From NCBI RefSeq assembly GCF_002900095.1, contig NZ_LLKN01000002.1:558001-622000 (forward strand): a stretch of DNA of 64,000 bases. The letters run 5' to 3'. The notes under the pieces were generated by a model. The model was given only the letters and a program-made list of their open reading frames with translations. It was not told the DNA's origin and searched no databases. Positions 1-64,000 of the stretch are shown piece by piece; positions within the stretch are counted from its first letter, which is position 1, and the number at the start of each line of letters is the position of its first letter. The DNA is from Salegentibacter mishustinae (GTDB taxonomy: Bacteria > Bacteroidota > Bacteroidia > Flavobacteriales > Flavobacteriaceae). The position numbers and the translations under genes are program-made.

Positions 1-1002
1 TGAAGTGGCTACCCGGGAGGCGCTCTCGCCATAATAATTAACCTGGTTCGAGCTGTTCCAAATTCCTGTTTCAGAATAATTCCTGTCTTCGGTATCAAAG
101 ATGATTGGTTTTGGACGTTGCGGTACCTGGGTTTCAGCGATTACTAAAGCTCCCGCATTCTTCCTTAAACTATTCCGATTTCCGCCGGTGATATCTGCAG
201 GAATATTTACCACCTCGTTGGCAGCAACCATAGCCGAAGATCCGCCACCATCTAGATTTACTGCATTTTTAGCACCAACATCTAACATTAATTGTGCTAA
301 TTCGCCTAAACTTACTCCCGCACTGGCTTCCTGCCGCCCATCTACCACCATCATAATTAGGGTATTTTTGTCTTTGTAACCAATAGCACTTCGCGGATGG
401 CGGGCTAAATGACTTCCCTTAAACCCTTCTTCTTTATCAGTTAAATTTATTTTTCCGTTTTTTAGTAAAATCGGTCCGCCACCAACTGCCTGGTTTACAT
501 CCCAATTTTCTGAAGCTGAATGAATATCTGGTGAGGCCAATTTCTTTGGAATATCATTTTCCCTGGAATTCACCCAGGCGATTTCCGGCACTCCGTTTTT
601 CATTCCAAATGCACCCCTGGAAATTTCATTGCTGGGTCCCGGAGCAATAACCTCTCCGTCCTGGATAATAGCGCTTACCGAAGAGTTTGAAGCAAAATAT
701 CCGCCGTTTATAGCCAAAATCCCATTTCCTCTGTTATAAGTTTCTTTAGTAGTTTCCCTAATGGTATTACTGCCAATAGAACGTAATTTTAGATTTTCGT
801 CACTTAAGTCTATGAGAGCATACATTGCTCTTACGGGCTTATTATCTGGTAAAGTTCCATAAGCGTTATAAATCTTTATGGATGCCGGTAGATTAATGTT
901 TAGATCTTTTCTTGGCTGCCAGTTAAGGTTTATTTCCTGGGCTTGCAGGGGTAAGAAAAGTAAAAGACCTAAAATGCTAATGATTAATTTAGGTGCTTTC
1001 AT
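1..1002 (-). CDS. Phosphodiester glycosidase (NAGPA/DUF2233) family protein, partial
   Basis: I translated this open frame by hand from the minus strand; it runs off the left edge, giving 334 residues without a stop. A signal peptide (MKAPKLIISILGLLLFLPLQ, cut near AQ) suggests export. Residues about 60-290 carry the NAGPA fold signatures: AINGGYF near residue 98, VVDGRQEASAGVSLGE, and NLDGGGSSAMV. This family includes the human enzyme that uncovers mannose 6-phosphate by removing GlcNAc, and bacterial homologues linked to exopolysaccharide or cell-wall glycans. After about residue 300 the sequence FDTEDRNYSETGIWNSS..VNYYGES resembles the start of a golvesin/xanthan-lyase CBD-like beta-sandwich, so a C-terminal binding domain probably continues outside the window. 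It starts 20 bp after the frameshifted amidase and is the last visible gene of the amino-sugar operon. The substrate is not known; a cell-wall amino-sugar glycoside is an inference from context. Confidence 0.85.
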   Translation of the reverse strand, partial: MKAPKLIISILGLLLFLPLQAQEINLNWQPRKDLNINLPASIKIYNAYGTLPDNKPVRAMYALIDLSDENLKLRSIGSNTIRETTKETYNRGNGILAINGGYFASNSSVSAIIQDGEVIAPGPSNEISRGAFGMKNGVPEIAWVNSRENDIPKKLASPDIHSASENWDVNQAVGGGPILLKNGKINLTDKEEGFKGSHLARHPRSAIGYKDKNTLIMMVVDGRQEASAGVSLGELAQLMLDVGAKNAVNLDGGGSSAMVAANEVVNIPADITGGNRNSLRKNAGALVIAETQVPQRPKPIIFDTEDRNYSETGIWNSSNQVNYYGESASRVATS

Positions 1003-1021
1003 AACAATAAAATTTAGGAGG

Positions 1022-1608
1022 TTATCTTAATTGAGGTAATTTTTGATATAGGTTGCTACCGGGACAACTGGTATCGGCCTGGTCTCTATGGCCGCTAATT
1101 GTGTTACGGGAAATACGGTACTCACCGGAAATATAAGAGATAAGTTCTTTTAACTTTCCCATTGTTGAGGTAATACTTTTTCCTTATTAAAATCCCCTTC
1201 TACTACAATTAGTACATGGCCGTCAAGGTTGTAATTAGTATTAGAATCGCCCTGGAATTTTATCTCCCTTCCTTCAGCAATTTCACCATTGGTTGCAATA
1301 TAAAAATGATAAGGAACATCTGCCCAGGCTTTTTTTATGCTACCATCGGCCATTGGGGAATCTTTAAGGGAGAAATTTTGCAATGCCTGCAGTTTCTTTT
1401 CTATAGAAAGTTCCGGTTTTTGAGGCATCCCTGTATGGTGAATGGTAATAAATTTCGGTTTATGCACTTTCATTTCCATGATCGGTTCTTGGGCATTCCA
1501 GTCTTCTCTTTGAACAATAGCTAATTCATTTTTAGAATTTTGCTGAGCAAAAAGTGAAATACTACTAAAAAACAACACCAGCAAACTAAACTTACCTATA
1601 TGACTCAT
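1022..1608 (-). pseudogene. N-acetylmuramoyl-L-alanine amidase (PGRP/Amidase_2), frameshifted
   Basis: The first frame (1608 to 1150) gives 152 residues with a signal peptide and the start of a zinc amidase: the first zinc-ligand region FITIHHTG and VPYHFYIATNGEIAEGRE. It stops after LPQQWES. Reading on in the next frame from the CAATGGG region (about 1161-1164) gives MGKLKELISYISGEYRIS, then SGHRDQADTSCPGSNLYQ and a stop at 1022-1024. That is exactly the missing C-terminus, with the conserved His and Cys of the zinc site. One lost A (CAAATGGG to CAATGGG) would explain it. As written, the main product lacks two zinc-site residues and should be inactive. A sequencing or assembly error is the main alternative. 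It sits 46 bp downstream of the lipoprotein amidase and 20 bp upstream of the NAGPA-like gene. Confidence 0.8.
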
Positions 1609-1654
1609 AAGATTGCCTTATTTATTTTAAATCGTTTTTTCTGAAAAAAGATGC

Positions 1655-2593
1655 TTACAAATACTTCTTATGTAGCTGGTAAAGCACTTTTAGATCGTGT
1701 ATACCGAAAGGCTTGTCTAAATCTTCCTGGATAAAATGAAGTTTAAATGCGCTTTTAGCTGCCTCTAAATCTGAAGTATCAAATCCTATAATTTTAAGGG
1801 CATTTTCAACATTAAAATCTGCCGGAATTACTTCAGGGAAAACCAATTTATCTATAAATGGAATTCTGGTATTAAGTGGGCTGTTGAGGTGAATCGCTAA
1901 AGGATTAGGTTTAAAAAATTCGGCTTCCAGTTTTAAATTTTCTACTTCAGCTTCGTCATACCATAGCCCAAAACCTTCTTCGGCCAATCGTTTCCAGGGG
2001 AAGTTTGCATTTGGATCTACTTTTCTAGATGGTGCAATATCAGAATGACCAATAAAATTCTCGGCAGGGATTTTATATTTTTCTTTAATTTCGCTTAGCA
2101 ATTCAACCAGGCTAGTAATCTGTAATTCGGTAAATTCTTCTTTACCATCATTATCAATTTCGATCCCCAGAGAAGAAGAATTTAAATCGGTATTATTGCC
2201 CCATTTGCCAATACCGCCGTGCCAGGCCCTAAGGTAATCGTTAAGCATATGGTAGATTTCGCCATTTTTGGCGATCACGTAATGCGAACTTACCTGTGTT
2301 CTAGGCAGGGTAAAAGTATTTAAGGTTTGCCCTACAGAATCTTGCGCAGTGTGATGTATAACCACATAATTTGGCTTGCGCATATTAAAATTAGTAGTTC
2401 CTACCCAGTATTCACCATAATTGAGTGCGGATTCGTTTTGGTTTTCCCGGGTAGGGAACTGCTGTAACTGTTTGCTATAATTTTTTACCTGCTTTTTATA
2501 GACCCTATTGGTTTTAGCATAAGGGTTAGAACTACAGGAGGTAATTAAACTTCCTATTAATAGCATTATATAAAGCGGGTAAAAACTTCTCAT
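1655..2593 (-). CDS. Lipoprotein N-acetylmuramoyl-L-alanine amidase (AmpD-like, Amidase_2)
   Basis: This 312-residue protein would cut the bond between N-acetylmuramic acid and L-alanine in peptidoglycan fragments. The N-terminus has a lipoprotein signal ending in LITSC, so it should be anchored facing the periplasm. The Amidase_2 domain spans about residues 75-215: VVIHHTAQDS (first zinc His), SSHYVIAKNGEIYHM, AWHGGIGKW, LGIEIDNDG, and FIGHSDIAPSRKVDPN (second His and the KxDP motif). The region after about residue 220 has no recognised domain. It starts 2 bp after the nagB stop, so it is almost certainly cotranscribed with it and with the upstream ROK regulator. This placement fits recycling of anhydro- or muropeptides rather than cell division. 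Confidence 0.88.
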   Translation of the reverse strand: MRSFYPLYIMLLIGSLITSCSSNPYAKTNRVYKKQVKNYSKQLQQFPTRENQNESALNYGEYWVGTTNFNMRKPNYVVIHHTAQDSVGQTLNTFTLPRTQVSSHYVIAKNGEIYHMLNDYLRAWHGGIGKWGNNTDLNSSSLGIEIDNDGKEEFTELQITSLVELLSEIKEKYKIPAENFIGHSDIAPSRKVDPNANFPWKRLAEEGFGLWYDEAEVENLKLEAEFFKPNPLAIHLNSPLNTRIPFIDKLVFPEVIPADFNVENALKIIGFDTSDLEAAKSAFKLHFIQEDLDKPFGIHDLKVLYQLHKKYL

Positions 2594-2595
2594 TT

Positions 2596-4518
2596 TTAAT
2601 CAAATTTCCATTTTACGAAAGCTTCCATAGCTTCATAATTTGCTAGACCAAGGGAGTGGTAGCTCTCTGCGGTTTCACGGTTTCTTTCTTCTGCACGTAC
2701 CCAAAATTCCCGTTCATCATCTCCCGGAAAAACCGGTCTGTCTTTTTGTGACTGGTGCTGATAAATAGCGTGTCTTTTACGCTGAACCTCCATAGGGGAA
2801 AGCGGCACGGCCATTTCTATTTCATGAACATCAAATTCCTGCCATGCGCCGCGGTACATCCATAACCAGCAGTCTTTAGTCCAGGATTCGGTTTTTCTAA
2901 GTCGCTTCATAGCTTCCAGGATTATTCGGAAACATACGATATGGGTTCCATGAGGATCGGCAAAATCACCTGCGGCAAAAACCTGGTGAGGTTTTACCTC
3001 TTTTAAAAGTTCCATTGTAAGCTCTACATCCTTCTCGGTTACCGGGCTTTTTACGCGCTTTCCGGTTTCGTAGAATGGCAAAGCCATAAAGTGAATATTC
3101 TTATCTTTTAATCCGGCGTAACGAGCTCCTGCAATAGCTTCAGACTTTCTAATAAAGGCTTTTACGTCTCTTATTTCATCCAGATCTATATCGTTTGGCT
3201 CTTTCTTTTCGATAAAAGCCCGCATTTTCTCATAAGTGGCTTCAAGGCTTTCGGTATCTTCTCCGGTACTTTTCTTAAAATCTATGGCAAATTCTACATA
3301 TCTAAGAACATCTGTATCCCAAACAGCCGTGTTTCCCGAGGTTTGGTAAGCTACGTGAACATCGTGTCCCTGGTCTACCAGCCTAATAAAGGTTCCTCCC
3401 ATAGAGATCACATCATCGTCTGGGTGTGGGGAGAAAATAATAGAACGTTTTTTTGCAGGGCTTTTGCGCTCGGGGCGTTGAGAATCGTCGGCATTGGGTT
3501 TTCCTCCCGGCCAACCGGTTATACTGTGCTGTAATTGGTTAAAAACATCTATATTAATATCGTAGGCAGGACCTTGCTCGGTGGCAAGTTGGGCCATTCC
3601 GTTATTGTTATAGTCTTCATCGGTAAGCTTAAGGATAGATTTTCCTACTTCGGAAGAAAGCCAGATTACCGCTTTTTTAATCAGCGCTTTATCCCAGGTG
3701 CAATCCTTTACTAACCAGGGTGTATCAAATCTTGTTAATTCTGAAGCAGCATCTTCATCTAAAATAAATTCAACATTATCTGAAAGTTGAAGATAAGTAG
3801 CCGGTACATTACCAGACATTTCTCCTTCTACGGCTTTTTTAATGATAGGAGCTTTTTTCTTACTCCAGGCCATCAAAATAATTTCGCGGGCTTTAAATAT
3901 AGTACCAATTCCCATGGTGATGGCTTTGGTAGGCACGTTTTCTTTACCACCAAAGTCTCTGGATGCATCACGACGGGTTAGGTCGTCTAAAGTAACCAGT
4001 CGTGTTCCAGAATTCGGAGCAGAACCCGGTTCGTTAAAACCAATATGACCGGTTCTACCAATTCCAAGTAACTGCAGGTCTAATCCACCAACAGCGCCAA
4101 TTTTATTTTCGTAAGCAAGGCAATAATCAGTAATTTCTTCCTTGGCAAGGGTTCCGTCTGGAATATGAATATTATCTCTTTTTATATCTATATGATTAAA
4201 AAGATTTTCATCCATAAACTTCACATAACTCTGCTTGGCGTCTGGTAGCATTGGGTAATATTCATCCAGGTTAAAAGTGATCACGTTTTTAAAACTCAAT
4301 CCTTCTTCCTTATGCAATCTAATGAGTTCTTCATATACTTCTACAGGAGTTGCTCCCGTAGCAAGCCCAAGCACCGCATTTTCGTGATTATCCTGCTTGC
4401 GGCGAATTAGATCTGCAATTCGTTTAGCTACCTTTTTGGAAGCAATATGTTCATCTTCATAAACTTTTACCGGTAGTTTTTCAAAACGTGTTTCTTCTAA
4501 AAGATTTAATCTTGCCAT
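2596..4518 (-). CDS. nagB: Glucosamine-6-phosphate deaminase fused to LmbE/PIG-L deacetylase-like domain
   Basis: The N-terminal part (about residues 1-270) is a NagB isomerase/deaminase that converts glucosamine 6-phosphate to fructose 6-phosphate and ammonia. Visible motifs are LGLATGATPVEVYEEL, FNLDEYYPM, and GIGRTGHIGFNEPGS. The C-terminal part (from about 360) is a PIG-L/LmbE-type zinc deacetylase fold beginning IIFSPHPDDDVISMGG, with a further GTHIVCFR segment. The 640-residue length matches the long NagB form common in Bacteroidota and is about 2.4 times the Escherichia coli enzyme. Whether the second domain is an active deacetylase (for example on GlcNAc-6-P) is an inference. It lies 28 bp after the ROK regulator gene and directly before the amidase. 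Confidence 0.93.
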   Translation of the reverse strand: MARLNLLEETRFEKLPVKVYEDEHIASKKVAKRIADLIRRKQDNHENAVLGLATGATPVEVYEELIRLHKEEGLSFKNVITFNLDEYYPMLPDAKQSYVKFMDENLFNHIDIKRDNIHIPDGTLAKEEITDYCLAYENKIGAVGGLDLQLLGIGRTGHIGFNEPGSAPNSGTRLVTLDDLTRRDASRDFGGKENVPTKAITMGIGTIFKAREIILMAWSKKKAPIIKKAVEGEMSGNVPATYLQLSDNVEFILDEDAASELTRFDTPWLVKDCTWDKALIKKAVIWLSSEVGKSILKLTDEDYNNNGMAQLATEQGPAYDINIDVFNQLQHSITGWPGGKPNADDSQRPERKSPAKKRSIIFSPHPDDDVISMGGTFIRLVDQGHDVHVAYQTSGNTAVWDTDVLRYVEFAIDFKKSTGEDTESLEATYEKMRAFIEKKEPNDIDLDEIRDVKAFIRKSEAIAGARYAGLKDKNIHFMALPFYETGKRVKSPVTEKDVELTMELLKEVKPHQVFAAGDFADPHGTHIVCFRIILEAMKRLRKTESWTKDCWLWMYRGAWQEFDVHEIEMAVPLSPMEVQRKRHAIYQHQSQKDRPVFPGDDEREFWVRAEERNRETAESYHSLGLANYEAMEAFVKWKFD

Positions 4519-4546
4519 AATTTTAGCTGATTATTGATTTTATTAT

Positions 4547-5833
4547 TTAGCTGATATGTGATTTTACCAGGCTCACCTGGTCTTTAAAAATATCGTCCAT
4601 TACTGCAATAGTGCCGCCGTATAAGCTGGAATTCGCTCCAAGGGTAGAAAGTTCTATTTGGGTGCGTTCCTTAAGTTGCATCATGCAATAGGTATTCATA
4701 GATTGCTGAATTGGGGTGGTCATAAACTGTTTTGCTTCAGCTATTTTTCCTTCTAAAATCACCAATTCAGGATTAAATATTTGAATTAGGATGGCGATGC
4801 CTTTTCCGAGTTTAATTCCTATTTCAGAAAGTACATTTATCGCAAATTGATCTCCGCGATTGGCGGCATCTATAATTGTTTCTGGTTCCAGTTTTTCTAA
4901 TTCTTCTTTTTTAAGATTATTTAAAACCGAAGTTTGGCCGGCCTTTAAGCCTTCTTTGGTTTTTCTAACCAGGGCAAGTCCCGAAGCTTCTGTTTCCAGG
5001 CAACCACGTTTTCCGCAGTGGCAAAGCAATCCATCTTCGGTCATAGGAATATGCCCGAATTCGCCGGCAAAACCAGATTCTCCCGAGTGCATTCTTCCAC
5101 CCATAATAATGCCCAGGCCAATACCCCAATCCATAGAGATCACCAAAACGTTGTTTTTATTTTTGGCAGTACCAAATCGGAATTCGGCTAAACAGGCACT
5201 CTTGGCATCATTTAAAATGGCCACTGGTTTTTTAAATTTTTTCTCGAACTTTAATTTTAGCGATTCTGGTTCCTGTTCACTTAAATAATAGGTGAAGTTT
5301 TTACCAGCTTCAGCAGAAACCAGTCCAGGCATGCTTATACCAACACCCATTACCTGGTCCAGTTTCACTTTAGCTTCTTTTAATAATTCCTGGGTCCATT
5401 CAAATAAGAGATCTACGATATTAGAATCTGAAGAAATCTCTGAGGGCCACGATTTTTCGTGAAGTATGGTGTGATTATTATCAATAATTGCCAGCTTAAT
5501 CCTAAAGCGCTCTATATGAATGCTCACCACGAAAAATGAATTTTCAATCAATCCGTAGAGATCGGGTTTCCTGCCTCCTTCAGATTTTCCCCTGCCCTTT
5601 TTTATAACTATGCCTTCTTCGATAAGTTGATTTAAAAGCGCCATGGAAGTGGGGAGGCTTACATTAAAACGTTGGCAAACTTCAGCGTTTGAAGTTTCTC
5701 CATTCAAAAATAGATGCTTGATGATCTTTAATTTCTGAAGGAATTTTTTGCGCTCTACATTATTGATTTTAGAGAGTTTCTTTTCATCTATAAAAAAATC
5801 ATGTAGATCTGTAGGCATAGTGTGAGTTGTCAT
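4547..5833 (-). CDS. ROK-family transcriptional regulator (NagC/XylR-like)
   Basis: This 428-residue protein has an N-terminal winged helix-turn-helix (about residues 30-95, TSNAEVCQRFNVSLPTSMAL) followed by a ROK sugar-kinase-like domain. ROK hallmarks are GVGISMPGLV, LNDAKSACLAEFRFG, DWGIGLGIIMGG, GFAGEFGHIPM, and the zinc-binding segment CHCGKRGCLETEASG. Such proteins bind amino sugars or their phosphates and control uptake and catabolism genes. It is the first gene of the minus-strand nagB operon and is divergent from nagX, so it probably controls both directions from the 216-bp gap between them. The ATG start at 5833 was kept; the first 20 or so residues before the HTH are short and unstructured. 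Confidence 0.88.
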   Translation of the reverse strand: MTTHTMPTDLHDFFIDEKKLSKINNVERKKFLQKLKIIKHLFLNGETSNAEVCQRFNVSLPTSMALLNQLIEEGIVIKKGRGKSEGGRKPDLYGLIENSFFVVSIHIERFRIKLAIIDNNHTILHEKSWPSEISSDSNIVDLLFEWTQELLKEAKVKLDQVMGVGISMPGLVSAEAGKNFTYYLSEQEPESLKLKFEKKFKKPVAILNDAKSACLAEFRFGTAKNKNNVLVISMDWGIGLGIIMGGRMHSGESGFAGEFGHIPMTEDGLLCHCGKRGCLETEASGLALVRKTKEGLKAGQTSVLNNLKKEELEKLEPETIIDAANRGDQFAINVLSEIGIKLGKGIAILIQIFNPELVILEGKIAEAKQFMTTPIQQSMNTYCMMQLKERTQIELSTLGANSSLYGGTIAVMDDIFKDQVSLVKSHIS

Positions 5834-6049
5834 AATTTAAAATAAAAGCATTAACAGTTAAATTTAAGCTTTTAAAAAAATGAATTTATTTTGAATTTAA
5901 AAGTATATAAAAAAATTATTTTCAGAAATACTTTTTCTATTTTTTTATAAAAGATTGATTATTTAATCGAAATTTATATTTTTATGCAATAATTAAGAAG
6001 TCGAATTTTAATATCTAGCTACCTAAATTTAGGATTGCTCTAAACTAAG
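5834..6049. promoter_or_regulatory. Divergent control region between ROK regulator and nagX
   Basis: This 216-bp AT-rich gap separates two divergent amino-sugar transcription units and should hold both promoters and the ROK operator. I see no exact TAnnTTTG element and no convincing long palindrome, so no site is placed inside it. Confidence 0.4.
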
Positions 6050-7207
6050 ATGACTGAAGCCACCAAATTATTTAAGGAATCAAAATCGGTAAAAAATCAG
6101 CGATATCTTGCGTTGGATGTTTTGCGCGGACTTACCGTAGCCTTAATGATATTGGTGAATACACCTGGAAGTTGGTCGCATATTTACGCACCCTTTAAAC
6201 ACGCTCCCTGGCATGGTTTTACCCCAACCGACTGGGTTTTTCCTTCTTTTTTGTTTGTAATTGGCAACGCTATGAGCTTTAGCCTACGCAAATATGAAAG
6301 CATTTCGGAAAGCGCTTTTTTAGGAAAGGTATTTAAACGGGCAGCACTTATTTTTCTTATCGGGTTGTTTTTAAGCGCGTTTCCGTTTGTTTATAGACAG
6401 GAAGGGGAACTGATTTTTAAGAATTTAGTCAATATGAGAATTATGGGAGTTTTGCAGCGCATTGCCCTATGCTATCTTTTTGCCTCCCTAATTCTACATT
6501 ATTTGAAGCTGAAAAAATCTATCATTTTTGGAAGCCTAATTTTACTTGGCTACTGGGTAATTATGTGGTTTTTTGGCGATCAGCCCAATCCGCTTTCTTT
6601 AGAGCATAATGCCGCGCTGAAGTTTGATCAACTAATATTTAACGATGCCAATCTTTATAAAGGTTATGGTCTCCCGTTTGATCCGGAAGGTTTATTAAGT
6701 ACGCTTCCCGCAATTGTAAATGTAATTGCAGGCTATGTGGCTGGTGTTTTTATTCAAAAATCAGGGAATAATATTTCTACGGTAATTAAGTTAAGTATCT
6801 ATGGAGTACTACTATTAATTGTAGCGCAAATTTGGGATATTTGGTTTCCTATAAATAAACCTATTTGGAGCAGCTCTTACGTATTATATAGTACAGGCTG
6901 GACGCTTTTAGTGCTTTCAGCATTAATTTTGATTATAGAAATTTTCAATTTTAAGAAGTGGACGACTTTCTTCGAGGCTTTCGGGAAAAATCCTTTGTTT
7001 GTTTTTGTAATGTCTGGTCTTGTAGTAATGCTTATGAACATAATTTATGTTAACGGGCAGGCCTTAAAACCCTGGCTTTATGAAAACTTATATCTTAGCT
7101 GGCTAAACAATTATAACGCCTCGCTACTGTTTGCCATTTCTTATATGCTGCTTATGTGGCTGCTTGGTTACTGGTTACACAAAAAACGTATCTATATTAA
7201 AGTATAA
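6050..7207 (+). CDS. nagX: NagX-like membrane protein (DUF5009 / HGSNAT-type acyltransferase family)
   Basis: This 385-residue protein has about ten hydrophobic segments and begins with a short cytoplasmic tail, then YLALDVLRGLTVALMILVN. The diagnostic segment is HAPWHGFTPTDWVFPSFLFV, a strongly conserved block of the NagX/HGSNAT-type family. The human relative acetylates terminal glucosamine across the lysosomal membrane. Bacterial NagX genes sit in N-acetylglucosamine regulons and are thought to take part in GlcNAc uptake or acetyl transfer; the exact role is not settled. The gene is divergent from the ROK regulator and is followed 17 bp later by the GH3/beta-lactamase fusion, so both likely form one operon serving muropeptide or chitin-derived sugar recovery. 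Confidence 0.85.
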   Translation: MTEATKLFKESKSVKNQRYLALDVLRGLTVALMILVNTPGSWSHIYAPFKHAPWHGFTPTDWVFPSFLFVIGNAMSFSLRKYESISESAFLGKVFKRAALIFLIGLFLSAFPFVYRQEGELIFKNLVNMRIMGVLQRIALCYLFASLILHYLKLKKSIIFGSLILLGYWVIMWFFGDQPNPLSLEHNAALKFDQLIFNDANLYKGYGLPFDPEGLLSTLPAIVNVIAGYVAGVFIQKSGNNISTVIKLSIYGVLLLIVAQIWDIWFPINKPIWSSSYVLYSTGWTLLVLSALILIIEIFNFKKWTTFFEAFGKNPLFVFVMSGLVVMLMNIIYVNGQALKPWLYENLYLSWLNNYNASLLFAISYMLLMWLLGYWLHKKRIYIKV

Positions 7208-7223
7208 ATTCAATTGCTGAATA

Positions 7224-10172
7224 ATGAGAAATAAAATATCACGCTTGTTCATTCTTTCTATGGCCCTTTTTGGCTTAACACTTCAGGCCCAGGAAAGCAC
7301 TAAAAAATCACCGGAATTTCTTCAATACACTAATAGTAAATGGGTAGACTCTATAATGAAAGAGCTTACACCAAAAGAGCGAATTGCCCAACTTATTATG
7401 GTAGCGGCTTATTCTAACCGGGATAATGAACATAAAGAGGAAATCCTAAAACTGATTAACGAACAAAAAATTGGCGGATTAATATTTTTCCAGGGCGATC
7501 CTGAAACACAATTAAAGTTGATGAACGATTACCAATCGGCTTCTAAAGTTCCATTGTTAGGAGCGATAGATGCGGAATGGGGATTGGGAATGCGATTGGA
7601 TAATACCATTAGCTACCCTTATCAAATGGCGTTGGGTGCAATTCGGGACGATAGTTTGGTTTATGACCTCGGGCAGGAAGTGGCCCGCCAAATAAAGCGT
7701 ACGGGGCTTCATCTTAATTTCGCACCCGTAGTAGATGTAAATAATAATCCGAACAACCCGGTGATTAATTATCGCTCTTTTGGGGAAAATAAAGAAAATG
7801 TTTCCGCAAAAGGAATCGCCTATATGCGTGGGATGCAGGATGCGAATTTGCTAACCACAGCAAAACATTTTCCCGGCCACGGGGATACCGATACCGATTC
7901 TCATTACGCGCTTCCGCAGATAAATCATCCTTTTGAAAGGTTGGATTCTTTAGAAATGTACCCGTTTAAAGAGCTTATAGACGCCGGAATTGGTGGCGTG
8001 ATGGTAGCGCATTTAAATATTCCCGCACTGGATTCTACCGGAGTGCCTTCCACCTTATCAAAATCTATAATCACCGGAATTCTAAAAGATAGCCTTGGTT
8101 TTGAAGGTTTAATCGTGACCGATGCGATGAATATGAAAGGAGTTACCAAAGGAAACGAACCCGGTATTGTTGATAAAGACGCTATTTTAGCGGGTAACGA
8201 TCTCTTAGAGTTCACAGAAGATGTTCCAAAAACTATTGAGGAAGTAAGCAAAGCCATTAAGCAGGGATTAATTTCTCAAAAACAGTTAGATGAACGAGTA
8301 AGAAAGATCCTGGCGGTAAAACAATGGGTTGGTTTAAATCAATTTAAAGCGCAAAGTCCCAAAAATATATTGAAAGAGATCAATACTGCTGATGCGAAAT
8401 TCTTAAACAGGAAACTGGTAGAAGCCTCACTTACCGTACTAAAAAATGAAAATAGCATTTTACCAATAAGGAAGCTGGATACTTTAAAGATCGCTTCAAT
8501 TTCTTTTGGAGCTTCTAAACAAACCGAATTTCAGAAAACCTTAAACCTATATACCGAAGTAAAAAACTTCCAGTTAAAAGCTGATGCCAAAGCTTCAGAC
8601 ATAGAGAAGATCAAAGAAAAACTTTCAGCATACAATCTTGTAATTGGCGGGATTCACGATGATAGCCGTTTCCCGAGAAATACCATGAAATTCTCTCAAC
8701 CTGTACAGGATTTTATAGCAGAACTTACCGAAAAAGAGAATAATATTTTCAGCTATTTTAAAAACCCGTATTCGTTAAATAAACTGGATAAGATTGAAAA
8801 CACTGCAGGTTTAATCTTAACCTACCAGGATAACGAAACTACGCAAGACCTTGCCGCACAACTTATTTTTGGTGGAGTAGGAGCAAACGGAAGACTTCCG
8901 GTGAGTATTGGTAAGAAATTCAAGTCGGGAGACGGGATGGACGTAAAAGGAAAAATTAGATTTAAATACACCCTGCCTGAAGATGCCGGTATGAATTCTG
9001 AAAAACTTTTTGGCGGTGTAGATTCCTTAATGCAGGAAGCTATTAAAAAAAAAGCGACGCCGGGAGGGCAAATTCTAGTCGCTAAAGATGGGAAAATCGT
9101 TTTGCATAAAGCTTACGGTTACCACGAATACAGCGATACCATAAAAGTTAAGAAAACCGATTTGTATGATCTGGCTTCGGTAACAAAAATTTCTTCAGCT
9201 TTACCGGCTTTAATGAAGTTGCACGACGAAGGTAAGTTTAAGCTTGATGCCGGGATAGACGACTACTTACCTTATTTCAAAAACTCGAATAAAGCGGGAG
9301 TTCCTTTTCGGCAAATTCTAACACACCAGGCAAGATTTAAACCCTGGATTCCATATTGGAAAAATACACTTCGCAAAAACGGAAGCTATAAATGGTTTAC
9401 CTTTAAAAAAGATTCTTCCAGTCGCTTTCCTGTTAAAGTAAGTGGAGATCTATGGTTACATCGTAATTACCAAAAGAAGATGTTTAAAGCCATCAAGAAA
9501 TCTGAGCTGGAAGACGAGGCAAAATATAAATATTCTGGTCTGGTTTTTTACTTGTTACCTTCTATAGTAGAAGAGATTTCCGGGGAAGATTTCAGAAAAT
9601 ATATCAATGAAAATTTTTACGATAAACTTGGCGCTACAACTCTAGGTTATAATCCGCTGGAGCGCTTTGAAAAAAGCCGAATTGTACCTACAGAACATGA
9701 TTATTTATTCCGAAGAAAACCTATTCATGGGATGGTGCACGATGAAGGAGCGATTATGATGGGTGGAGTATCGGCCAACGCCGGGCTTTTTTCTAATGCT
9801 AACGACCTTGCAAAACTGATGCAAATGTACCTGAATATGGGAGAATACGCCGGCGAGCGCTATATAGAAGAAGAAACCTTAAAAGAATGGAGTACCGCGC
9901 AGTTTCCCGACAATGACAATCGCAGGGGAATAGGATTTGATAAACCCTCTTTAGAGTATGAAGGTGAAAGCAGTAATACGGCCAAAGACGCGAGCAAGGC
10001 TAGTTTTGGCCATACCGGTTTTACCGGAATTTACGCCTGGGTAGATCCCGAAGAAGACTTGCTTTACCTATTTCTTTCTAACCGCGTTTTACCTTCACGG
10101 GAAAATACAAGGCTATATCAATTAAATGCAAGAACTAAGATTCAACAAGTTTTGTATGATGCTATAGAATAA
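7224..10172 (+). CDS. GH3 beta-N-acetylglucosaminidase fused to serine beta-lactamase-fold domain (NagZ-AmiE-like)
   Basis: A signal peptide (cut after LQAQ) precedes a GH3 domain (about residues 40-380). The NagZ-type His/Asp dyad is seen in KHFPGHGDTDTDSHY, and the nucleophile Asp in LIVTDAMNMKG. A GH3 C-terminal domain follows (about 390-570). Residues from about 590 form a class C beta-lactamase-like domain with SVTK (SxxK serine) and FGHTGFTG (HTG-type motif). The usual YxN/YxD tyrosine motif appears as YSG. In Bacillus subtilis separate NagZ (GH3) and AmiE (beta-lactamase fold amidase) release GlcNAc and then the peptide from muropeptides. A single exported protein doing both is my inference. 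The neighbouring nagX, nagB, ROK and amidase genes support cell-wall recycling. Confidence 0.88.
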   Translation: MRNKISRLFILSMALFGLTLQAQESTKKSPEFLQYTNSKWVDSIMKELTPKERIAQLIMVAAYSNRDNEHKEEILKLINEQKIGGLIFFQGDPETQLKLMNDYQSASKVPLLGAIDAEWGLGMRLDNTISYPYQMALGAIRDDSLVYDLGQEVARQIKRTGLHLNFAPVVDVNNNPNNPVINYRSFGENKENVSAKGIAYMRGMQDANLLTTAKHFPGHGDTDTDSHYALPQINHPFERLDSLEMYPFKELIDAGIGGVMVAHLNIPALDSTGVPSTLSKSIITGILKDSLGFEGLIVTDAMNMKGVTKGNEPGIVDKDAILAGNDLLEFTEDVPKTIEEVSKAIKQGLISQKQLDERVRKILAVKQWVGLNQFKAQSPKNILKEINTADAKFLNRKLVEASLTVLKNENSILPIRKLDTLKIASISFGASKQTEFQKTLNLYTEVKNFQLKADAKASDIEKIKEKLSAYNLVIGGIHDDSRFPRNTMKFSQPVQDFIAELTEKENNIFSYFKNPYSLNKLDKIENTAGLILTYQDNETTQDLAAQLIFGGVGANGRLPVSIGKKFKSGDGMDVKGKIRFKYTLPEDAGMNSEKLFGGVDSLMQEAIKKKATPGGQILVAKDGKIVLHKAYGYHEYSDTIKVKKTDLYDLASVTKISSALPALMKLHDEGKFKLDAGIDDYLPYFKNSNKAGVPFRQILTHQARFKPWIPYWKNTLRKNGSYKWFTFKKDSSSRFPVKVSGDLWLHRNYQKKMFKAIKKSELEDEAKYKYSGLVFYLLPSIVEEISGEDFRKYINENFYDKLGATTLGYNPLERFEKSRIVPTEHDYLFRRKPIHGMVHDEGAIMMGGVSANAGLFSNANDLAKLMQMYLNMGEYAGERYIEEETLKEWSTAQFPDNDNRRGIGFDKPSLEYEGESSNTAKDASKASFGHTGFTGIYAWVDPEEDLLYLFLSNRVLPSRENTRLYQLNARTKIQQVLYDAIE

Positions 10173-10302
10173 TATAAGATAGATTTTCGGCAGTTTTATT
10201 AATTATTATTCTGAATAAGCGAATAGATTCCCTAAAAATTTTAAAGCTTATATTGGAAAGTATATATTTGTTTGATTTTTCCATAAAAACCATTCAAAAT
10301 AT

Positions 10303-12708
10303 ATGACCAGAAATTACCCCCCGATTCTTATTACCCTACTATTACTATTTACTAATTCTTTGTTTGCACAACATACTATAAAAGGAAAATTGGTTACTGA
10401 AACCAATAATCCAGTGGCATTTGCCAATGTTATTTTATTAGATGCACAGGATTCCACTTCAGTTTATAAGGGTACAATTTCAGAGGATAACGGTGAGTTT
10501 TTGCTGGAAGAAATTGCCTCTAACGATTATCTTTTAAAAGTGAGTTTTGTAGGATACGAGGAATATCTTCAGCAAATATCAGTCAATTCAGATAAAAAAA
10601 TAAGAAAGATCACCTTAAAGGAAGGTGCTTCAAATTTAGATGAAGTAACCATTAATGCCCGTAAGCCAAAAATTACCCGTAGTATAGACCGCATTACCTT
10701 CGATATAGAAAACTCTACGCTTTCCAGAGGAAACAGTTGGGATATTTTACGGCAAACGCCCGGCGTAATTATGAGCCAGGGGCAACTGCAGGTGCGAAAT
10801 TCTAATGTTACGGTTTATATTAACGATCGTAAAGTGCAGCTTACCGAGAGTGAACTGCAAACCCTTTTACAAAGTTATTCGGCCGAAAATATTAAATCTA
10901 TTGAAGTCATCACCAATCCGCCGGCACGTTACGAAGCCGAAGGTGGCGCCATTTTAAATATTAATACCACTTCAGCCATTTCTCCCGGCTACAAAGGAAG
11001 TGTAGAAGGAAATTATACACAGGGGATTGTTCCAAAATATCAATTAGGAACAAGCCATTACTGGAAAGGCGATAAGCTTAATGTTTTTGCTAATTATACT
11101 TTTAGTCCGCGGAAAGAGATAAAAAGAGATGATAGTTATATAAATTTTAGTCCAAATGAAGAGTTTGGTCAAAGATGGCAAACCGATTTTGATCGGGTTA
11201 CCCGCTCACAAGCACATAATGCGAATGTGATTTTGGATTATGATTTTGATGAAAATAACAAGCTAAGTTTTTCTTCGAATCTCTTGTTCTCACCCGATAA
11301 AACTTTTGATAATTCGGTGCGAACCGATATTGAATCATCGGGAAATACGCCTTTTTCAAATTTTATGACCGATAGTGAAGTTGTTACCGATGAACATAAC
11401 ATTGCTTTAGATCTAACTTATACCCATAATCTTGAAAATGGCGGCAGTTTTTCGGCTGCTACGCACTATACCAGGTTCACTCAAGACAGGGATCAAATGG
11501 TCGCGACCAATTATTTTGATTCAGCAGGTGGGAATGTTCAAAATATCAATTTCAATACTTCCTCGGGACAAAATATAGAGATTTTTACCGGGCAATTGGA
11601 TTTTAATAGTTCAATAGGGGAGATGAGTTTTGACGCCGGGGCAAAGGTTTCAAATATAAATTCTAACAGTGGGATCAACTTTTCTAATGCTGAAAGCCTG
11701 GACGATCTGTATGATAATCTTTCCGACGATTTTTATTATGACGAAACAGTTTCTGCGGCTTATATTAGTATCTCCAGAGATTGGGAAAAATGGAGTGCAA
11801 AAGCTGGTTTGCGGGGAGAGTATACCGATCTTTTGGGAGTGTCTTTATCAACCAATCAGCGAAACCGTCAGGAATATTTTGAATTGTTTCCTACCGCTTA
11901 TTTGCAATATCGCGCTTCAGATAATCATAGTTTTACGCTGGATTATAGCCGAAGAATTGAACGCCCACGTTATGAAAGCTTGAATCCGTTTAGATATTTT
12001 CTGAATGAAAACGATTTTAATGCCGGAAACCCGAATTTACGTGCGGCAATTAGCAATAATATCAATCTGAATTATACGCTTTTAGGGCAGTATTTTTTCG
12101 ATGTTTATTATCGCGATAATGGAAGATCACCAGCGAGCCTGGCCTTCCAGGATAATCAAAATCTAACCATAAGAAGAATGCAGGCTAATTTACTGGAAAG
12201 TAAAAGCTACGGACTTGACATTTTGCACGGTCGATCAATTACCGGCTGGTGGTATGCTCAATTATATGCTTCACTTTTTCATGAAGAGAATACCTTTTTA
12301 GCGGTTGAAAGCAATAATGCTGAGGTTACCAATGAAATAGATGCTGTTTTTGGGCAGCTTTATAACGCCTTTACGCTATCAAAAGACGGAACTTTTTCAG
12401 GAAATTTAAGTTTTACCTACGTTTCAGATTATATTGCTGGTTCTTATAATTTTGACCCGTTTTCAACTTTAAGCCTTGGTTTTAGAAAAACTTTATGGAA
12501 CAATCGCGCAGAATTAAGCTTGAACATCAACGATATCTTTAACGATACAAATACACGATTAACATCGCGATATCTAAACCAGGATAATTCATTTTTCGCG
12601 CAGGAAGAAATGCGTTATGTGCAGGTAGGATTTAAATATAACTTCGGAAACTTTAGACTGGAAGACAACCAACGTAGTATAGACGCTGCCGAGAGGGATA
12701 GGTTATAA
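10303..12708 (+). CDS. Outer-membrane beta-barrel TonB-dependent receptor family protein
   Basis: This 801-residue protein has a signal peptide (ending LFAQ) and a carboxypeptidase-regulatory-like domain at about 24-105 (KGKLVTETNNPVAFANVILL). A plug-like region follows (about 110-230: ILRQTPGVIMSQGQLQVRNS, ALNINTTSA-like stretch), then a long barrel region rich in alternating aromatic/polar strands that ends in ...VGFKYNFGNFRL plus a charged tail. This is the outer membrane beta-barrel type that lacks a SusD partner here. The substrate is unknown. It lies 130 bp after the GH3 fusion with no visible terminator between, so co-expression with the recycling genes is possible but not shown. Confidence 0.85.
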   Translation: MTRNYPPILITLLLLFTNSLFAQHTIKGKLVTETNNPVAFANVILLDAQDSTSVYKGTISEDNGEFLLEEIASNDYLLKVSFVGYEEYLQQISVNSDKKIRKITLKEGASNLDEVTINARKPKITRSIDRITFDIENSTLSRGNSWDILRQTPGVIMSQGQLQVRNSNVTVYINDRKVQLTESELQTLLQSYSAENIKSIEVITNPPARYEAEGGAILNINTTSAISPGYKGSVEGNYTQGIVPKYQLGTSHYWKGDKLNVFANYTFSPRKEIKRDDSYINFSPNEEFGQRWQTDFDRVTRSQAHNANVILDYDFDENNKLSFSSNLLFSPDKTFDNSVRTDIESSGNTPFSNFMTDSEVVTDEHNIALDLTYTHNLENGGSFSAATHYTRFTQDRDQMVATNYFDSAGGNVQNINFNTSSGQNIEIFTGQLDFNSSIGEMSFDAGAKVSNINSNSGINFSNAESLDDLYDNLSDDFYYDETVSAAYISISRDWEKWSAKAGLRGEYTDLLGVSLSTNQRNRQEYFELFPTAYLQYRASDNHSFTLDYSRRIERPRYESLNPFRYFLNENDFNAGNPNLRAAISNNINLNYTLLGQYFFDVYYRDNGRSPASLAFQDNQNLTIRRMQANLLESKSYGLDILHGRSITGWWYAQLYASLFHEENTFLAVESNNAEVTNEIDAVFGQLYNAFTLSKDGTFSGNLSFTYVSDYIAGSYNFDPFSTLSLGFRKTLWNNRAELSLNINDIFNDTNTRLTSRYLNQDNSFFAQEEMRYVQVGFKYNFGNFRLEDNQRSIDAAERDRL

Positions 12709-12746
12709 GATTCAGCATTCAAAATTTCGAATTCAAAATTGTTTCT

Positions 12747-12754
12747 TAATTTTG
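12747..12754 (+). promoter_or_regulatory. Candidate Bacteroidota -7 element (TAATTTTG) for dusB
   Basis: TAATTTTG matches the TAnnTTTG consensus exactly and lies 19 bp before the GTG start of dusB. No clear -33 TTTG is seen at the right distance, so the call rests on the -7 element alone. Confidence 0.4.
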
Positions 12755-12773
12755 CACTCCAAAATAAACCGAA

Positions 12774-13766
12774 GTGGCAAAAATAGGAAATATAGATGTA
12801 GGAGACTTCCCGTTGCTTTTAGCACCGATGGAAGATGTGAGTGACCCGCCATTCCGTGCGCTTTGCAAAGAGCATGGCGCAGATGTAGTATATACCGAAT
12901 TTATCTCTTCAGAAGGGCTTATTCGCGATGCGGCGAAAAGCACCATGAAACTTGATATTTACGAGAAAGAACGCCCGGTAGGCATCCAGATTTTTGGAGC
13001 CAACCTGGACTCTATGCTACAATCGGTAGAAATTGTAGAGAAATCTGGCCCCGATATTATTGATATTAATTTTGGATGCCCCGTTAAAAAAGTGGTTTCT
13101 AAAGGTGCCGGTGCCGGTATTCTAAAGGATATAGATCTCATGGTTTCGCTTACCGAAGCCATGGTAAAGCATACCAATTTACCCGTAACCGTAAAAACCC
13201 GTTTGGGTTGGGATAACGATTCTATTAAAATCGTTGAGGTTGCCGAAAGACTTCAGGATGTAGGCTGTAAGGCCATTTCTATTCACGGGAGAACCCGTGT
13301 TCAAATGTATAAAGGCGAAGCGAATTGGGCGCCCATTGCCGAGGTAAAGAACAATTCACGAATGCATATTCCGGTTTTTGGAAACGGCGATGTTGATACT
13401 CCCGAAAGAGCGGTGGAAATGCGTGATAAATTCGGACTTGACGGTGCGATGATTGGCCGGGCCAGTATTGGTTATCCCTGGTTTTTTAGGGAAGTAAAAC
13501 ATTACTTTGAAACCGGTGAGCATTTACCTCCTCCAACAATGATGGAGCGTTTAGATGCCGCAAGACGCCACCTGCAAATGGCGATTGACTGGAAAGGGGA
13601 GAAGCTGGGTGTTTTTGAAACCCGAAGACATTATACCAATTATTTTAAAGGAATTCCTCACTTCAAAGAATACCGAATGAAAATGGTAACCAGCGACGAT
13701 GCTGTAGATGTTTTCGCCGCATTTGATGAAGTAGAACGAGATTTTTCAGATTTTCAGTTTGCTTAA
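12774..13766 (+). CDS. dusB: tRNA-dihydrouridine synthase
   Basis: This 330-residue flavoenzyme reduces specific uridines in tRNA to dihydrouridine. The TIM-barrel signatures are LLLAPMEDVSDPPFRALC near the N-terminus, GIQIFGAN, and the catalytic cysteine block INFGCPVKKVVSKGAGAG, followed by SIHGRTRVQMYKGEANW and VFGNGDVDTPERA. The length is normal for the DusB type. The start is GTG, chosen because MAKIGNI is the expected N-terminus and no ATG lies in frame nearby. The gene appears to stand alone, followed by a repeat element. Confidence 0.95.
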   Translation: MAKIGNIDVGDFPLLLAPMEDVSDPPFRALCKEHGADVVYTEFISSEGLIRDAAKSTMKLDIYEKERPVGIQIFGANLDSMLQSVEIVEKSGPDIIDINFGCPVKKVVSKGAGAGILKDIDLMVSLTEAMVKHTNLPVTVKTRLGWDNDSIKIVEVAERLQDVGCKAISIHGRTRVQMYKGEANWAPIAEVKNNSRMHIPVFGNGDVDTPERAVEMRDKFGLDGAMIGRASIGYPWFFREVKHYFETGEHLPPPTMMERLDAARRHLQMAIDWKGEKLGVFETRRHYTNYFKGIPHFKEYRMKMVTSDDAVDVFAAFDEVERDFSDFQFA

Positions 13767-13775
13767 TTAAGTTAA

Positions 13776-14031
13776 GCCACGAATTCACAAATATTCATCA
13801 TTCTGAACTGGTTTCAGAATCTAATCTCTTATAAGATTTTTATGCTTTTTAAGCTCCTCCCCTTATTTTCAAGGGGAGGTGGCCGATAGGACGGAGTGGG
13901 TTTCATCTTGAAAAGTTCTTCCGTATTTAATTTGTTGGTTTACAACCACCTCTTTCTTCAGCTACGCTGAATTCATTCCCCTCCTTACAAAGTAGGGGAG
14001 CGTTTAGATAAAAAAATCGTGAATTTGTGGC
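13776..14031. repeat. 256-bp interspersed repeat with terminal inverted repeats
   Basis: The stretch is bounded by GCCACGAATTCAC (13776-13788) and its near-complement GTGAATTTGTGGC (14019-14031, one mismatch). Inside are two further GC-rich hairpin-forming blocks: CTCCCC..GGGGAG around 13855-13880 and CCCCTCC..GGGGAG around 13978-14000. A related CCCCTCCCC/GGAGAGGG block occurs at the end of the mce gene. No coding frame is seen. It looks like a non-autonomous, MITE-like or REP-like element. Confidence 0.55.
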
Positions 14032-14039
14032 GAGAAATA

Positions 14040-15245
14040 TTAAACTGCTTTTAAAGCTTTTCTACTACTTCCAGCGGCGATAAAAGAAGCGATAAGCCCA
14101 AGAATTCCAATGGTAAATATTACAATCAGGATATTTTCTAAAGTGATAGCTACTGGATAGGGCAGGCTAGGCGTGATCATTACCAGGTCAAATTGCAGTT
14201 GTAAGTAAACTAATAGGATCGCTGCCGATAGTCCTATGGCGCCGCCAATAATCGTCATTAACATTCCCTGGGTAAAGAAAATTCGTTTGATCTGGCTTTC
14301 AGAAGCACCAAGGTTAAATAGCGTTTTGATATTCTCTCGTTTATCCAGGATCACCATAATTATAGATCCGGCTACGTTAAAAAGAGCGATGATAAGCACC
14401 AGGGTGAAAATAAGATAAACCGCTAGATTTTCGGTATTGAGCATTTTGTAAAGCATCTCGTTAAGTTGCGCGCGGTTTTTTACAATAATTTCATCACCAA
14501 AAAGCGCTTTAATTTCCTCAGTTACAACATCGGCATCAGCTTCTGGAGTTATCTTAATTTCTACGCCAGAAAAAGTATCTTCATCTAATTCCAGAAGATT
14601 ACGAGCAAAGTTAAGGTTAGAGAACACATATTTATCGTCCAGTTCTTCATTTACGCTGTAAATTCCGCTAACAATTACTTTTTCCTGGTTAAAAGCCTGT
14701 CCAGGATTTAGGCCGGTGATCTGGCCTTTTCCGGGCCGCGGCACCATTACATTTAGTAAATTCTGGTAATTAAAAATACTCAGTCCCAATTTCCTGGAAA
14801 TGGTATTACCAACCACCACCTGCGCTTCGCTACTGGTTAACCAGGAACCGGCAATTGCACTGTCTATTTGAGTTACCTGCTGGTAATTTTTATCTACACC
14901 CTTTATAAACGCCGTATGATTCTTATTGCGATAATCCAGGAAAATACGTTCTTCAATAATTCGGCTAAAACTTGAAATTCCTTCAATTTCAGCTAATTCT
15001 TCGGCTTTATTTTCTGGAAACTGGAAAGTTTTTCCGCTTGACGGCAATATTTTTAAATCGGGATCAAATTTATTGGAAAACGAAAGGCTAAAATCCTTGA
15101 GGCCGGCGAACCCTGAGAGTACAATAAATAAAGAAAAAGCCCCTGCAAAAACACCAATGGCCGCAATAATGGTAATGATATTAATGGCATTATTGCTGCT
15201 CTTGCTAAAAAGATAGCGCCTGGCGATGTAGAAGGGGAATTTCAA
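14040..15245 (-). CDS. LolC/LolE-type ABC transporter permease (FtsX/MacB fold)
   Basis: This 401-residue inner-membrane protein matches the lipoprotein-releasing permease family. One transmembrane helix lies near residues 20-45 (IITIIAAIGVFAGAFSLFIV), then a large periplasmic MacB-like domain, and three helices at the C-terminus (about 275-400) with the FtsX-type loop NLGASESQIKRIFFTQG. It would extract lipoproteins from the inner membrane with a LolD ATPase encoded elsewhere. The start is TTG at 15245, one base after the rbfA stop. Homologues begin at this MKFPFYIARRYL segment, which supports the rare start and translational coupling. Confidence 0.87.
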   Translation of the reverse strand: MKFPFYIARRYLFSKSSNNAINIITIIAAIGVFAGAFSLFIVLSGFAGLKDFSLSFSNKFDPDLKILPSSGKTFQFPENKAEELAEIEGISSFSRIIEERIFLDYRNKNHTAFIKGVDKNYQQVTQIDSAIAGSWLTSSEAQVVVGNTISRKLGLSIFNYQNLLNVMVPRPGKGQITGLNPGQAFNQEKVIVSGIYSVNEELDDKYVFSNLNFARNLLELDEDTFSGVEIKITPEADADVVTEEIKALFGDEIIVKNRAQLNEMLYKMLNTENLAVYLIFTLVLIIALFNVAGSIIMVILDKRENIKTLFNLGASESQIKRIFFTQGMLMTIIGGAIGLSAAILLVYLQLQFDLVMITPSLPYPVAITLENILIVIFTIGILGLIASFIAAGSSRKALKAV

Positions 15246-15246
15246 A

Positions 15247-15642
15247 TTAAGATTTTTTCCGCCGCTCCAGTAAGTCGGGATCGGTTATTGGATTTTCTTC
15301 TCCTTTAATAGATTTTTCTATACCTTCTATATAATCGAGAGAATCGTCCAAATAATAATTGATTTCCGGCATTTTTCGCAACTGGTTTTTAGTGCGCTGC
15401 GCCATTTCGTGTTTTATCTTAGACTTCCCAAGGTTTATTTCCTCTATAACTTCCTGCGCGTGTTTCTGCGGAAAAATACTGATATAAGCTTTCGCGATAG
15501 AAAGATCTGTAGTTACTTTTACTTTAGAGACCGAAATGATCACTCCTGTTCTCCCGGCATCTTTAAGGTTCTTTTGCAGGATATCGGCTAAATCGCGCTG
15601 CAAAACTCCTCCTATTTTCTTTTGTCTGTTTGTCTCTTCCAT
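15247..15642 (-). CDS. rbfA: Ribosome-binding factor A
   Basis: This 131-residue KH-fold protein assists late maturation of the 30S subunit. It begins METNRQKKIGGVLQRDLADI-like (here MEETNRQKK) and contains the family core VIISVSKVKVTTDLSIAKAY and the C-terminal PEINYYLDDSLDYIEGIEK. Length is typical. The gene directly precedes the LolC/E permease with a 1-bp gap; this rbfA-permease order is common in Flavobacteriia. Confidence 0.93.
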   Translation of the reverse strand: MEETNRQKKIGGVLQRDLADILQKNLKDAGRTGVIISVSKVKVTTDLSIAKAYISIFPQKHAQEVIEEINLGKSKIKHEMAQRTKNQLRKMPEINYYLDDSLDYIEGIEKSIKGEENPITDPDLLERRKKS

Positions 15643-15952
15643 AAGGCAAAAATACTATAATAAATTGGTATACTCCTAAATGTAAAAAACTATGCGTACA
15701 AGTCTTAATTTTAGCTTGTTCATTTTTTCCATCGATAAAAAGCGAACCAAAAAATCTAGGCTTGCGAATCTTTATCTAAATTTTACGCTCGTCCCCCTAA
15801 ATTTTCGATAAAAGTGATCTTATTCAAAAGACAACCGGAATATTGCCGAGAGTAAAGTTGTTGGGGTTTCTTTTTAATTTGATAGAAGTTTATCGATTTT
15901 GAATATCTGAAATTAGAAGTTTAACTTGCTGCATCTACTTAAAAATAGAAAA
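15643..15952. other. Intergenic region between rbfA and mce
   Basis: This 310-bp gap separates divergent genes and must hold both promoters. It contains no supported gene. No exact TAnnTTTG element was found. Confidence 0.5.
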
Positions 15953-16393
15953 ATGAAAAAAATTGAACATATTGGGATTGCCGTAAAAGATCTTGAAGCT
16001 GCAAATGCTACCTATAATGCGGTTTTGGGAAGTGAAAATTATAAAACCGAAACGGTAGAGAGTGAAGGTGTGAGTACGTCTTTCTTTAAAATTGGAGAGA
16101 GTAAAATTGAATTGCTTGCCGCTACAAATCCTGAAAGTCCTATCGCAAAGTTTATTGAAAAACGCGGCGAGGGCATTCATCATATAGCTTTTGCGGTAGA
16201 TGATATTAAAGCTGAAATCGCCCGCCTGGAAAAAGAAGGTTTTAAGCTTATAAATACCGAACCTAAAGATGGCGCCGATAATAAGCTGGTAGCTTTTATG
16301 CACCCTAAAAGTTTCCACGGGGTTTTAGTAGAATTATGCCAGGAAAAAAGCCCCTCCCCAGCCCTCCCCAAAGGAGAGGGAGCGAGAAATTAA
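15953..16393 (+). CDS. mce: Methylmalonyl-CoA epimerase with repeat-derived C-terminal tail
   Basis: The glyoxalase-fold protein interconverts (R)- and (S)-methylmalonyl-CoA in propionate metabolism. Motifs are EHIGIAVKDLEAANATYN, the metal-binding GIHHIAFAVDDI, and HPKSFHGVLVELCQ with the final Glu. The ATG at 15953 (MKKIEHIG) was chosen over an upstream TTG at 15926 because the family starts here. The family normally ends just after VELCQE. Here the reading frame continues through a CCCCTCCCC/GGAGAGGG repeat, adding KSPSPALPKGEGARN. The extra tail is probably neutral and marks insertion of a repeat at the old stop. Confidence 0.92.
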   Translation: MKKIEHIGIAVKDLEAANATYNAVLGSENYKTETVESEGVSTSFFKIGESKIELLAATNPESPIAKFIEKRGEGIHHIAFAVDDIKAEIARLEKEGFKLINTEPKDGADNKLVAFMHPKSFHGVLVELCQEKSPSPALPKGEGARN

Positions 16394-16408
16394 GAAATTG
16401 CACTTCAC

Positions 16409-16440
16409 CTTGCAGGAGTTAAAAATATATCATAATATTG
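16409..16440 (+). promoter_or_regulatory. Candidate tRNA promoter (TTG - about 20 bp - TAATATTG)
   Basis: A TTG at about 16409-16412 and TAATATTG at 16433-16440 are spaced about 20 bp, close to the Bacteroidota -33/-7 layout, and lie 38 bp upstream of the tRNA. One base of the -7 element departs from TAnnTTTG. Confidence 0.4.
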
Positions 16441-16478
16441 CACTCCTAAAATTCGGGTATTGTTGAAATACTTGAATT

Positions 16479-16552
16479 GGTCCTATAGCTCAGCTGGTTA
16501 GAGCACTTGACTCATAATCAAGGGGTCCCTGGTTCGAGCCCAGGTGGGACCA
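16479..16552 (+). tRNA. tRNA with CAU anticodon (Met elongator or Ile2)
   Basis: The 74-nt cloverleaf has acceptor arms GGTCCTA / TGGGACC, a D-arm GCTCAGCTGGTTAGAGC, an anticodon stem CTTGA/TCAAG around the loop CTCATAA, and a T-arm CCTGGTTCGAGCCCAGG. The 3' end is followed by CCA in the DNA (16553-16555). Loop sequence alone cannot separate elongator tRNA-Met from tRNA-Ile2 (lysidine-modified CAU). Its 3' half is the integration site of the island. Confidence 0.93.
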
Positions 16553-16554
16553 CC
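16511..16554. repeat. attL: 44-bp direct repeat in tRNA 3' end
   Basis: Starts CTCATAATCAAGGGGTCC and ends GGTGGGACCACC. It is identical to 62330-62373. It covers the anticodon loop to the CCA end, so integration keeps the tRNA intact. Confidence 0.93.
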
Positions 16555-16563
16555 AACAAAATC

Positions 16564-16591
16564 AAGCCTTACAGAGATGTAAGGCTTTTTT
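16564..16591 (+). terminator. Terminator after the tRNA, supplied by the island
   Basis: A 10-bp stem AAGCCTTACA / TGTAAGGCTT with a GAGA loop is followed by a T run. It lies inside the island, 12 bp after the tRNA. Confidence 0.75.
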
Positions 16592-16603
16592 GTTTCTTCT
16601 TGG

Positions 16604-16622
16604 GTACAACATATGTACAACA
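16604..16622. promoter_or_regulatory. Candidate integrase arm-type site (left end)
   Basis: GTACAACATATGTACAACA (19 bp) is identical to 62197-62215 near the other end of the island. It contains two GTACAACA half-repeats. A shared motif near both ends outside the att core is what recombinase arm or excisionase sites look like. Confidence 0.5.
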
Positions 16623-16857
16623 TTTAGGAAGCCTCTTATTTTTATCAGTAATGTAACTATCTCATGTAAAATTTAATGATGACAATAAGTATTCATACCG
16701 GATAGGCTTTTCGATATTAGTTTTTCAGATGGAATCTAGGTTTTGCACCTGATTTCCGTTTTAAGCTAAATTTTATAATATATTAGATACCTTAGCTTCA
16801 AGTTAAAAAGGTTTGTGATTGCAAATCAGTGTTATGTATTAACTTGAGAAAGGTGAT

Positions 16858-17643
16858 ATGAAACTTCCAGAACTAAGAATACAATACGTCTCAGACCTAC
16901 ATTTAGAGTTTTCGGAAAATGAAAAATTTTTAAATAAATCTCCACTAAAGCCGGAAGGGGAAGTACTCATCTTGGCTGGTGATATTATACCTCTGGTTAG
17001 ATTAGAAGATTTTGATTATTTCTTTGATCAACTTTCAAACGATTTTGAAATGGTATTTTGGATTCCTGGTAATCATGAATACTATCATTATGACGTGGGT
17101 TTGAAATGTGGCAGCTTCAAAGAGAAAATCCGGAATAATATATGGTTTCTAAATAATCAAGAAGTTGTTTTAGGAAAGTACAGATTGATATTTTCAACCC
17201 TTTGGGCAAATATATCTGTTCAAAATTCTTTTATAATACAGCAAGATTTAAATGATTTTCAGATGATAGAGTTCAATGGTAAACCTTTTACTCCAGAATT
17301 ATTCAACACCCTTTTTGAAGAAAATCATAAGTTTATTAATAATAGATTACAGCAAAAAACAGAATTAACGACGGTGGTCGTAACTCACCACGTGCCTACA
17401 TTATTCAATTACCCTAAAAAATACCGGAACAGCCAGATTAATGAAGCTTTTGCCGTAGAACTCTATAATTTGATTGAAAATGAGCAGCCAAGTTATTGGA
17501 TTTATGGACATCACCATAGTAATACACCTGATTTTAAAATAGGAAATACGTGGTTGTTAACAAATCAACTGGGTTATGTAGCGTATCATGAGTATGAAAA
17601 ATTTCAATTAGACAAAATTATTGATAGTGAAGAAAATTATTAA
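16858..17643 (+). CDS. Calcineurin-like metallophosphoesterase
   Basis: This 261-residue cytoplasmic protein has the full set of metallophosphatase motifs: SDLHLE (DxH), LAGDII (GD), IPGNHEYY (GNHE), VVTHHVP, and IYGHHHSNTP (GHxH). It has no signal peptide. The substrate cannot be told from sequence. It is the first gene inside the left end of the island, with more than 300 bp of AT-rich sequence on each side, and is not obviously part of the mobilization or mannan modules. It may be independent cargo. Confidence 0.85.
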   Translation: MKLPELRIQYVSDLHLEFSENEKFLNKSPLKPEGEVLILAGDIIPLVRLEDFDYFFDQLSNDFEMVFWIPGNHEYYHYDVGLKCGSFKEKIRNNIWFLNNQEVVLGKYRLIFSTLWANISVQNSFIIQQDLNDFQMIEFNGKPFTPELFNTLFEENHKFINNRLQQKTELTTVVVTHHVPTLFNYPKKYRNSQINEAFAVELYNLIENEQPSYWIYGHHHSNTPDFKIGNTWLLTNQLGYVAYHEYEKFQLDKIIDSEENY

Positions 17644-18052
17644 TCAGCAAGTTATTGGTTGTGCCCTGGAGGGGGAGCTTAGGAAGACAAGCCATTTAAG
17701 AAATTGAATGACTTTTTTAGTATTAACTTTTTACTTAAACTATTCCTTAATCTGCAAATTGAGCTTTGTTTCTCTATATATTTCAGAAAATCCCCATTAA
17801 GACTTGTTGCTAAGGACTTAGCTTTTCTCAAATTTTATAATCTCATTTATTCGAAACAGGTTTAATATTTCACAATTTTCAAGTTTATCACGAAGGTTTA
17901 TTAAAAGTCAGTTTTAGATATCTGTCAATTATTTCAACTTTTTATAAAGGATATTTCAAAGTTTTTATTGTTTTACAGTTAAATTATTCTTCTGATAAGA
18001 TTTGATTTCTTTTTCTCATTTAGTTTGTTTTCTAAATCAATTTTTAATCAAA
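17644..18052. other. AT-rich intergenic region
   Basis: About 410 bp with no supported gene, repeat or hairpin. It should contain the promoter for the HTH gene that follows. Confidence 0.5.
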
Positions 18053-18343
18053 ATGGAAGAAAACAAAAAAATTGAGGATCTCTTAATTGATATTAAAGGC
18101 CTCCTTGGAACCACCAAAAAAGTAATGAACGTGGAAGACCTGGCACAATACACCGGGCTCTCCAAAAGTAAGATCTATAAGCTTACGCATTTGCGGCTTA
18201 TACCAATGGGGAACAATCCCAACATTCGCCAAAAGTTTTTCGACAAGGAAAAGATCGATGCCTGGCTCCTAGGAGAACCGGACCTGTCTGATGCCTTTCT
18301 TGAAGATCAGTTCAATAAGGGCCTGATAAAAAACCGGAAATAG
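18053..18343 (+). CDS. Helix-turn-helix (excisionase-like, MerR/Xis-type) DNA-binding protein
   Basis: From the ATG at 18053 (preferred over an upstream TTG) the product is 96 residues. The core MNVEDLAQYTGLSKSKIYKL is the HTH_17/excisionase winged-helix motif, followed by IRQKFFDKEKIDAWL. Such small proteins lead the replication/mobilization region of many Bacteroidota mobile elements. They act as recombination directionality factors or regulators. It lies 36 bp before the primase-helicase gene and is probably cotranscribed with it. Confidence 0.82.
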   Translation: MEENKKIEDLLIDIKGLLGTTKKVMNVEDLAQYTGLSKSKIYKLTHLRLIPMGNNPNIRQKFFDKEKIDAWLLGEPDLSDAFLEDQFNKGLIKNRK

Positions 18344-18379
18344 GCTCTTGCCTTTTACTCATCCTTTAAAAATTTTAAG

Positions 18380-19597
18380 ATGAAAAAGCTAACCTATATC
18401 CGGGTGGGTACTTGCTACTATAAATTAGTTCAGCTGCCCACTATTTCCGGGGACTTTAATGAAGTTTTAGTTCCCTGGAGTCTGGAGACCCTGCGCAATG
18501 ACCACGGCAAAGCTTATGTGGGCAAGATCAGAAAATATGATGGCTTTACCTGTATTCCTAGCCACCTGGATTTTAAGCAAGAGGTCTTTGGGTTTTATAA
18601 CACCTATGCTCCTTTGCCTCACACGCCGACAAATGGTTCCATCGACTATTCATTGCGATTTGTCAATCATATTTTCGGAAACCAGTTTGAATTAGGACTG
18701 GATTATTTGCAGCTTTTATACCTGAAACCTATTCAGATCCTGCCCATCTTGTGTTTGGTTTCAAAAGAAAGGGTGACCGGAAAAACTACTTTTCTCAAAT
18801 GGTTAAAGGCTATTTTCGATAATAACCTCACCTATCTCACCAATGATAACTTCAGCAGCCAGTTTAATGCAGACTGGGCAAACAAGCTGCTTATTTGTAT
18901 AGATGAAGTACTGTTCAATAAGGAAGAACTTACCGAGCGAATTAAATACCTCAGTACTACCGATTATAATAAAATGGAGGCTAAAGGCAAAGATAAGCGT
19001 GAACTTGAATTTTTTGGAAAGTTTATCCTCTGTAGTAATAATGAAGATAACTTCATAAAGATCGATAGCGATGAAACCCGTTTTTGGGTGCTAAAAATAC
19101 CTTCCCTTAAAACAGAAGAAACCCAATTTTTAGAACATCTAAAAAAAGAAATTCCGGCTTTCTTGTTTTACCTGCAACACCGGGAATTAGATACAGCCCA
19201 TAAAACCCGAATGTGGTTTACCCCGGAACAGATTAGGACAAATGCCTTGCAAAATTTAATGCGCAATAACAGGAACCGGGTAGAAAAGGAACTTGCTAGT
19301 ATGCTTCTAAGTGCTATGGAAACTTTTGATTTGGAAGAAGTAAATCTATGCCCTATGGATGCGCTCCAAATTTTAAACCACACCCGGGTTAGGACCGATC
19401 TTACCCAGTTGAGACAAATACTAAAAAATGACTGGAAATTAAAGAACCAGGATAATTCCCGCACCTATCAAAAAATGGTGATGTGGCAGAATGGCCTTGC
19501 GCCAATCCCCGGCAAAGGGCGCTACTATACCATTGAAAAATCCTTCTTGCTTGGGAATTTTGAAGATTTGGAAAACGATGAAACGATGCAAAAGTGA
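18380..19597 (+). CDS. Primase-helicase family protein (DUF5906-like, SF3-type P-loop ATPase)
   Basis: This 405-residue protein has a Walker A-like segment SKERVTGKTTFLKWL at about 131-145, a Walker B-like LLICIDEVLF near 173, and a sensor-type FILCSNNEDNF near 216. This is the arrangement of phage/plasmid primase-associated helicases of superfamily 3. In mobile elements these open an origin for replication after excision or transfer. It follows the HTH gene and precedes the Toprim primase. The C-terminal 130 residues (from about 270) look like a winged-helix region without a clear family. Confidence 0.78.
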   Translation: MKKLTYIRVGTCYYKLVQLPTISGDFNEVLVPWSLETLRNDHGKAYVGKIRKYDGFTCIPSHLDFKQEVFGFYNTYAPLPHTPTNGSIDYSLRFVNHIFGNQFELGLDYLQLLYLKPIQILPILCLVSKERVTGKTTFLKWLKAIFDNNLTYLTNDNFSSQFNADWANKLLICIDEVLFNKEELTERIKYLSTTDYNKMEAKGKDKRELEFFGKFILCSNNEDNFIKIDSDETRFWVLKIPSLKTEETQFLEHLKKEIPAFLFYLQHRELDTAHKTRMWFTPEQIRTNALQNLMRNNRNRVEKELASMLLSAMETFDLEEVNLCPMDALQILNHTRVRTDLTQLRQILKNDWKLKNQDNSRTYQKMVMWQNGLAPIPGKGRYYTIEKSFLLGNFEDLENDETMQK

Positions 19598-19907
19598 TGC
19601 GTGCTGTAATCCCAGTGTTATCAAGGCTTGCGGGAAGATTTGCATCAAAGCAACAAATTCGGAATACAACAAAAGAGAAAAGCCTCCGGTAATTTCTTCT
19701 TTTTTTGATGAATTGATGCAAGATAGAAATAAGACCAGTAATACTGGGGATTTTCAGCCGCATCGTTTCCGCATCACTTTATCATCAAAAATAAAACGAT
19801 GCGGAGATTTGAATCTATATGATAGTATCCAATGGGAAAATGAAAAGAAATGGAAAACACAGAAACATCAAAAAGCTGGGAAAAAGCCCGTAATATTTGC
19901 ATCGTAA
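19578..19907 (+). CDS. Doubtful small open frame between the two replication genes
   Basis: An open frame of 109 codons starts MKRCKSDACCNPSVIKACGK and overlaps the 3' end of the primase-helicase by 20 bp and the start of the Toprim primase by 58 bp. I recognise no family. The sequence is Lys/Cys-rich and lacks the look of a folded protein. The 250 bp between the two larger genes has no other candidate, so it may be a spacer. Confidence 0.25.
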   Translation: MKRCKSDACCNPSVIKACGKICIKATNSEYNKREKPPVISSFFDELMQDRNKTSNTGDFQPHRFRITLSSKIKRCGDLNLYDSIQWENEKKWKTQKHQKAGKKPVIFAS

Positions 19908-20737
19908 AAACGCTTGCAAAATTAGGGCACTTTCCCAGCAGAACAACGGAAAAAGAAGCTTGGTTTCTGAGTCCCCTGCGGTCAGAAACACAAGCCTCTT
20001 TCAGCGTCTCTTTAGTAAAGAACCTATGGTATGACTTCGGAATAGGAGAAGGAGGTTCAACGATAGATCTTATTATGCTTATGAAATCCTTTTCCGTAAA
20101 GGAGGCACTGGAATATTTAAAGAACAATACGGAGACTTTTTCTTTTAGCCCATCAAAACCTGAAGATCGTTTGAAGCAAGCGGAAATTCGAATCCTGGAG
20201 GTTGAATTGATTTACCTGCAGGGATTAGTGGATTATTTGAAATCCCGGAATATACCTTTTGAGATTGCCGCTAAATATTGTAGACAGGTTTGGTATAGCT
20301 GTAAAGGGAAACGATTTTTTGCAATCGGACTTAAAAACCATAAGGGAGGCTGGGAACTTAGAAATAAATACTTTAAAACCTCCAGTAGCCCAAAAACCTA
20401 TTCACTTTTTGAAAGAGGGTCTAAACAATTAATCATCACGGAAGGGATGTTTGATTTTCTTTCCCTGGCTACCATCGATGAAGATTTGGTTCAAAATTCA
20501 GACTGCATCATTTTAAATTCACTGGCTTTTGTGGAAAGGATAAAAATGCTCATTCCTAAATATGAGAAGGTTCTTATCTATCTTGATAATGACCCGGCAG
20601 GTAAAAAAGCAGCTAGTTCACTTTTAAACCAGTTTGATAATGTGACCGATTGCGGTGATTCCTACTCTGGATATGGAGATCTAAATGAAAAATTAATCAA
20701 TGAAGGATGCTTTAAAAAATCCCTGACTTTAAAATAA
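19850..20737 (+). CDS. Toprim-domain primase (DnaG-like) of the mobile element
   Basis: This 295-residue protein has an N-terminal CHC2-like fold whose zinc cysteines are not apparent (SPLRSETQASFSVSLVKNLW, then DFGIGEGGSTIDLIM). A Toprim domain follows at about 190-285: LIITEGMFDFLSL (the catalytic Glu) and VLIYLDNDPAGKKAA (the DxD-type metal motif). It would prime DNA synthesis on the transferred or excised strand. It is followed by a 126-bp gap with the oriT-like hairpin and then the mob genes. Confidence 0.85.
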   Translation: MENTETSKSWEKARNICIVKTLAKLGHFPSRTTEKEAWFLSPLRSETQASFSVSLVKNLWYDFGIGEGGSTIDLIMLMKSFSVKEALEYLKNNTETFSFSPSKPEDRLKQAEIRILEVELIYLQGLVDYLKSRNIPFEIAAKYCRQVWYSCKGKRFFAIGLKNHKGGWELRNKYFKTSSSPKTYSLFERGSKQLIITEGMFDFLSLATIDEDLVQNSDCIILNSLAFVERIKMLIPKYEKVLIYLDNDPAGKKAASSLLNQFDNVTDCGDSYSGYGDLNEKLINEGCFKKSLTLK

Positions 20738-20790
20738 TGATGCTTTGGTAAATGGTAATTGCCTATCGGAGAATTTCAGTTGAAAGGGAA

Positions 20791-20825
20791 AAGCAAGATG
20801 TGTCATTGTAATGACAATCTTGCTT
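20791..20825. repeat. Inverted repeat, candidate oriT
   Basis: AAGCAAGATGTGTCATT (20791-20807) pairs with AATGACAATCTTGCTT (20810-20825), leaving one bulged base and a 2-nt loop. It lies 37 bp upstream of mobC, the usual place for an origin of transfer in Bacteroidota mobilizable elements. It has no T run, so it does not look like a terminator. Confidence 0.5.
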
Positions 20826-20862
20826 TGCGCCCGATGGTTGCAAAGATTTTAAAAAGAAAAAA

Positions 20863-21159
20863 ATGAAAAGGGAATACATCCAGGTTCGCTGCTCGATCTA
20901 CGAGAAGAAGCTGCTCCAAAGAAGGGCGGCCCGGGCAGGAATTTCCCTTTCAGAATATATCAGGGCAACGGCCTTTGATAAAAACATTGTAGAACGGATC
21001 ACCCCGGAACAACTGGAGACTTATAAGATGCTGGTCCAGTACAAAAACAATTTTACCCGCATTGGGAATATGTTTAAAAAGCGGGATCCAAAGCTTGCCA
21101 GGGAAGTGGAAGACCTTGCGAAAGAAATCAGGGCCCATTTAAAAAACTTTAAAAAATGA
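20863..21159 (+). CDS. MobC-like relaxosome accessory protein
   Basis: This 98-residue basic protein begins MKREYIQVRCSIYEKKLLQR and continues AARAGISLSEYIRATAF, the ribbon-helix-helix N-terminus of plasmid mobilization MobC proteins. The C-terminal half YKMLVQYKNNFTRIGNMFKK is the typical helix region (MobC domain). It would bind oriT and recruit the relaxase. Its stop overlaps the relaxase start (ATGA), so the two are translationally coupled. Confidence 0.87.
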   Translation: MKREYIQVRCSIYEKKLLQRRAARAGISLSEYIRATAFDKNIVERITPEQLETYKMLVQYKNNFTRIGNMFKKRDPKLAREVEDLAKEIRAHLKNFKK

Positions 21160-22028
21160 TAGGAAAAGGACATAGCGTTTCAGGCACCAGGGTTTCCATA
21201 TCCTATGGTTGAAACCAGGAAAAAGAAGCTGATGTCGTATTAAGAGAAAACGTGGCCGGGGATACCCCTGCAGAAATAGCCGAAGAATTTAGGATTATCC
21301 AGTCGCAAAACCTGCGATGTACCAATAACACTCTAAGTTTTATCGTCAGCCCCACGATTGAGGATGGGCAGGATCTAAGCAAAAGAGACCTGGAAGAGAT
21401 CGCCAGAAAGTTTTTAAAGGAAATGAACCTGCAAAACAACCAATCCATTGGATTTGTTCACCGGGATAAAGCGCATACTCACGTCCATATCTATACCAAC
21501 AGGATTGGTTTTGATGGCAAAGCTTACAATGACAGCTTTATCGGAAAACGAAGTCAGATAGCGGCAGATAATGTTGCTAAAGAATTAGGACTTACCAGGG
21601 TTCGGGAAGTACAAAAGGAAAAACTACACGAATTAAAGCACTTGCGACAAGAAATTAAAAATATACATGATCGCGTACTTCAGTCCAGACCAAAATCGCT
21701 AGATGAATATATCAGTAAGATGAAAGCCCAAAAGGTTGAAGTGATTCCCACCATCAATAAAGCCAATCAACTACAGGGGTTTCGGGTGGAATACAAAGGA
21801 GTAAATCTAAAAGCCAGTGAAGTGGACCGGTCGATGAGCGGGAATAGGTTAATTCCCCAGATCGCCCAAAACAGGAGTTTTACAAGGCTAAAAGAGGTGC
21901 CAAAAAGCCTTTAGGTCTTAGATAAGACAGTGCAACTAAGCAGCAATCTGTCAACCAAAATAGCTAAAGAGATTTTAAAAGGAATAGTAAAAACAGTAAG
22001 AGATACCGGTATAGGTATGGGATATTAA
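21156..22028 (+). pseudogene. Relaxase/mobilization nuclease with two in-frame stop codons
   Basis: The frame starts at the ATGA overlap with mobC: MIGKGHSVSGTRVSISYG, then TGA (21210-21212), then NQEKEADVVLREN. Related Bacteroidetes relaxases have SYGWNQEKEA here, so TGG became TGA. The body holds motif III VHRDKAHTHVHIYTNR (HxDxxHxHxH-type). A second stop, TAG at 21912-21914, interrupts the C-terminus; the same frame continues 37 codons to GMGY and TAA at 22026-22028. Repaired, the protein would be 290 residues. Only the middle (21252 onward from a GTG) could be made, lacking the N-terminal segment with SY, which probably holds the catalytic tyrosine. Confidence 0.85.
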
Positions 22029-22039
22029 AATTTTAAGCG

Positions 22040-22498
22040 ATGAAAAAACTAGATGAAATTATGGAACTGATGGCCGATGAGATGGATGATTTCAAAACTG
22101 CTGTACTGGAACTTCAAAAGCTTTCAGAACAATTGGTAAAGATAAGCATCCCAATAAGCACGGAAGCTGTGGAAAAGAACCTGAACACATTCCTGCAAAA
22201 ACAGGAAGCAGAAAAGCAAAAAACGGATGAAATCCTTATGGAAATTGATCGAAAATTAAAACACGCCAAGGTTATACCTAATTATTTGCTGATTCTTTTT
22301 GGAATCTCAGGAATTACTGCCCTGGGTTCAGTGGGGTATTTCGGGTACACCTCGAAAGAAAAAGTAGAAGACAATTTTGAAGTATATCGGACGATTGTGG
22401 AATCTCAAAATAAGCATTATGAAGATTATTTTGCAGCATATCCGGAAATCCAGGAGGCATACTGCGAGTGGATACAGGGTGGATACCCCGATTTGTAA
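22040..22498 (+). CDS. Mobilization-associated coiled-coil membrane protein, unknown function
   Basis: This 152-residue protein has a Lys/Glu-rich, probably coiled-coil N-terminal half (about 1-80, MKKLDEIMELMADEMDDFKT onward). One transmembrane helix lies at about 84-104 (NYLLILFGISGITALGSVGY), followed by a short polar domain with Tyr-rich HYEDYFAAYPEIQEAY. I do not recognise a family. It lies 11 bp after the relaxase frame, in the place where small membrane proteins often follow mob genes in Bacteroidota elements. A link to relaxosome docking at the membrane is an inference. Confidence 0.7.
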   Translation: MKKLDEIMELMADEMDDFKTAVLELQKLSEQLVKISIPISTEAVEKNLNTFLQKQEAEKQKTDEILMEIDRKLKHAKVIPNYLLILFGISGITALGSVGYFGYTSKEKVEDNFEVYRTIVESQNKHYEDYFAAYPEIQEAYCEWIQGGYPDL

Positions 22499-22638
22499 TG
22501 ATAAATGGCCTGTAGCAAAAATTAGTAAATTTGCGACAAATGCCCTGAAACACTCAGTAAAACCGTGGAAATTTGCGGTAAAAATTTAGTAAAAAATAAA
22601 AGCAAATTTTTAAATGAGTGGTCAAAAGCGTGCAGATT

Positions 22639-22687
22639 ACCAGTAAATGGCTTGAAAGGCCCTGAAAACAGGAGAAAATTTACTGGT
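22639..22687. repeat. Inverted repeat ACCAGTAAAT / ATTTACTGGT
   Basis: Ten-bp arms at 22639-22648 and 22678-22687 are a perfect inverted match, with 29 bp between. It lies 140 bp after the last mobilization gene. Its role is unknown. Confidence 0.45.
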
Positions 22688-22711
22688 TTTATAAAATTAA
22701 ATAGGTTGCGC

Positions 22712-22767
22712 CCTATGCTGTTTTTACTTTACGCTTAACTTCCCGTACACTATAAAAACAGCATAGG
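22712..22767. repeat. Perfect 15-bp inverted repeat with 26-bp loop
   Basis: CCTATGCTGTTTTTA (22712-22726) and TAAAAACAGCATAGG (22753-22767) are perfect inverted copies. TGCGC words flank both sides (about 22706-22710 and 22772-22776), so the symmetry may extend further. The long loop and lack of a T run after the right arm argue against a terminator. A replication or transfer origin, or a protein-binding site of the element, is possible. Confidence 0.5.
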
Positions 22768-23555
22768 ATCCTGCGCAGGTTATGGTAGATATGGGGCGGG
22801 AGGATTAGCAATTAATCTTGATAATGTTAGAGATAGAATTGTTTTATGATCTAAATGTTGATTTTATGTGACGGCAGATGCTATTAAGATGTTTTATTAC
22901 ACTACAATAATTTTAAGCAATAATTCTAATTGACTTCCGACGTTATATAATGGGCTAACAAAGGGCTTAATATCTTATTTCTATAAAATTTTAAAGGGCT
23001 TAGTAAATATAAATAGAAGGTAGCTTTGACCTTATTTAAATTACTTTCAATATTATAATTCTGCTTTATCGAAAATAGGTAGCCCACACCGCTATATATG
23101 ACAAAAGCATTTAGCGAATATGATTTCCAATCTTACCTCTTACAGAAATCCGCTATCATATTTTATCAGTCCGTTTTAATTTCCATAGAATTTCGGCAGA
23201 TTTTGGGAAGAAGACATGTTATTTATTCAAATATTAGTAATACGATTTCACTACAGTTTACAAAAGTTTTTCTAAAAGTTTTTCATTTCCAATTTAAAGC
23301 ATTCATCATTTTAGATTTTAATAAAGGACAACTCGAGTAACGAAATTATGTCTTAAAATGATAAATAAGTGTTTGTAATTCGAACCCGATTAACATATCA
23401 AGGTTTGATGTTATATGGAATTGTATTGCAGACCATCCAAAACATTATCAGGTTTTGTTTCAATATTGCTTTTCTGTTTGATAAAAATTATCAATTCTTA
23501 AATTATTTGATTAGAAATTGATAAAATAATATTAACTAAAGCTTATTAAGTACTC

Positions 23556-23563
23556 TAATTTTG
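23556..23563 (+). promoter_or_regulatory. Candidate -7 element (TAATTTTG) for the first SusC/SusD operon
   Basis: Exact match to the Bacteroidota TAnnTTTG consensus, 38 bp before the susC ATG. No clear -33 TTTG is present. Confidence 0.4.
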
Positions 23564-23601
23564 GCTTTGATTTTAGAAATAATAAGATAAAAAGTGAAAT
23601 T

Positions 23602-26600
23602 ATGAGTAAATTCAAGGGTCTTCTTGGGTTATTATTAATGTTGTGTACACAGATTGTAATGGCTCAAACTAAAACTATTACTGGTACGGTCACCGATGAT
23701 AATGGTATGCCTTTGCCAAGTGTATCAATTTTGATTCAAGGAACCACAACAGGTGTAACTACAGATTTTGATGGCAATTATAGTATTGATAATGTCAATT
23801 CTAATGATAAATTGATTTTTTCTTATGTTGGAATGCAGGAAAAAGTAGTTGAAGTAAATGAGCAAACTACTATTAATGTTGTTCTTGAAAATGATGCCAA
23901 TGGCCTGGAAGAAGTTGTATTAGTAGCTTACGGGAGTTCCACCCAAAGAGATTTAACAGGAGCTGTGGGTTCCGTATCCAGTGAAGATATTGAAAAGTTT
24001 CCTGCTACCTCTGTTAGTCAGGCACTTCAAGGAAAAGCTGCAGGTGTTCAAATAACTCAAAATTCAGGAGGGCCAGGAGCTGGGCTCTCGGTAAATATTA
24101 GAGGTGTAGGTTCTTTTGGAAATAACGATCCATTATATGTTGTGGATGGTTTCCCTACCCAGGATATTTCATTCTTAAATCCTAATGATATAAAGTCCAT
24201 GTCGATATTAAAAGATGCTTCGGCTGCCGCAATATATGGAGTTAGGGCAAATGCCGGGGTTGTTATTATTGAAACCAAAAAAGGTCTTAGGGATAGAGTT
24301 ACGGTTAGTATCGATTCCTGGGCCGGGTTTCAGTTGGAGCCGGAGCAAATTGATATGTTAGATGTTAATCAATTTACCGATTTTGCACTCGAAATTGCCG
24401 AAAATCAAGATAAGCAAGTTTTGGATGAATGGAGAAATCCGGGAGACTTGCGTAATATCAATTGGCAGGATTATGCTTTTGATACAGGTTTTAGACAAGG
24501 TCATAATATTAGTATTCGGGGGGGAGGTGAAAAAGCTAGAGCTGCTCTGAGTGTCGGAATGGTGGATGAAGAAGGCGTTATTTTAACCTCCTCTTATAAA
24601 CGCTACAATATTGGGTTAAATGCTGATTATGATATTCTGGAAAATTTAACCGCCAGAGCAGATATGAAATATGCTTATTCTGAGAGTTATCAGAATTTAT
24701 CTCAGGGTTATTATGGATTTACAAAGCTGTTTACAAACGTTCCGTATCTTGATGACCGAACAGGTACTAATCAACCTTATGACGGGAATGGTAATTATGG
24801 CGCTTTTCCTGATACTGGTTTACTTTCAACCACAAATAATGTTTTGGCTAGTGCCTTGCAAAACGACAATGATAATGGTACCAATAATCTTTTAGGTAAT
24901 CTTGCTTTGGAATATAGCTTCCTTGATGGATTCAAGGCCACGGGTAAATTTGGTTTTCAAACTCAGAATTATGCTGGATGGTCTTTCCTCCCAAGATATA
25001 ATCGTGGTAATTCTAATGCTGATAATAATCCTTCAGCAACCTATACTATAAACCAAAGCACCTTTAATGAATATCTCGCTGAAGGTTTATTAGAATACAA
25101 AAAGACATTTGAAGACCATAGAGTGGAAGTCTTGCTTGGAGTTTCTGCACAAAAGAATAAGTTTAAGAATGTATATGTAGAATCAAGAGGATTTTTAAGT
25201 GATGATATTCGAGATCTTGCTGCTGCCGAAGAAGTAACTAATAGATCTGGTACTTGGGGAACGGCTACTTTTGCAAGTACCTTCGGCAGAGTCAACTATA
25301 CTTTTAAAGATAGATACACCCTTACGGCAACCTTGCGTAGGGATGGGGTAGGAAATAAATTTTCAGAAAATAATTTATATGGAACATTTCCCTCTTTAGC
25401 GGCTGGATGGAATATAGATGAAGAAGCATTTATGGAGAATTCCACTTTTGACTTATTAAAATTAAGAGGAAGTTGGGGTGAAACAGGAAATAGCCAAGGA
25501 ATTGAGCCTTTCCAGTTCTTTACTTCTTATACCGGAGGTCCCACCAATGATAATAATGGATATGTTTTTGGTGGACAACCCGTTTCCGGTTTGGCTCCTG
25601 CCTCTTTGGGAAATCCTAATTTAGGTTGGGAATCTCAGGTTCAAACGAATGTAGGTATCGATGCTGAATTGTTTAATAGACAGCTTTATTTTACTGTGGA
25701 TTATTTTCATAAGTCTGCAGAGGACTTTTTGCTAAGGGAAACAACGCCACCGCAAACAGGATTTACTTCAAGAACTGTAAACGCCGGAAATGTTGAAAAT
25801 AGAGGTCTTGAATTACTCGTAGGATATCGCAAGAATCAAGGAGATTTTCAATTTGATCTATCTGCGAATTTCACAAAAATTGAAAATGAAATTTCAGCAC
25901 TAACAAGAAACCAAGATTTTTTGATTTTTGAGACCAACTTTGTTCCAAATTTTGTGGACAATTGGTTAGGTTTCACCCGCTCTTATGTCGGTGGTAATGT
26001 AGGTACCTTTTATGGATATAGGGCAAACGGAATTTTTCAAACACAGGCAGAAATTGATGAATTAAACGCTGAAGCACCAGATGGTACTTATCAAGAATCC
26101 ACCGGGGCAAATCCTATCGCTCCCGGAGATAGGCGTTTTGTAGATTTAAATAATGATGGAGAAATAACGGCGGCAGACCGCGAAGTTATCGGAAGCCCCT
26201 TTCCAGATTTTTATGGAGGTGTAAATTTCAATGGCTCTTATAAAAATTTCGAACTTGGAATAGCCCTTTATGGTTCTTATGGAAATGACATTTTAAACTT
26301 TACCAGAGTGGAGCAAGAAACTGCCGGAGGTTATGGTATAAACAGTGCTTACACCAACGTAAGTCAGGAGTATTATGAAAATAGGTGGACCCCGGAAAAC
26401 CCATCTAATACTTACGCTAGAGCGGTGGTAGAGGATGTGAACCAGAATAACCGGGTTTCTAATCATTTTGTCGAAGATGGTTCTTTTTTAAGACTAAGAA
26501 ACATCCAACTCGCTTATAATCTATCGCCTGATGTCATAGAAAACATAGGTCTCACAAATGCTAAGGTATACGTTAGTGGGCAGAATTTACTCACGTTAAC

Positions 26601-26739
26601 CGGCTATAGCGGAATGGATCCTGAAATAGGTAGTGTGACTGATATTGATGGTAACGGAGGGGTTCAATCGAGAGGAGTAGATTTTGGCGCATATCCATCT
26701 CCTCAGACTTTCACAGTAGGTGTTAATTTACAATTCTAA
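23602..26739 (+). CDS. SusC/RagA-family TonB-dependent outer-membrane transporter (first pair)
   Basis: This 1045-residue protein imports oligosaccharides across the outer membrane. A signal peptide ends at VMAQ. A carboxypeptidase-regulatory-like domain follows (ITGTVTDDNGMPLPSVSILI). The SusC signature ALQGKAAGVQITQNSGGPGA then begins the plug, with IRGVGSFGNNDPLYVVDGFP and IYGVRANAGVVIIETKKG. The barrel ends with a terminal Phe (VGVNLQF). It is directly followed by SusD. It forms its own plus-strand unit at the edge of the mannan locus, apart from the second pair at 44.5-49.3 kb. Which mannan-derived sugar it takes is unknown. Confidence 0.95.
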   Translation: MSKFKGLLGLLLMLCTQIVMAQTKTITGTVTDDNGMPLPSVSILIQGTTTGVTTDFDGNYSIDNVNSNDKLIFSYVGMQEKVVEVNEQTTINVVLENDANGLEEVVLVAYGSSTQRDLTGAVGSVSSEDIEKFPATSVSQALQGKAAGVQITQNSGGPGAGLSVNIRGVGSFGNNDPLYVVDGFPTQDISFLNPNDIKSMSILKDASAAAIYGVRANAGVVIIETKKGLRDRVTVSIDSWAGFQLEPEQIDMLDVNQFTDFALEIAENQDKQVLDEWRNPGDLRNINWQDYAFDTGFRQGHNISIRGGGEKARAALSVGMVDEEGVILTSSYKRYNIGLNADYDILENLTARADMKYAYSESYQNLSQGYYGFTKLFTNVPYLDDRTGTNQPYDGNGNYGAFPDTGLLSTTNNVLASALQNDNDNGTNNLLGNLALEYSFLDGFKATGKFGFQTQNYAGWSFLPRYNRGNSNADNNPSATYTINQSTFNEYLAEGLLEYKKTFEDHRVEVLLGVSAQKNKFKNVYVESRGFLSDDIRDLAAAEEVTNRSGTWGTATFASTFGRVNYTFKDRYTLTATLRRDGVGNKFSENNLYGTFPSLAAGWNIDEEAFMENSTFDLLKLRGSWGETGNSQGIEPFQFFTSYTGGPTNDNNGYVFGGQPVSGLAPASLGNPNLGWESQVQTNVGIDAELFNRQLYFTVDYFHKSAEDFLLRETTPPQTGFTSRTVNAGNVENRGLELLVGYRKNQGDFQFDLSANFTKIENEISALTRNQDFLIFETNFVPNFVDNWLGFTRSYVGGNVGTFYGYRANGIFQTQAEIDELNAEAPDGTYQESTGANPIAPGDRRFVDLNNDGEITAADREVIGSPFPDFYGGVNFNGSYKNFELGIALYGSYGNDILNFTRVEQETAGGYGINSAYTNVSQEYYENRWTPENPSNTYARAVVEDVNQNNRVSNHFVEDGSFLRLRNIQLAYNLSPDVIENIGLTNAKVYVSGQNLLTLTGYSGMDPEIGSVTDIDGNGGVQSRGVDFGAYPSPQTFTVGVNLQF

Positions 26740-26749
26740 AATTAAAAGT

Positions 26750-28282
26750 ATGAATTTAAAAAAGCTAAAAATAACCAGTATTTGTCTTTTTCTAACAATG
26801 TTAGGTTGTTCTGATGATTATTTAATTGATCAGCAATATGACGGAGTTACTGATGAAATAGTATTTAATGATCCCGAAACCGCATCGGCGGTCGTCACAA
26901 GTGTTTATGATACCTTTCAAGGTGGGACGGTAGAATATTTAACAAAGGCGGTATTTTATCCGGCTAATTTCTTAACTCAGGATTTTAAGAATATAGGCTC
27001 TGATGCATTTTTCCAAACCTTTCAAATTCCTGTAACCTTTGTGCCATTTAATAATATGTGGACTCAGAATTATATTGGTATTGGTAGAGCAAATAATGCT
27101 ATTTACAATATAAATTTAATGGTTGAGGAAGGAGATATTGATGCTGAATATGGTAATAGATTAATTTCAGAATCAAGAGCTTTAAGAGGTGTGCTATATT
27201 CTATTATGGCGTCTAATTTTGGAGGTGTACCAATTGTAACTCAAACAGCTGAACGGATTGAGGACCCTGAAGCTCCCAGAAATACACAGGAGGAAGTTTT
27301 TCGTCAGGTGATTGAGGATATGGAGATGGCAGCAGAATATTTACCCTGGGAATATCCCGAATCGGAAACGGGGAGGATTACTAAGGGAGCGGCTTATGCC
27401 TATATGGGTAGTGCATATATGTGGCTTGGAGAATATCAGAATGCAATTGAAGCTTTTGAAATGTTAGAAGGACATTATACGCTTGAGGATGACTTTCTTG
27501 CTATTCACGCAAATGATAATCAAAATAATAATGAATCAATTTTTGAAGTTCAGCTATATGACGAATCTGGTGATCTAGGTTGGGGACGTGACGATAATAA
27601 AACGTTTATTCAATCTTTTACGATGCCTAATGAAATTGGGAATGGTGGGGGTTACGCGGTTCCAACTGAAGCTTTATACAATTCCTTTGAAGATGGGGAT
27701 GAAAGAAGGTCTGCTACTCTCATTGGACCTGGGGAGGAACATCCAGATCCTATTATAGACATTGCTATGTATGAAAATGTACAGCAAAATTTTGGAGGTA
27801 TCAATACCTTAGGTACAGAAGAAGATCCGTGGACGGGTATTGACGGCCTTCCGGGGAGAGAAGGGTATTATGCAGTCAAATTATGGAGAAACCCTATTGT
27901 AGACGGTTGGTCAGGACCTAATATTTTTGGAGGTCAAAACTTAATATTTTTGAGATACGGGGAAGTGCTTTTAAGCCTTGCTGAGTCTTACCACAAAATA
28001 GGCAACGATTCAAAATCTATGGAATATTTAATGAGAGTTCGAAACCGAGCTGGATTGGAACAACCACCCCAAGGTGAACTTATGAATTCAATACTTGAAG
28101 AGTATAGGCACGAATTAGCCGGCGAATTTTCACTTTGGTGGGTTCTAAGACGCTCTGGTGACCATATTGAGTATATTCAAGATCGTTTTGATATTGCCAT
28201 TCCAGAGGGAAAAGATTTAATGCCCATTCCGCAACAACAAATTGACATAAATCCAAATTTAACTCAAAACCCAGGATATTAA
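26750..28282 (+). CDS. SusD/RagB-family outer-membrane glycan-binding lipoprotein (first pair)
   Basis: From the ATG at 26750 the protein has 510 residues, with a lipoprotein signal ending in LTMLGC. It shows the SusD pattern: SRALRGVLYSIMASNFGGVP, ITKGAAYAYMGSAYMWLGEY (TPR-like), FLRYGEVLLSLAESY, and the C-terminal YRHELAGEFSLWWVLRRSG. It forms a lid on the SusC barrel and delivers oligosaccharides. It starts 10 bp after the susC stop; the earlier frame start at 26720 inside susC is unlikely. A strong terminator follows it. Confidence 0.94.
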   Translation: MNLKKLKITSICLFLTMLGCSDDYLIDQQYDGVTDEIVFNDPETASAVVTSVYDTFQGGTVEYLTKAVFYPANFLTQDFKNIGSDAFFQTFQIPVTFVPFNNMWTQNYIGIGRANNAIYNINLMVEEGDIDAEYGNRLISESRALRGVLYSIMASNFGGVPIVTQTAERIEDPEAPRNTQEEVFRQVIEDMEMAAEYLPWEYPESETGRITKGAAYAYMGSAYMWLGEYQNAIEAFEMLEGHYTLEDDFLAIHANDNQNNNESIFEVQLYDESGDLGWGRDDNKTFIQSFTMPNEIGNGGGYAVPTEALYNSFEDGDERRSATLIGPGEEHPDPIIDIAMYENVQQNFGGINTLGTEEDPWTGIDGLPGREGYYAVKLWRNPIVDGWSGPNIFGGQNLIFLRYGEVLLSLAESYHKIGNDSKSMEYLMRVRNRAGLEQPPQGELMNSILEEYRHELAGEFSLWWVLRRSGDHIEYIQDRFDIAIPEGKDLMPIPQQQIDINPNLTQNPGY

Positions 28283-28310
28283 TTAAACCATTAAGTTAAA
28301 TTCAGGGTAA

Positions 28311-28340
28311 AGGCTCCAGATTGAACTGGAGCCTTTTTTA
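28311..28340 (+). terminator. Rho-independent terminator after SusD
   Basis: Nine-bp stem AGGCTCCAG / CTGGAGCCT with a 6-nt loop and a T run. It ends the first SusC/SusD transcription unit. Confidence 0.85.
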
Positions 28341-28736
28341 TGCATATGATCATAAGGGGACGTTATTCGTAAGGTACTAATCTTAAATACCTTTTAGAGG
28401 AATAATTAGAACCAAATAGTCACGGGTTCCATTCAAGGTTGATCCAAGAAGGACCTGATGTTAAGAATAGAAAATGAATAAATGCATTACAGTTCAATCT
28501 TATTCTTACCCATTGTTTAAAGACGGGGAAAAGGAGAGAGGAAAACTGGTTTTTGTCCAAGTTTCATAATCATGCTCGGCTTTATTGCTTTTCGGAAGTG
28601 TTGGGAAAAGTCATATTTAACTTGAGAAATCATTACTAATTACTGATTTCTTCTTAAGATTATAAAAATTGCCAAACCAAAATGGAGAATGGGTCTGGTT
28701 ATAGAAACAATAGGTCAGATTCAGTATTTTTTCGAT
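28341..28736. other. Intergenic region between SusD terminator and GH43 remnant
   Basis: About 400 bp with no supported gene or repeat. It separates two converging transcription units. Confidence 0.5.
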
Positions 28737-28789
28737 TTACTCTTCAGGAGATAAATAATCAAATTCATAAAATTTCCCAAAACCTATAG
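28737..28789 (-). pseudogene. 3' remnant of the GH43 gene cut off by the IS element
   Basis: Joining the GH43 frame at the target site across the IS (removing the IS and one ATAG copy) gives ...DDNSSI then GFGKFYEFDYLSPEE and a stop at 28737-28739. The frame is kept exactly, so this is the original C-terminus of the enzyme, now separated by 1.2 kb. Confidence 0.8.
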
Positions 28790-28801
28790 TGTAAGCTTCC
28801 C

Positions 28802-29593
28802 CTAATTAGAACTGCTTGATTGTCCAAAAATATCATTTTTCATTCTCCTGTCGGTACCGACAGGAGAATGAGTTTTTGCGTATGCTACGGGGGCCATTTT
28901 TCCCAGTGCATTATGTGGTCTTACATTGTTGTAATCTTCCATCCAGGTCTCGGTTTGTTCCCTTACCTGATTTAGATCTTCAAAGAGGTACTTATTGAGA
29001 ACGCCTCTTCGATATGTTCCATTGAATCTCTCTATAAAAGCATTCTGGGTTGGTTTCCCAGGTTGAATATACTGAAAGTCGATTTCTTGCATCTGGCTCC
29101 ATTCTGAAGCGATCTTAGCAACAAATTCAGGACCATTATCCATTCTTATTTTTTTGGGTTTTCCCCTGCGATTAATCAAATGGTTCAATACCCAGACGAC
29201 ACGTTTGCTGGGTAGTGAAAAATCAATTTCTATATGCAATGCTTCTCGGTTGTAATCATCAATTACGGTTAAGCCACGGAAGCGTCTTTTGTTTTCTAGG
29301 ACATCGGTCACAAAATCAATACTCCAGCAACGATTAGGAGCTATGGGAGCCTCCAGGGGTTCTTTAACCCTGGCAGGTAAACGCTTTTTTACCTTTCGTC
29401 TCAAACTTAAACCAAGTTTTTTATAGACCCTGTACACCCGTTTATGGTTCCAGGGCTTGCCTTCACTCCTTAGACGATCGTAAGCCATCCAGAAGCCTTC
29501 TTCGCTATGTTCTTTAGCTTTCTGTTGTAGAGCCTCTTCGATAGCAGTATCATCCTTTGGAATTGGCCTGTAATAAAAAACGCTTTTACTCAT
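28802..29593 (-). CDS. IS3-family transposase OrfB (DDE integrase)
   Basis: This 263-residue part contains the rve integrase core with the DDE triad: CWSIDFVTD (first Asp), IRMDNGPEF (second Asp) and [15 protein letters not shown] (Glu). The open frame extends upstream past the ATG at 29593 as [20 protein letters not shown] up to the end of orfA. The full OrfAB protein is probably made by -1 slippage on an A7G run (29671-29678 on the minus strand: reading AAA AAG then GCT TTA). The ATG start given is therefore only a nominal one. Confidence 0.92.
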
Positions 29594-29667
29594 ATTTAAA
29601 ACACGGCACGCCCTGCTAATACCGTAACGCGTAAGTTCTTTGGCTATGGTTCTTTTACGGCAGGGCT

Positions 29668-29934
29668 CTAAAGCTTTTTTTCGATGATTTCTTTGGCCAT
29701 TTGATGATCCAGGGATAGATTGGCATACATCTGCTTCAGCCTTCGGTTCTCCTCCTCAAGGTCCTTCAGGCGCTTCAGCTCCTTGCCGTTCATACCGCCA
29801 TAACGTTCCCGCCACTTGTAGAATGCAGCTGTACTAATGCCATATTCACGGCTGATTTCTGCGGCCGTTTTTCCGTTATCAAACTCCTTTAAAATCTTTG
29901 CGATTTGCTGTGGTGAATATCTACTCTTCTTCAT
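29668..29934 (-). CDS. IS3-family transposase OrfA (HTH protein)
   Basis: This 88-residue protein has the HTH_Tnp_1 domain ([20 protein letters not shown], then [20 protein letters not shown]) and a leucine-zipper-like C-terminus [19 protein letters not shown]. It binds the IS ends. Its last codons GAA AAA AAG CTT TAG contain the slippery A7G run that would allow frameshifting into OrfB. Confidence 0.92.
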
Positions 29935-29984
29935 AATTACTGTTTAAAGTTATAAAATATATTATACTTTTAAACAGTTCGTTT

Positions 29985-31529
29985 TTAAGGGTAGCTTACA
30001 ATAGAACTATTATCATCAGAGACTGCAAACATCCCTAGCATTATACCTGTAAATCCTCCTGCAGTTTCAGAACTTAAGTATCTTACATCCATTTTGTCAA
30101 TGAAATTATAGTTTTCTCCATCAAGACAATACGAAAAATCATAATAATCATTACTACCTTCAATATTGAGGTAAACAACTTCTTCGTTAGAAAGCTCAGT
30201 TATAATTTTCTCATGGGTTAATTCTCCCAAAATATAGCGTAGCACTAACTGTTGTTTAGAATTATTTTTTTGTCTCAGAAAAAGGTCGTAGTGTGATTGA
30301 TGATCCATAAAAACTGTTACTCCTGCTTCATCTTTTTCACTTGCATCTAATAGATTCAACTTTACAATAGAATTGAAATTAATGTGTTCCTGGCGTCGTG
30401 CAATTAAAGTTGGTGAGCCGTTATCGTTTAACGAAACGGGAGATACTTTTAGGTTTATAGATCCTTCCTTAGCGTTGATACTATAATTCTCCTTTATAGG
30501 GTTTCTAATATAATTCCATTTATGTCCGAGTTCTTTTTGAGTGAAATTTGCTGGCTCTTTTGAATCTTCAAATGGTTGTAATGCTAAAGTTGGAACGTTC
30601 ATATCAAGGCTAACTGTTCCACTTTTATTAATTACCGGCCAGTTGTCATTATTCCAAGATACCGGAGCTAAAAAAGTTTCCCTACCTAGCATATGGTGGT
30701 TCCCTGATTGAGGTCTGAAGCCCAGAAAAACTACCCACCAACTTCCGTCCTCTGCCTTAGCAAAATCGCCGTGTCCGGTCCCCTGAATTGGACTTGTTTG
30801 GGTTTCTACACCGATATGGGTTAAAATTGGATTTTTAGGATTAGGTTCATATGGTCCTTCAATATTTCTGCTGCGGGCTATGGTTACTGTATGTCCATAT
30901 TCTGTACCTCCTTCCGATAATAAAAGGAAATACCAATCGTCCTTTTTATAGATATGAGGGGCTTCAGGATATCTTCCTCCGGTACCACTCCAAATTGGTA
31001 TAGGTTCTGAAAGTTGCTCACCTGTTTTAGGATCTATTTCAGAGAGGTATATTTGATTATCTGGATTTACGGTAAGATAGCATTTTCCCCCCTCGAAAAA
31101 GAGGGATGGGTCTATTCCCTTTTGTTCTAGCCATATTGGTTCTGACCATTCACCTTTTGGGTCTTCAGTATAAACTAAAAAATTACCTTTATGGGAAACA
31201 TTTGTAGAGACCATATAGAAGACACCCTTATGGTAACGGAGGGTTGGAGCATATATACCTTCTGAGATCCCTGCATTTTGTAAATTAAGCTGTGATTCCC
31301 TTGTTAAGCAATGACCTATTTGCTCCCAGTTTATTAAATCTTTACTATGAAAAATTGGTACCCCTGGAAAATAGGCGAAACTACTATTTACCAAATAAAA
31401 ATCATCCCCGACTTTACAAACACTGGGATCTGGATGAAACCCCTCAATAATGGGATTTTTAAAGCCCTGTGCGTTGCAAAGGACTATCGCAAAATGGAAG
31501 TAAAGAAGAAAAGGAAGTAGTCTGCTCAT
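29985..31529 (-). CDS. GH43 glycosidase, C-terminus replaced by IS sequence
   Basis: The protein has a signal peptide (cut near CNAQ) and a five-bladed propeller GH43 domain at about 22-320. Catalytic acids are in GFHPDPSVCKVGDDFYLV (general base Asp), KGIDPSLFFEG (pKa-modulating Asp) and GRYPEAPHIYKKDDWYF (general acid Glu). A concanavalin-like C-terminal beta-sandwich follows (about 330-514), as in beta-xylosidase/arabinofuranosidase types. The IS at 28790-30000 removed the last 15 residues; the frame now ends VSYP from IS bases. Because the lost strand belongs to the C-terminal domain, activity may be weakened or kept. The enzyme's linkage in the mannan pathway is unknown; arabinose or xylose side chains are possible. 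Confidence 0.9.
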   Translation of the reverse strand: MSRLLPFLLYFHFAIVLCNAQGFKNPIIEGFHPDPSVCKVGDDFYLVNSSFAYFPGVPIFHSKDLINWEQIGHCLTRESQLNLQNAGISEGIYAPTLRYHKGVFYMVSTNVSHKGNFLVYTEDPKGEWSEPIWLEQKGIDPSLFFEGGKCYLTVNPDNQIYLSEIDPKTGEQLSEPIPIWSGTGGRYPEAPHIYKKDDWYFLLLSEGGTEYGHTVTIARSRNIEGPYEPNPKNPILTHIGVETQTSPIQGTGHGDFAKAEDGSWWVVFLGFRPQSGNHHMLGRETFLAPVSWNNDNWPVINKSGTVSLDMNVPTLALQPFEDSKEPANFTQKELGHKWNYIRNPIKENYSINAKEGSINLKVSPVSLNDNGSPTLIARRQEHINFNSIVKLNLLDASEKDEAGVTVFMDHQSHYDLFLRQKNNSKQQLVLRYILGELTHEKIITELSNEEVVYLNIEGSNDYYDFSYCLDGENYNFIDKMDVRYLSSETAGGFTGIMLGMFAVSDDNSSIVSYP

Positions 31530-31562
31530 AGGTATGTGAAATCTTTAAACTTTTAGATATAA

Positions 31563-33494
31563 TTACTCAGTTACCAAACTTGTAAATCCTGCTCCCTGTA
31601 ATTGCAATGTAATCGAACCATTTCGCACCGATAATGTTTCCATTAATTCGTTTGATTTTTCTTTGTTAGTAAGGAACACCTTCATTTTGCTCACTTCTTT
31701 AGGTAAACCTGTTATTGTTACTTTTCGGGTAGCACCTTTATTTACCAGGTGAATAGCATAAATGCCTTTTTCCTTATCACCGTATGCAGCAGCAGTTATA
31801 GCGTCATTACTAGTGGTGATAGGAAGTGCGTAAAGGCCTTTTGGCGTATTACCTAATTGCTGAAGATTAAAAAATCTTTGAGTTGGATGTAATTCTTCTT
31901 CAGTATTCCCGAAAATACCACCGCCCGACATCGGTGAATAATCGGCGGTAAGCTGCCATTGTAGTATTGTTAAAGGTTGGGCTTTGTTTAATATCTTTAA
32001 ATAGACATCAATTTCATCTAAAGCATAGGTAGGTTCTTCCAAAATTTGAGGATAACGCCATGCTCCAGCATCTATGCTCCCTTCCCCAATAAAGAGTGGC
32101 TTATCTACACGGTTTGAAATATCATACCATCTTAGAAGGTTCTCATCCGTCCATCCACGCCAGGAATGAAATGAAACCCCACCAATATAAGGTCGGCTTT
32201 GAGGATCGGTAGAAGCCGTGGTTGTAAAATCCCAGCCATTGGCATCAGCAGTGTCTCCCAGTAAAAATTCAGTTTTCAGTCCATTTTCCCGAAAATAGGC
32301 TCCCAATTCTTTAATCATTTCATTGTGATCTTCCTCTGTTTGGCGAACATCAATGCCTAAATCGGCTTCATTAAAAGAGAACATAACCGTCTCTACACCA
32401 TATTCTTGCTTAAGATATTTAATATAGGAAGTAAGAGAATTATAAATTTTCTCCTTTTTTTGAAGGTTGAGCAAATTACCCCGATTTCCATTCATATCTA
32501 ATCCGCTTGAAGGTTCTCCGATTATTGCCCAACGGGGAGCAAACCAGGCAGCGAGAATTACTGGGATTCCTTTTTTATCCAGGCGTTGCGCCATTTCCAT
32601 AGCAGCTTCTACCTTTGGATCAAGGTTACCTTTTCTGGCTTCTTCAATAGGATCTTTACTTGAATCAGGATGCCATTCTCTCCAGGGCATTTCAACTCGT
32701 GACCAGGCAACTCTAAGATTTTTCAGGCTATAGTCGATTACCTGAGGATCTGTCTCAGGGTTTTGCAACCTGAAATTACCACCAATTCCATCGAATTTCT
32801 TCCCTTCCTGTTGAGGGAAAACTTTTAGTTCTACAATTGAATTATCAATTTCTCCAGTAGCTTTAATGCTAAAGGTATTGCTGTAGTTTTTCTTTGGCGA
32901 AATTTCACCCGAGGCAATCTCAAAATTTAACTGATAAAAACCTTCTGAATTTTTTCTGATTATAACCTTAGTTTGATGTTTAAAATCAATTACAAATTCT
33001 CTTGAAGGAACACTTACCACTAAACCTTCGGCTGGTGCATTATATAAACCATCCAAATTTCCAGAAAGATCATTACTTGAAAGTGATGATGGAGTTCTAA
33101 AGTCAAATTGAGTTTCCTTTCCAAACTCTTCAGGCAATTCTATTCGAAAAAACGCCCCATTGAGATCTAGAGAATCGGGAGAACTGAATTCAACTTTTAT
33201 ATTAGCTTTTCCTTTTTCAACATCGCTAATGGTTTGTTTCCACTTGATGCTATCCATTTGATAGCTGAATGTTTTAATACCCTGATTCCTTTTAAAATCT
33301 ATATCTTGCCCTTCTTTTCTGGTAATCCAGGCATTATCCCAATTAGATTTCATTAAAACAAGGCTGGAATTAAATTCCATTAATTGATTGTCGACCCTGA
33401 TGCCTGTCATATTTCCCCAGGTTGTAAATTCGGCCTGTGCAAGAATAGAAGGCGCCCCAATTAATATAAATAAGATGGTAAATAGATTTTTCAT
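31563..33494 (-). CDS. GH30-like (clan GH-A) secreted glycosidase
   Basis: This 643-residue protein has a signal peptide (ending LAQ). About 200 residues of beta-sandwich-like sequence follow, then a TIM-barrel domain from about 225 with FDGIGGNFRLQ (start), VILAAWFAPRW, the acid/base MFSFNEADLGID, and the nucleophile KPLFIGEGSIDAG. The C-terminal part (about 560-643) resembles the small beta domain of GH30. The NE...E layout is that of clan GH-A, but it departs from familiar GH30 subfamilies, so substrate is not assigned; a beta-mannoside or beta-glucoside would fit. It is in a minus-strand run GH9 - GH26 - this - GH43 with gaps of 17-34 bp. Confidence 0.72.
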   Translation of the reverse strand: MKNLFTILFILIGAPSILAQAEFTTWGNMTGIRVDNQLMEFNSSLVLMKSNWDNAWITRKEGQDIDFKRNQGIKTFSYQMDSIKWKQTISDVEKGKANIKVEFSSPDSLDLNGAFFRIELPEEFGKETQFDFRTPSSLSSNDLSGNLDGLYNAPAEGLVVSVPSREFVIDFKHQTKVIIRKNSEGFYQLNFEIASGEISPKKNYSNTFSIKATGEIDNSIVELKVFPQQEGKKFDGIGGNFRLQNPETDPQVIDYSLKNLRVAWSRVEMPWREWHPDSSKDPIEEARKGNLDPKVEAAMEMAQRLDKKGIPVILAAWFAPRWAIIGEPSSGLDMNGNRGNLLNLQKKEKIYNSLTSYIKYLKQEYGVETVMFSFNEADLGIDVRQTEEDHNEMIKELGAYFRENGLKTEFLLGDTADANGWDFTTTASTDPQSRPYIGGVSFHSWRGWTDENLLRWYDISNRVDKPLFIGEGSIDAGAWRYPQILEEPTYALDEIDVYLKILNKAQPLTILQWQLTADYSPMSGGGIFGNTEEELHPTQRFFNLQQLGNTPKGLYALPITTSNDAITAAAYGDKEKGIYAIHLVNKGATRKVTITGLPKEVSKMKVFLTNKEKSNELMETLSVRNGSITLQLQGAGFTSLVTE

Positions 33495-33528
33495 TTTTTA
33501 TTTTAGTTTTTTGAATTGCTACTTGATT

Positions 33529-34518
33529 TTATTTCTTTTTATCTGTTTCTCTTGAAATAGTCTTTTCGAAATTATAAATAGCTTTTACTTTTTCTTCTGA
33601 GTTTGCAGTCTGTAACCAATTTGACCATACCATAAACCAACTCCATTGCGGTTGAGCTTCCAGTATATTTGGTTTTGGTAACTGCCCCACTTCGCCAAGA
33701 GCAATTGGCTTCCCGTCTGCAAGTTTTAAAAGCTCTTTATAATCTTTTTGCTCATAATCAAAGTGATAAATATCAGTGGCAAGGATGTCAACATATTCAT
33801 GACCAGGATAAAATTCCTGATATTCAAACGCCTCGTCCTGTGGTATATCCCTTGGACCATTAGCATTCCACACCCAAATAAGATTATTTAGGTTGTGGTG
33901 ATTCGTATAACGTTCGTACATTAGTTTCCATAATTTTTGATAACCTTCGGGACCTCTTTTATTTCCCCACCAAAACCATACACCATTCATTTCGTGGTAT
34001 GGTCTCCACAAAACCGGAACATTAGCTTCCTTAAGTTTCTTTAGATGGCCTGCAACATTATCAATTTGGTCCAACCATTTTTCGTGAAGTGTAGTGCCTG
34101 GAGTTACTAACTCTTCCCAATCGGCATCGCTAATCTCGTTTTGTACACTATTAGCCCAGCCATATGGAGGAGTATCCTGAGGTCTTCCTACATGCCACAT
34201 TAGTGTTACTATAGCTCCTTCCCGGTGTTTTTCGATAGCGGCCTCTACAATCCTTTCTCCTGGATCGGTTTCTCCGTTCCAGTAAAAATCAGTTCCCCAA
34301 ACCGCAGGGAATTTTCCGGTAATGGCTTCAACTTGATTATAAAACTTATCAGGTTCCTCATTATAGCTGTGCTGTCCGGATAGTATATTATCGTCTAAAG
34401 AATATATATAATGCAATAATTCCTTAGCTTCCTGGGTGGCATTTTTGTTCACCGGTGCTTTTTGGCTAAATACATTGCTAAAAAAGATAAAACTGATAAG
34501 CGTAACAGCGAATTTCAT
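33529..34518 (-). CDS. GH26 endo-beta-mannanase (first copy)
   Basis: This 329-residue secreted enzyme has a signal peptide (ending VFSQ) and one GH26 domain. The acid/base Glu is in VLWRPYHEMNGVWFWWGN and the nucleophile Glu in IALGEVGQL; VTLMWHVGRP and DILATDIYHFD are further family blocks. It would cut internal beta-1,4-mannosyl links, probably in the periplasm or outside, because the signal is cleavable and not a lipobox. It shares the minus-strand operon with GH9 upstream (17 bp) and the GH30-like enzyme downstream (34 bp). Confidence 0.93.
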   Translation of the reverse strand: MKFAVTLISFIFFSNVFSQKAPVNKNATQEAKELLHYIYSLDDNILSGQHSYNEEPDKFYNQVEAITGKFPAVWGTDFYWNGETDPGERIVEAAIEKHREGAIVTLMWHVGRPQDTPPYGWANSVQNEISDADWEELVTPGTTLHEKWLDQIDNVAGHLKKLKEANVPVLWRPYHEMNGVWFWWGNKRGPEGYQKLWKLMYERYTNHHNLNNLIWVWNANGPRDIPQDEAFEYQEFYPGHEYVDILATDIYHFDYEQKDYKELLKLADGKPIALGEVGQLPKPNILEAQPQWSWFMVWSNWLQTANSEEKVKAIYNFEKTISRETDKKK

Positions 34519-34535
34519 GTAATTTATTTTTAAGT

Positions 34536-37016
34536 TTATTTATTCAGTAGCTTGTCTGCCGCCAGTACTAAGAATAGGTAATCTGTAGTACCTCCTCCCA
34601 AAACATATTCGGTTTGTTGCCAAAGGAATGGCCATTCTAAAAGTTCAGGAAAGTCGGGACGAATTAATGCAGTACCAGAGCCAATTCCACCCGGGGTAAA
34701 GGAAAAATCTCCGCGGTTCATGCCATAAGCCTGCGTTAAGGATCGAGAACCAACCCCTGATGCGAAAGAAGACGTGTTTACGCCCGGATGTGTTCCTAAA
34801 ACAAAATTGAGTGCGTTTAGCATATATTTCTTCGGAAAGATTTCAGGAAAAGCGGTATGTAAGAAATACTGTTTCATCCCAAAATTCTGAATTCCCCATC
34901 CTGCACCCCAGATATCGGGTTCATAAGGCATTCCGTATGGAGTTTGCGCTCCTAATTTTTCTACTTCCTGGTAATAATTTTTGACGGAAGCTTTTATTTT
35001 ATTTCTGAAATTTTTATCTTGAATTTCATTAAAAATTGGGGCCAGTACCCAACCGGTTTGCGCAATATTTTCAGAAAAAATTTTAATATTTTCTTTTATA
35101 AAATTTTCATATTTCGCTTCAGCAGTACTTCTAAAAAGTTCTACACTTAAGCTGAGTTTTTGCAAGGGATTATCTGTAGAGGTATTTTCCCAGGTTTTTA
35201 TAGCAATTTCCAGGGCATCTTCAGCAAGTTCAGGATTAAAATCTTTTAGAGACCTGTAAGTGGCGGCCAGGGCTGCGGCGCTTTGTAATTCCCTACGCGG
35301 ATTGTCTTCGGTAAAAACCCAGCGATCATCTGGAGCGCCTTCTTGGCCTAAGGGAATTTCTTTTGAAGTACTGGTTTCTTTATAAATCTTGCCATCAGAA
35401 TGGTTTATCGGGTCGCCCAGCAAAACATATTGGTCTAAAGTAGGCACAATCACCCCGCGATAAAACCTGCCCAATGATTTATAACCATTAACAATATGTA
35501 TGGTGCCGTGTTCTATTTGCTGAAGAAAATCGGGCTTTCCATCGGGTTGTAAAATATCTACGGTTTTGGTTTTTTGGTTTATGGTGGTATTATCATAACC
35601 CTCCTGGAAAATCTCATAAATATGCGAAAGTCCGTGGATGGTAGAAGCCTGGGATTCTATTCTAAGATCGTAATCTCCGGCATCGTGCCAACCACCGGCA
35701 TCAAGTCCCGGTACGTGTTCGCCAGGTTGGAAACTGGTTAAAGTTTTAGACCCCTGAAGATATCCGTCAAAATGATTGGTATCTACCGGTGCCATCCTGG
35801 CATCGTCCAAATGGCAGCGTCCGTGCCAGATTTTATAGCGATCATTTACCAACATATGGCACATTTGGACCGGTAAGAAATACTCCAAAGTAGGTTGCCA
35901 TATACCGCGTTTATAGATATTTTCGTTAATTTGAAAAGCTTCAGTGGTATAATCGCCATATTGAATCACATACATTCCCGGCTCTTTGATATCGGAGAAG
36001 TCCAGCTGATAATATTTATATCTAAGAAACTTACCCCATTCCGAAGGATTCTCTGAAATTACTTCGGTTAAACCACCTTCATTATTTACCCTTAATAATT
36101 TCGCCTTTTTCAGGTTAGTATCATTTTTATCGGTTTCTATCACGGCAATTTTTTCCTGAGCGGGGTGATAACCAACTTGGGAAATTTGAACTACGGGATC
36201 GTAAGTGTAATCTTCCAGGGTGTTCGGAGTAATAAGCCATTCTATAGCATTACTTGTAGCTCCTGATGGTACGAGAGACCTTACCACAAACCATCCGTTG
36301 CTATGCTGGGCACGGCCGTCTATTAATTCTAATTGATTTTCTTTTAAATTTTCAATTTTTAAAGTTTGTCTGGGTGTCCCGGGAGCAATAACAAGTTCTT
36401 TTCCCAAGGCCATAGGTTCTATTTGATATTCATCTTCATCATTATAATATCCAGGGCCGTTGGCCTGACGGTTAAAAAGACCAAATTCGTTATCCATATA
36501 GTAGGATTTCCCAAAAAGATAACCGGGGAAGAATTCGATATTCATACCTACTTTGCCGATCCATGCTTCGGGCAAAGCTTCATCAAGATCGACTACAATC
36601 TTAAAGGATTTTCCCTGAGGAATAATTTTTAGATTATAAGAAAATTCCAGGTCCGGATACTCAATAGGATTAAAGCCTTTTCGATTTTTGGCTTCATCGG
36701 GATAAGCCATTTTTACGCTAATTATATTTTTTTCTCTGTCCACGACCCGTTCTCCAACTTTGGGTACAGGTTGCCATTGCCCCGGAGTAGGTTCGAGGCG
36801 TAAATCGCCGTTGGTTGCTACTCTAATCCCGTTTTGTATAATTCCAACACCGCCTTGATGACTTTCCGGATAGAAATCGTGCGCAAGCATGACATTTAAC
36901 CCGCGCATTTCAAGGTATTCCTCATCGTTAATCCTTAAACTTTCGCCCTGGTTTTGTGCAATACCAACTTTCGTCAAAAAGCAGCACATTAGAAAGGTGT
37001 ATAATTTCAATTTCAT
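34536..37016 (-). CDS. GH9-family glycosidase with N-terminal Ig-like domain
   Basis: This 826-residue protein has a signal peptide (ending GIAQ), an N-terminal beta-sandwich region to about 270, a CelD-N-like Ig domain (VVQISQVGYHPAQEKIAVIE, about 277-370), and a GH9 alpha/alpha barrel from about 375. The catalytic Asp pair is in GGWHDAGDYDLRIESQ. Near the C-terminus LGTHPGVNTSSFASGVGSRS is conserved. The canonical NExA motif carrying the catalytic Glu is not seen; the corresponding place reads TEYVLGGGTTDYLFLVLAAD, where only the Glu of TEY is near. Cleavage of beta-1,4-glucosyl links in glucomannan is the likely role. It heads the minus-strand enzyme operon and is divergent from the lipoprotein epimerase. 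Confidence 0.87.
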   Translation of the reverse strand: MKLKLYTFLMCCFLTKVGIAQNQGESLRINDEEYLEMRGLNVMLAHDFYPESHQGGVGIIQNGIRVATNGDLRLEPTPGQWQPVPKVGERVVDREKNIISVKMAYPDEAKNRKGFNPIEYPDLEFSYNLKIIPQGKSFKIVVDLDEALPEAWIGKVGMNIEFFPGYLFGKSYYMDNEFGLFNRQANGPGYYNDEDEYQIEPMALGKELVIAPGTPRQTLKIENLKENQLELIDGRAQHSNGWFVVRSLVPSGATSNAIEWLITPNTLEDYTYDPVVQISQVGYHPAQEKIAVIETDKNDTNLKKAKLLRVNNEGGLTEVISENPSEWGKFLRYKYYQLDFSDIKEPGMYVIQYGDYTTEAFQINENIYKRGIWQPTLEYFLPVQMCHMLVNDRYKIWHGRCHLDDARMAPVDTNHFDGYLQGSKTLTSFQPGEHVPGLDAGGWHDAGDYDLRIESQASTIHGLSHIYEIFQEGYDNTTINQKTKTVDILQPDGKPDFLQQIEHGTIHIVNGYKSLGRFYRGVIVPTLDQYVLLGDPINHSDGKIYKETSTSKEIPLGQEGAPDDRWVFTEDNPRRELQSAAALAATYRSLKDFNPELAEDALEIAIKTWENTSTDNPLQKLSLSVELFRSTAEAKYENFIKENIKIFSENIAQTGWVLAPIFNEIQDKNFRNKIKASVKNYYQEVEKLGAQTPYGMPYEPDIWGAGWGIQNFGMKQYFLHTAFPEIFPKKYMLNALNFVLGTHPGVNTSSFASGVGSRSLTQAYGMNRGDFSFTPGGIGSGTALIRPDFPELLEWPFLWQQTEYVLGGGTTDYLFLVLAADKLLNK

Positions 37017-37175
37017 TCTTATTAGATTTAGCTATAAAACTATGGAGATAGGTTAATAAGGATTTATACTATTTTATCAATTCATTATATGAATTTTTCA
37101 AAAGTGTATAAGGCAATGATTTTCTTTTATCTTTAAATTATCAAAAATGAAATTTAACGATATTAAAAGTTAACA

Positions 37176-38552
37176 ATGAAAAAAATTATCCTATTAGTGA
37201 GTTGTTTTAGTCTTTTGTATTCCTGCAATTCAAATAAGTCGAAAAAAGATAATAATGAAATAGAAAGAGAAAATTCAAATCAAGCGTTAATTGCTGAATT
37301 TGAAAATGCTGCAGATAAAGATTTATTAAAAAAGTGGTATCCATTGGTAATAGATAAAGAAGACGGGGGATATTATAGTCAGGTAACGCACGATTTTAAA
37401 CTAGGTGAGGAGCATAATAAAATGGTTGTGACTCAGGCGCGCCATATTTGGACAAATGCTAAAGCTTCAAAACGAAATCAAGAAGAAGATTCTTCTTATT
37501 TAAAGAATGCGGCTCATGGTTTTGAGTTTTTGAGAGATATAATGTGGGATAAAGAAAATGGTGGATTTCATAACCTAGTAAATAAAAGCGGAGAACCTAT
37601 TATCAAAAAAGGTGAAGCTAAAACCGCCTACGGAAATTCATTTGCCATTTATGCTCTGGCAGCATACTATGATGCTTCTGGAAATGAAGAAGCACTTGAT
37701 TTAGCGAAGAAAACCTTTAGGTGGCTTGAAGAACATAGTCATGATAAGAAATACAAAGGGTATTTTCAGCATTTAGAAATGAATGGTACACCAGTTAAGA
37801 GAACTGCGGAAATGGCTTCAACATCAGATATTGGGTATAAAGATCAGAACAGTTCCATTCATTTAATGGAAGCATTTACTGAATTATACAGGGTGTGGCC
37901 TAATGATCTCGTGGGTGAGCGTTTAGAAGAATTACTTTTGATCATTCGGGATACTATCGTGAATGACGATGACTACATGAACCTATTTTTTGAGCGGGAC
38001 TGGACTCCAGTGTCCTTTAAAGAAAAGTCTAAAGAAGAAATTAAGAAGCATTACTATTTAGATCACATTTCTCCTGGCCACGATGTGGAAACTGCTTTTT
38101 TAATGTTAGATGCTTCTGAAGCCTTAGGGCTGAAAAATGATAGCCTTACTTTGCAAACCGCGAAAAGAATGGTTGATCATAGTTTAGAAACCGGTTGGGA
38201 TAAAAAAGTAGGTGGCTTTTATGATGGCGGTTACTATTTTGAAGGAGAAGATGAAATTACTACTGTGAATGATAAAAAGAATTGGTGGGCACAGGCAGAA
38301 GGCTTAAACACTTTATTGATTATGGCTGAAAAATTTCCTGAAGACGAGACTAATTATCGCAAATATTTTAACGAATTATGGAGCTATACTAAAACATATA
38401 TGATGGACCAGGAGCAAGGAGGCTGGTATGAATGGGGAATAGATAAAACCCCAGGTGCCAAAACAGCTTTAAAAGGTCATATTTGGAAAGCAACGTACCA
38501 TAATTATAGAGCTTTAAGTCACGTGGCAGATAGGTTGAGGGAAATGAAATAA
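37176..38552 (+). CDS. Lipoprotein AGE-family epimerase (mannobiose/cellobiose 2-epimerase-like)
   Basis: The 458-residue protein begins with a lipoprotein signal MKKIILLVSCFSLLYSC, so it should be attached outside the cytoplasm. The rest is an (alpha/alpha)6 barrel of the N-acylglucosamine 2-epimerase family: VVTQARHIWTNA, DQNSSIHLMEAFTELY, SPGHDVETAFLML, KNWWAQAEGLN and GHIWKATYHNYRALSH carry the usual His and Arg residues. Known family members are cytoplasmic enzymes that convert mannobiose to mannosylglucose. A membrane-anchored copy next to mannanases, with a cytoplasmic paralogue at 55833-57026, is unusual. Its reaction is not proved by sequence. Confidence 0.85.
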   Translation: MKKIILLVSCFSLLYSCNSNKSKKDNNEIERENSNQALIAEFENAADKDLLKKWYPLVIDKEDGGYYSQVTHDFKLGEEHNKMVVTQARHIWTNAKASKRNQEEDSSYLKNAAHGFEFLRDIMWDKENGGFHNLVNKSGEPIIKKGEAKTAYGNSFAIYALAAYYDASGNEEALDLAKKTFRWLEEHSHDKKYKGYFQHLEMNGTPVKRTAEMASTSDIGYKDQNSSIHLMEAFTELYRVWPNDLVGERLEELLLIIRDTIVNDDDYMNLFFERDWTPVSFKEKSKEEIKKHYYLDHISPGHDVETAFLMLDASEALGLKNDSLTLQTAKRMVDHSLETGWDKKVGGFYDGGYYFEGEDEITTVNDKKNWWAQAEGLNTLLIMAEKFPEDETNYRKYFNELWSYTKTYMMDQEQGGWYEWGIDKTPGAKTALKGHIWKATYHNYRALSHVADRLREMK

Positions 38553-38589
38553 ATTACCTAGACTATCTCATATGCTGTGTAGGTAGAAA

Positions 38590-38623
38590 AATAACAGGGG
38601 GTCGTGTTCCCTGTTATTTTTTT
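38590..38623 (+). terminator. Rho-independent terminator after the lipoprotein epimerase
   Basis: Stem AATAACAGGG / CCCTGTTATT with a 9-nt loop and T run, 38 bp after the stop. Confidence 0.8.
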
Positions 38624-38840
38624 GTATAATTTTAAATAGAAGGGTGGCATATATAAAATGTGTGAAGCGGAATTCGATTGTCATACAGACTAAGATATAA
38701 GCCAGAAGTACAATACTTTCAATAGCTCTATTGTTTTGGTTAAAAATGTTGCGTTCATAAAGACGCCACTATAATACGGCCAATCCCTATCAGAATTTGG
38801 GGTATAATCTTAAATCAGTTCCTTAGGTTTTATGAAAAAA

Positions 38841-38874
38841 GGGTGTAGACTTTTTTAAAGTCTACACCCTTTTA
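38841..38874. terminator. Palindromic bidirectional terminator
   Basis: GGGTGTAGAC / GTCTACACCC (38841-38850, 38860-38869), flanked by A run on the left and T run on the right. It may act in both directions, next to the IS200-type element. Confidence 0.6.
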
Positions 38875-38907
38875 TTTTAATTGGTCTCAAAAATGGGATT
38901 TAAACCC

Positions 38908-39447
38908 TGCAATTTTATTGCAGCACTTTAGTAGTGCGAAAAAATCTATATTTTCGTATTATGAGTTATCAAAGAAAAGGCTCTCATACGGTTAGTTATT
39001 TAACGTGTCATATTGTTTGGGTTACAAAATATCGTTACAAGGTACTCCGAGGAGATGTTCAAACTCGTTGTCGTGAACTTTTAATCCAAATATGTGAAGC
39101 TGAAGGTATAGAAATACTTAAAGGAGTAGTTAGTTCGGATCACGTTCATATGCACATCGAATATGCTCCAAAATTGAATGTAAGTAGCATATTGAAAAAA
39201 CTTAAAGGTCGTACATCAAGGAAACTTCAACAAGAATTTCCAAAATTGAAGGAGCGTTATTGGGGACAACATTTTTGGTCAAGTGGTTATGGAGTCTGGA
39301 GTACTGGTAATATTACCGATAAAATGGTCAATGAATACTTGGAACATCACCGGCGTGATTCGAGTGATAATTCCAATTTTATATTGGAATAGTAAAGGGG
39401 ACTTTTAGTCCCCAGTATTAATGAACCTCTGCACTTTTAGTGCAGAG
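38908..39447 (+). mobile_element. IS200/IS605-type element, tnpA only
   Basis: A single HUH transposase gene is framed by subterminal hairpins: GCACT..AGTGC (38923-38937) on the left, and GGGGACT..AGTCCCC (39397-39413) and CTCTGCACT..AGTGCAGAG (39427-39447) on the right. No tnpB is present. Exact cleavage ends are not defined; the coordinates span the outermost hairpins seen. Confidence 0.72.
38961..39392 (+). CDS. tnpA: IS200-family Y1 HUH transposase TnpA
   Basis: From the ATG at 38961 the product is 143 residues. It begins MSYQRKGSHTVSYLTCHIVW, carries the HUH motif in SDHVHMHIEYAP and the nucleophile Tyr in MVNEYLEHH, and has the family's FWSSGYGVWSTG block. It would catalyse single-strand peel-and-paste transposition. 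The frame looks intact. It lies in the gap between the epimerase and the GH27 gene and does not interrupt either. Confidence 0.92.
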   Translation: MSYQRKGSHTVSYLTCHIVWVTKYRYKVLRGDVQTRCRELLIQICEAEGIEILKGVVSSDHVHMHIEYAPKLNVSSILKKLKGRTSRKLQQEFPKLKERYWGQHFWSSGYGVWSTGNITDKMVNEYLEHHRRDSSDNSNFILE

Positions 39448-39601
39448 TGGTTTAGTTTATATACGTGCCGCGAAAGTGCCATTCTTTTTTACTCGGTAAT
39501 TGAGATTAAATGATCCGAGGCTTGACTTTAGATAGAATTAAATTATACTTTCCAATCTTTATGCTTCGAGAAACTGCTACGAAGTAGTTTTCTGATAATA
39601 T

Positions 39602-40819
39602 TTATTCCAATTCCTTTGGGCTAAGCCTAAAAGTAAGCACATCGTGTGGGGAAATTCGTGCTTTTAATTTTTTGTCTGTATCCTTCAGATTTTTATCTCT
39701 CCAGATATCTTCAACTTTAAAAGTTGTTTCGTTGAAATCTACAGCATAATCAAAATCAGGGTCTTGAATTTTGTGTTTTTCCCAGTCAAATTCAACGTTC
39801 TTTTCTTCATCAGCACGATTCAGGAAAGTTACTGCCCATTCACCGTTGGAGAGTGGCTTGAACCAGGTTTCCAGACCATCTTCAGTATTGTATTTGAATG
39901 CCTGCACTCCAAGAGAGTCCTGGTTGATAGCAATCATTTTTTCATTGGTCAGAATATCTACTGTTTCAGGAGACATTTCGCGCAAATCATTTCCTGCAAT
40001 TAAAGGAGCTGCAAGCATGCTCCACATAGTGAAATGCGCACGGTCTTCACTAGTGGTCATCCCATTACCAACCTCCATCATATCTGGATCATTCCAATGC
40101 CCGGGGCCGGCATATTTTCTCAGTCCCTCCTGCATATCTAGAATTTTTAGGACTCCCCAGGATGACCAGTCTCCATGATCTTCTTCACAATCCCAGCAAT
40201 TGTAGATATCTCCAGTTGTTCTCCATGTATGTGCAACATCTTCTGCCCATTCCCAGGGCTGATTATCGCCCCACTCGCACATCGCAAAAAGAATTGGTCT
40301 TCCTGCAGAATATAAAGCATCCCTCATGGTACTATAGGCGCCAATTGGGTTAATATTTTCAGTATTACACCAGTCATATTTTAAATAGTCTATTCCCCAT
40401 TCAGCATAAGTAATGGCATCCTGGTATTCGTAACCGCGACTTCCTGGTTCCCCCGCACAGGTTTCTGTTCCGGCATCAGAATATATACCTAATTTTAGTC
40501 CTTTAGAGTGAACATAATCAGCCAGTGTTTTCATTCCCGATGGAAAGCGCTCAGGATCCACTTGAATAAAGCCTCTTTCATCCCTTTCTCCATGCCAGCA
40601 ATCGTCAATAATTACATATTCGTAACCAGCATCTTTCATTCCGCTAGCCACCATGGCATCGGCTGTTTCTTTTATGAGGTTTTCATTAATGTCGCAGGCA
40701 AAGGTATTCCAAGTATTCCATCCCATTGGTGGGGTATCTGCCAGGTCTTCAGATTTTTGGGCAAAGCTGTTTAAACTTAAAAGTAATGCTAAAAAAATAT
40801 AAGTGTTTGTTCTGATCAT
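39602..40819 (-). CDS. GH27 alpha-galactosidase
   Basis: This 405-residue secreted enzyme removes alpha-1,6-galactose from galactomannan. A signal peptide ends at SFAQ. Family blocks are DTPPMGWNTWNTFACDI, YVIIDDCWHGERDERGF, LKLGIYSDAGTETCAGEPGS, the nucleophile Asp in IDYLKYDWCN, and PGHWNDPDMMEVGNGMT. A C-terminal beta domain begins near 310. It is the last gene of the second susCD operon, 79 bp after the FAS1-binding protein, which links that operon to galactosylated mannan. Confidence 0.94.
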   Translation of the reverse strand: MIRTNTYIFLALLLSLNSFAQKSEDLADTPPMGWNTWNTFACDINENLIKETADAMVASGMKDAGYEYVIIDDCWHGERDERGFIQVDPERFPSGMKTLADYVHSKGLKLGIYSDAGTETCAGEPGSRGYEYQDAITYAEWGIDYLKYDWCNTENINPIGAYSTMRDALYSAGRPILFAMCEWGDNQPWEWAEDVAHTWRTTGDIYNCWDCEEDHGDWSSWGVLKILDMQEGLRKYAGPGHWNDPDMMEVGNGMTTSEDRAHFTMWSMLAAPLIAGNDLREMSPETVDILTNEKMIAINQDSLGVQAFKYNTEDGLETWFKPLSNGEWAVTFLNRADEEKNVEFDWEKHKIQDPDFDYAVDFNETTFKVEDIWRDKNLKDTDKKLKARISPHDVLTFRLSPKELE

Positions 40820-40897
40820 TATTATTGATTTTTTTGATTAAAAAAAATTCCCTGAAAAAAAGATCCCAGGGAATATGGCTAATTAAATTTGTATGGT

Positions 40898-43387
40898 TTA
40901 GTGTTCTTCAAAGCGCACATTATCTATGGCAAAATTTAGAAGTGTATCGGCTCCTTCAAAGGCCATCCCAAATTCGGCATCTACCAGGCTGAAATCAGGC
41001 TGGTTTAATACAGATGCGGGAATGCTGACTGTGGTCCAGCTTCCACCGGTATCAAAAGCTTCACCGGTATCGTTCCAGGGCTGCCAATCGTAAAATGCGT
41101 CAACACCTGATGTAGCATTGAACCTTATTCTTATCATTCCCTCACTTATTGGTTCCAAAGTATAAATATCAAACTTAAGGTTGTAATCATCTAAATTTGA
41201 ACCCACCACGTCTGCACCAAAAAAGGTATCATCATTTCTCCAAAACAGATCTTGCCAGCCGGTTCCCCCAGTCTGGAAATTAGTTCTTCCATAGTTGCTT
41301 CCGTCCAAGCTAATGGATGGATCATTCTCTACAGTTGTATTTCCCCAGTATGGATCCTTACCATCCCAGTCAAAAAAGACAGCTTCACTATTTGCTACCG
41401 GCTCTGGCCCGCCACAACCCGGGGTATCGAAACGCACATTATCTATAGCGAAATTCAGTAAAACATCGGCACCTTCAAATGCCATCCCAAATTCGGCATC
41501 TACCAAACTAAAATCTGGGACACCTAACACTGAAAGAGGGATTTCAACAGTTTCCCAACCATCTGTGGTATAAGGTTCCCCGGTATCGTTCCAAGGCTGC
41601 CAATCATAAAATGCATCTACTCCGTCTGAATCATTAAACCTAATTCTAAACATTCCTTCACTAATAGGCTCTATTACATTAATATCAAACTTTAATACAT
41701 AATCCTCCAGGTTATTGCTTACCACATCAGCGCCGTAAAAAGTATCATCATTTCTCCAGAACAGATCCTGCCAACCGGTTCCACCGGTTTGAAAATTGAC
41801 TCTTCCATAGCTACTTCCATCTGGGCTGAGAGACGCGTCATTTTCAGAGGTTACGTTGCCCCAATAAATACCTTTATCATCCCAGTTGAAGAAAACAAGT
41901 TCTTCATCTCCAACAGGGCACTTTCCTCCTTCGTCTGAAGGTATTCCTAAAACGGGAACAAGGCTATTTGGAATAAGCACTCTATTTATTTCGTGAATTA
42001 AGCCATTTGTTGCACCTATGTTGGAATTTACAATTCCGGAGGGTATAGCGTCTTCAAAAGAGGGTCTTAGCCTTGCATTTTCCCCAGTTAAGTCGGCAGT
42101 AATAATTTCTTCTTCAAACAAGGTGGTTATTTCCCCGCCATCGGTAAGCTGGCTGCTCATTAAAGCACCTTCACGTAAATGGTACATTAAAAGATTTGAA
42201 AGGGCTTCCAATTCTTCTTCAGATTCAAAATCATTCAAGCTTTCAAAATTTGTAATTTGTGCAAACAAGGCTGTAAACGCATCGTTATTTGGAATAAAAG
42301 CTGTTAATTCCTGTTCTTCATCTTCTAAAATACTGGTTAAACCAGCTTTTTCAACGGCAGCTAGAAAGGAAGAATATCCCCTGTCTTCACTACGTTCTTT
42401 AAGGTTAAGCGTAGCTCCTAAAATTTGTTGAAACACATCTTCTGGCAATAGCACCTTATCTACACCGTGTACAACGCCATTTATTCCCTGGATATCGGTC
42501 GTGGTAAAATTGGTGTTAGTGTAACTAGCATCAGATATCACTGCATCCGCACTAATTGTTAGAATTTCTCCTTGAAGGGTTGTTTGCTCGGTTTCGGCGA
42601 TGACCTCTGATAATGTATTAGCTCCTGAAACCACATGATGTTCTAAAACCTCCTGCAGGAGGTCAGCAGGGATATCGCTAAGGTTTTCCCATCCAAAAGC
42701 TCCGTTCAGTTGCATCATGAAATTCTCAAAAGCTGTATTTGTAGGGGCAAAGACTGTAAATGGATAAAGTTCATTATCAATAGCTGTGGTTGATAAAGCT
42801 TCATCAAGGCCAGCTAGTTCAATAGCTTCCGAAAGCATTGAGAAATTAGGGTTCGCCTGGGTATGATCATAAACAGTGGGGGGTAGAAGAACACCATCTA
42901 TTTGATGTAAAACACCATTCGTAGACCCTATATCTGAGGAGTTTGCTATTAGCGAAGCAGTTCCATTAAGAGATATACCACCCTCTGTATTTAAAAATAA
43001 ACTTAGATTGTTCTCTTCCGGTCCTATAGCCATTGTTGCAGTATAGCCTGTTGATAAGGTGGAAGAGAAATCGGCAGTAGTAGTACTTAAAATATGATTT
43101 AGTAAAATATTTTCTAATTCGGTTTCACTTAATCCTGAGATATCAACCTCATCAAAAGCACTGTTATTAGGAGCAAATACTGTGTAGGTCGTCGTACTCC
43201 TAAGTGTGGAGTCCAGTCCAGAACTTTCTAAAGCTCCGTAAAGGCTTGAGAGGTTCTGTGTCTCACTTATAATTTCACTTAAATTTCTTGGATCATCACC
43301 GAGTTGCGGGTATATCTCATCGTCCTTATCGCAGGAAGCCAACCCTGCAACAACAGCTAGAATAACCAGGTAGTATTTTTTTATCAT
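40898..43387 (-). CDS. Surface lipoprotein with three FAS1 domains and two duplicated C-terminal modules
   Basis: The ATG at 43387 gives 829 residues with a lipobox LASC; the extra residues from an upstream start are dropped. Three fasciclin (FAS1) domains occupy about 25-455, each with TVFAPNNSAF-like and NGVLHQIDGVLLP-like repeats. From about 494 there are two near-identical modules of about 160 residues, joined by GCGGPEPVAN. Each has WGN, GRxNFQTGGTGWQDLFWRND, DAFYDWQPWNDTGE and SLVDAEFGMAFEGAD. The Trp-rich, Asp-rich modules look like carbohydrate-binding beta-sandwiches. Placed between an IPT-type binding protein and GH27 in a susCD operon, it is most likely a mannan surface-binding protein. 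I do not know this domain combination from a described system. Confidence 0.8.
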   Translation of the reverse strand: MIKKYYLVILAVVAGLASCDKDDEIYPQLGDDPRNLSEIISETQNLSSLYGALESSGLDSTLRSTTTYTVFAPNNSAFDEVDISGLSETELENILLNHILSTTTADFSSTLSTGYTATMAIGPEENNLSLFLNTEGGISLNGTASLIANSSDIGSTNGVLHQIDGVLLPPTVYDHTQANPNFSMLSEAIELAGLDEALSTTAIDNELYPFTVFAPTNTAFENFMMQLNGAFGWENLSDIPADLLQEVLEHHVVSGANTLSEVIAETEQTTLQGEILTISADAVISDASYTNTNFTTTDIQGINGVVHGVDKVLLPEDVFQQILGATLNLKERSEDRGYSSFLAAVEKAGLTSILEDEEQELTAFIPNNDAFTALFAQITNFESLNDFESEEELEALSNLLMYHLREGALMSSQLTDGGEITTLFEEEIITADLTGENARLRPSFEDAIPSGIVNSNIGATNGLIHEINRVLIPNSLVPVLGIPSDEGGKCPVGDEELVFFNWDDKGIYWGNVTSENDASLSPDGSSYGRVNFQTGGTGWQDLFWRNDDTFYGADVVSNNLEDYVLKFDINVIEPISEGMFRIRFNDSDGVDAFYDWQPWNDTGEPYTTDGWETVEIPLSVLGVPDFSLVDAEFGMAFEGADVLLNFAIDNVRFDTPGCGGPEPVANSEAVFFDWDGKDPYWGNTTVENDPSISLDGSNYGRTNFQTGGTGWQDLFWRNDDTFFGADVVGSNLDDYNLKFDIYTLEPISEGMIRIRFNATSGVDAFYDWQPWNDTGEAFDTGGSWTTVSIPASVLNQPDFSLVDAEFGMAFEGADTLLNFAIDNVRFEEH
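40901..41908 (-). repeat. Intragenic tandem duplication (two about 480-bp modules)
   Basis: The segments coding the two C-terminal modules (41429-41908 and 40901-41389) are highly similar at both protein and DNA level, for example the shared run coding FQTGGTGWQDLFWRND. They could recombine and change module number. Confidence 0.8.
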
Positions 43388-43463
43388 TTCTATGTGTTTT
43401 AAATTCAAAAGCATTAATAGGCTTTACAGAGATTTAATTTCAGTAAAGCCCATTTTTTAAAGG

Positions 43464-44537
43464 CTACAGGAAGCCAAAGTCATCTATATAGAAAATATAC
43501 TGAGCTTTACCAGTGCCTGAAGATTCCTGAAAGTCTATGCGATTAATTACCGCAGGTGCTCCTCCATTAGGGAAGAATTCCGAAAGCGGAATAACGTATT
43601 TAGTCCATTCTCCGGGAATTAGTTCTACTGTAACCTGTCCTGCAAAATCGTTGATTGCAATATTAACTGAGTCTCCGGGGTCTCCTGTTCCGTACAAGGA
43701 AACTGTGATAGATTCGTATTCATCAAAGGCTATGCTAGGCGATAGGAATGTTAATCCGGCCCACGCTTCTCTAACACTTTTTATAGAATACTGTCCGAGA
43801 GCTTGTTCTTCGGATTGAAGTTCAAAAGTACCTCCCCATTGGCTCATTTCCCAATCTGGATTTAGATCGTCTATGTAAATTGAATAATTAAACCCATAAG
43901 AATCTGATTGTGCGGAAGCCCCCCTTGAAGTTTCTATGTTAATAAATGCCTGTTCAATTCCAGATGGAACGGCAACGGTAACTTCGGTTTCAGTTACTGA
44001 GAGAATTTCGGCTTCTCTTTCTACAAGGTTACCAGCTTCTTCTGTTCCTGATGTGAAAATAACATTGGAAGTTTCAGAAAAATCGCCACCCAAAAGTGTT
44101 ACGGTCTTTATACCTTCTTCCGTAGTGCTCTCCGTAAAATCTGTGATTGTCAATAAAGAAAAATCATATTCTGTAGTACCACTAAGGTTTTCTACCATCA
44201 TAATGTTATCTTGACCAACATAAGGAGCTGTCTCTGGTATTGTAACAAAAGCCAATTCATTTGTGCCCAGGGCCGGATTGAAACCTGCTCGTTCCCCATT
44301 AAAATATATGCCTATTATAGAACTTAGGTTTTCACCTCTTATAATATAGGTGTTTTCTAAAGTACCTTGTGTTACTGGAACATCTTCTCTTGCTTCGCTA
44401 ACACTGGTAATTACAGGCGGCGCATTGTTATTCTCAATATCTGGCGTGTCGAATTCGTCACTACAAGAGGTAACTACTAAAAGTAAGATTAATAGCGTGA
44501 AAGAAAGCGAACCGATTTTTATATTTTTTATATACAT
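43464..44537 (-). CDS. IPT/TIG-domain surface glycan-binding lipoprotein
   Basis: This 357-residue lipoprotein has a signal ending VTSC. Two IPT/TIG-like Ig domains follow (about 40-120, with PVITSVSEARE and IIGIYFNGERAGF; and about 125-215, with KTVTLLGGDFSETSNVIF). A C-terminal beta-sandwich spans about 220-357 (DDLNPDWEMSQWGGTFELQS to YIFYIDDFGFL). This is the usual layout of the surface glycan-binding protein encoded right after susD in Bacteroidota loci. It lies 17 bp from susD and is followed by the FAS1 protein. Confidence 0.88.
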   Translation of the reverse strand: MYIKNIKIGSLSFTLLILLLVVTSCSDEFDTPDIENNNAPPVITSVSEAREDVPVTQGTLENTYIIRGENLSSIIGIYFNGERAGFNPALGTNELAFVTIPETAPYVGQDNIMMVENLSGTTEYDFSLLTITDFTESTTEEGIKTVTLLGGDFSETSNVIFTSGTEEAGNLVEREAEILSVTETEVTVAVPSGIEQAFINIETSRGASAQSDSYGFNYSIYIDDLNPDWEMSQWGGTFELQSEEQALGQYSIKSVREAWAGLTFLSPSIAFDEYESITVSLYGTGDPGDSVNIAINDFAGQVTVELIPGEWTKYVIPLSEFFPNGGAPAVINRIDFQESSGTGKAQYIFYIDDFGFL

Positions 44538-44553
44538 AATTTAGTCTTTAAAA

Positions 44554-46137
44554 TTATTGTTCGTCATCAAAATCATATGGTACCGGTGCCTCAAGTAAAG
44601 CTGGATTATTTTGAGTCTCATTACTTGGGTATGGAAATGTTAAATCTTCCATGTTTGGAGTAAACATTTCAGAAGTTATGGTAGGCGGAGTAGTATCATT
44701 ATTAAAAGTTCCTCGCTCAGTTTGAGCTAAGAAATCTAGAGCGAAATCTGGTCCCCTTCTAACTACATCATACCAAAACTCAAATTCAAAAGCTAGCTCA
44801 ATCCTTCTTTCATGAAAGATATCTTCTATCGTAGGGTTTTCTATATTTTCGAGGCCAGCTCTTCTTCTTACTTTATTTAATGATTCTGTTCCTTCGGCTA
44901 CTGAACCTCCGCCCATCAATGCTGCCTCAGCGTGAATAAGCAAAAGCTCTGCATAACGCATAATATAGGTGTTATTAGGATAACTTTGCATACCACCACC
45001 TCCATTAGTCTCTGCGTTTCCTACTACATATTTCTTAATTCCCACATTAGTTCCCTGGTGATTTACATTTTCGGAAACTGTGTATCCACCATTAAGATCA
45101 GGATAATAAGAACCTGGATCCATTATGGTTGCATAATAACGTTCGTCTTCTTCCTGATCCTCATAAGCTTCCTGTAAATCTATTGATGGGCCTATTGCTG
45201 AGTAACCATCGGAAAAACCAGTAATTCCTGCCTGTGCAAAAAGGGACTGCAATCCGTTTCCTTCTGAATATTGGCCTGAGGTAGACCATTGAAGTGCGAA
45301 AATTGATTCTGGATTATTATCATTTGCTGTTAAGAATAAATCATAATAACTTCCCGTTGGATCACCATCCTCTGCATCACCTCCGTATAATTTGAATTCG
45401 CCAGAGTTTATTACTTCATTTGCTAACCTATAGGCTTCGGAATAATTTTCTTCATAAAGATAAATTTTGGCTAACATTGCTTTAGCCGAACCACTTGAAA
45501 CACGGGCATTATTTTCATAATTGGCGCCCCTTGTTTTTTCATCCAAGTTTTCAATGGCGAATTGGTAATCCCTTTTTATAAACTCATATACATCTTCAAC
45601 AGGATTACGAGGTACTACCGGCTCCAGGACATACTCATTGTTGTCTGCAATAATAGGAACGGAACCAAAGATTCTTACCAAGTAAAAGTATGCCGTGGCT
45701 CGTATAAAACGTGCTTCTCCGAGTGCATTATTAACTACATCCTGCGAAACATCTTGACTTACCGCATCCGGCAACGTATTAATTAGAGTATTTGATTGTC
45801 CAATTACTGCATATAATGACTCCCACGATTGAGTAAGGGTGCCGTGTTCTCCTGTTATGGCAAAATTGCCAAAATCTGAGTTTCTGGCATCCCAGGTACG
45901 ACCATTTCCTGAACTTAACTCTCCAATGGCCCAGGCTACATTTGTGATAAAATTAAACCATGGTTTGGAATATAAATGATTTGTAGAATTTGTTACCTGA
46001 TCCTCTGTATTATAAAAGGTATCTGCACTATACGAATCTTCTGGTGGCCGATCGAGGAATTCTTCACTACAAGCGGTGAATAATATAATTGCGGAAAAAA
46101 GTACAGTTAATTTTTTATTTATAAGGTTCTTCATCAT
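44554..46137 (-). CDS. SusD/RagB-family outer-membrane glycan-binding lipoprotein (second pair)
   Basis: The ATG at 46137 is preferred over a TTG two codons upstream. The 527-residue protein has a lipobox FTAC and SusD blocks: EARFIRATAYFYLVRIFGSV, SSGSAKAMLAKIYLYEENYS, YIMRYAELLLIHAEAAL and RIELAFEFEFWYDVVRRG. It caps the SusC partner encoded 8 bp upstream. Together with the IPT and FAS1 lipoproteins and GH27 it forms the galactomannan-binding part of the operon. Confidence 0.94.
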   Translation of the reverse strand: MMKNLINKKLTVLFSAIILFTACSEEFLDRPPEDSYSADTFYNTEDQVTNSTNHLYSKPWFNFITNVAWAIGELSSGNGRTWDARNSDFGNFAITGEHGTLTQSWESLYAVIGQSNTLINTLPDAVSQDVSQDVVNNALGEARFIRATAYFYLVRIFGSVPIIADNNEYVLEPVVPRNPVEDVYEFIKRDYQFAIENLDEKTRGANYENNARVSSGSAKAMLAKIYLYEENYSEAYRLANEVINSGEFKLYGGDAEDGDPTGSYYDLFLTANDNNPESIFALQWSTSGQYSEGNGLQSLFAQAGITGFSDGYSAIGPSIDLQEAYEDQEEDERYYATIMDPGSYYPDLNGGYTVSENVNHQGTNVGIKKYVVGNAETNGGGGMQSYPNNTYIMRYAELLLIHAEAALMGGGSVAEGTESLNKVRRRAGLENIENPTIEDIFHERRIELAFEFEFWYDVVRRGPDFALDFLAQTERGTFNNDTTPPTITSEMFTPNMEDLTFPYPSNETQNNPALLEAPVPYDFDDEQ

Positions 46138-46145
46138 CTTCAATT

Positions 46146-49100
46146 TTATAATTCAACATTTAATCCAAGGGTATATGTCCTTGGCGATGGATAACGCCCG
46201 TTGTCTAATCCCTGCAACAAGGCATTTTGATTATAGGCGCCAACTTCGGGATCGTAACCAGAGTAATTTGTAAAGGTGTATAGGTTTTGGACACTACCGT
46301 AAATTTTAAGGTTGTTTAGCCCTATTTTTTCTGCGAAATTTGAAGATAAATTGTAGCCCAGGGTTATATTTTGAACCCTTAAATAGGAGCCGTCTTCAAT
46401 ATATCGATCAGAAATATTGATGTTAGGGGTATCATTCCTGGCCAAACGCGGCGCAGAAGCATCTGGGTTATCTATAGACCAATAATCCAAAACAGAAGGA
46501 GATTGGTTTACATAGTAGAGGTTTGCGGCGGTTAAAGTCCTATCTACTGCGTTAAAAATATCATTTCCATAAGATCCCTGCAGAAAAACAGAAAGGTCAA
46601 AATTGTTATAAGAAAGGCTATTCTGGAAACCAAAAGTGAAATCTGGGTGCGGGTTACCTATAACGGTACGGTCATCATTATCTATTACCCCATCGTTATT
46701 GATATCCTTGTACTTTATATCCCCCAACCAGGTGGTCCCAAAAAGGGCATCTTCGAATGGTCTTCCAAATTGTACAGCAGCACCTTCAAAATCTTCAGTA
46801 GTCCTAAATAATCCCTCTACCTGGTAGCCGTAAAACATACCTACAGGATCACCAACCCTGGTTAGCGTAATGTTTTGGTTGGAATCGTTAAGGCTTATAT
46901 CCCCATTTATTGTTAAATCTCCTAGCAATTCGTTTACTTCATTCTTATAATGAGAGAACGTAAGGGTGGAATTCCATTGCAATGCTGCTTCAGGAGCGGT
47001 ACTGTAGGCAATTGTAAGGTCAAGACCTCTGTTTACCATCTCTCCAAGGTTTACCCATGGAGCTGTAATCGCCCCGGGGGAATTTCCGCCGGTAATAAAA
47101 TCTGTTACTGCTAGTTGATAAAGAAAGTCACGAGAAACCTTATTATAGACTTCTACAGTAGTATTTAATCTTTGATCAAAAAGGGAGAAATCTAAACCTA
47201 AGTTAGTTTGTGTAGAGGATTCCCAAGTAAGCCCCGGATTCTCAAAATTAGCGAATTCAAATCCAGTGCCAAGACCTGTATTAATTGTATTTAACCTAAC
47301 GCCGTAAGCAAAATTAGGGATAGCCTGGTTTCCTACTTCTCCGTAACCTCCATAAAGACGGATGTTTTGAATGGCATCAAAATCTTGCATGAAATCTTCG
47401 TTGGATAATCTCCAAGAAGCTGAAATGGAAGGGAAATATCCCCATCTGTTTCCTTCGGCAAATTTTGAGGAGCCGTCAGCACGTAGGGACGCAGTAACAT
47501 TGTATTTATTATTAAATGAATAAATAAAGCGCGTGAAATAAGACTCCAAAGCCGAACTTCCGCGGTATTGATCTGTAAAATCGTTAGCATTACCTGTTCC
47601 TAAGACCGGCATTTCATTACCTACAAAATTCCCGTCCTGGGCGATAACACCTTCCCATTTAGATTCCTGAACTTCCTGCCCGAACAATGCGGTGATATCA
47701 TGATTATCTCCAAAGGTATTGTTATAGGTAAGTAGGTTTTTAATGATCCAGAAATCATTATTTTCCCTTCTTACATTTAATTGATTCTCTCCACGATTCA
47801 AAGCTCCGTAGGTAAATGTTGGTTGAAACCTATCGCTTATATTATTGCCGAAATCTCCACCAAATTCCGTTCTGAAGGTCAGGTTTTCGTGAAAGGTGAA
47901 TTCTGCGAAGAGGTTACCAAAAAAGCGGTTTCTAGTAAGGGTGTTATCTATGTTTAATGCTTCTGCTATTGGGTTTCTTATACCGTAGGCGATTTCCTGT
48001 TCTGTAACCGGTCCAGCAAACGAACCATCAGGATTATAAACTGCAGTGGCAGGATTGTTTAAAAGGGAAAGCGAAATAATACCATTACTTGCATTATTCA
48101 AAGTAATTTGATCGTTCGTGCGGCTACCTGTTAAAGTAATTCCTGTTTTGATCCAGTCGTTTACGGTAGCATTTACATTAGCTCGAACCGTTGTTCTATC
48201 AAATGAGGATCCAATCACTGTTCCTTCCTGATCAGTATGGGAGGCTGATAGGAAATAATTGATATTTTCTGATCCTCCGGAAAATGAAAGCTCGTGATTC
48301 ATCTGAAATGCATTATCAAATATCTCTGCCTGCCAATCGGTTCCCGGGCCCAATAAATCTGGATTTAAAAACTCAATCTGTTCATCCAAACCGTAGATTG
48401 CCCCAATAGTATTTTGTAGTGTAGCATACTCCTGGAGGTTCATCACGTCTATTTTATTTGTAGGTTCCTGAACTCCAACATAAGTGTTGTAGGTAAGTCT
48501 TCCCTGCCCTTTTTTCCCTTTTTTAGTTGTAATTATAACCACCCCGTTTGAACCTCTGGAGCCGTATATTGCAGTGGCAGAGGCATCTTTTAAAATGTTA
48601 ATAGATTCAATATCATTAGGGTTTATAGAAGCCAGGGGGCTGACATCTGTTGCTCCGGTTCCTGCTCCAATACCACCATCAGCTGTTGAACGCCCGCTTG
48701 TAGCAATATTCCTGGAATCTCCAGATACAGGTACGCCGTCTATAATATATAGAGGTTCACTTGAACCCGTAATGGTATTTACACCCCTAATTTTTACGGA
48801 AACTGCGCTACCTGGCTGCCCGGAATTTCGTGTAACCATTACACCGGCTGCTTTTCCCTGCATAAGTTGATCCACTCCAACTTGCGGAATATTTTTAATG
48901 GCTTCCGCATCAATCCTGGAGACCGAACCACTAATTTCCTCTTTTAATTGAGAGCCATAACCTATAACCAGAACTTCATCCAGACTCTCAGAATCTTCGC
49001 TTAGAGTAACACTTAATTGTTCCCCACCAGCAACTTCAACCTCTTTGCTTATAAAACCAATAAAGCTAAAAACTAAAGTGGCACTTTCACCGGTATTAAT

Positions 49101-49316
49101 TTCAAAATTACCGTCAAAGTCTGTGGTGGTCCCGTTACTAGTATTTTTTACTAAAACGTTTACGCCTAATAATGGCATACCGTTTTCATCGGTAACTGTT
49201 CCGCTTACTGTTTCTTGTGCTTGAATTTGTTGAAATGAGACCCCAAGAAAAAAGATTAAAAAAAGAGGAGGGTATTTTATGAAACCACTCCATCGTTTTA
49301 GTAGAATTTTGTACAT
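46146..49316 (-). CDS. SusC/RagA-family TonB-dependent outer-membrane transporter (second pair)
   Basis: This 1056-residue protein has a signal peptide (ending IQAQ), the regulatory-like domain VSGTVTDENGMPLLGVNVLV, and plug motifs DQLMQGKAAGVMVTRNSGQP, IRGVNTITGSSEPLYIIDG and AIYGSRGSNGVVIITTKKGK. The barrel ends TLGLNVEL. It heads the operon SusC - SusD - IPT protein - FAS1 protein - GH27. It differs clearly from the first SusC, so the two pairs probably import different oligosaccharides. Confidence 0.95.
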   Translation of the reverse strand: MYKILLKRWSGFIKYPPLFLIFFLGVSFQQIQAQETVSGTVTDENGMPLLGVNVLVKNTSNGTTTDFDGNFEINTGESATLVFSFIGFISKEVEVAGGEQLSVTLSEDSESLDEVLVIGYGSQLKEEISGSVSRIDAEAIKNIPQVGVDQLMQGKAAGVMVTRNSGQPGSAVSVKIRGVNTITGSSEPLYIIDGVPVSGDSRNIATSGRSTADGGIGAGTGATDVSPLASINPNDIESINILKDASATAIYGSRGSNGVVIITTKKGKKGQGRLTYNTYVGVQEPTNKIDVMNLQEYATLQNTIGAIYGLDEQIEFLNPDLLGPGTDWQAEIFDNAFQMNHELSFSGGSENINYFLSASHTDQEGTVIGSSFDRTTVRANVNATVNDWIKTGITLTGSRTNDQITLNNASNGIISLSLLNNPATAVYNPDGSFAGPVTEQEIAYGIRNPIAEALNIDNTLTRNRFFGNLFAEFTFHENLTFRTEFGGDFGNNISDRFQPTFTYGALNRGENQLNVRRENNDFWIIKNLLTYNNTFGDNHDITALFGQEVQESKWEGVIAQDGNFVGNEMPVLGTGNANDFTDQYRGSSALESYFTRFIYSFNNKYNVTASLRADGSSKFAEGNRWGYFPSISASWRLSNEDFMQDFDAIQNIRLYGGYGEVGNQAIPNFAYGVRLNTINTGLGTGFEFANFENPGLTWESSTQTNLGLDFSLFDQRLNTTVEVYNKVSRDFLYQLAVTDFITGGNSPGAITAPWVNLGEMVNRGLDLTIAYSTAPEAALQWNSTLTFSHYKNEVNELLGDLTINGDISLNDSNQNITLTRVGDPVGMFYGYQVEGLFRTTEDFEGAAVQFGRPFEDALFGTTWLGDIKYKDINNDGVIDNDDRTVIGNPHPDFTFGFQNSLSYNNFDLSVFLQGSYGNDIFNAVDRTLTAANLYYVNQSPSVLDYWSIDNPDASAPRLARNDTPNINISDRYIEDGSYLRVQNITLGYNLSSNFAEKIGLNNLKIYGSVQNLYTFTNYSGYDPEVGAYNQNALLQGLDNGRYPSPRTYTLGLNVEL

Positions 49317-49589
49317 AAAGACTATTGTTTGAATATTGTTTAAACAATTAAGGTTTTAGAGATTTTGATAGACTTGTATTGAGGCATCTATAAAATCAGA
49401 CCTAATTTTTTAGCATACTCAAAAATAGCTTAAAAGTTAAGTTAGTGTTAATATTATTTTATCATTTGCTAATAATATTTTTCCATTTATTATGAATGTG
49501 CAAAGGAAACCGATTCAAAATTTTGTTATTAATAATTCGAAACAATTAAATTGCTAAAATCTAATTACAATTTCTTAAAAATTGAACTA

Positions 49590-50558
49590 TTAATGATCGG
49601 TTGTAGTAAGTATAGTTCTAATGAAAGCACCAGACTCTGACCAGGATTCTTTTTTCCCAATATCTTTTGGAAGGGAGTTAGGTTTTAAAGCGGCAGAGGC
49701 TTCATCTTTATCGGCGATAGACCAGTTACACCAAGATATGTTATATCTATCCATAAAATCGAACCATTTCTGGGTATTTTCTTTATAGACTTTACCATCT
49801 CCATTTGCTTCTGTTGTGCCAAATTCAGTCACAAAAATGGGCAATCCTGCTTTTATTGCCTTTTCTGCTTTGAGCATCAATTCTTTCTGATGTGTACCAG
49901 CATAAAAATGAAGGGTATATGCAATATTATCTTCCTTTATTGGGTTCTTTGCGGCTAAGTCTACATCCTGCGACCAGTTTGGTGTGCCACAAACGATAAT
50001 ATTGTTTTTGTCAAATTTTCTAATCTCCTTTATGATTTCTGTGTGATAAGGTTTTAAAACCTCATTCCAGGAAACATCCAAAGGTTCATTATATAGTTCG
50101 TAGATTATATTAGGGTGATTTGCATATTTTTTTGCAGTTTCTTTAAAAAACCGCTTTGCTTCGTCTAAATGGTTTTCGGCATTATGGTCGTGCCAGTCTA
50201 CAATAACATAAAGGCCTAATACAATAGCAGCATCAATTACGCGGTAGACTTTCTGTTTTTCCTGTTCTGGGTTTTTTAAAAAACCTTCATGTTCTATCCC
50301 CATTGCTGCTCTTACTACATTTATTCCCCAGTCTTCTTTCAGATTTTTTATAGTTTCATAATTATAATATTGAGGCTGCCATTGGCTCCAAAATAAAGAC
50401 ATTCCTTTAAGTTGTATGACTACGTCCTTCTCGTTAAGAAGCCGTGTGCCTTCAATTTTTAGCTGGCCGTTGAGCTTAACTGGGGACTGGTCTTGTTGTG
50501 CCTGAAGACTGCTAAAGATTAGAATAGCACAGAGGAAAAAGATGATTTTCTTTGTCAT
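49590..50558 (-). CDS. GH5-family endo-beta-glucanase/mannanase
   Basis: This 322-residue secreted enzyme has a signal peptide (ending LQAQ) and a GH5 TIM barrel: VVIQLKGMSLFWSQWQPQYY, VIVDWHDHNAENH, the acid/base Glu in IIYELYNEPLDVSW, YTLHFYAGTHQ, and the nucleophile Glu in IFVTEFGTTEANG. The arrangement is closest to the GH5_2 cellulase type, so cleavage of glucosyl links in glucomannan is likely; mannanase activity is an alternative. It begins 13 bp after the AraC gene and precedes susC with a 273-bp gap. Confidence 0.9.
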   Translation of the reverse strand: MTKKIIFFLCAILIFSSLQAQQDQSPVKLNGQLKIEGTRLLNEKDVVIQLKGMSLFWSQWQPQYYNYETIKNLKEDWGINVVRAAMGIEHEGFLKNPEQEKQKVYRVIDAAIVLGLYVIVDWHDHNAENHLDEAKRFFKETAKKYANHPNIIYELYNEPLDVSWNEVLKPYHTEIIKEIRKFDKNNIIVCGTPNWSQDVDLAAKNPIKEDNIAYTLHFYAGTHQKELMLKAEKAIKAGLPIFVTEFGTTEANGDGKVYKENTQKWFDFMDRYNISWCNWSIADKDEASAALKPNSLPKDIGKKESWSESGAFIRTILTTTDH

Positions 50559-50570
50559 TTTATTTATAGT

Positions 50571-51443
50571 TTAGAGGACTCTTTTTATTCCACGGAATTC
50601 TTCCCGGTACTGGCTTGGTGTACAATTTTTATTTTTTTTAAAGACCCGGTTAAAATTTGCAATGTTATTGAATCCGCATTTAAAAGCAATTTCTGCAACG
50701 CTAAGCTCCTTTTCTATTAACCACCTAGCTGCATAGCCTATTCTGGTATCATTTACATATTCAATAAAAGTTTTTCCAGTTCTTTTTTTAATAAAGCGAT
50801 TGAAAGATACCTGGCTCATATTTACCAATTCAGAAATTTCAGCGAGGGAGATTTTATTATGATAATTTTCCTGAACATAATCGTAAATAATCCTTATCTG
50901 CTCACTATTTTCAAAATCTTTGTTATTAGAAGTATATGTGGATAAGAGACGTTGATTTCTAGAAGTAGCTAAATCGTGCAAAATAGAAATCAGCTCGAGA
51001 AAGTAATCAATACTATCAATTTTAGATAGCTGAAGAATTTTAGGTTTAATTTCATTCGCGATTTTTTCTGAAAATAAAATGCCGTGAGCAGATCTTTCAA
51101 ACATATCCTTAATAGGCTTCATAATTCTTCGGCTCAACAACCTATTATCAAATAAGTCATCGTGAAACTGAATAGTAATTTCGTGAATTTTGTCATTGGT
51201 GCAATTATAAAGTTCCCAGCCGTGTTGAAGGTTGGGGCCTACCAGTACTAATTCTATGTTTTCAATTTCCTCAAGACTGTCACCGATAACTCTTCTAACT
51301 CCTCTGCCATTCAAAATAAAATTTAGCTCATATTCGGGATGAAAATGAATGGGAAAGTCAAAATCATCTTTAATTCGGTCGAAAACAAGAAAACTATCTT
51401 CTGGAGCTAAAGGTGTGATTTCTCGATGAACATCTCTTGTCAT
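50571..51443 (-). CDS. AraC-family transcriptional regulator with cupin sensor domain
   Basis: The ATG at 51443 (MTRDVHREI) gives 290 residues; an upstream TTG at 51491 would add 16. The N-terminal half is a cupin (DFPIHFHPEYELNFILNGRG, GPNLQHGWEL). The C-terminal half has two HTH motifs of the AraC type: KISLAEISELVNMSQVSFNR and LSVAEIAFKCGFNNIANFNR, ending NCTPSQYREEF. It is divergent from the GH26-symporter-GH130-epimerase operon and upstream of GH5, so it is the likely mannan-responsive activator of this locus. Confidence 0.9.
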   Translation of the reverse strand: MTRDVHREITPLAPEDSFLVFDRIKDDFDFPIHFHPEYELNFILNGRGVRRVIGDSLEEIENIELVLVGPNLQHGWELYNCTNDKIHEITIQFHDDLFDNRLLSRRIMKPIKDMFERSAHGILFSEKIANEIKPKILQLSKIDSIDYFLELISILHDLATSRNQRLLSTYTSNNKDFENSEQIRIIYDYVQENYHNKISLAEISELVNMSQVSFNRFIKKRTGKTFIEYVNDTRIGYAARWLIEKELSVAEIAFKCGFNNIANFNRVFKKNKNCTPSQYREEFRGIKRVL

Positions 51444-51482
51444 AAATTTGATTTTGTTAGAATTGGAAAAAATTTCATCATT

Positions 51483-51629
51483 AAATGACAAAATCCTATT
51501 AATTTGATATTAACAATCGCGCTATTTTTGATTTTTAATAATTAATAGCTGCTTCAAAATAGTTTTTAATAAAAAACTGAGGTTAAATATAAAATAACAT
51601 TTTTTTAATAATAAAATATTTTGTCATTT
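51483..51629. promoter_or_regulatory. Divergent control region with inverted 12-bp motif
   Basis: ATTTTGTCATTT occurs at 51618-51629 on the plus strand and in inverted form (AAATGACAAAAT) at 51483-51494. Each copy lies near the start of one of the two divergent genes. A regulator site or shared promoter motif is possible. Confidence 0.45.
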
Positions 51630-51653
51630 TTCTTGCCTTTAAATTAAATCCTA

Positions 51654-52775
51654 ATGAAGAAAATTTTCATATCAGTAATACTTATTCTTCTCTATTTGAG
51701 TGTAATTAGTTGCGGAAGCTCCTCAAACCTTGATTTAAGCAATATTAATACTGCAAATGAAAAAGCCACGATAGGAACCAAAATTCTCTACAAAAAAATA
51801 GAGGAAATTTCGAAGCAAGGAATAGCTTTTGGTCACGAAGATGCAACGGCCTACGGTGTGGGTTGGAAAGATGATGGCGGGAAAATACAAAGCGATGTAG
51901 AAAAAGTAACCGGTAAATTTCCAGCGGTACACGGCTTTGATGTAGGACATATTGAATTAGGACGATCACACAATTTAGATACAGTTTCTTTTGAATTAAT
52001 GAAAAACCATATTAAGAAAATTCATAAAGAAGGGGGTATGATTACCATAAGTTGGCATCTTAATAATCCGCTTTCTGGGGGTAGTTCATGGGACTCAATT
52101 CCAGCTGTAGCATCGATTCTAGAGGGTGGAAACCAAAGAAAAAAATATGAATTATGGATAGGGAGACTTTCCAGTTTTTTAAAATCGCTTCAAGATGAAA
52201 AAGGGGACTATATACCTATAGTTTTTCGACCTTTTCACGAAATGAATGGTTCTTGGTTTTGGTGGGGAGGAGAGAATACTACACCAAAAGCTTACAAGCA
52301 ATTATGGAAGGAAACTTATAGTCTTCTAAAGAAACAAAAGGTTAACAATTTATTATTCGCATTTTCACCAAACACTCTGAGTTCAAAGGAAGAATTTGAT
52401 ACGTACTATCCGGGAGACGATTTTGTTGATATTATAGGTGTAGATGTTTATAATCACGATGGAGATGAAGCTTTTACTAAAAGTTTAATTTCCAACATTG
52501 AGATACTAAAAAATAAAGCACGAAATTCAAACAAGCCTTATGCGCTAACCGAAACTGGTAATACTAAATTCGGCGAAAACCCAAAATGGTGGACAGAAGC
52601 TTTGTATCCAGGAATTGAAGGCACAGGAATATCTTGGGTACTAGTATGGAGAAATGCGCGCCCCAATCATTTTTTTGCTTCATTTAAAGAAGATGTTGCT
52701 AAAGAGGATTTTAAAGATTTCGAGGAATTGAAAGAAATATTATTTCTACCTGAAGTTAAAAAAATCGATTACTAA
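51654..52775 (+). CDS. GH26 beta-mannanase lipoprotein (second copy)
   Basis: This 373-residue lipoprotein (signal ending SVISC) has a GH26 domain with acid/base Glu in IVFRPFHEMNGSWFWWGG and nucleophile Glu in YALTETGNTKFG. It also has TISWHLNNPLSGG and GDDFVDIIGVDVYNHDG. It would be held at the outer membrane and release mannobiose or short mannan chains. It leads the plus-strand operon with symporter, GH130, epimerase and a third GH26, the gene order known from the Bacteroides fragilis mannan pathway. Confidence 0.93.
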   Translation: MKKIFISVILILLYLSVISCGSSSNLDLSNINTANEKATIGTKILYKKIEEISKQGIAFGHEDATAYGVGWKDDGGKIQSDVEKVTGKFPAVHGFDVGHIELGRSHNLDTVSFELMKNHIKKIHKEGGMITISWHLNNPLSGGSSWDSIPAVASILEGGNQRKKYELWIGRLSSFLKSLQDEKGDYIPIVFRPFHEMNGSWFWWGGENTTPKAYKQLWKETYSLLKKQKVNNLLFAFSPNTLSSKEEFDTYYPGDDFVDIIGVDVYNHDGDEAFTKSLISNIEILKNKARNSNKPYALTETGNTKFGENPKWWTEALYPGIEGTGISWVLVWRNARPNHFFASFKEDVAKEDFKDFEELKEILFLPEVKKIDY

Positions 52776-52788
52776 TAAAAAATAAAGA

Positions 52789-54627
52789 ATGCTACAGGAG
52801 CTTGATATCCTAATTATACTATTATATCTAATTGGTACCATAGTTATTGGCCTTGCCTTGAGAAAAAAGGCCCAAAGAAGTAAAGATGATTATTTATTAG
52901 GTGGTAAAAACCTGCCCTGGTACATGATGGGTCTTTCTAATGCTTCTGGAATGTTTGATATTTCCGGGACTATGTGGTTAGTTACATTAACCTTTGTATA
53001 TGGTTTTAAAAGTATTTGGATTCCTTGGTTATGGCCTGTGTTTAATCAAGTTTTTTTAATGGTATACCTATCAGCATGGCTCAGAAGATCTAATGTAACT
53101 ACCGGTGCAGAATGGATTTTGTTTCGATTTGATAGTGGACGTGGCGGGAGATGGTCGCATACAATTATTGTAGTTTTTGCTATTTTAAGTTGTCTTGGTT
53201 TTCTAGCCTATGGATTTATTGGATTGGGAAAATTTGTAGAAATTTTTATCCCGTGGGAGATTATTTCAGCCTACGTGCCATTTAATGTTCCTCCGGCTTA
53301 CATACCTCATTTTTATGGAACTATATTCACTCTTTTTGCAGTTTTCTATTCAGTTTTAGGTGGTATGTCTGGAATCGTCTGGACCGATTTATTGCAATAT
53401 TCTATAATGACAATTTCTTCTATTGCTATTGCAGTAATTGCGTGGCAAGCTATGGGCGAGAATACACTTAATGTTCCCGAAGGATGGGCAAATCCCTTTT
53501 TTGGTTGGGAACTTAATATGGATTGGTCTGGAATAATCAGTGAAGTTAATACTAAGATAGCTTCAGATGGATATTCGCTTTTTGGAATATTTTTCATGCT
53601 TATGTTGTTTAAGGGAATTCTATCGAGTATTGCTGGACCTGCCCCGAATTATGATATGCAGAAAATTTTATCTACAAAATCACCTTTAGAAGCGGCCAAA
53701 ATGAGCGCCTTTTCAATAGCGGCTTTAATTCCTACACGATATTTAATGGTAGGCGGTTTTTCAATATTAGGTTTGTTGTTTTACGAAGAATTAAACTTAA
53801 CCACTGCTGGAATTATTGATTTTGAAAAGGTACTTCCAGCTGCAATACAACAATTTGTTCCTGTAGGTTTATTGGGACTTTTATTAGCTGGTTTATTAGC
53901 TGCTTTCATGTCTACATTTGCAGGAACCTTAAATGCAGCCCAGGCTTATCTTGTAAATGATATTTATTTAAAGTACAGAAATCCGCTAGCTTCATCATCA
54001 AAAGTGAAAGTAATGAATTACAGCAGCGGAATTGTTGTTGTATTAATAAGCATAGTGCTAGGCTTTTTTGTACAGGATGTCAACTCAATTCTACAATGGA
54101 TAGTTTCCGCTCTATTTGGTAGTTACGTAGTTTCTAATGTTCTCAAATGGCACTGGTGGAGGTTTAACGGTGAGGGATATTTTTGGGGAATGCTCTCTGG
54201 GATTATTCCCGCACTCATTTTTCCAATTTTTACGGATACGCTAGATTTATATTATTTCCCCATAATTCTTTTAATTTCAGTTGCAGGAAGCATAATCGGA
54301 ACCTATTCGGCACCTCCAACTGATGAGGAAGTTTTAATTAATTTCTATAAACAGACAAGACCATGGGGTTTCTGGAAACCTATTTATAGTAAAATTAAGG
54401 CTTCAGAACCCGGGTTCGAGAAGAACACAGCATTTAAGCGTGATATGTTTAATGTAGTGATAGGCACACTTGCTCAAACCCTTTTAGTGATTATTCCATT
54501 ATACTTAATAATGCACAAAAATATTTCAATGATTGTGTCTATTGTAATTCTCATTATATGTGTGATAATACTGAAGAAAAATTGGTGGGATTATATTAAG
54601 AATGAACCAAATATTACCAGAAAATAA
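52789..54627 (+). CDS. Sodium:solute symporter (SSS family), mannobiose uptake candidate
   Basis: This 612-residue inner-membrane protein has about 13-14 hydrophobic helices. It begins LDILIILLYLIGTIVIGLAL and continues RSKDDYLLGGKNLPWYMMGL, the SSS family N-terminus; GLLLAGLLAAFMSTFAGTLN is the conserved central helix. It lies between GH26 and GH130, the same position as the putative sugar symporter in the Bacteroides fragilis operon, which suggests uptake of mannobiose. Its last 26 bp overlap the GH130 gene. Confidence 0.9.
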   Translation: MLQELDILIILLYLIGTIVIGLALRKKAQRSKDDYLLGGKNLPWYMMGLSNASGMFDISGTMWLVTLTFVYGFKSIWIPWLWPVFNQVFLMVYLSAWLRRSNVTTGAEWILFRFDSGRGGRWSHTIIVVFAILSCLGFLAYGFIGLGKFVEIFIPWEIISAYVPFNVPPAYIPHFYGTIFTLFAVFYSVLGGMSGIVWTDLLQYSIMTISSIAIAVIAWQAMGENTLNVPEGWANPFFGWELNMDWSGIISEVNTKIASDGYSLFGIFFMLMLFKGILSSIAGPAPNYDMQKILSTKSPLEAAKMSAFSIAALIPTRYLMVGGFSILGLLFYEELNLTTAGIIDFEKVLPAAIQQFVPVGLLGLLLAGLLAAFMSTFAGTLNAAQAYLVNDIYLKYRNPLASSSKVKVMNYSSGIVVVLISIVLGFFVQDVNSILQWIVSALFGSYVVSNVLKWHWWRFNGEGYFWGMLSGIIPALIFPIFTDTLDLYYFPIILLISVAGSIIGTYSAPPTDEEVLINFYKQTRPWGFWKPIYSKIKASEPGFEKNTAFKRDMFNVVIGTLAQTLLVIIPLYLIMHKNISMIVSIVILIICVIILKKNWWDYIKNEPNITRK

Positions 54628-55828
54628 GTTTAAACCTATGCAGAAAAAACAAGCAACCTGTAAAATACCTGGTTACGATAAAATTCGGCAAAAGCATCAA
54701 GAATTACTTGAAACTCCAAATATGCCGGTAGATGATTCAAATGGAGTATTTATTAGATATCAAAACCCTGTCTTAACAGGAGCCCATGCTCCTCTGGAAT
54801 GGCGGTACGACTTTAATGCGGCTACCAATCCTTTTGGATTGGAGCGAATAGGGATAAATTCAACCTTTAATCCAGGTGCGATAAAATGGGGCGGAAAATA
54901 TCTTTTAGCTGTTAGAGTAGAAGGTAATGATCGCAAGTCTTTCTTTGCTATTGCCGAAAGTCCTAATGGAATAGATCATTTCAAGTTTTGGAAAAAGCCT
55001 ATTGAATTGCCACAGACTGAAATTCCCGATACCAATGTGTATGATATGCGCTTAACCAAACACGAAGATGGTTGGGTTTACGGTGTTTTTTGTACAGAAA
55101 GAAAGGATACCAATGCACCTCAAGATACTACTGCTGCGGTTGCAAATGCCGGAATAGTTCGGACAAAAGACCTAATTCATTGGGAAAGGTTACCAGATCT
55201 TATTTCTAGCTCTGGACAGCAACGTAATGTTGTGCTACATCCTGAGTTTGTTAACGGAAAATATGCAATCTATACCCGTCCGCAAGATGGTTTTATTGAA
55301 GTGGGAAAAGGAGGTGGAATTGGACTAGGTTATATCCGCGATATTACCAATCCGGTTTTAGAAGATGAGAAGATCATTAACCAAAAAGCTTATCATACGG
55401 TTTATGAAATGAAAAATGGTTTAGGTCCGGCACCAATTAAAACTGAAAAAGGCTGGCTGCATTTAGCCCATGGTGTAAGAAATACTGCGGGAGGATTACG
55501 CTATACACTATATCTTTTTATGACTGATCTTCAGGATATTGATAAGGTGATTTACCAACCTGCAGGTTATTTTATGGCGCCGAATTATAAAGAAACAGTG
55601 GGGGACGTCCCCAACGTTCTTTTTGGTAACGGCTGGATTACTGACGATGATGGGAAAGTATTTATTTATTATGCTTCTTCAGATACCAGGTCTCATGTAG
55701 CCGTTTCATCTGTAGAGATATTGTTGGATTATGTGATGAATACTAGGCAGGATAAATATACTTCATTAGAATCTGTTAAAGCAATTCTTCAGCAGGTGGA
55801 AAGTAATAAGACAATTACAGAAGGATAA
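54602..55828 (+). CDS. GH130 beta-1,4-mannosylglucose phosphorylase
   Basis: This 408-residue cytoplasmic enzyme phosphorolyses mannosyl-1,4-glucose to mannose 1-phosphate and glucose. The five-bladed propeller carries the catalytic Asp in TNVYDMRLTKHEDGW, plus FNPGAIKWGGKYLLAVRVEG, GQQRNVVLHPEFVNGKYAIY (phosphate-binding His and Tyr region) and TVYEMKNGLGPAPIKTEKGW. The length and motifs fit the GH130_1 type. The ATG at 54602 overlaps the symporter gene; a second ATG at 54638 is an alternative start. It is followed 5 bp later by the epimerase that makes its substrate. Confidence 0.93.
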   Translation: MNQILPENKFKPMQKKQATCKIPGYDKIRQKHQELLETPNMPVDDSNGVFIRYQNPVLTGAHAPLEWRYDFNAATNPFGLERIGINSTFNPGAIKWGGKYLLAVRVEGNDRKSFFAIAESPNGIDHFKFWKKPIELPQTEIPDTNVYDMRLTKHEDGWVYGVFCTERKDTNAPQDTTAAVANAGIVRTKDLIHWERLPDLISSSGQQRNVVLHPEFVNGKYAIYTRPQDGFIEVGKGGGIGLGYIRDITNPVLEDEKIINQKAYHTVYEMKNGLGPAPIKTEKGWLHLAHGVRNTAGGLRYTLYLFMTDLQDIDKVIYQPAGYFMAPNYKETVGDVPNVLFGNGWITDDDGKVFIYYASSDTRSHVAVSSVEILLDYVMNTRQDKYTSLESVKAILQQVESNKTITEG

Positions 55829-55832
55829 TAGA

Positions 55833-57026
55833 ATGCAGGTAGAAGCGGAAAAGTTTCAACATCAGCTAAAAGCTGAACTTCAAAATATTCTATCTTATTG
55901 GAGGGAGTATAGTGTAGATAAAATGCATGGCGGGTTTGTGGGAAAAAGGGACCACTTCAATAATTTGATTGAAAAGTCAAATAAAGGTGTCATTCTAAAT
56001 ACCCGATTATTATGGAGCTTTTCTGCAGCTTGTAATTTTAATAATGATCCTGAATTGAAAGTTCTGGCTGATCGTGCATACAATTACCTGGAAGCAAATT
56101 TTTATGATCCTTCTAATAAGGGGTTTTTCTGGGAAATAGATTATTTAGGAAATACCGTAAATACTCGAAAACAAATCTATGCTCAGGCTTTTAGTATTTA
56201 TTCTTATGCTGAATACTATAAGTTATCAGGAGAGGAAAATGCCAAAGAAAAGGCATTGCAAACTTTTGGGTTGGTTGAAAAACACGCGCGGGATTTAGTT
56301 GATAACGGATATCTGGAAGCTTTTCAGGCGGATTGGAAACCTATAGAGGATATGCGACTTAGTGCGAAGGATCAAAACGCTCCAAAAACAATGAATACCC
56401 ACTTGCATATTTTGGAAGCTTATACCGCCTTATTGCAAATTACAGGTGATATCAGAGTTAAAGAAGCTTTAGAGAATTTGATAAACCTATTTTTATCAAT
56501 TTTCTTAAATAATAAGACCGGCCATTTCGGATTGTTTTTCAATGAAAAATGGGCATTGCAAAATGCGGTAATTTCTTACGGTCACGATATTGAAGCTGCC
56601 TGGTTACTAATTGATGCTGCCAAAACAAGTGGTAATTCATTGTTGATCACTGAAACTACTGAGGCTGCAATTCTTGTAGCAGATACTTTTCTGAAAGAAG
56701 CTTATGTAAAAAACAAGGGTATTATTAATGAAAAAAATGAAGAAACCGGGGAAACCGACTTAGACAGGCACTGGTGGCCACAAGTTGAAGCTATGTTGGG
56801 TTTACAATATGCTTTTAATATTTCGGGAGATAAAAAATACCAAGCTGCGATATTGGATATCTGGGATTTTACCCAAAACAATTTAATAGACAGGCAAAAT
56901 GGCGAATGGTTTTTTAGAATAGACCAGGCCAATAAACCTTATATACAAGAAGATAAACTAAGCATGTGGAAAGCACCTTACCATAATTCCAGGGCGCTAA
57001 TGATGCTTTTAAAAGAAAAAAGATGA
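55833..57026 (+). CDS. Mannobiose 2-epimerase (AGE family), cytoplasmic
   Basis: This 397-residue protein without a signal peptide is an (alpha/alpha)6-barrel epimerase. It would convert mannobiose to mannosyl-glucose for the GH130 enzyme. Visible blocks include VILNTRLLWSFSAACNFN, KTMNTHLHILEAYTALL, VISYGHDIEAAWLL, DRHWWPQVEAMLGLQYAFN and MWKAPYHNSRAL, holding the conserved catalytic His pair and Trp residues. Context next to GH130 and the symporter makes the mannobiose activity much more likely than GlcNAc 2-epimerase. It overlaps the next GH26 gene by 4 bp. Confidence 0.92.
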   Translation: MQVEAEKFQHQLKAELQNILSYWREYSVDKMHGGFVGKRDHFNNLIEKSNKGVILNTRLLWSFSAACNFNNDPELKVLADRAYNYLEANFYDPSNKGFFWEIDYLGNTVNTRKQIYAQAFSIYSYAEYYKLSGEENAKEKALQTFGLVEKHARDLVDNGYLEAFQADWKPIEDMRLSAKDQNAPKTMNTHLHILEAYTALLQITGDIRVKEALENLINLFLSIFLNNKTGHFGLFFNEKWALQNAVISYGHDIEAAWLLIDAAKTSGNSLLITETTEAAILVADTFLKEAYVKNKGIINEKNEETGETDLDRHWWPQVEAMLGLQYAFNISGDKKYQAAILDIWDFTQNNLIDRQNGEWFFRIDQANKPYIQEDKLSMWKAPYHNSRALMMLLKEKR

Positions 57027-58285
57027 AAAAACTTAGCTATTTTTTATTGGTATTTGTGCTTTTAACAGCCTGTAGTAAGGATGATGAGATAATTAACGAA
57101 CCAGACGAGGAACAGGGAAACCCTGAAGAAGAAATTCCGGAAGAACCTGAAGAAGAAACTCCAGAAACTTATGCTTTTGCGCCGGAAGAAACACTAAGCT
57201 ATATGGTAGATGCATCGGCTACTGCTGAAACGGTTGCTTTATTTTATAACCTAAAATCGGTTTCAGATAATCATTTTATAGTAGGCCAGCAGGATGCATT
57301 CAGCTCGTTCTTTGATGGAAATGATGGTTTTTCTGATATGAAAAAAACTACACTAAGCGATCCTGGCTTGTTGGGGTCAGACTTTATGTTTATAACCGAT
57401 GATCAAAACGATGGTACTGCACAGAACTGGTTTTATCAGCAGGAGCAACAAATTATAAATAATGCTTTACGCGCTTATAATAGCGGAATGATTAATGCTT
57501 TTACCTGGCATCTTCGGGAACCTTATGAGGGAGAGACCTTTTATTCCGATGAAATGACCGAATTTCAAAGGCAAAATGCTTTTAAAAGTATTCTTCCCGG
57601 TGGTGCGAATCACGACTACTATAAACAAAAACTGGACAAGGTTGCTGAAGTTTCTCTAAATATGATAGGAGAAGACGGTACGCTTTCTCCCATTATTTTC
57701 CGACCATTTCACGAGTTTGAAAAAGACTTTTTCTGGTGGGGGGCTGCTTACAGTACCCCTGAAGAATTTAAAACTGTATGGCGTTTTACGGTAGATTATT
57801 TAAAGAATGAAAAAAATGTTCATAATCTACTTTATGCATTTTCTCCCGATAATTCTTACTTAACCAAATCTGCTTACCTGGAGAGATACCCCGGCGATGA
57901 ATATGTAGATATTTTGGGAATGGATAATTATGGCGATCTTATTGCCCAGGATGGTTCTGGTTTAAATGCTGCCAACCAAAAATTACAAGTAGTTTCAGAT
58001 CTTGCCAAAGAGAGGGTAAAAGTAGCTGCCCTTACAGAAACGGGCTATTTTGTAACTCCTTCCCAAACCAGCCTTGCCGAGAAGTTTTATTCTGAAAACC
58101 TTTATGGGGTACTTACGAATAATGATGTGAATATTGGTTTTATGATGTTTTGGCAGAACTACGAAGATTCTTATACCGTACCACTCCCGGGAATGGATGG
58201 CGAAGAAGATTTTGTAGACTTTGTAGCAAAGGATGAACCATTATTATTGAATGATATGCACGATTTCTACAGTCTTCCAAACTAA
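57023..58285 (+). CDS. GH26 beta-mannanase lipoprotein (third copy)
   Basis: This 420-residue lipoprotein (signal ending LLTAC) has a very acidic linker of about 40 residues (EEQGNPEEEIPEEPEEETPE) and a GH26 domain. The acid/base Glu lies in IIFRPFHEFEKDFFWWGA and the nucleophile Glu in AALTETGYFVTP; MINAFTWHLREP is the family block. The long charged linker suggests display at the cell surface. It ends the plus-strand operon; its stop overlaps the stop of the converging esterase gene. Confidence 0.93.
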   Translation: MKKLSYFLLVFVLLTACSKDDEIINEPDEEQGNPEEEIPEEPEEETPETYAFAPEETLSYMVDASATAETVALFYNLKSVSDNHFIVGQQDAFSSFFDGNDGFSDMKKTTLSDPGLLGSDFMFITDDQNDGTAQNWFYQQEQQIINNALRAYNSGMINAFTWHLREPYEGETFYSDEMTEFQRQNAFKSILPGGANHDYYKQKLDKVAEVSLNMIGEDGTLSPIIFRPFHEFEKDFFWWGAAYSTPEEFKTVWRFTVDYLKNEKNVHNLLYAFSPDNSYLTKSAYLERYPGDEYVDILGMDNYGDLIAQDGSGLNAANQKLQVVSDLAKERVKVAALTETGYFVTPSQTSLAEKFYSENLYGVLTNNDVNIGFMMFWQNYEDSYTVPLPGMDGEEDFVDFVAKDEPLLLNDMHDFYSLPN

Positions 58286-59658
58286 TTTTGTGTTGTAAAA
58301 CTTGAAGCTGGCAAGCCTGCTACGTTAAAAATATTGGAGCTTGCTGTATTCTGCCAGGAGTACCTTACAAAAACAGGGTTCTTAACTGCTTTGGCTTTTA
58401 AATGAATTATATTGTTTTTAATTTCCATTCTAGCAGGATAGAATTTTTTATCAGATCCGGCAATCTCAAACTGAGATTCGGGATTTTCCCGACCAATTTT
58501 TAAACCTTCTGAATACTTAAAATGTACTTTCACTATTTTTCCTTCAGTAGTTATATAATCAAACTGAGGGGCGTGGGCTTTAATCTTTTTTCCGTAAACT
58601 TCAGCTAAAGCCAGGTTGGCAAATCTTATTCCAGGTGTGAGTTTATCTTGAGGATGGATGTCGTGAATATTTCCTACATCACTGGTCATCACCATTCCTG
58701 TTTTTGATAATTTTAAAACCTTTCGTTGCGCGTCTCTTACCTTTACCCCCGCAAACCCCTCTCCATAATCATATGGAGCAATTTGAGCATAGTAGAAAGG
58801 AAGATCTTCTTCCCATTTGCTTCTCCAGCTTTTAATCAAACTGGTAAAAATCTCTTCGTAATAATCAGCATTTATGGTATTAGATTCTCCCTGGTACCAA
58901 AGTATTCCCTTAATTTTCATTGAACTTATGGGGTAAATCATAGCGTTGTATAAAAGAGCAGGTTTTATTGGTCCCCATTCATTTTCCTCTAGCATTTTAG
59001 CAGCTTTCTTTAAAGTATCATTCTTATTAAATAACACTTCAGGCATCCATACTTCGGCCGGTGTACCTCCCCAACTGGCATTTATAATTCCAATTGGTAC
59101 ATTTAAATCTTCCTGTAATTTTTTAGCAAAAAAATAGCCTATTGCGCTAAAATACTTCATCGTTTCCGGTGAACTTTCTACCCAATTCCCTTCTAAATCT
59201 ATTTGTGGTGAATCGGCTGTTCTGTGGTCAACGCTAAAAAACCGAATATTTTTGTTTGTCGAATTCCTAATAGCAGCTTCGGCATTGTTTATCCCTGCTG
59301 AAGCACTCCATTCCATATTAGACTGCCCCGAAATTAGCCACAGCTCACCTAGTAAAAGGTTTTTTAGGTTTACCTGGTTGTAGCCGGTAATAGTTAATTG
59401 GTGGGGTCCTTTTTTTGCGTTCGTTTGTATCTCTATGCTCCACATAGCATTTTTATCGGCTTTGGTGGTGTATATTTTATCACTCCAGGTAGAACTTATT
59501 TCTATTTCTTCCCCTGGTTTAGCCCAACCCCAAATGTTGACGTTGGCTTCACGTTGCAATACCATATTATCTCCAAAAACACCTGGCAGACTGACATTTG
59601 CAAAAGCTGGCGTTTGAGATAGGAAGCAAAGGCTAAAAAGGATTAATAATTTCTGCAT
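58282..59658 (-). CDS. Sialate O-acetylesterase-like SGNH carbohydrate esterase
   Basis: This 458-residue secreted protein (signal ending AFA) resembles the sialate O-acetylesterase family. Serine is in LWLISGQSNMEWSASAG; further blocks are IINASWGGTPAEVWMP, GILWYQGESNTINADYYEE and VGNIHDIHPQDKLTPG, whose His would be the catalytic one. It would remove acetyl groups. Beside mannanases the natural target is more likely acetylated mannan than sialic acid. It is 4 bp from the CE2 gene upstream and probably cotranscribed with it. Confidence 0.87.
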   Translation of the reverse strand: MQKLLILFSLCFLSQTPAFANVSLPGVFGDNMVLQREANVNIWGWAKPGEEIEISSTWSDKIYTTKADKNAMWSIEIQTNAKKGPHQLTITGYNQVNLKNLLLGELWLISGQSNMEWSASAGINNAEAAIRNSTNKNIRFFSVDHRTADSPQIDLEGNWVESSPETMKYFSAIGYFFAKKLQEDLNVPIGIINASWGGTPAEVWMPEVLFNKNDTLKKAAKMLEENEWGPIKPALLYNAMIYPISSMKIKGILWYQGESNTINADYYEEIFTSLIKSWRSKWEEDLPFYYAQIAPYDYGEGFAGVKVRDAQRKVLKLSKTGMVMTSDVGNIHDIHPQDKLTPGIRFANLALAEVYGKKIKAHAPQFDYITTEGKIVKVHFKYSEGLKIGRENPESQFEIAGSDKKFYPARMEIKNNIIHLKAKAVKNPVFVRYSWQNTASSNIFNVAGLPASSFTTQN

Positions 59659-59661
59659 TCG

Positions 59662-60744
59662 TTATGATTTTAAAAGATTTCTAAAAAAGGGAATGAGTTG
59701 TTTTGCCATTGCTTCATGGTTTTCTATATCAGGGTGCCCTGTACAACCTCCTGGAGATATATTTTTAAACTGAAAAATTGTGATTTCCTTTTCTAAGAAT
59801 TCATTTTTGATCTCCTTAAAAACATCAGAAAGGATAGATTTCTGTTCGGCGTTAAGCATGGGACTATCAAGTAAAGCAATTTTTACATTTGGGTATTTTG
59901 AAAAAAGCATTTCAACAAAGTCAATATAAGCAGTCGTAAATTTCTCCCGGTTAAATTCTGTACGCTTTTTCTCCCCATCTCCTAACGAAAAATCATTAGT
60001 ACCGAGGGCAATACTAATTATATCAGGAGCATTTTCAAAATTTCCTTTTTCCTTCGAGTCAGAATTTAAATAGAGATTCTCATAGACATCAGGCATTACT
60101 GGCTGGTCTTCATCATTCCAGTTTCGGTACATTCCCATTCCTGAAACACAATTCAGTTTAAAATCAGTATCTAGTGCCCGCGCAATTCTGGGGCCATAAG
60201 CCATATAAGCGTTATGCTGATCGTACCACTCTCCATTACCACAAGGAATCTCTAGAGTATCTGCACCCATTCCACACGTAATAGAATTTCCAATAAATTC
60301 AATTTCCGGCCTTTTGGGAAGATCTAATTTATCGATTTCAAACGCTTCAATTTTTTTGACAATAACTGCGCCGGTAGAGGCTTCAGTAGCTTTAAATATG
60401 GAAATGTCGTGAAAACCTGTCCTATCGTTTAAAGGGAACTTTAAGGGAAGGCTTTTTTTTACCTTAAAACGTCCTTTATAAGTATCACTAATTTCAAGAT
60501 TAATATAAGCGTGATCTGTTTCGGGTAATTCAAAATCAACAATTAAAGTATCAGTTTTTGCTTTAAAATGAATAGCTGAAGCAGAATTAATCAAAATTAG
60601 GCTGGAGTCCTTTTTTTCGGAAGTTCTGCCTGATGTGGAAACTAGCTCCGTGGAAACACTATAGGAATTCCGGGATTTATCTTTTGATATATTACAACTT
60701 GAAATACAAACAATTAAAATAAGGAAAAGTAGAAATCTATTCAT
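59662..60744 (-). CDS. CE2-type acetyl esterase lipoprotein (jelly-roll plus SGNH)
   Basis: The ATG at 60744 (MNRFLLFLILIVCISSC) gives 360 residues with a lipobox; an upstream TTG at 60780 is not needed. The N-terminal part (about 30-135) is a beta-sandwich and the rest an SGNH domain: EFIGNSITCGMGADT (Ser), ISIALGTNDFSLGDG (GxND), and GCTGHPDIENHEAMAKQLIP (His). This is the layout of CE2 acetyl esterases active on acetylated mannan or xylan. It is the last cargo gene before the integrase. Confidence 0.87.
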   Translation of the reverse strand: MNRFLLFLILIVCISSCNISKDKSRNSYSVSTELVSTSGRTSEKKDSSLILINSASAIHFKAKTDTLIVDFELPETDHAYINLEISDTYKGRFKVKKSLPLKFPLNDRTGFHDISIFKATEASTGAVIVKKIEAFEIDKLDLPKRPEIEFIGNSITCGMGADTLEIPCGNGEWYDQHNAYMAYGPRIARALDTDFKLNCVSGMGMYRNWNDEDQPVMPDVYENLYLNSDSKEKGNFENAPDIISIALGTNDFSLGDGEKKRTEFNREKFTTAYIDFVEMLFSKYPNVKIALLDSPMLNAEQKSILSDVFKEIKNEFLEKEITIFQFKNISPGGCTGHPDIENHEAMAKQLIPFFRNLLKS

Positions 60745-60958
60745 AGAGGTTTTTAACGCTAATTTAAAGCTTTTAACCAACAGTTATTTGTATGATTTTT
60801 TCAACAATTAATATCATTTTTACATTTATTAATGTTGAGAAAATAAGCGGCTTCAGAATTCAATTTGCTTCATAATTTACAGCTTTGATAAAAGCAAATA
60901 TTGAAAAGTAATTCCAAGTAGTTATTGAATTTATAGTTTAATTAGAAATTCTATATAA

Positions 60959-62164
60959 TTACTGCAACAATAATTCACTGGCTTCATCCAGTATGGCAGT
61001 ATCGAGCTCTTTTAGATAAGCTTTGGTGGTTTTTATATCCTGGTGACCGAGGGATTCACTTATGATATCTGTTCCCGCACCTTTTTGTTTTAAACAATTG
61101 GCGAAGCTATGTCTGGCAACATAACTCGTAATGGGTTTATCAATTTCTGCGAGACTTGCTAATTCTTTTAGATCTTTATTAAACTTGCTCAGGGTTTTTC
61201 TTTTCCTGTCGTTTAATTGTGTGGGGGTGAGGTTGTCCCTAAAAAGTATTGGAAAAATGTACGGTCTTTTATTTTTACGGTAATAGTCAAGTATTTCTTT
61301 TACCGGTGGCATAATTTTGATAATGAAGTTTCCCTTGGTTTTTGCTCTTGTATAATGAATTCTGTCACCGGAAACATTACTCCATTTGAGCCTCATCATA
61401 TCGGCGAAATTCATTCCCCTGGTATAAAAGCTAAAAATAAAAAAGTTTCTACTGTTGATTAGATGAGGCTTATCACTTAAATCTAAATTTTGTAGGTTAT
61501 GGACCTCTTCAATGTTAAGGGCTTTTTTAATTGCTTTACCTTTTAGTTTGGATATATTATAGTGTTTAAAAGGGTAAAGTTTTTCATCTATTATTCCCCT
61601 TTTTATTGCCACATTGAAAATAGCCCGTATAGCTCGCATTTTCACGCCAATACCTCCACCGGTTCCGCCTTTATTGCGAAGGTGTACTTCATATTTATCT
61701 AAAAAGGTAGGGGTCACTTCGTAAAAATGTAAAGACTTTTGTTTTGTGAATTTCTGCATTGAATTCTTAGTATGGTGATAAATGGCTGCATTGCTCATTC
61801 TCCCTGCCGCTTTAAATTCATCAATTTGCTCTTGCCAAAATGCGAATATATTTGAAGCTTCAGGATTTGATTGCGTTCTAAATTTCCTTTCAAAATCATT
61901 CAAAGAATAGAAGTCCTGGTTCATTTCCAATTCACTAATTACTTCTAAAGCACGATCTTCAAATTTTCCTATTAATCGATTTGACTTAAGTTGCTGAGTA
62001 AACTTCTTATTAAAGCGTCCCAACTTAGAATCCCATTCATTTAAATTAGCTTCGAATGGAGTTCCGAAAAATTTAGATTTACGATCTTTGGTTACCCTTA
62101 ATAAGACTGGGTATTTTCCGTTTCTTAGTGAAGTTTTACGAAGGATGGTTTTAATTGAAGCCAT
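60959..62164 (-). CDS. int: Tyrosine recombinase (integrase) of the island
   Basis: The ATG at 62164 (MASIKTILRKT) gives 401 residues; the longer frame from 62224 reads through the arm-site motif and is rejected. An arm-binding N-terminal domain (to about 90) and a SAM-like core-binding domain (about 95-200) precede the catalytic domain: Arg in FYTRGMNFADMMRLKW, HxxR as SYVARHSFANCL, then SLGHQDIKTTKAYLKEL with the nucleophile Tyr. This is the Bacteroidota phage-integrase type. It lies 165 bp inside the right direct repeat, in the usual position for an element integrating into a tRNA gene. Confidence 0.94.
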   Translation of the reverse strand: MASIKTILRKTSLRNGKYPVLLRVTKDRKSKFFGTPFEANLNEWDSKLGRFNKKFTQQLKSNRLIGKFEDRALEVISELEMNQDFYSLNDFERKFRTQSNPEASNIFAFWQEQIDEFKAAGRMSNAAIYHHTKNSMQKFTKQKSLHFYEVTPTFLDKYEVHLRNKGGTGGGIGVKMRAIRAIFNVAIKRGIIDEKLYPFKHYNISKLKGKAIKKALNIEEVHNLQNLDLSDKPHLINSRNFFIFSFYTRGMNFADMMRLKWSNVSGDRIHYTRAKTKGNFIIKIMPPVKEILDYYRKNKRPYIFPILFRDNLTPTQLNDRKRKTLSKFNKDLKELASLAEIDKPITSYVARHSFANCLKQKGAGTDIISESLGHQDIKTTKAYLKELDTAILDEASELLLQ

Positions 62165-62196
62165 AGCTTTATCTTTTAAATTTCCATCGATTTTAT

Positions 62197-62215
62197 GTAC
62201 AACATATGTACAACA
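62197..62215. promoter_or_regulatory. Candidate integrase arm-type site (right end)
   Basis: GTACAACATATGTACAACA, identical to 16604-16622, lies just upstream of the integrase start. It may serve recombination, autoregulation, or both. Confidence 0.5.
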
Positions 62216-62329
62216 AATTGACAAATAAAGGTAATTTAAAGAAACTAAAATAAAAATAAATATTCATAAAACATTGATAATCAGGTAAATGAAAGTAAAT
62301 GAAAATTACAAGTATGCTAATTTAGACTT

Positions 62330-62373
62330 CTCATAATCAAGGGGTCCCTGGTTCGAGCCCAGGTGGGACCACC
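62330..62373. repeat. attR: 44-bp copy of the tRNA 3' end
   Basis: Identical to 16511-16554, beginning CTCATAATCAAGGGG. Upstream bases no longer match a tRNA 5' half, so this copy is only a fragment. Confidence 0.93.
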
Positions 62374-62386
62374 TTTAATGCTTGTA

Positions 62387-62422
62387 AAGCCCTATAAACA
62401 CTATGTTTGTAGGGCTTTTTTT
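62387..62422 (+). terminator. Terminator after attR, probably the original tRNA terminator
   Basis: A 14-bp stem (AAGCCCTATAAACA / TGTTTGTAGGGCTT, one G-T pair) with a 3-nt loop and T run, 13 bp after the tRNA fragment. Distance and sense suit termination of the tRNA before the island arrived. Confidence 0.8.
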
Positions 62423-62549
62423 ATTTTAGGGGGTGAATATTCATAGAATTCTGGACTTTTATTGTTAAAATTATAGCAGTTATGGTCCATTTCTAAAATT
62501 TGATATATTCTATGTTATATTTGAAATTCTAAACAAAAAATAAATTTAT

Positions 62550-62900
62550 ATGGATGCTGCAAGAATAGGATTAGAACAAGATAATGGCGAGATGCTAGGA
62601 TATAATATTAATTCTGAAATTCAGAATGGACTTTACCTAACTACGGAAACGGATTTAATTAATGAAAATATTGATAATTTTAATATTGACATTAAGGTTA
62701 TTCCAAATCAAGTAGCTACAAAGATTTCTAAACGAGATAAAGTAGCTATAATTACTTTTGTAGTAGATGAAAGCAGAAAGTATCAATATTTAGTTGGTGC
62801 AGATTTGGACATTGAAAAAATGGAAAAAATGAATTCTAACAAGATACCAGAACAAATTAAAAATCTTATCAAGGAGGCATATTCTTTAACCCAAAAATAA
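62550..62900 (+). CDS. Small hypothetical protein
   Basis: This 116-residue protein has no signal peptide or membrane segment. It has alternating charged and hydrophobic stretches (KRDKVAIITFVVDESRKYQY, then an acidic helix DLDIEKMEKMN). I recognise no family. It is the first gene of the right flank outside the island, followed by a strong terminator. Confidence 0.6.
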   Translation: MDAARIGLEQDNGEMLGYNINSEIQNGLYLTTETDLINENIDNFNIDIKVIPNQVATKISKRDKVAIITFVVDESRKYQYLVGADLDIEKMEKMNSNKIPEQIKNLIKEAYSLTQK

Positions 62901-62960
62901 TAAACTTTCAGATCTTATATAATTCTTTACAGAAATTTACTTTAGTTCAGAAATTTTAAT

Positions 62961-62995
62961 AAACCCTACAGGCAGTACGTTTGTAGGGTTTTTTT
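62961..62995 (+). terminator. Rho-independent terminator
   Basis: Ten-bp stem AAACCCTACA / TGTAGGGTTT with an 11-nt loop and T run, 60 bp after the small hypothetical gene. Confidence 0.8.
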
Positions 62996-63110
62996 ATTTC
63001 TAGAGTCATAAGATTTAATTTAAATTTCATACATTCATTTTATAGGTACTTACTTTATTGAAATTCTCAAACAAATAATTGTAGAAAATTCATCTAATTA
63101 TGATTCGTAT

Positions 63111-64000
63111 ATGGAAAAATTAAATTTCGCCTCCTTTGCCGAACTTTTAAAAAATCCAGATAAATCAGATCATTCTAACTTAATATTTGAATTTGATCAC
63201 AGTTCTGAAATATCATTTGCAGAAATATCTACAGAAAATACGTTTAAAAATTGTTCGTTCACAGGACAGGGTTTTGATATAATTGGAAAAAATCAAAATG
63301 AAAATAAAAGGACACTTCAATTTCTGAAATGTGAAATTCTTATAAAGGAAATTACTATTTCAGAAGGTATTTTTCAAGATTTTATTATTTCTGATTCCAA
63401 TTTCACAGGATCTTTAACCTTTGATTGGTGTTATTTTGCCAATTGTAAATTTCAAGAAGTTCAAGAGGGGGTAAAATCTATCAAAATAAAAAATTCCGAT
63501 TTTCAAAACATAAAAATTAAGAACTTAGTTGCAGAAAAGCTTTTTGTTATTGCTAGCACTATTCGCAGTAGTGGAGAAGTCAAAAATTGTAAGATTCAAG
63601 ATGTGGATTTTAGTGGTTCTAGTCTTTCTTCTTTTTATTTTAGAAATAATGAGGTGTTTGGTTATGCTAATTTCGAACTTATAACTGGAAAATCTACCTC
63701 TCTAGAAATAAGTAATAGTCTTTTTCATAAACAGGTAAATTTCGAAACTCAACCTATTAAAATTATCTATCTCAATCAAACACATTTTTTTGATATTGTT
63801 TCATTTCAAAATGCTGTCTTAAAACGAATTTGGATTAATAAGGTATTGTTCGAAAAAGCAGTGTTTTTTGAAGGTATTGAATTAACTGATATAATGAATT
63901 GTAATATCAAGAGTATTAGAACAATTAAGCAACAACTCGTACTAACTAATAATAACCTTGATTATTTGAGATTTAGAAAAATTGAAAAAGAACTTTATAG
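63111..64000 (+). CDS. Pentapeptide-like beta-helix protein, partial
   Basis: I translated this frame by hand; it is open from ATG at 63111 to the right edge (296 codons, no stop). It begins MEKLNFASFAELLKNPDKSD and holds degenerate repeats such as NCSFTGQGF, SDSNFTGSL, NCKFQEVQEG, KNSDFQNIKI and DVDFSGSSLSS. The N/D-x-x-F spacing resembles pentapeptide repeats that form a right-handed beta-helix. No signal peptide is seen. Function is not known; some such proteins act as toxins, immunity factors or DNA mimics, but nothing here decides that. Confidence 0.7.
   Translation, partial: MEKLNFASFAELLKNPDKSDHSNLIFEFDHSSEISFAEISTENTFKNCSFTGQGFDIIGKNQNENKRTLQFLKCEILIKEITISEGIFQDFIISDSNFTGSLTFDWCYFANCKFQEVQEGVKSIKIKNSDFQNIKIKNLVAEKLFVIASTIRSSGEVKNCKIQDVDFSGSSLSSFYFRNNEVFGYANFELITGKSTSLEISNSLFHKQVNFETQPIKIIYLNQTHFFDIVSFQNAVLKRIWINKVLFEKAVFFEGIELTDIMNCNIKSIRTIKQQLVLTNNNLDYLRFRKIEKELY

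Follow-up and report, generated by a model that had tools for sequence, protein, structure and literature searches.

The window, a 64-kb stretch of Salegentibacter mishustinae DNA, contains a 45.8-kb unit enclosed by two exact copies of a 44-bp direct repeat (Table 1), as the first-pass annotation had stated. The expected chance number of such a repeat is ~1e-17 by a simple count (~2e9 position pairs x 4^-44). The first copy forms the 3' part of a tRNA-Met(CAT) gene, the only tRNA detected by ARAGORN within the window. Beside the second copy lies the tyrosine recombinase noted by the same annotation, an open frame of 401 aa (ATG at 62164) with Arm, SAM-like and Phage_integrase domains in Pfam. 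Base composition was rejected as a mark of foreign origin, the GC content of the island (0.371 versus 0.384 in the left flank) giving no useful contrast.

The Pfam scan covered 32 of the 41 island ORFs of at least 90 aa, the other nine overlapping scanned genes. The mobilization and replication genes recognized in the first pass were recovered between 18380 and 21914, where a helicase-like DUF5906 protein, a primase, MobC and a MobA-type relaxase are encoded. The first pass had overlooked that the relaxase frame is broken by two in-frame stops and that the cargo contains two insertion sequences. The 32 ORFs included no family for capsid, tail, packaging or partition functions and none of a conjugation machine, so the conjugation machinery of its own that an ICE requires was not seen.

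Table 1. Features of the island and its borders (positions in the window)
Feature	Position	Strand	Evidence or remark
tRNA-Met (CAT), insertion target; 3' part contains attL copy	16479..16555	+	ARAGORN, Rfam RF00005
attL copy, 44-bp direct repeat	16511..16554	+	
Left end belonging to island, with a terminator-like stretch and an 18-bp arm-like repeat (16604-16621)	16555..16621	+	
Metallophosphoesterase	16858..17643	+	Pfam PF00149
HTH_17 protein, putatively excisionase-like or regulator	18002..18343	+	Pfam
DUF5906/VapE-like, presumed helicase	18380..19597	+	Pfam
Toprim/CHC2 primase	19850..20737	+	Pfam
NikA-like mobilization protein (MobC)	20863..21159	+	Pfam
MobA-type relaxase frame, pseudogene	21156..22028	+	Pfam; in-frame stops 21210-21212, 21912-21914
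DUF6730 protein	22040..22498	+	Pfam; also beside relaxase in several sister elements
Hairpin, conserved through compensatory changes; candidate for transfer origin or another mobilization site	22700..22800	+	
First SusC/SusD pair	23602..28282	+	Pfam
IS3-family insertion sequence	28802..29943	-	100% identical copy elsewhere in genome
GH43 with C2 domain	29985..31529	-	Pfam
643-aa protein without family	31563..33494	-	No Pfam or NCBIfam family
GH26, best solved match GH26A (PDB 6q75)	33529..34518	-	Pfam
GH9 with CelD_N domain	34536..37016	-	Pfam
AGE-family epimerase (GlcNAc_2-epim)	37176..38552	+	Pfam
IS200-like Y1 transposase	38934..39392	+	100% identical element copy elsewhere in genome
GH27, alpha-galactosidase type	39602..40819	-	Pfam
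Fasciclin/SGBP_B surface glycan-binding protein	40898..43414	-	Pfam
TIG-domain protein, presumed surface protein	43464..44537	-	Pfam
Second SusD/SusC pair	44554..49316	-	Pfam; the pair conserved in other genera's mannan loci
GH5, endoglucanase type by best solved matches	49590..50558	-	Pfam; top match PDB 5ihs
AraC-family regulator	50571..51491	-	Pfam
GH26, third	51654..52775	+	Pfam only
SSF sodium:solute symporter	52789..54627	+	Pfam
GH130, best solved match 4-O-beta-D-mannosyl-D-glucose phosphorylase	54602..55828	+	Pfam
AGE-family epimerase, best solved match cellobiose 2-epimerase	55833..57026	+	Pfam
GH26, best solved match GH26C (PDB 6q78)	57023..58285	+	Pfam
SASA-family carbohydrate esterase	58282..59658	-	Pfam
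GDSL esterase with CE2 N-terminal domain	59662..60780	-	Pfam
Tyrosine integrase, 401 aa, adjoins attR	60959..62164	-	Pfam
18-bp arm-like repeat, second copy, upstream of integrase	62197..62214		
attR copy, 44-bp direct repeat	62330..62373	+	
Chromosomal terminator, presumed displaced by island	62374..62433	+	Directly behind tRNA in G006, G002; looser match in G004

The mannan cargo

Most of the cargo list of the first-pass annotation held: two SusCD pairs, two surface-protein candidates as the binding proteins, two esterases, an SSF symporter, a phosphorylase, two AGE epimerases and an AraC regulator are present. The count of at least eight glycosidases did not hold, as Pfam supports seven hydrolases (one GH43, three GH26, GH9, GH27 and GH5), with a GH130 phosphorylase counted separately and a 643-aa protein assigned to no family. 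The C-terminal 127 aa of this protein resemble the end of a GH30 xylanase B (E 4e-5), and a 65% identical counterpart is found in the mannan locus of G405. Its predicted structure had a mean pLDDT of 44.6 and was not used for inference. In comparisons with solved proteins, the GH26 enzymes at 33529..34518 and 57023..58285 matched GH26A and GH26C with E values of 2e-157 and 3e-161, respectively, and the GH130 matched mannosylglucose phosphorylase with an E value of 6e-167.

The combination of SusC/SusD, glycosidases and a regulator is that of a polysaccharide utilization locus (PUL), and the genes of a Muricauda-type beta-mannan PUL are all found (at least two GH26, a GH130 mannosylglucose phosphorylase, GH27, an epimerase and GH5). 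We infer from these sequence matches that the cargo is a galactoglucomannan locus. The polymer would be opened by the GH26, GH5 and GH9 enzymes and the esterases, SusCD would import the oligosaccharides, GH27 would trim galactose, and the symporter, an epimerase and the GH130 phosphorylase would take the final steps. The MAR_2010_75 locus, whose target is galactoglucomannan according to the available parts of PMC9860051, is similar in having GH26A- and GH26C-like enzymes, GH27, a GH130 mannosylglucose phosphorylase, an epimerase, GH5 and SusCD. As described there, its regulator is an HTCS and its GH5 a GH5_26, whereas the island carries an AraC regulator and a GH5 placed only by its best solved match (PDB 5ihs). 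Two of the three cargo GH26s match Muricauda enzymes. The words "mobile," "integrase," "horizontal" and "tRNA" are absent from the text of PMC9860051; in its available parts "genomic islands" occurs twice, at least once as a general word for PULs.

Empty sites and sister islands in Salegentibacter

Comparison with 14 other Salegentibacter genomes (15 including our own) uncovered the joined flanks that had been proposed as a check of the island. In G006 and G002, the sequence that comes after 62373 in the window follows the tRNA directly, and the joined flanks align clearly through the junction. The junction of G004 aligns less clearly, since the better window match of its terminator lies at 62961-63003. 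A right-flank marker was located ~1.5-2.1 kb behind the tRNA in all three genomes.

The same island left end was observed behind this tRNA in six of the 14 relatives (G001, G003, G005, G008, G011 and G014). The suggested search for the island at this tRNA in other strains thus recovered islands of the same integrase with other cargo, the orthologous integrases of G001, G003, G005 and G011 being 82-93% identical over nearly the whole length (84-94% in a second comparison). Two islands bounded by repeats, of 36.3 kb in G011 and 12.2 kb in G005, are without mannan genes. The helicase-primase part is common to both at 77-80% DNA identity, and the mobilization genes are also common to the G005 island, with only 67% in G011. 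Decayed pieces of the same island family are found in G001, G008 and G014. Behind the same tRNA, G001 (S. agarivorans) carries rhamnosidases with a SusD; G008 has a SusC-like receptor gene together with genes for a GH20-like protein, a symporter and a uronate isomerase.

The integrase would have recombined the attachment site of the element with the 3' end of the tRNA-Met(CAT) gene. The element would have supplied an identical 44-bp tRNA tail, leaving the tRNA intact, and the old tail would have stayed behind as attR. We consider it very probable that a 45.8-kb island derived from an integrative mobilizable element brought in the beta-(galactogluco)mannan PUL at this tRNA, the helicase-primase and mobilization backbone presumably arriving with the mannan locus as cargo. 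Arrival would have been by conjugation, with the locus already aboard. The first-pass reading of a mannan locus on a tRNA-integrated island is supported.

Origin of the mannan locus

When positions 40850-60790 were searched at the DNA level against the 15 genus genomes, the 14 relatives gave no long SusCD match, only pieces of at most 177 bp. The outcomes named beforehand as speaking against the island (mannan genes at this place without repeat or integrase, or mannan genes inherited by descent throughout the genus) were not seen in this search. A protein search with the mannan SusC in 397 family genomes, drawn evenly, gave G006 (38%) and G010 (37%) as the genus members among the matches listed. 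Since this sample may omit the other 12 relatives, the absence of mannan SusCD from the genus rests on the DNA search. Collinear loci were found in other genera (G409, G415, G411 and G405), as was the locus core (G043, G053, G274 and G126), and the stretches read near these eight loci contained nothing that matched the island integrase. The closest SusC found belongs to genus g8, where four of the 12 genomes lie above the set threshold. It is only 75% identical, and hence no donor was found.

The island might instead have arrived without mannan genes, the locus being assembled or recombined in later from one resident in the genus. Diverged AraC-SSF-GH130 genes are indeed still present in G001 and G011, whereas G008 and G014 retain only the AraC gene of this set. 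Resident GH9 genes of G001, G005, G008 and G009 are 84-87% identical to the cargo GH9, near the core level of ~85%, which suggests that the GH9 could have been captured locally. The two insertion sequences in the cargo also fit a later assembly, as does the failure of SusC1/SusD1, the GH43 and one GH26 to appear in the collinear g8 loci. However, the order of 17 genes is the same as in G415, a genome of another genus, the resident AraC-SSF-GH130 genes reach only 72-75% DNA identity, far below the core, and no relative yielded a long SusCD match, so that we regard later assembly as unlikely.

The diverged AraC, SSF and GH130 genes, the GH9 relatives and a published Salegentibacter PUL indicate that the cargo cannot be called entirely foreign to Salegentibacter. 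This PUL (PUL 342) is the beta-mannan PUL of Salegentibacter sp. Hel_I_6 which, in the available parts of PMC6298971, PMC9860051 and PMC9213526, has at least two GH26 and a GH130 and is mannan-inducible. As far as its description goes, it resembles the island in genus, substrate, GH26s and GH130. The word "integrase" is absent from PMC6298971 and PMC9213526. Identity of our genome with Hel_I_6 was considered and judged improbable: Hel_I_6 has a GH76, whereas in our genome a single weak match stayed below the cut-off, so that they are probably different species.

Mobility of the island and related systems

The description of the island as mobile holds with one reservation, the relaxase of the element being interrupted twice. 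Because in-frame stops break the relaxase frame at two places, the element in its present state is unable to bring about its own transfer, and any present transfer would need help in trans, for example from a near-identical relaxase elsewhere in the genome and a conjugation machine. An intact relaxase, 96% identical, is indeed encoded at another place in the genome (near C2:2,020,158), and two TraG-type ATPases are encoded outside the island. The relaxase is uninterrupted in G005 and G011. It is almost evenly balanced, leaning slightly to the negative, whether the island is now decayed and fixed beyond excision or transfer, the locus being effectively chromosomal. This view concerns the present and is compatible with arrival on a mobilizable element. 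The relaxase stops, the insertion sequences in the cargo and the decayed family pieces of G001, G008 and G014 point to fixation, whereas the open integrase frame and the identical att copies mean that excision would still be possible, and the second relaxase and the TraG-type ATPases also argue against it. As the integrase frame is open and the relaxase interrupted, whether the island relies on a second element is a question that can be tested.

Tyrosine integrases, VapE-like and primase genes are also found in phage satellites and plasmids, and a prophage-like or plasmid-derived integration would account for these gene types. We consider it highly improbable, as capsid, tail, packaging and partition families were missing from the scanned ORFs and a NikA-like and MobA-type module is present. 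The island has the integrase at one end, the target-derived direct repeats and the target continuous in relatives that mark an integrative mobilizable element; the uninterrupted relaxase gene of such an element is not found, and the island is therefore described as derived from this class, not as a complete member. Integrative mobilizable elements with a MobA-type relaxase include the NBU and Tn4555 types. Compared by description and not by sequence, these share with the island an integrase, a primase, MobC, a relaxase gene and the lack of a conjugation machine on the element; the large catabolic cargo and the interrupted relaxase set the island apart.

In many cases, a patchy distribution is what lateral movement of PULs is inferred from. 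The present case allows direct comparison of the unit presumed to have moved and its ends with the empty site, with sister islands of other cargo and with counterparts in another genus. The available parts of PMC6907783 report 47 SusC+SusD loci carried by MGEs in gut Bacteroidetes, and those of PMC8845570 porphyran, agarose and carrageenan loci on ICEs or mobilizable plasmids. As in these mobile PULs, a SusCD locus lies inside an integrase-bounded element, but here in a marine Flavobacteriaceae, for beta-mannan, where the two ends as well as the empty tRNA site are resolved and the relaxase is interrupted. For a beta-mannan PUL of B. ovatus/B. xylanisolvens, lateral movement was likewise inferred (PMC8845570, available parts); most such variable regions are described there as without mobile-DNA functions, transfer by recombination between genomes being proposed. 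The titles and beginnings of abstracts searched, a scope with subscription journals mostly outside it, named no mannan PUL on a tRNA-integrated element. In our best reading, the island is a clearly resolved marine example of a familiar type, one member of an island family that reuses a single tRNA. Gain of a diatom/plant mannan path in one step bears on diet change in algal-bloom bacteria.

The same hairpin is found near both relaxase genes of the genome, interrupted and intact, and it is conserved near relaxase modules, a candidate for the origin of transfer or for some other mobilization site. We tentatively suggest, with somewhat more doubt than confidence, a marine Flavobacteriaceae island family for which the 3' end of tRNA-Met may serve as a dock for whole interchangeable PULs, where islands would stack and decay and the shared hairpin would allow them to be mobilized in trans by a relaxase encoded on a different element. 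The metallophosphoesterase of our island has an 88% identical counterpart in the decayed G008 island, there too at the left end.

The ends of the island and the empty sites in relatives

The window corresponds to C2:558001-622000 of the 3.82-Mb genome, which is assembled in 5 contigs. The sole tRNA gene detected within it, tRNA-Met(CAT), carries 44 bases in its tail that are repeated exactly at the far end of the island, and the open frame of a 401-aa tyrosine integrase lies just inside the second copy (see the table). An 18-bp repeat with exactly two copies in the window, one near the left end and one near the integrase start, provides putative integrase arm sites.

The left flank, first repeat included, was fused in silico to the sequence that follows the second repeat, and the tRNA site was read in 13 of the 14 other Salegentibacter genomes (G013, 61% complete, was left out). 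G006 and G002 align with the joined flanks through the tRNA, which has a few changes in G002, and the following terminator. G004 aligns less tightly, and its terminator has a better counterpart in the window, 62961-63003 (97.7% over 43 bp); of the three empty sites it is the least clear. A right-flank marker (query positions about 2190-2390) is found ~1.5-2.1 kb behind the tRNA in these three genomes; in G003, G005 and G007 it lies on a different contig from the tRNA or beyond further insertions. Other terminators, and not the island's left end, follow the tRNA in G007, G009, G010 and G012, and the left end is present after it in G001, G003, G005, G008, G011 and G014. The first-pass annotation proposed a tRNA-integrated island with both ends readable, and this holds: the tail repeat is exact, the integrase frame is open and adjoins it, and the tRNA is continuous with the sequence from 62374 in G006 and G002, less clearly in G004.

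Coordinates of the features discussed
Feature	Sequence	Position
tRNA-Met(CAT)	window	16479-16555
44-bp repeat	window	16511-16554; 62330-62373
18-bp repeat	window	16604; 62197
Stops in relaxase frame	window	21210-21212; 21912-21914
Hairpin	window	22700-22800
Hairpin copies (others exist)	L288; L168; L289	10955-11051; 5657-5752; 8436-8532
Like sequences upstream of SusC genes	window	23505-23563; 49420-49478
SusC1/SusD1	window	23602-28282
IS3-family element	window	28802-29943
GH26, GH26A-like	window	33529-34518
IS200-like element	window	38934-39392
Direct repeats in fasciclin/SGBP gene	window	40908-41858
Mannan SusC/SusD	window	44554-49316
GH26, GH26C-like	window	57023-58285
Integrase (ATG to end)	window	62164-60959
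GH130-epimerase-integrase fusion	L248 (G001:C19)	121514-123713
Decayed tRNA tails	L183 (G005:C118); L171 (G003:C6)	~1750-1840; ~17180-17300
GH26-like stretches	L116	8078-9802

The mannan cargo and its distribution

The nearly complete mannan pathway of the first-pass annotation was recovered by Pfam: the cargo encodes GH43, three GH26, GH9, GH27, GH5 and GH130 proteins, two GlcNAc_2-epim epimerases, SSF, AraC, SASA and CE2-type esterases, a fasciclin/SGBP_B protein, a TIG protein and two SusCD pairs. The match for GH130 is 4-O-beta-D-mannosyl-D-glucose phosphorylase, and that for the second epimerase is cellobiose 2-epimerase; an epimerase-phosphorylase step in mannan use has a precedent in Bacteroides. 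The best solved matches of two GH26 proteins are GH26A (6q75) and GH26C (6q78), which, from their entry names, we take to be the Muricauda enzymes of the published mannan locus. With the activity of each protein predicted, the gene set agrees with the Muricauda beta-mannan route as outlined in PMC9860051.

Both insertion sequences within the cargo are probably recent insertions, since each matches another copy in the genome at 100% identity. The sequences upstream of the two SusC genes are alike (73% over 59 nt, inverted), as if a promoter or regulator site were common to both pairs. The fasciclin/SGBP gene contains direct repeats 516-519 bp apart, an internal duplication.

Conservation of the mannan genes by descent in the whole genus, the alternative raised in the first-pass annotation, was not observed: a DNA search with 40850-60790 in all 15 genus genomes gave SusCD matches in relatives only as 120 to 177 bp pieces. 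Parts of the locus do have relatives in the genus. G001 and G011 carry an AraC-SSF-GH130 stretch (72-75% DNA identity) followed by backbone fragments of this island family, and AraC is retained in G008 and G014. In L248, a GH130 fragment and an epimerase (79.5%) are joined directly to an integrase end (89%), possibly what is left of a related island with mannan genes in S. agarivorans (G001). GH9 is 84-87% identical in G001, G005, G008 and G009, the 97-kb core block being at ~85%, and a beta-mannan PUL is described for Salegentibacter sp. Hel_I_6 (PMC6298971). The resident stretch, the fusion, GH9 and this PUL thus indicate that the genus has encountered mannan genes more than once; GH9 may be of local origin.

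A protein search with the mannan SusC gave 95 of 397 family genomes passing E 1e-150 (best others 72, 71 and 70%); the genus members listed from this sample are G006 and G010 (38 and 37%), and genus-wide absence rests on the DNA search. Close SusC proteins occur in 4 of 12 genomes of another genus, g8 (75, 69, 69 and 68%). G415, also outside the genus, holds the full set in the window's order (CE2, SASA, GH26, epimerase, GH130, SSF, GH26, AraC, GH5, SusC, SusD, TIG, SGBP, GH27, epimerase, GH9 and the counterpart of the window's 643-aa protein); no CE2 or SASA gene was detected in the G411 stretch and no GH5 gene in G409. SusC1/SusD1, GH43 and the GH26A-like protein did not appear in the g8 loci, and they seem to have been added to the locus. 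No match to the island integrase or backbone genes was found in the collinear loci (40-60 kb read each); the nearest integrase-family match is at least 100 kb from the locus in G043, G053, G274, G405 and G126, and ~31 kb from SusC in G188.

It is very probable that the island derives from an integrative mobilizable element that brought in the mannan locus; two points temper our confidence, the relative weakness of one among the three empty sites and the reliance on a single DNA search for the absence from the genus.

Sister islands at the same tRNA

Polysaccharide loci on mobile elements are described in gut Bacteroidetes (PMC6907783, PMC8845570), and the window's island belongs to this class. 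The present case contributes a marine setting, a range of comparisons, one tRNA reused by islands with differing cargo, and an interrupted relaxase together with a near-identical uninterrupted one in one genome.

A search for the island at this tRNA elsewhere, as proposed in the first-pass annotation, led to sister islands. G001, G003, G005 and G011 have integrases that align almost end to end at 82-93% identity, and G008 has a fragment. Complete repeat pairs enclose islands of 36.3 kb (G011) and 12.2 kb (G005), from which mannan genes are absent by sequence comparison. Their helicase-primase part is 77-80% identical to the window in DNA; for the mobilization genes, similarity is high in G005 and low in G011 (67% DNA; relaxase protein 54%, MobC 48%).

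The sister-island cargo, called from selected ORFs only, includes a TonB receptor, PepSY, aldehyde dehydrogenase, Fic and a type I restriction system in G011; a Fic protein in G005; a SusC-like receptor, CBM96/fasciclin, GH20-like protein, SSF symporter and UxaC in G008; a large ATPase with weak STAND/NACHT matches, below cut-offs, in G003; and, on the G001 contig that holds the integrase, a type I restriction system. The tRNA contig of G001 (C16; L282, L170), unjoined to its integrase contig in the assembly, has GH106, two GH78-type rhamnosidases, SusD and a SusC-like stretch behind the tRNA and island end, a further polysaccharide locus that probably sits on an island of this integrase family. 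In G005 and G003, decayed tRNA tails, read by eye, precede a terminator that resembles the window's right flank; presumably they were left by earlier insertions at this tRNA.

Among the best 80 of 116 confirmed integrase loci, 32 have a repeat copy that differs at no more than 6 positions and lies ~260 bp or less from the start of the integrase; the tRNA preference is therefore common to many. In the same 80, viewed only to ~10 kb and perhaps in part outside the element, a SusC-like stretch lies on the inner side in 11 and a relaxase of the window's type in 9. Mannanase cargo may occur a second time in a Bacteroidetes bin (L116), where GH26-like stretches (35%) lie no more than 7 kb from an integrase of 59% identity that adjoins a tRNA-tail copy differing at 5 positions.

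The conserved hairpin and the state of the relaxase

A hairpin located ~200 bp beyond DUF6730 is also present in other elements, with no match in Rfam. Of the 24 matches listed in the compared loci, some sites being entered twice, 12 lie no more than 4 kb from a relaxase, MobC or DUF6730 relative, the window's own among them, and 12 do not. Compensatory changes are seen in 12 aligned copies, 5 of the 19 predicted pairs being altered on both sides yet paired. The hairpin, a candidate transfer origin, accompanies relaxase modules in several elements of Flavobacteriia; a stretch that contains an RteC-like gene has it too.

Two stops break the relaxase frame, which is colinear with intact relatives of 288-289 aa in G005 and G011; as there are two separate stops, sequencing error is an unlikely source. 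An uninterrupted relaxase near C2:2,020,158 is 96% identical to the window's frame and is accompanied by MobC (95%) and DUF6730 (87%), and two TraG-type ATPases are encoded at other places in the genome.
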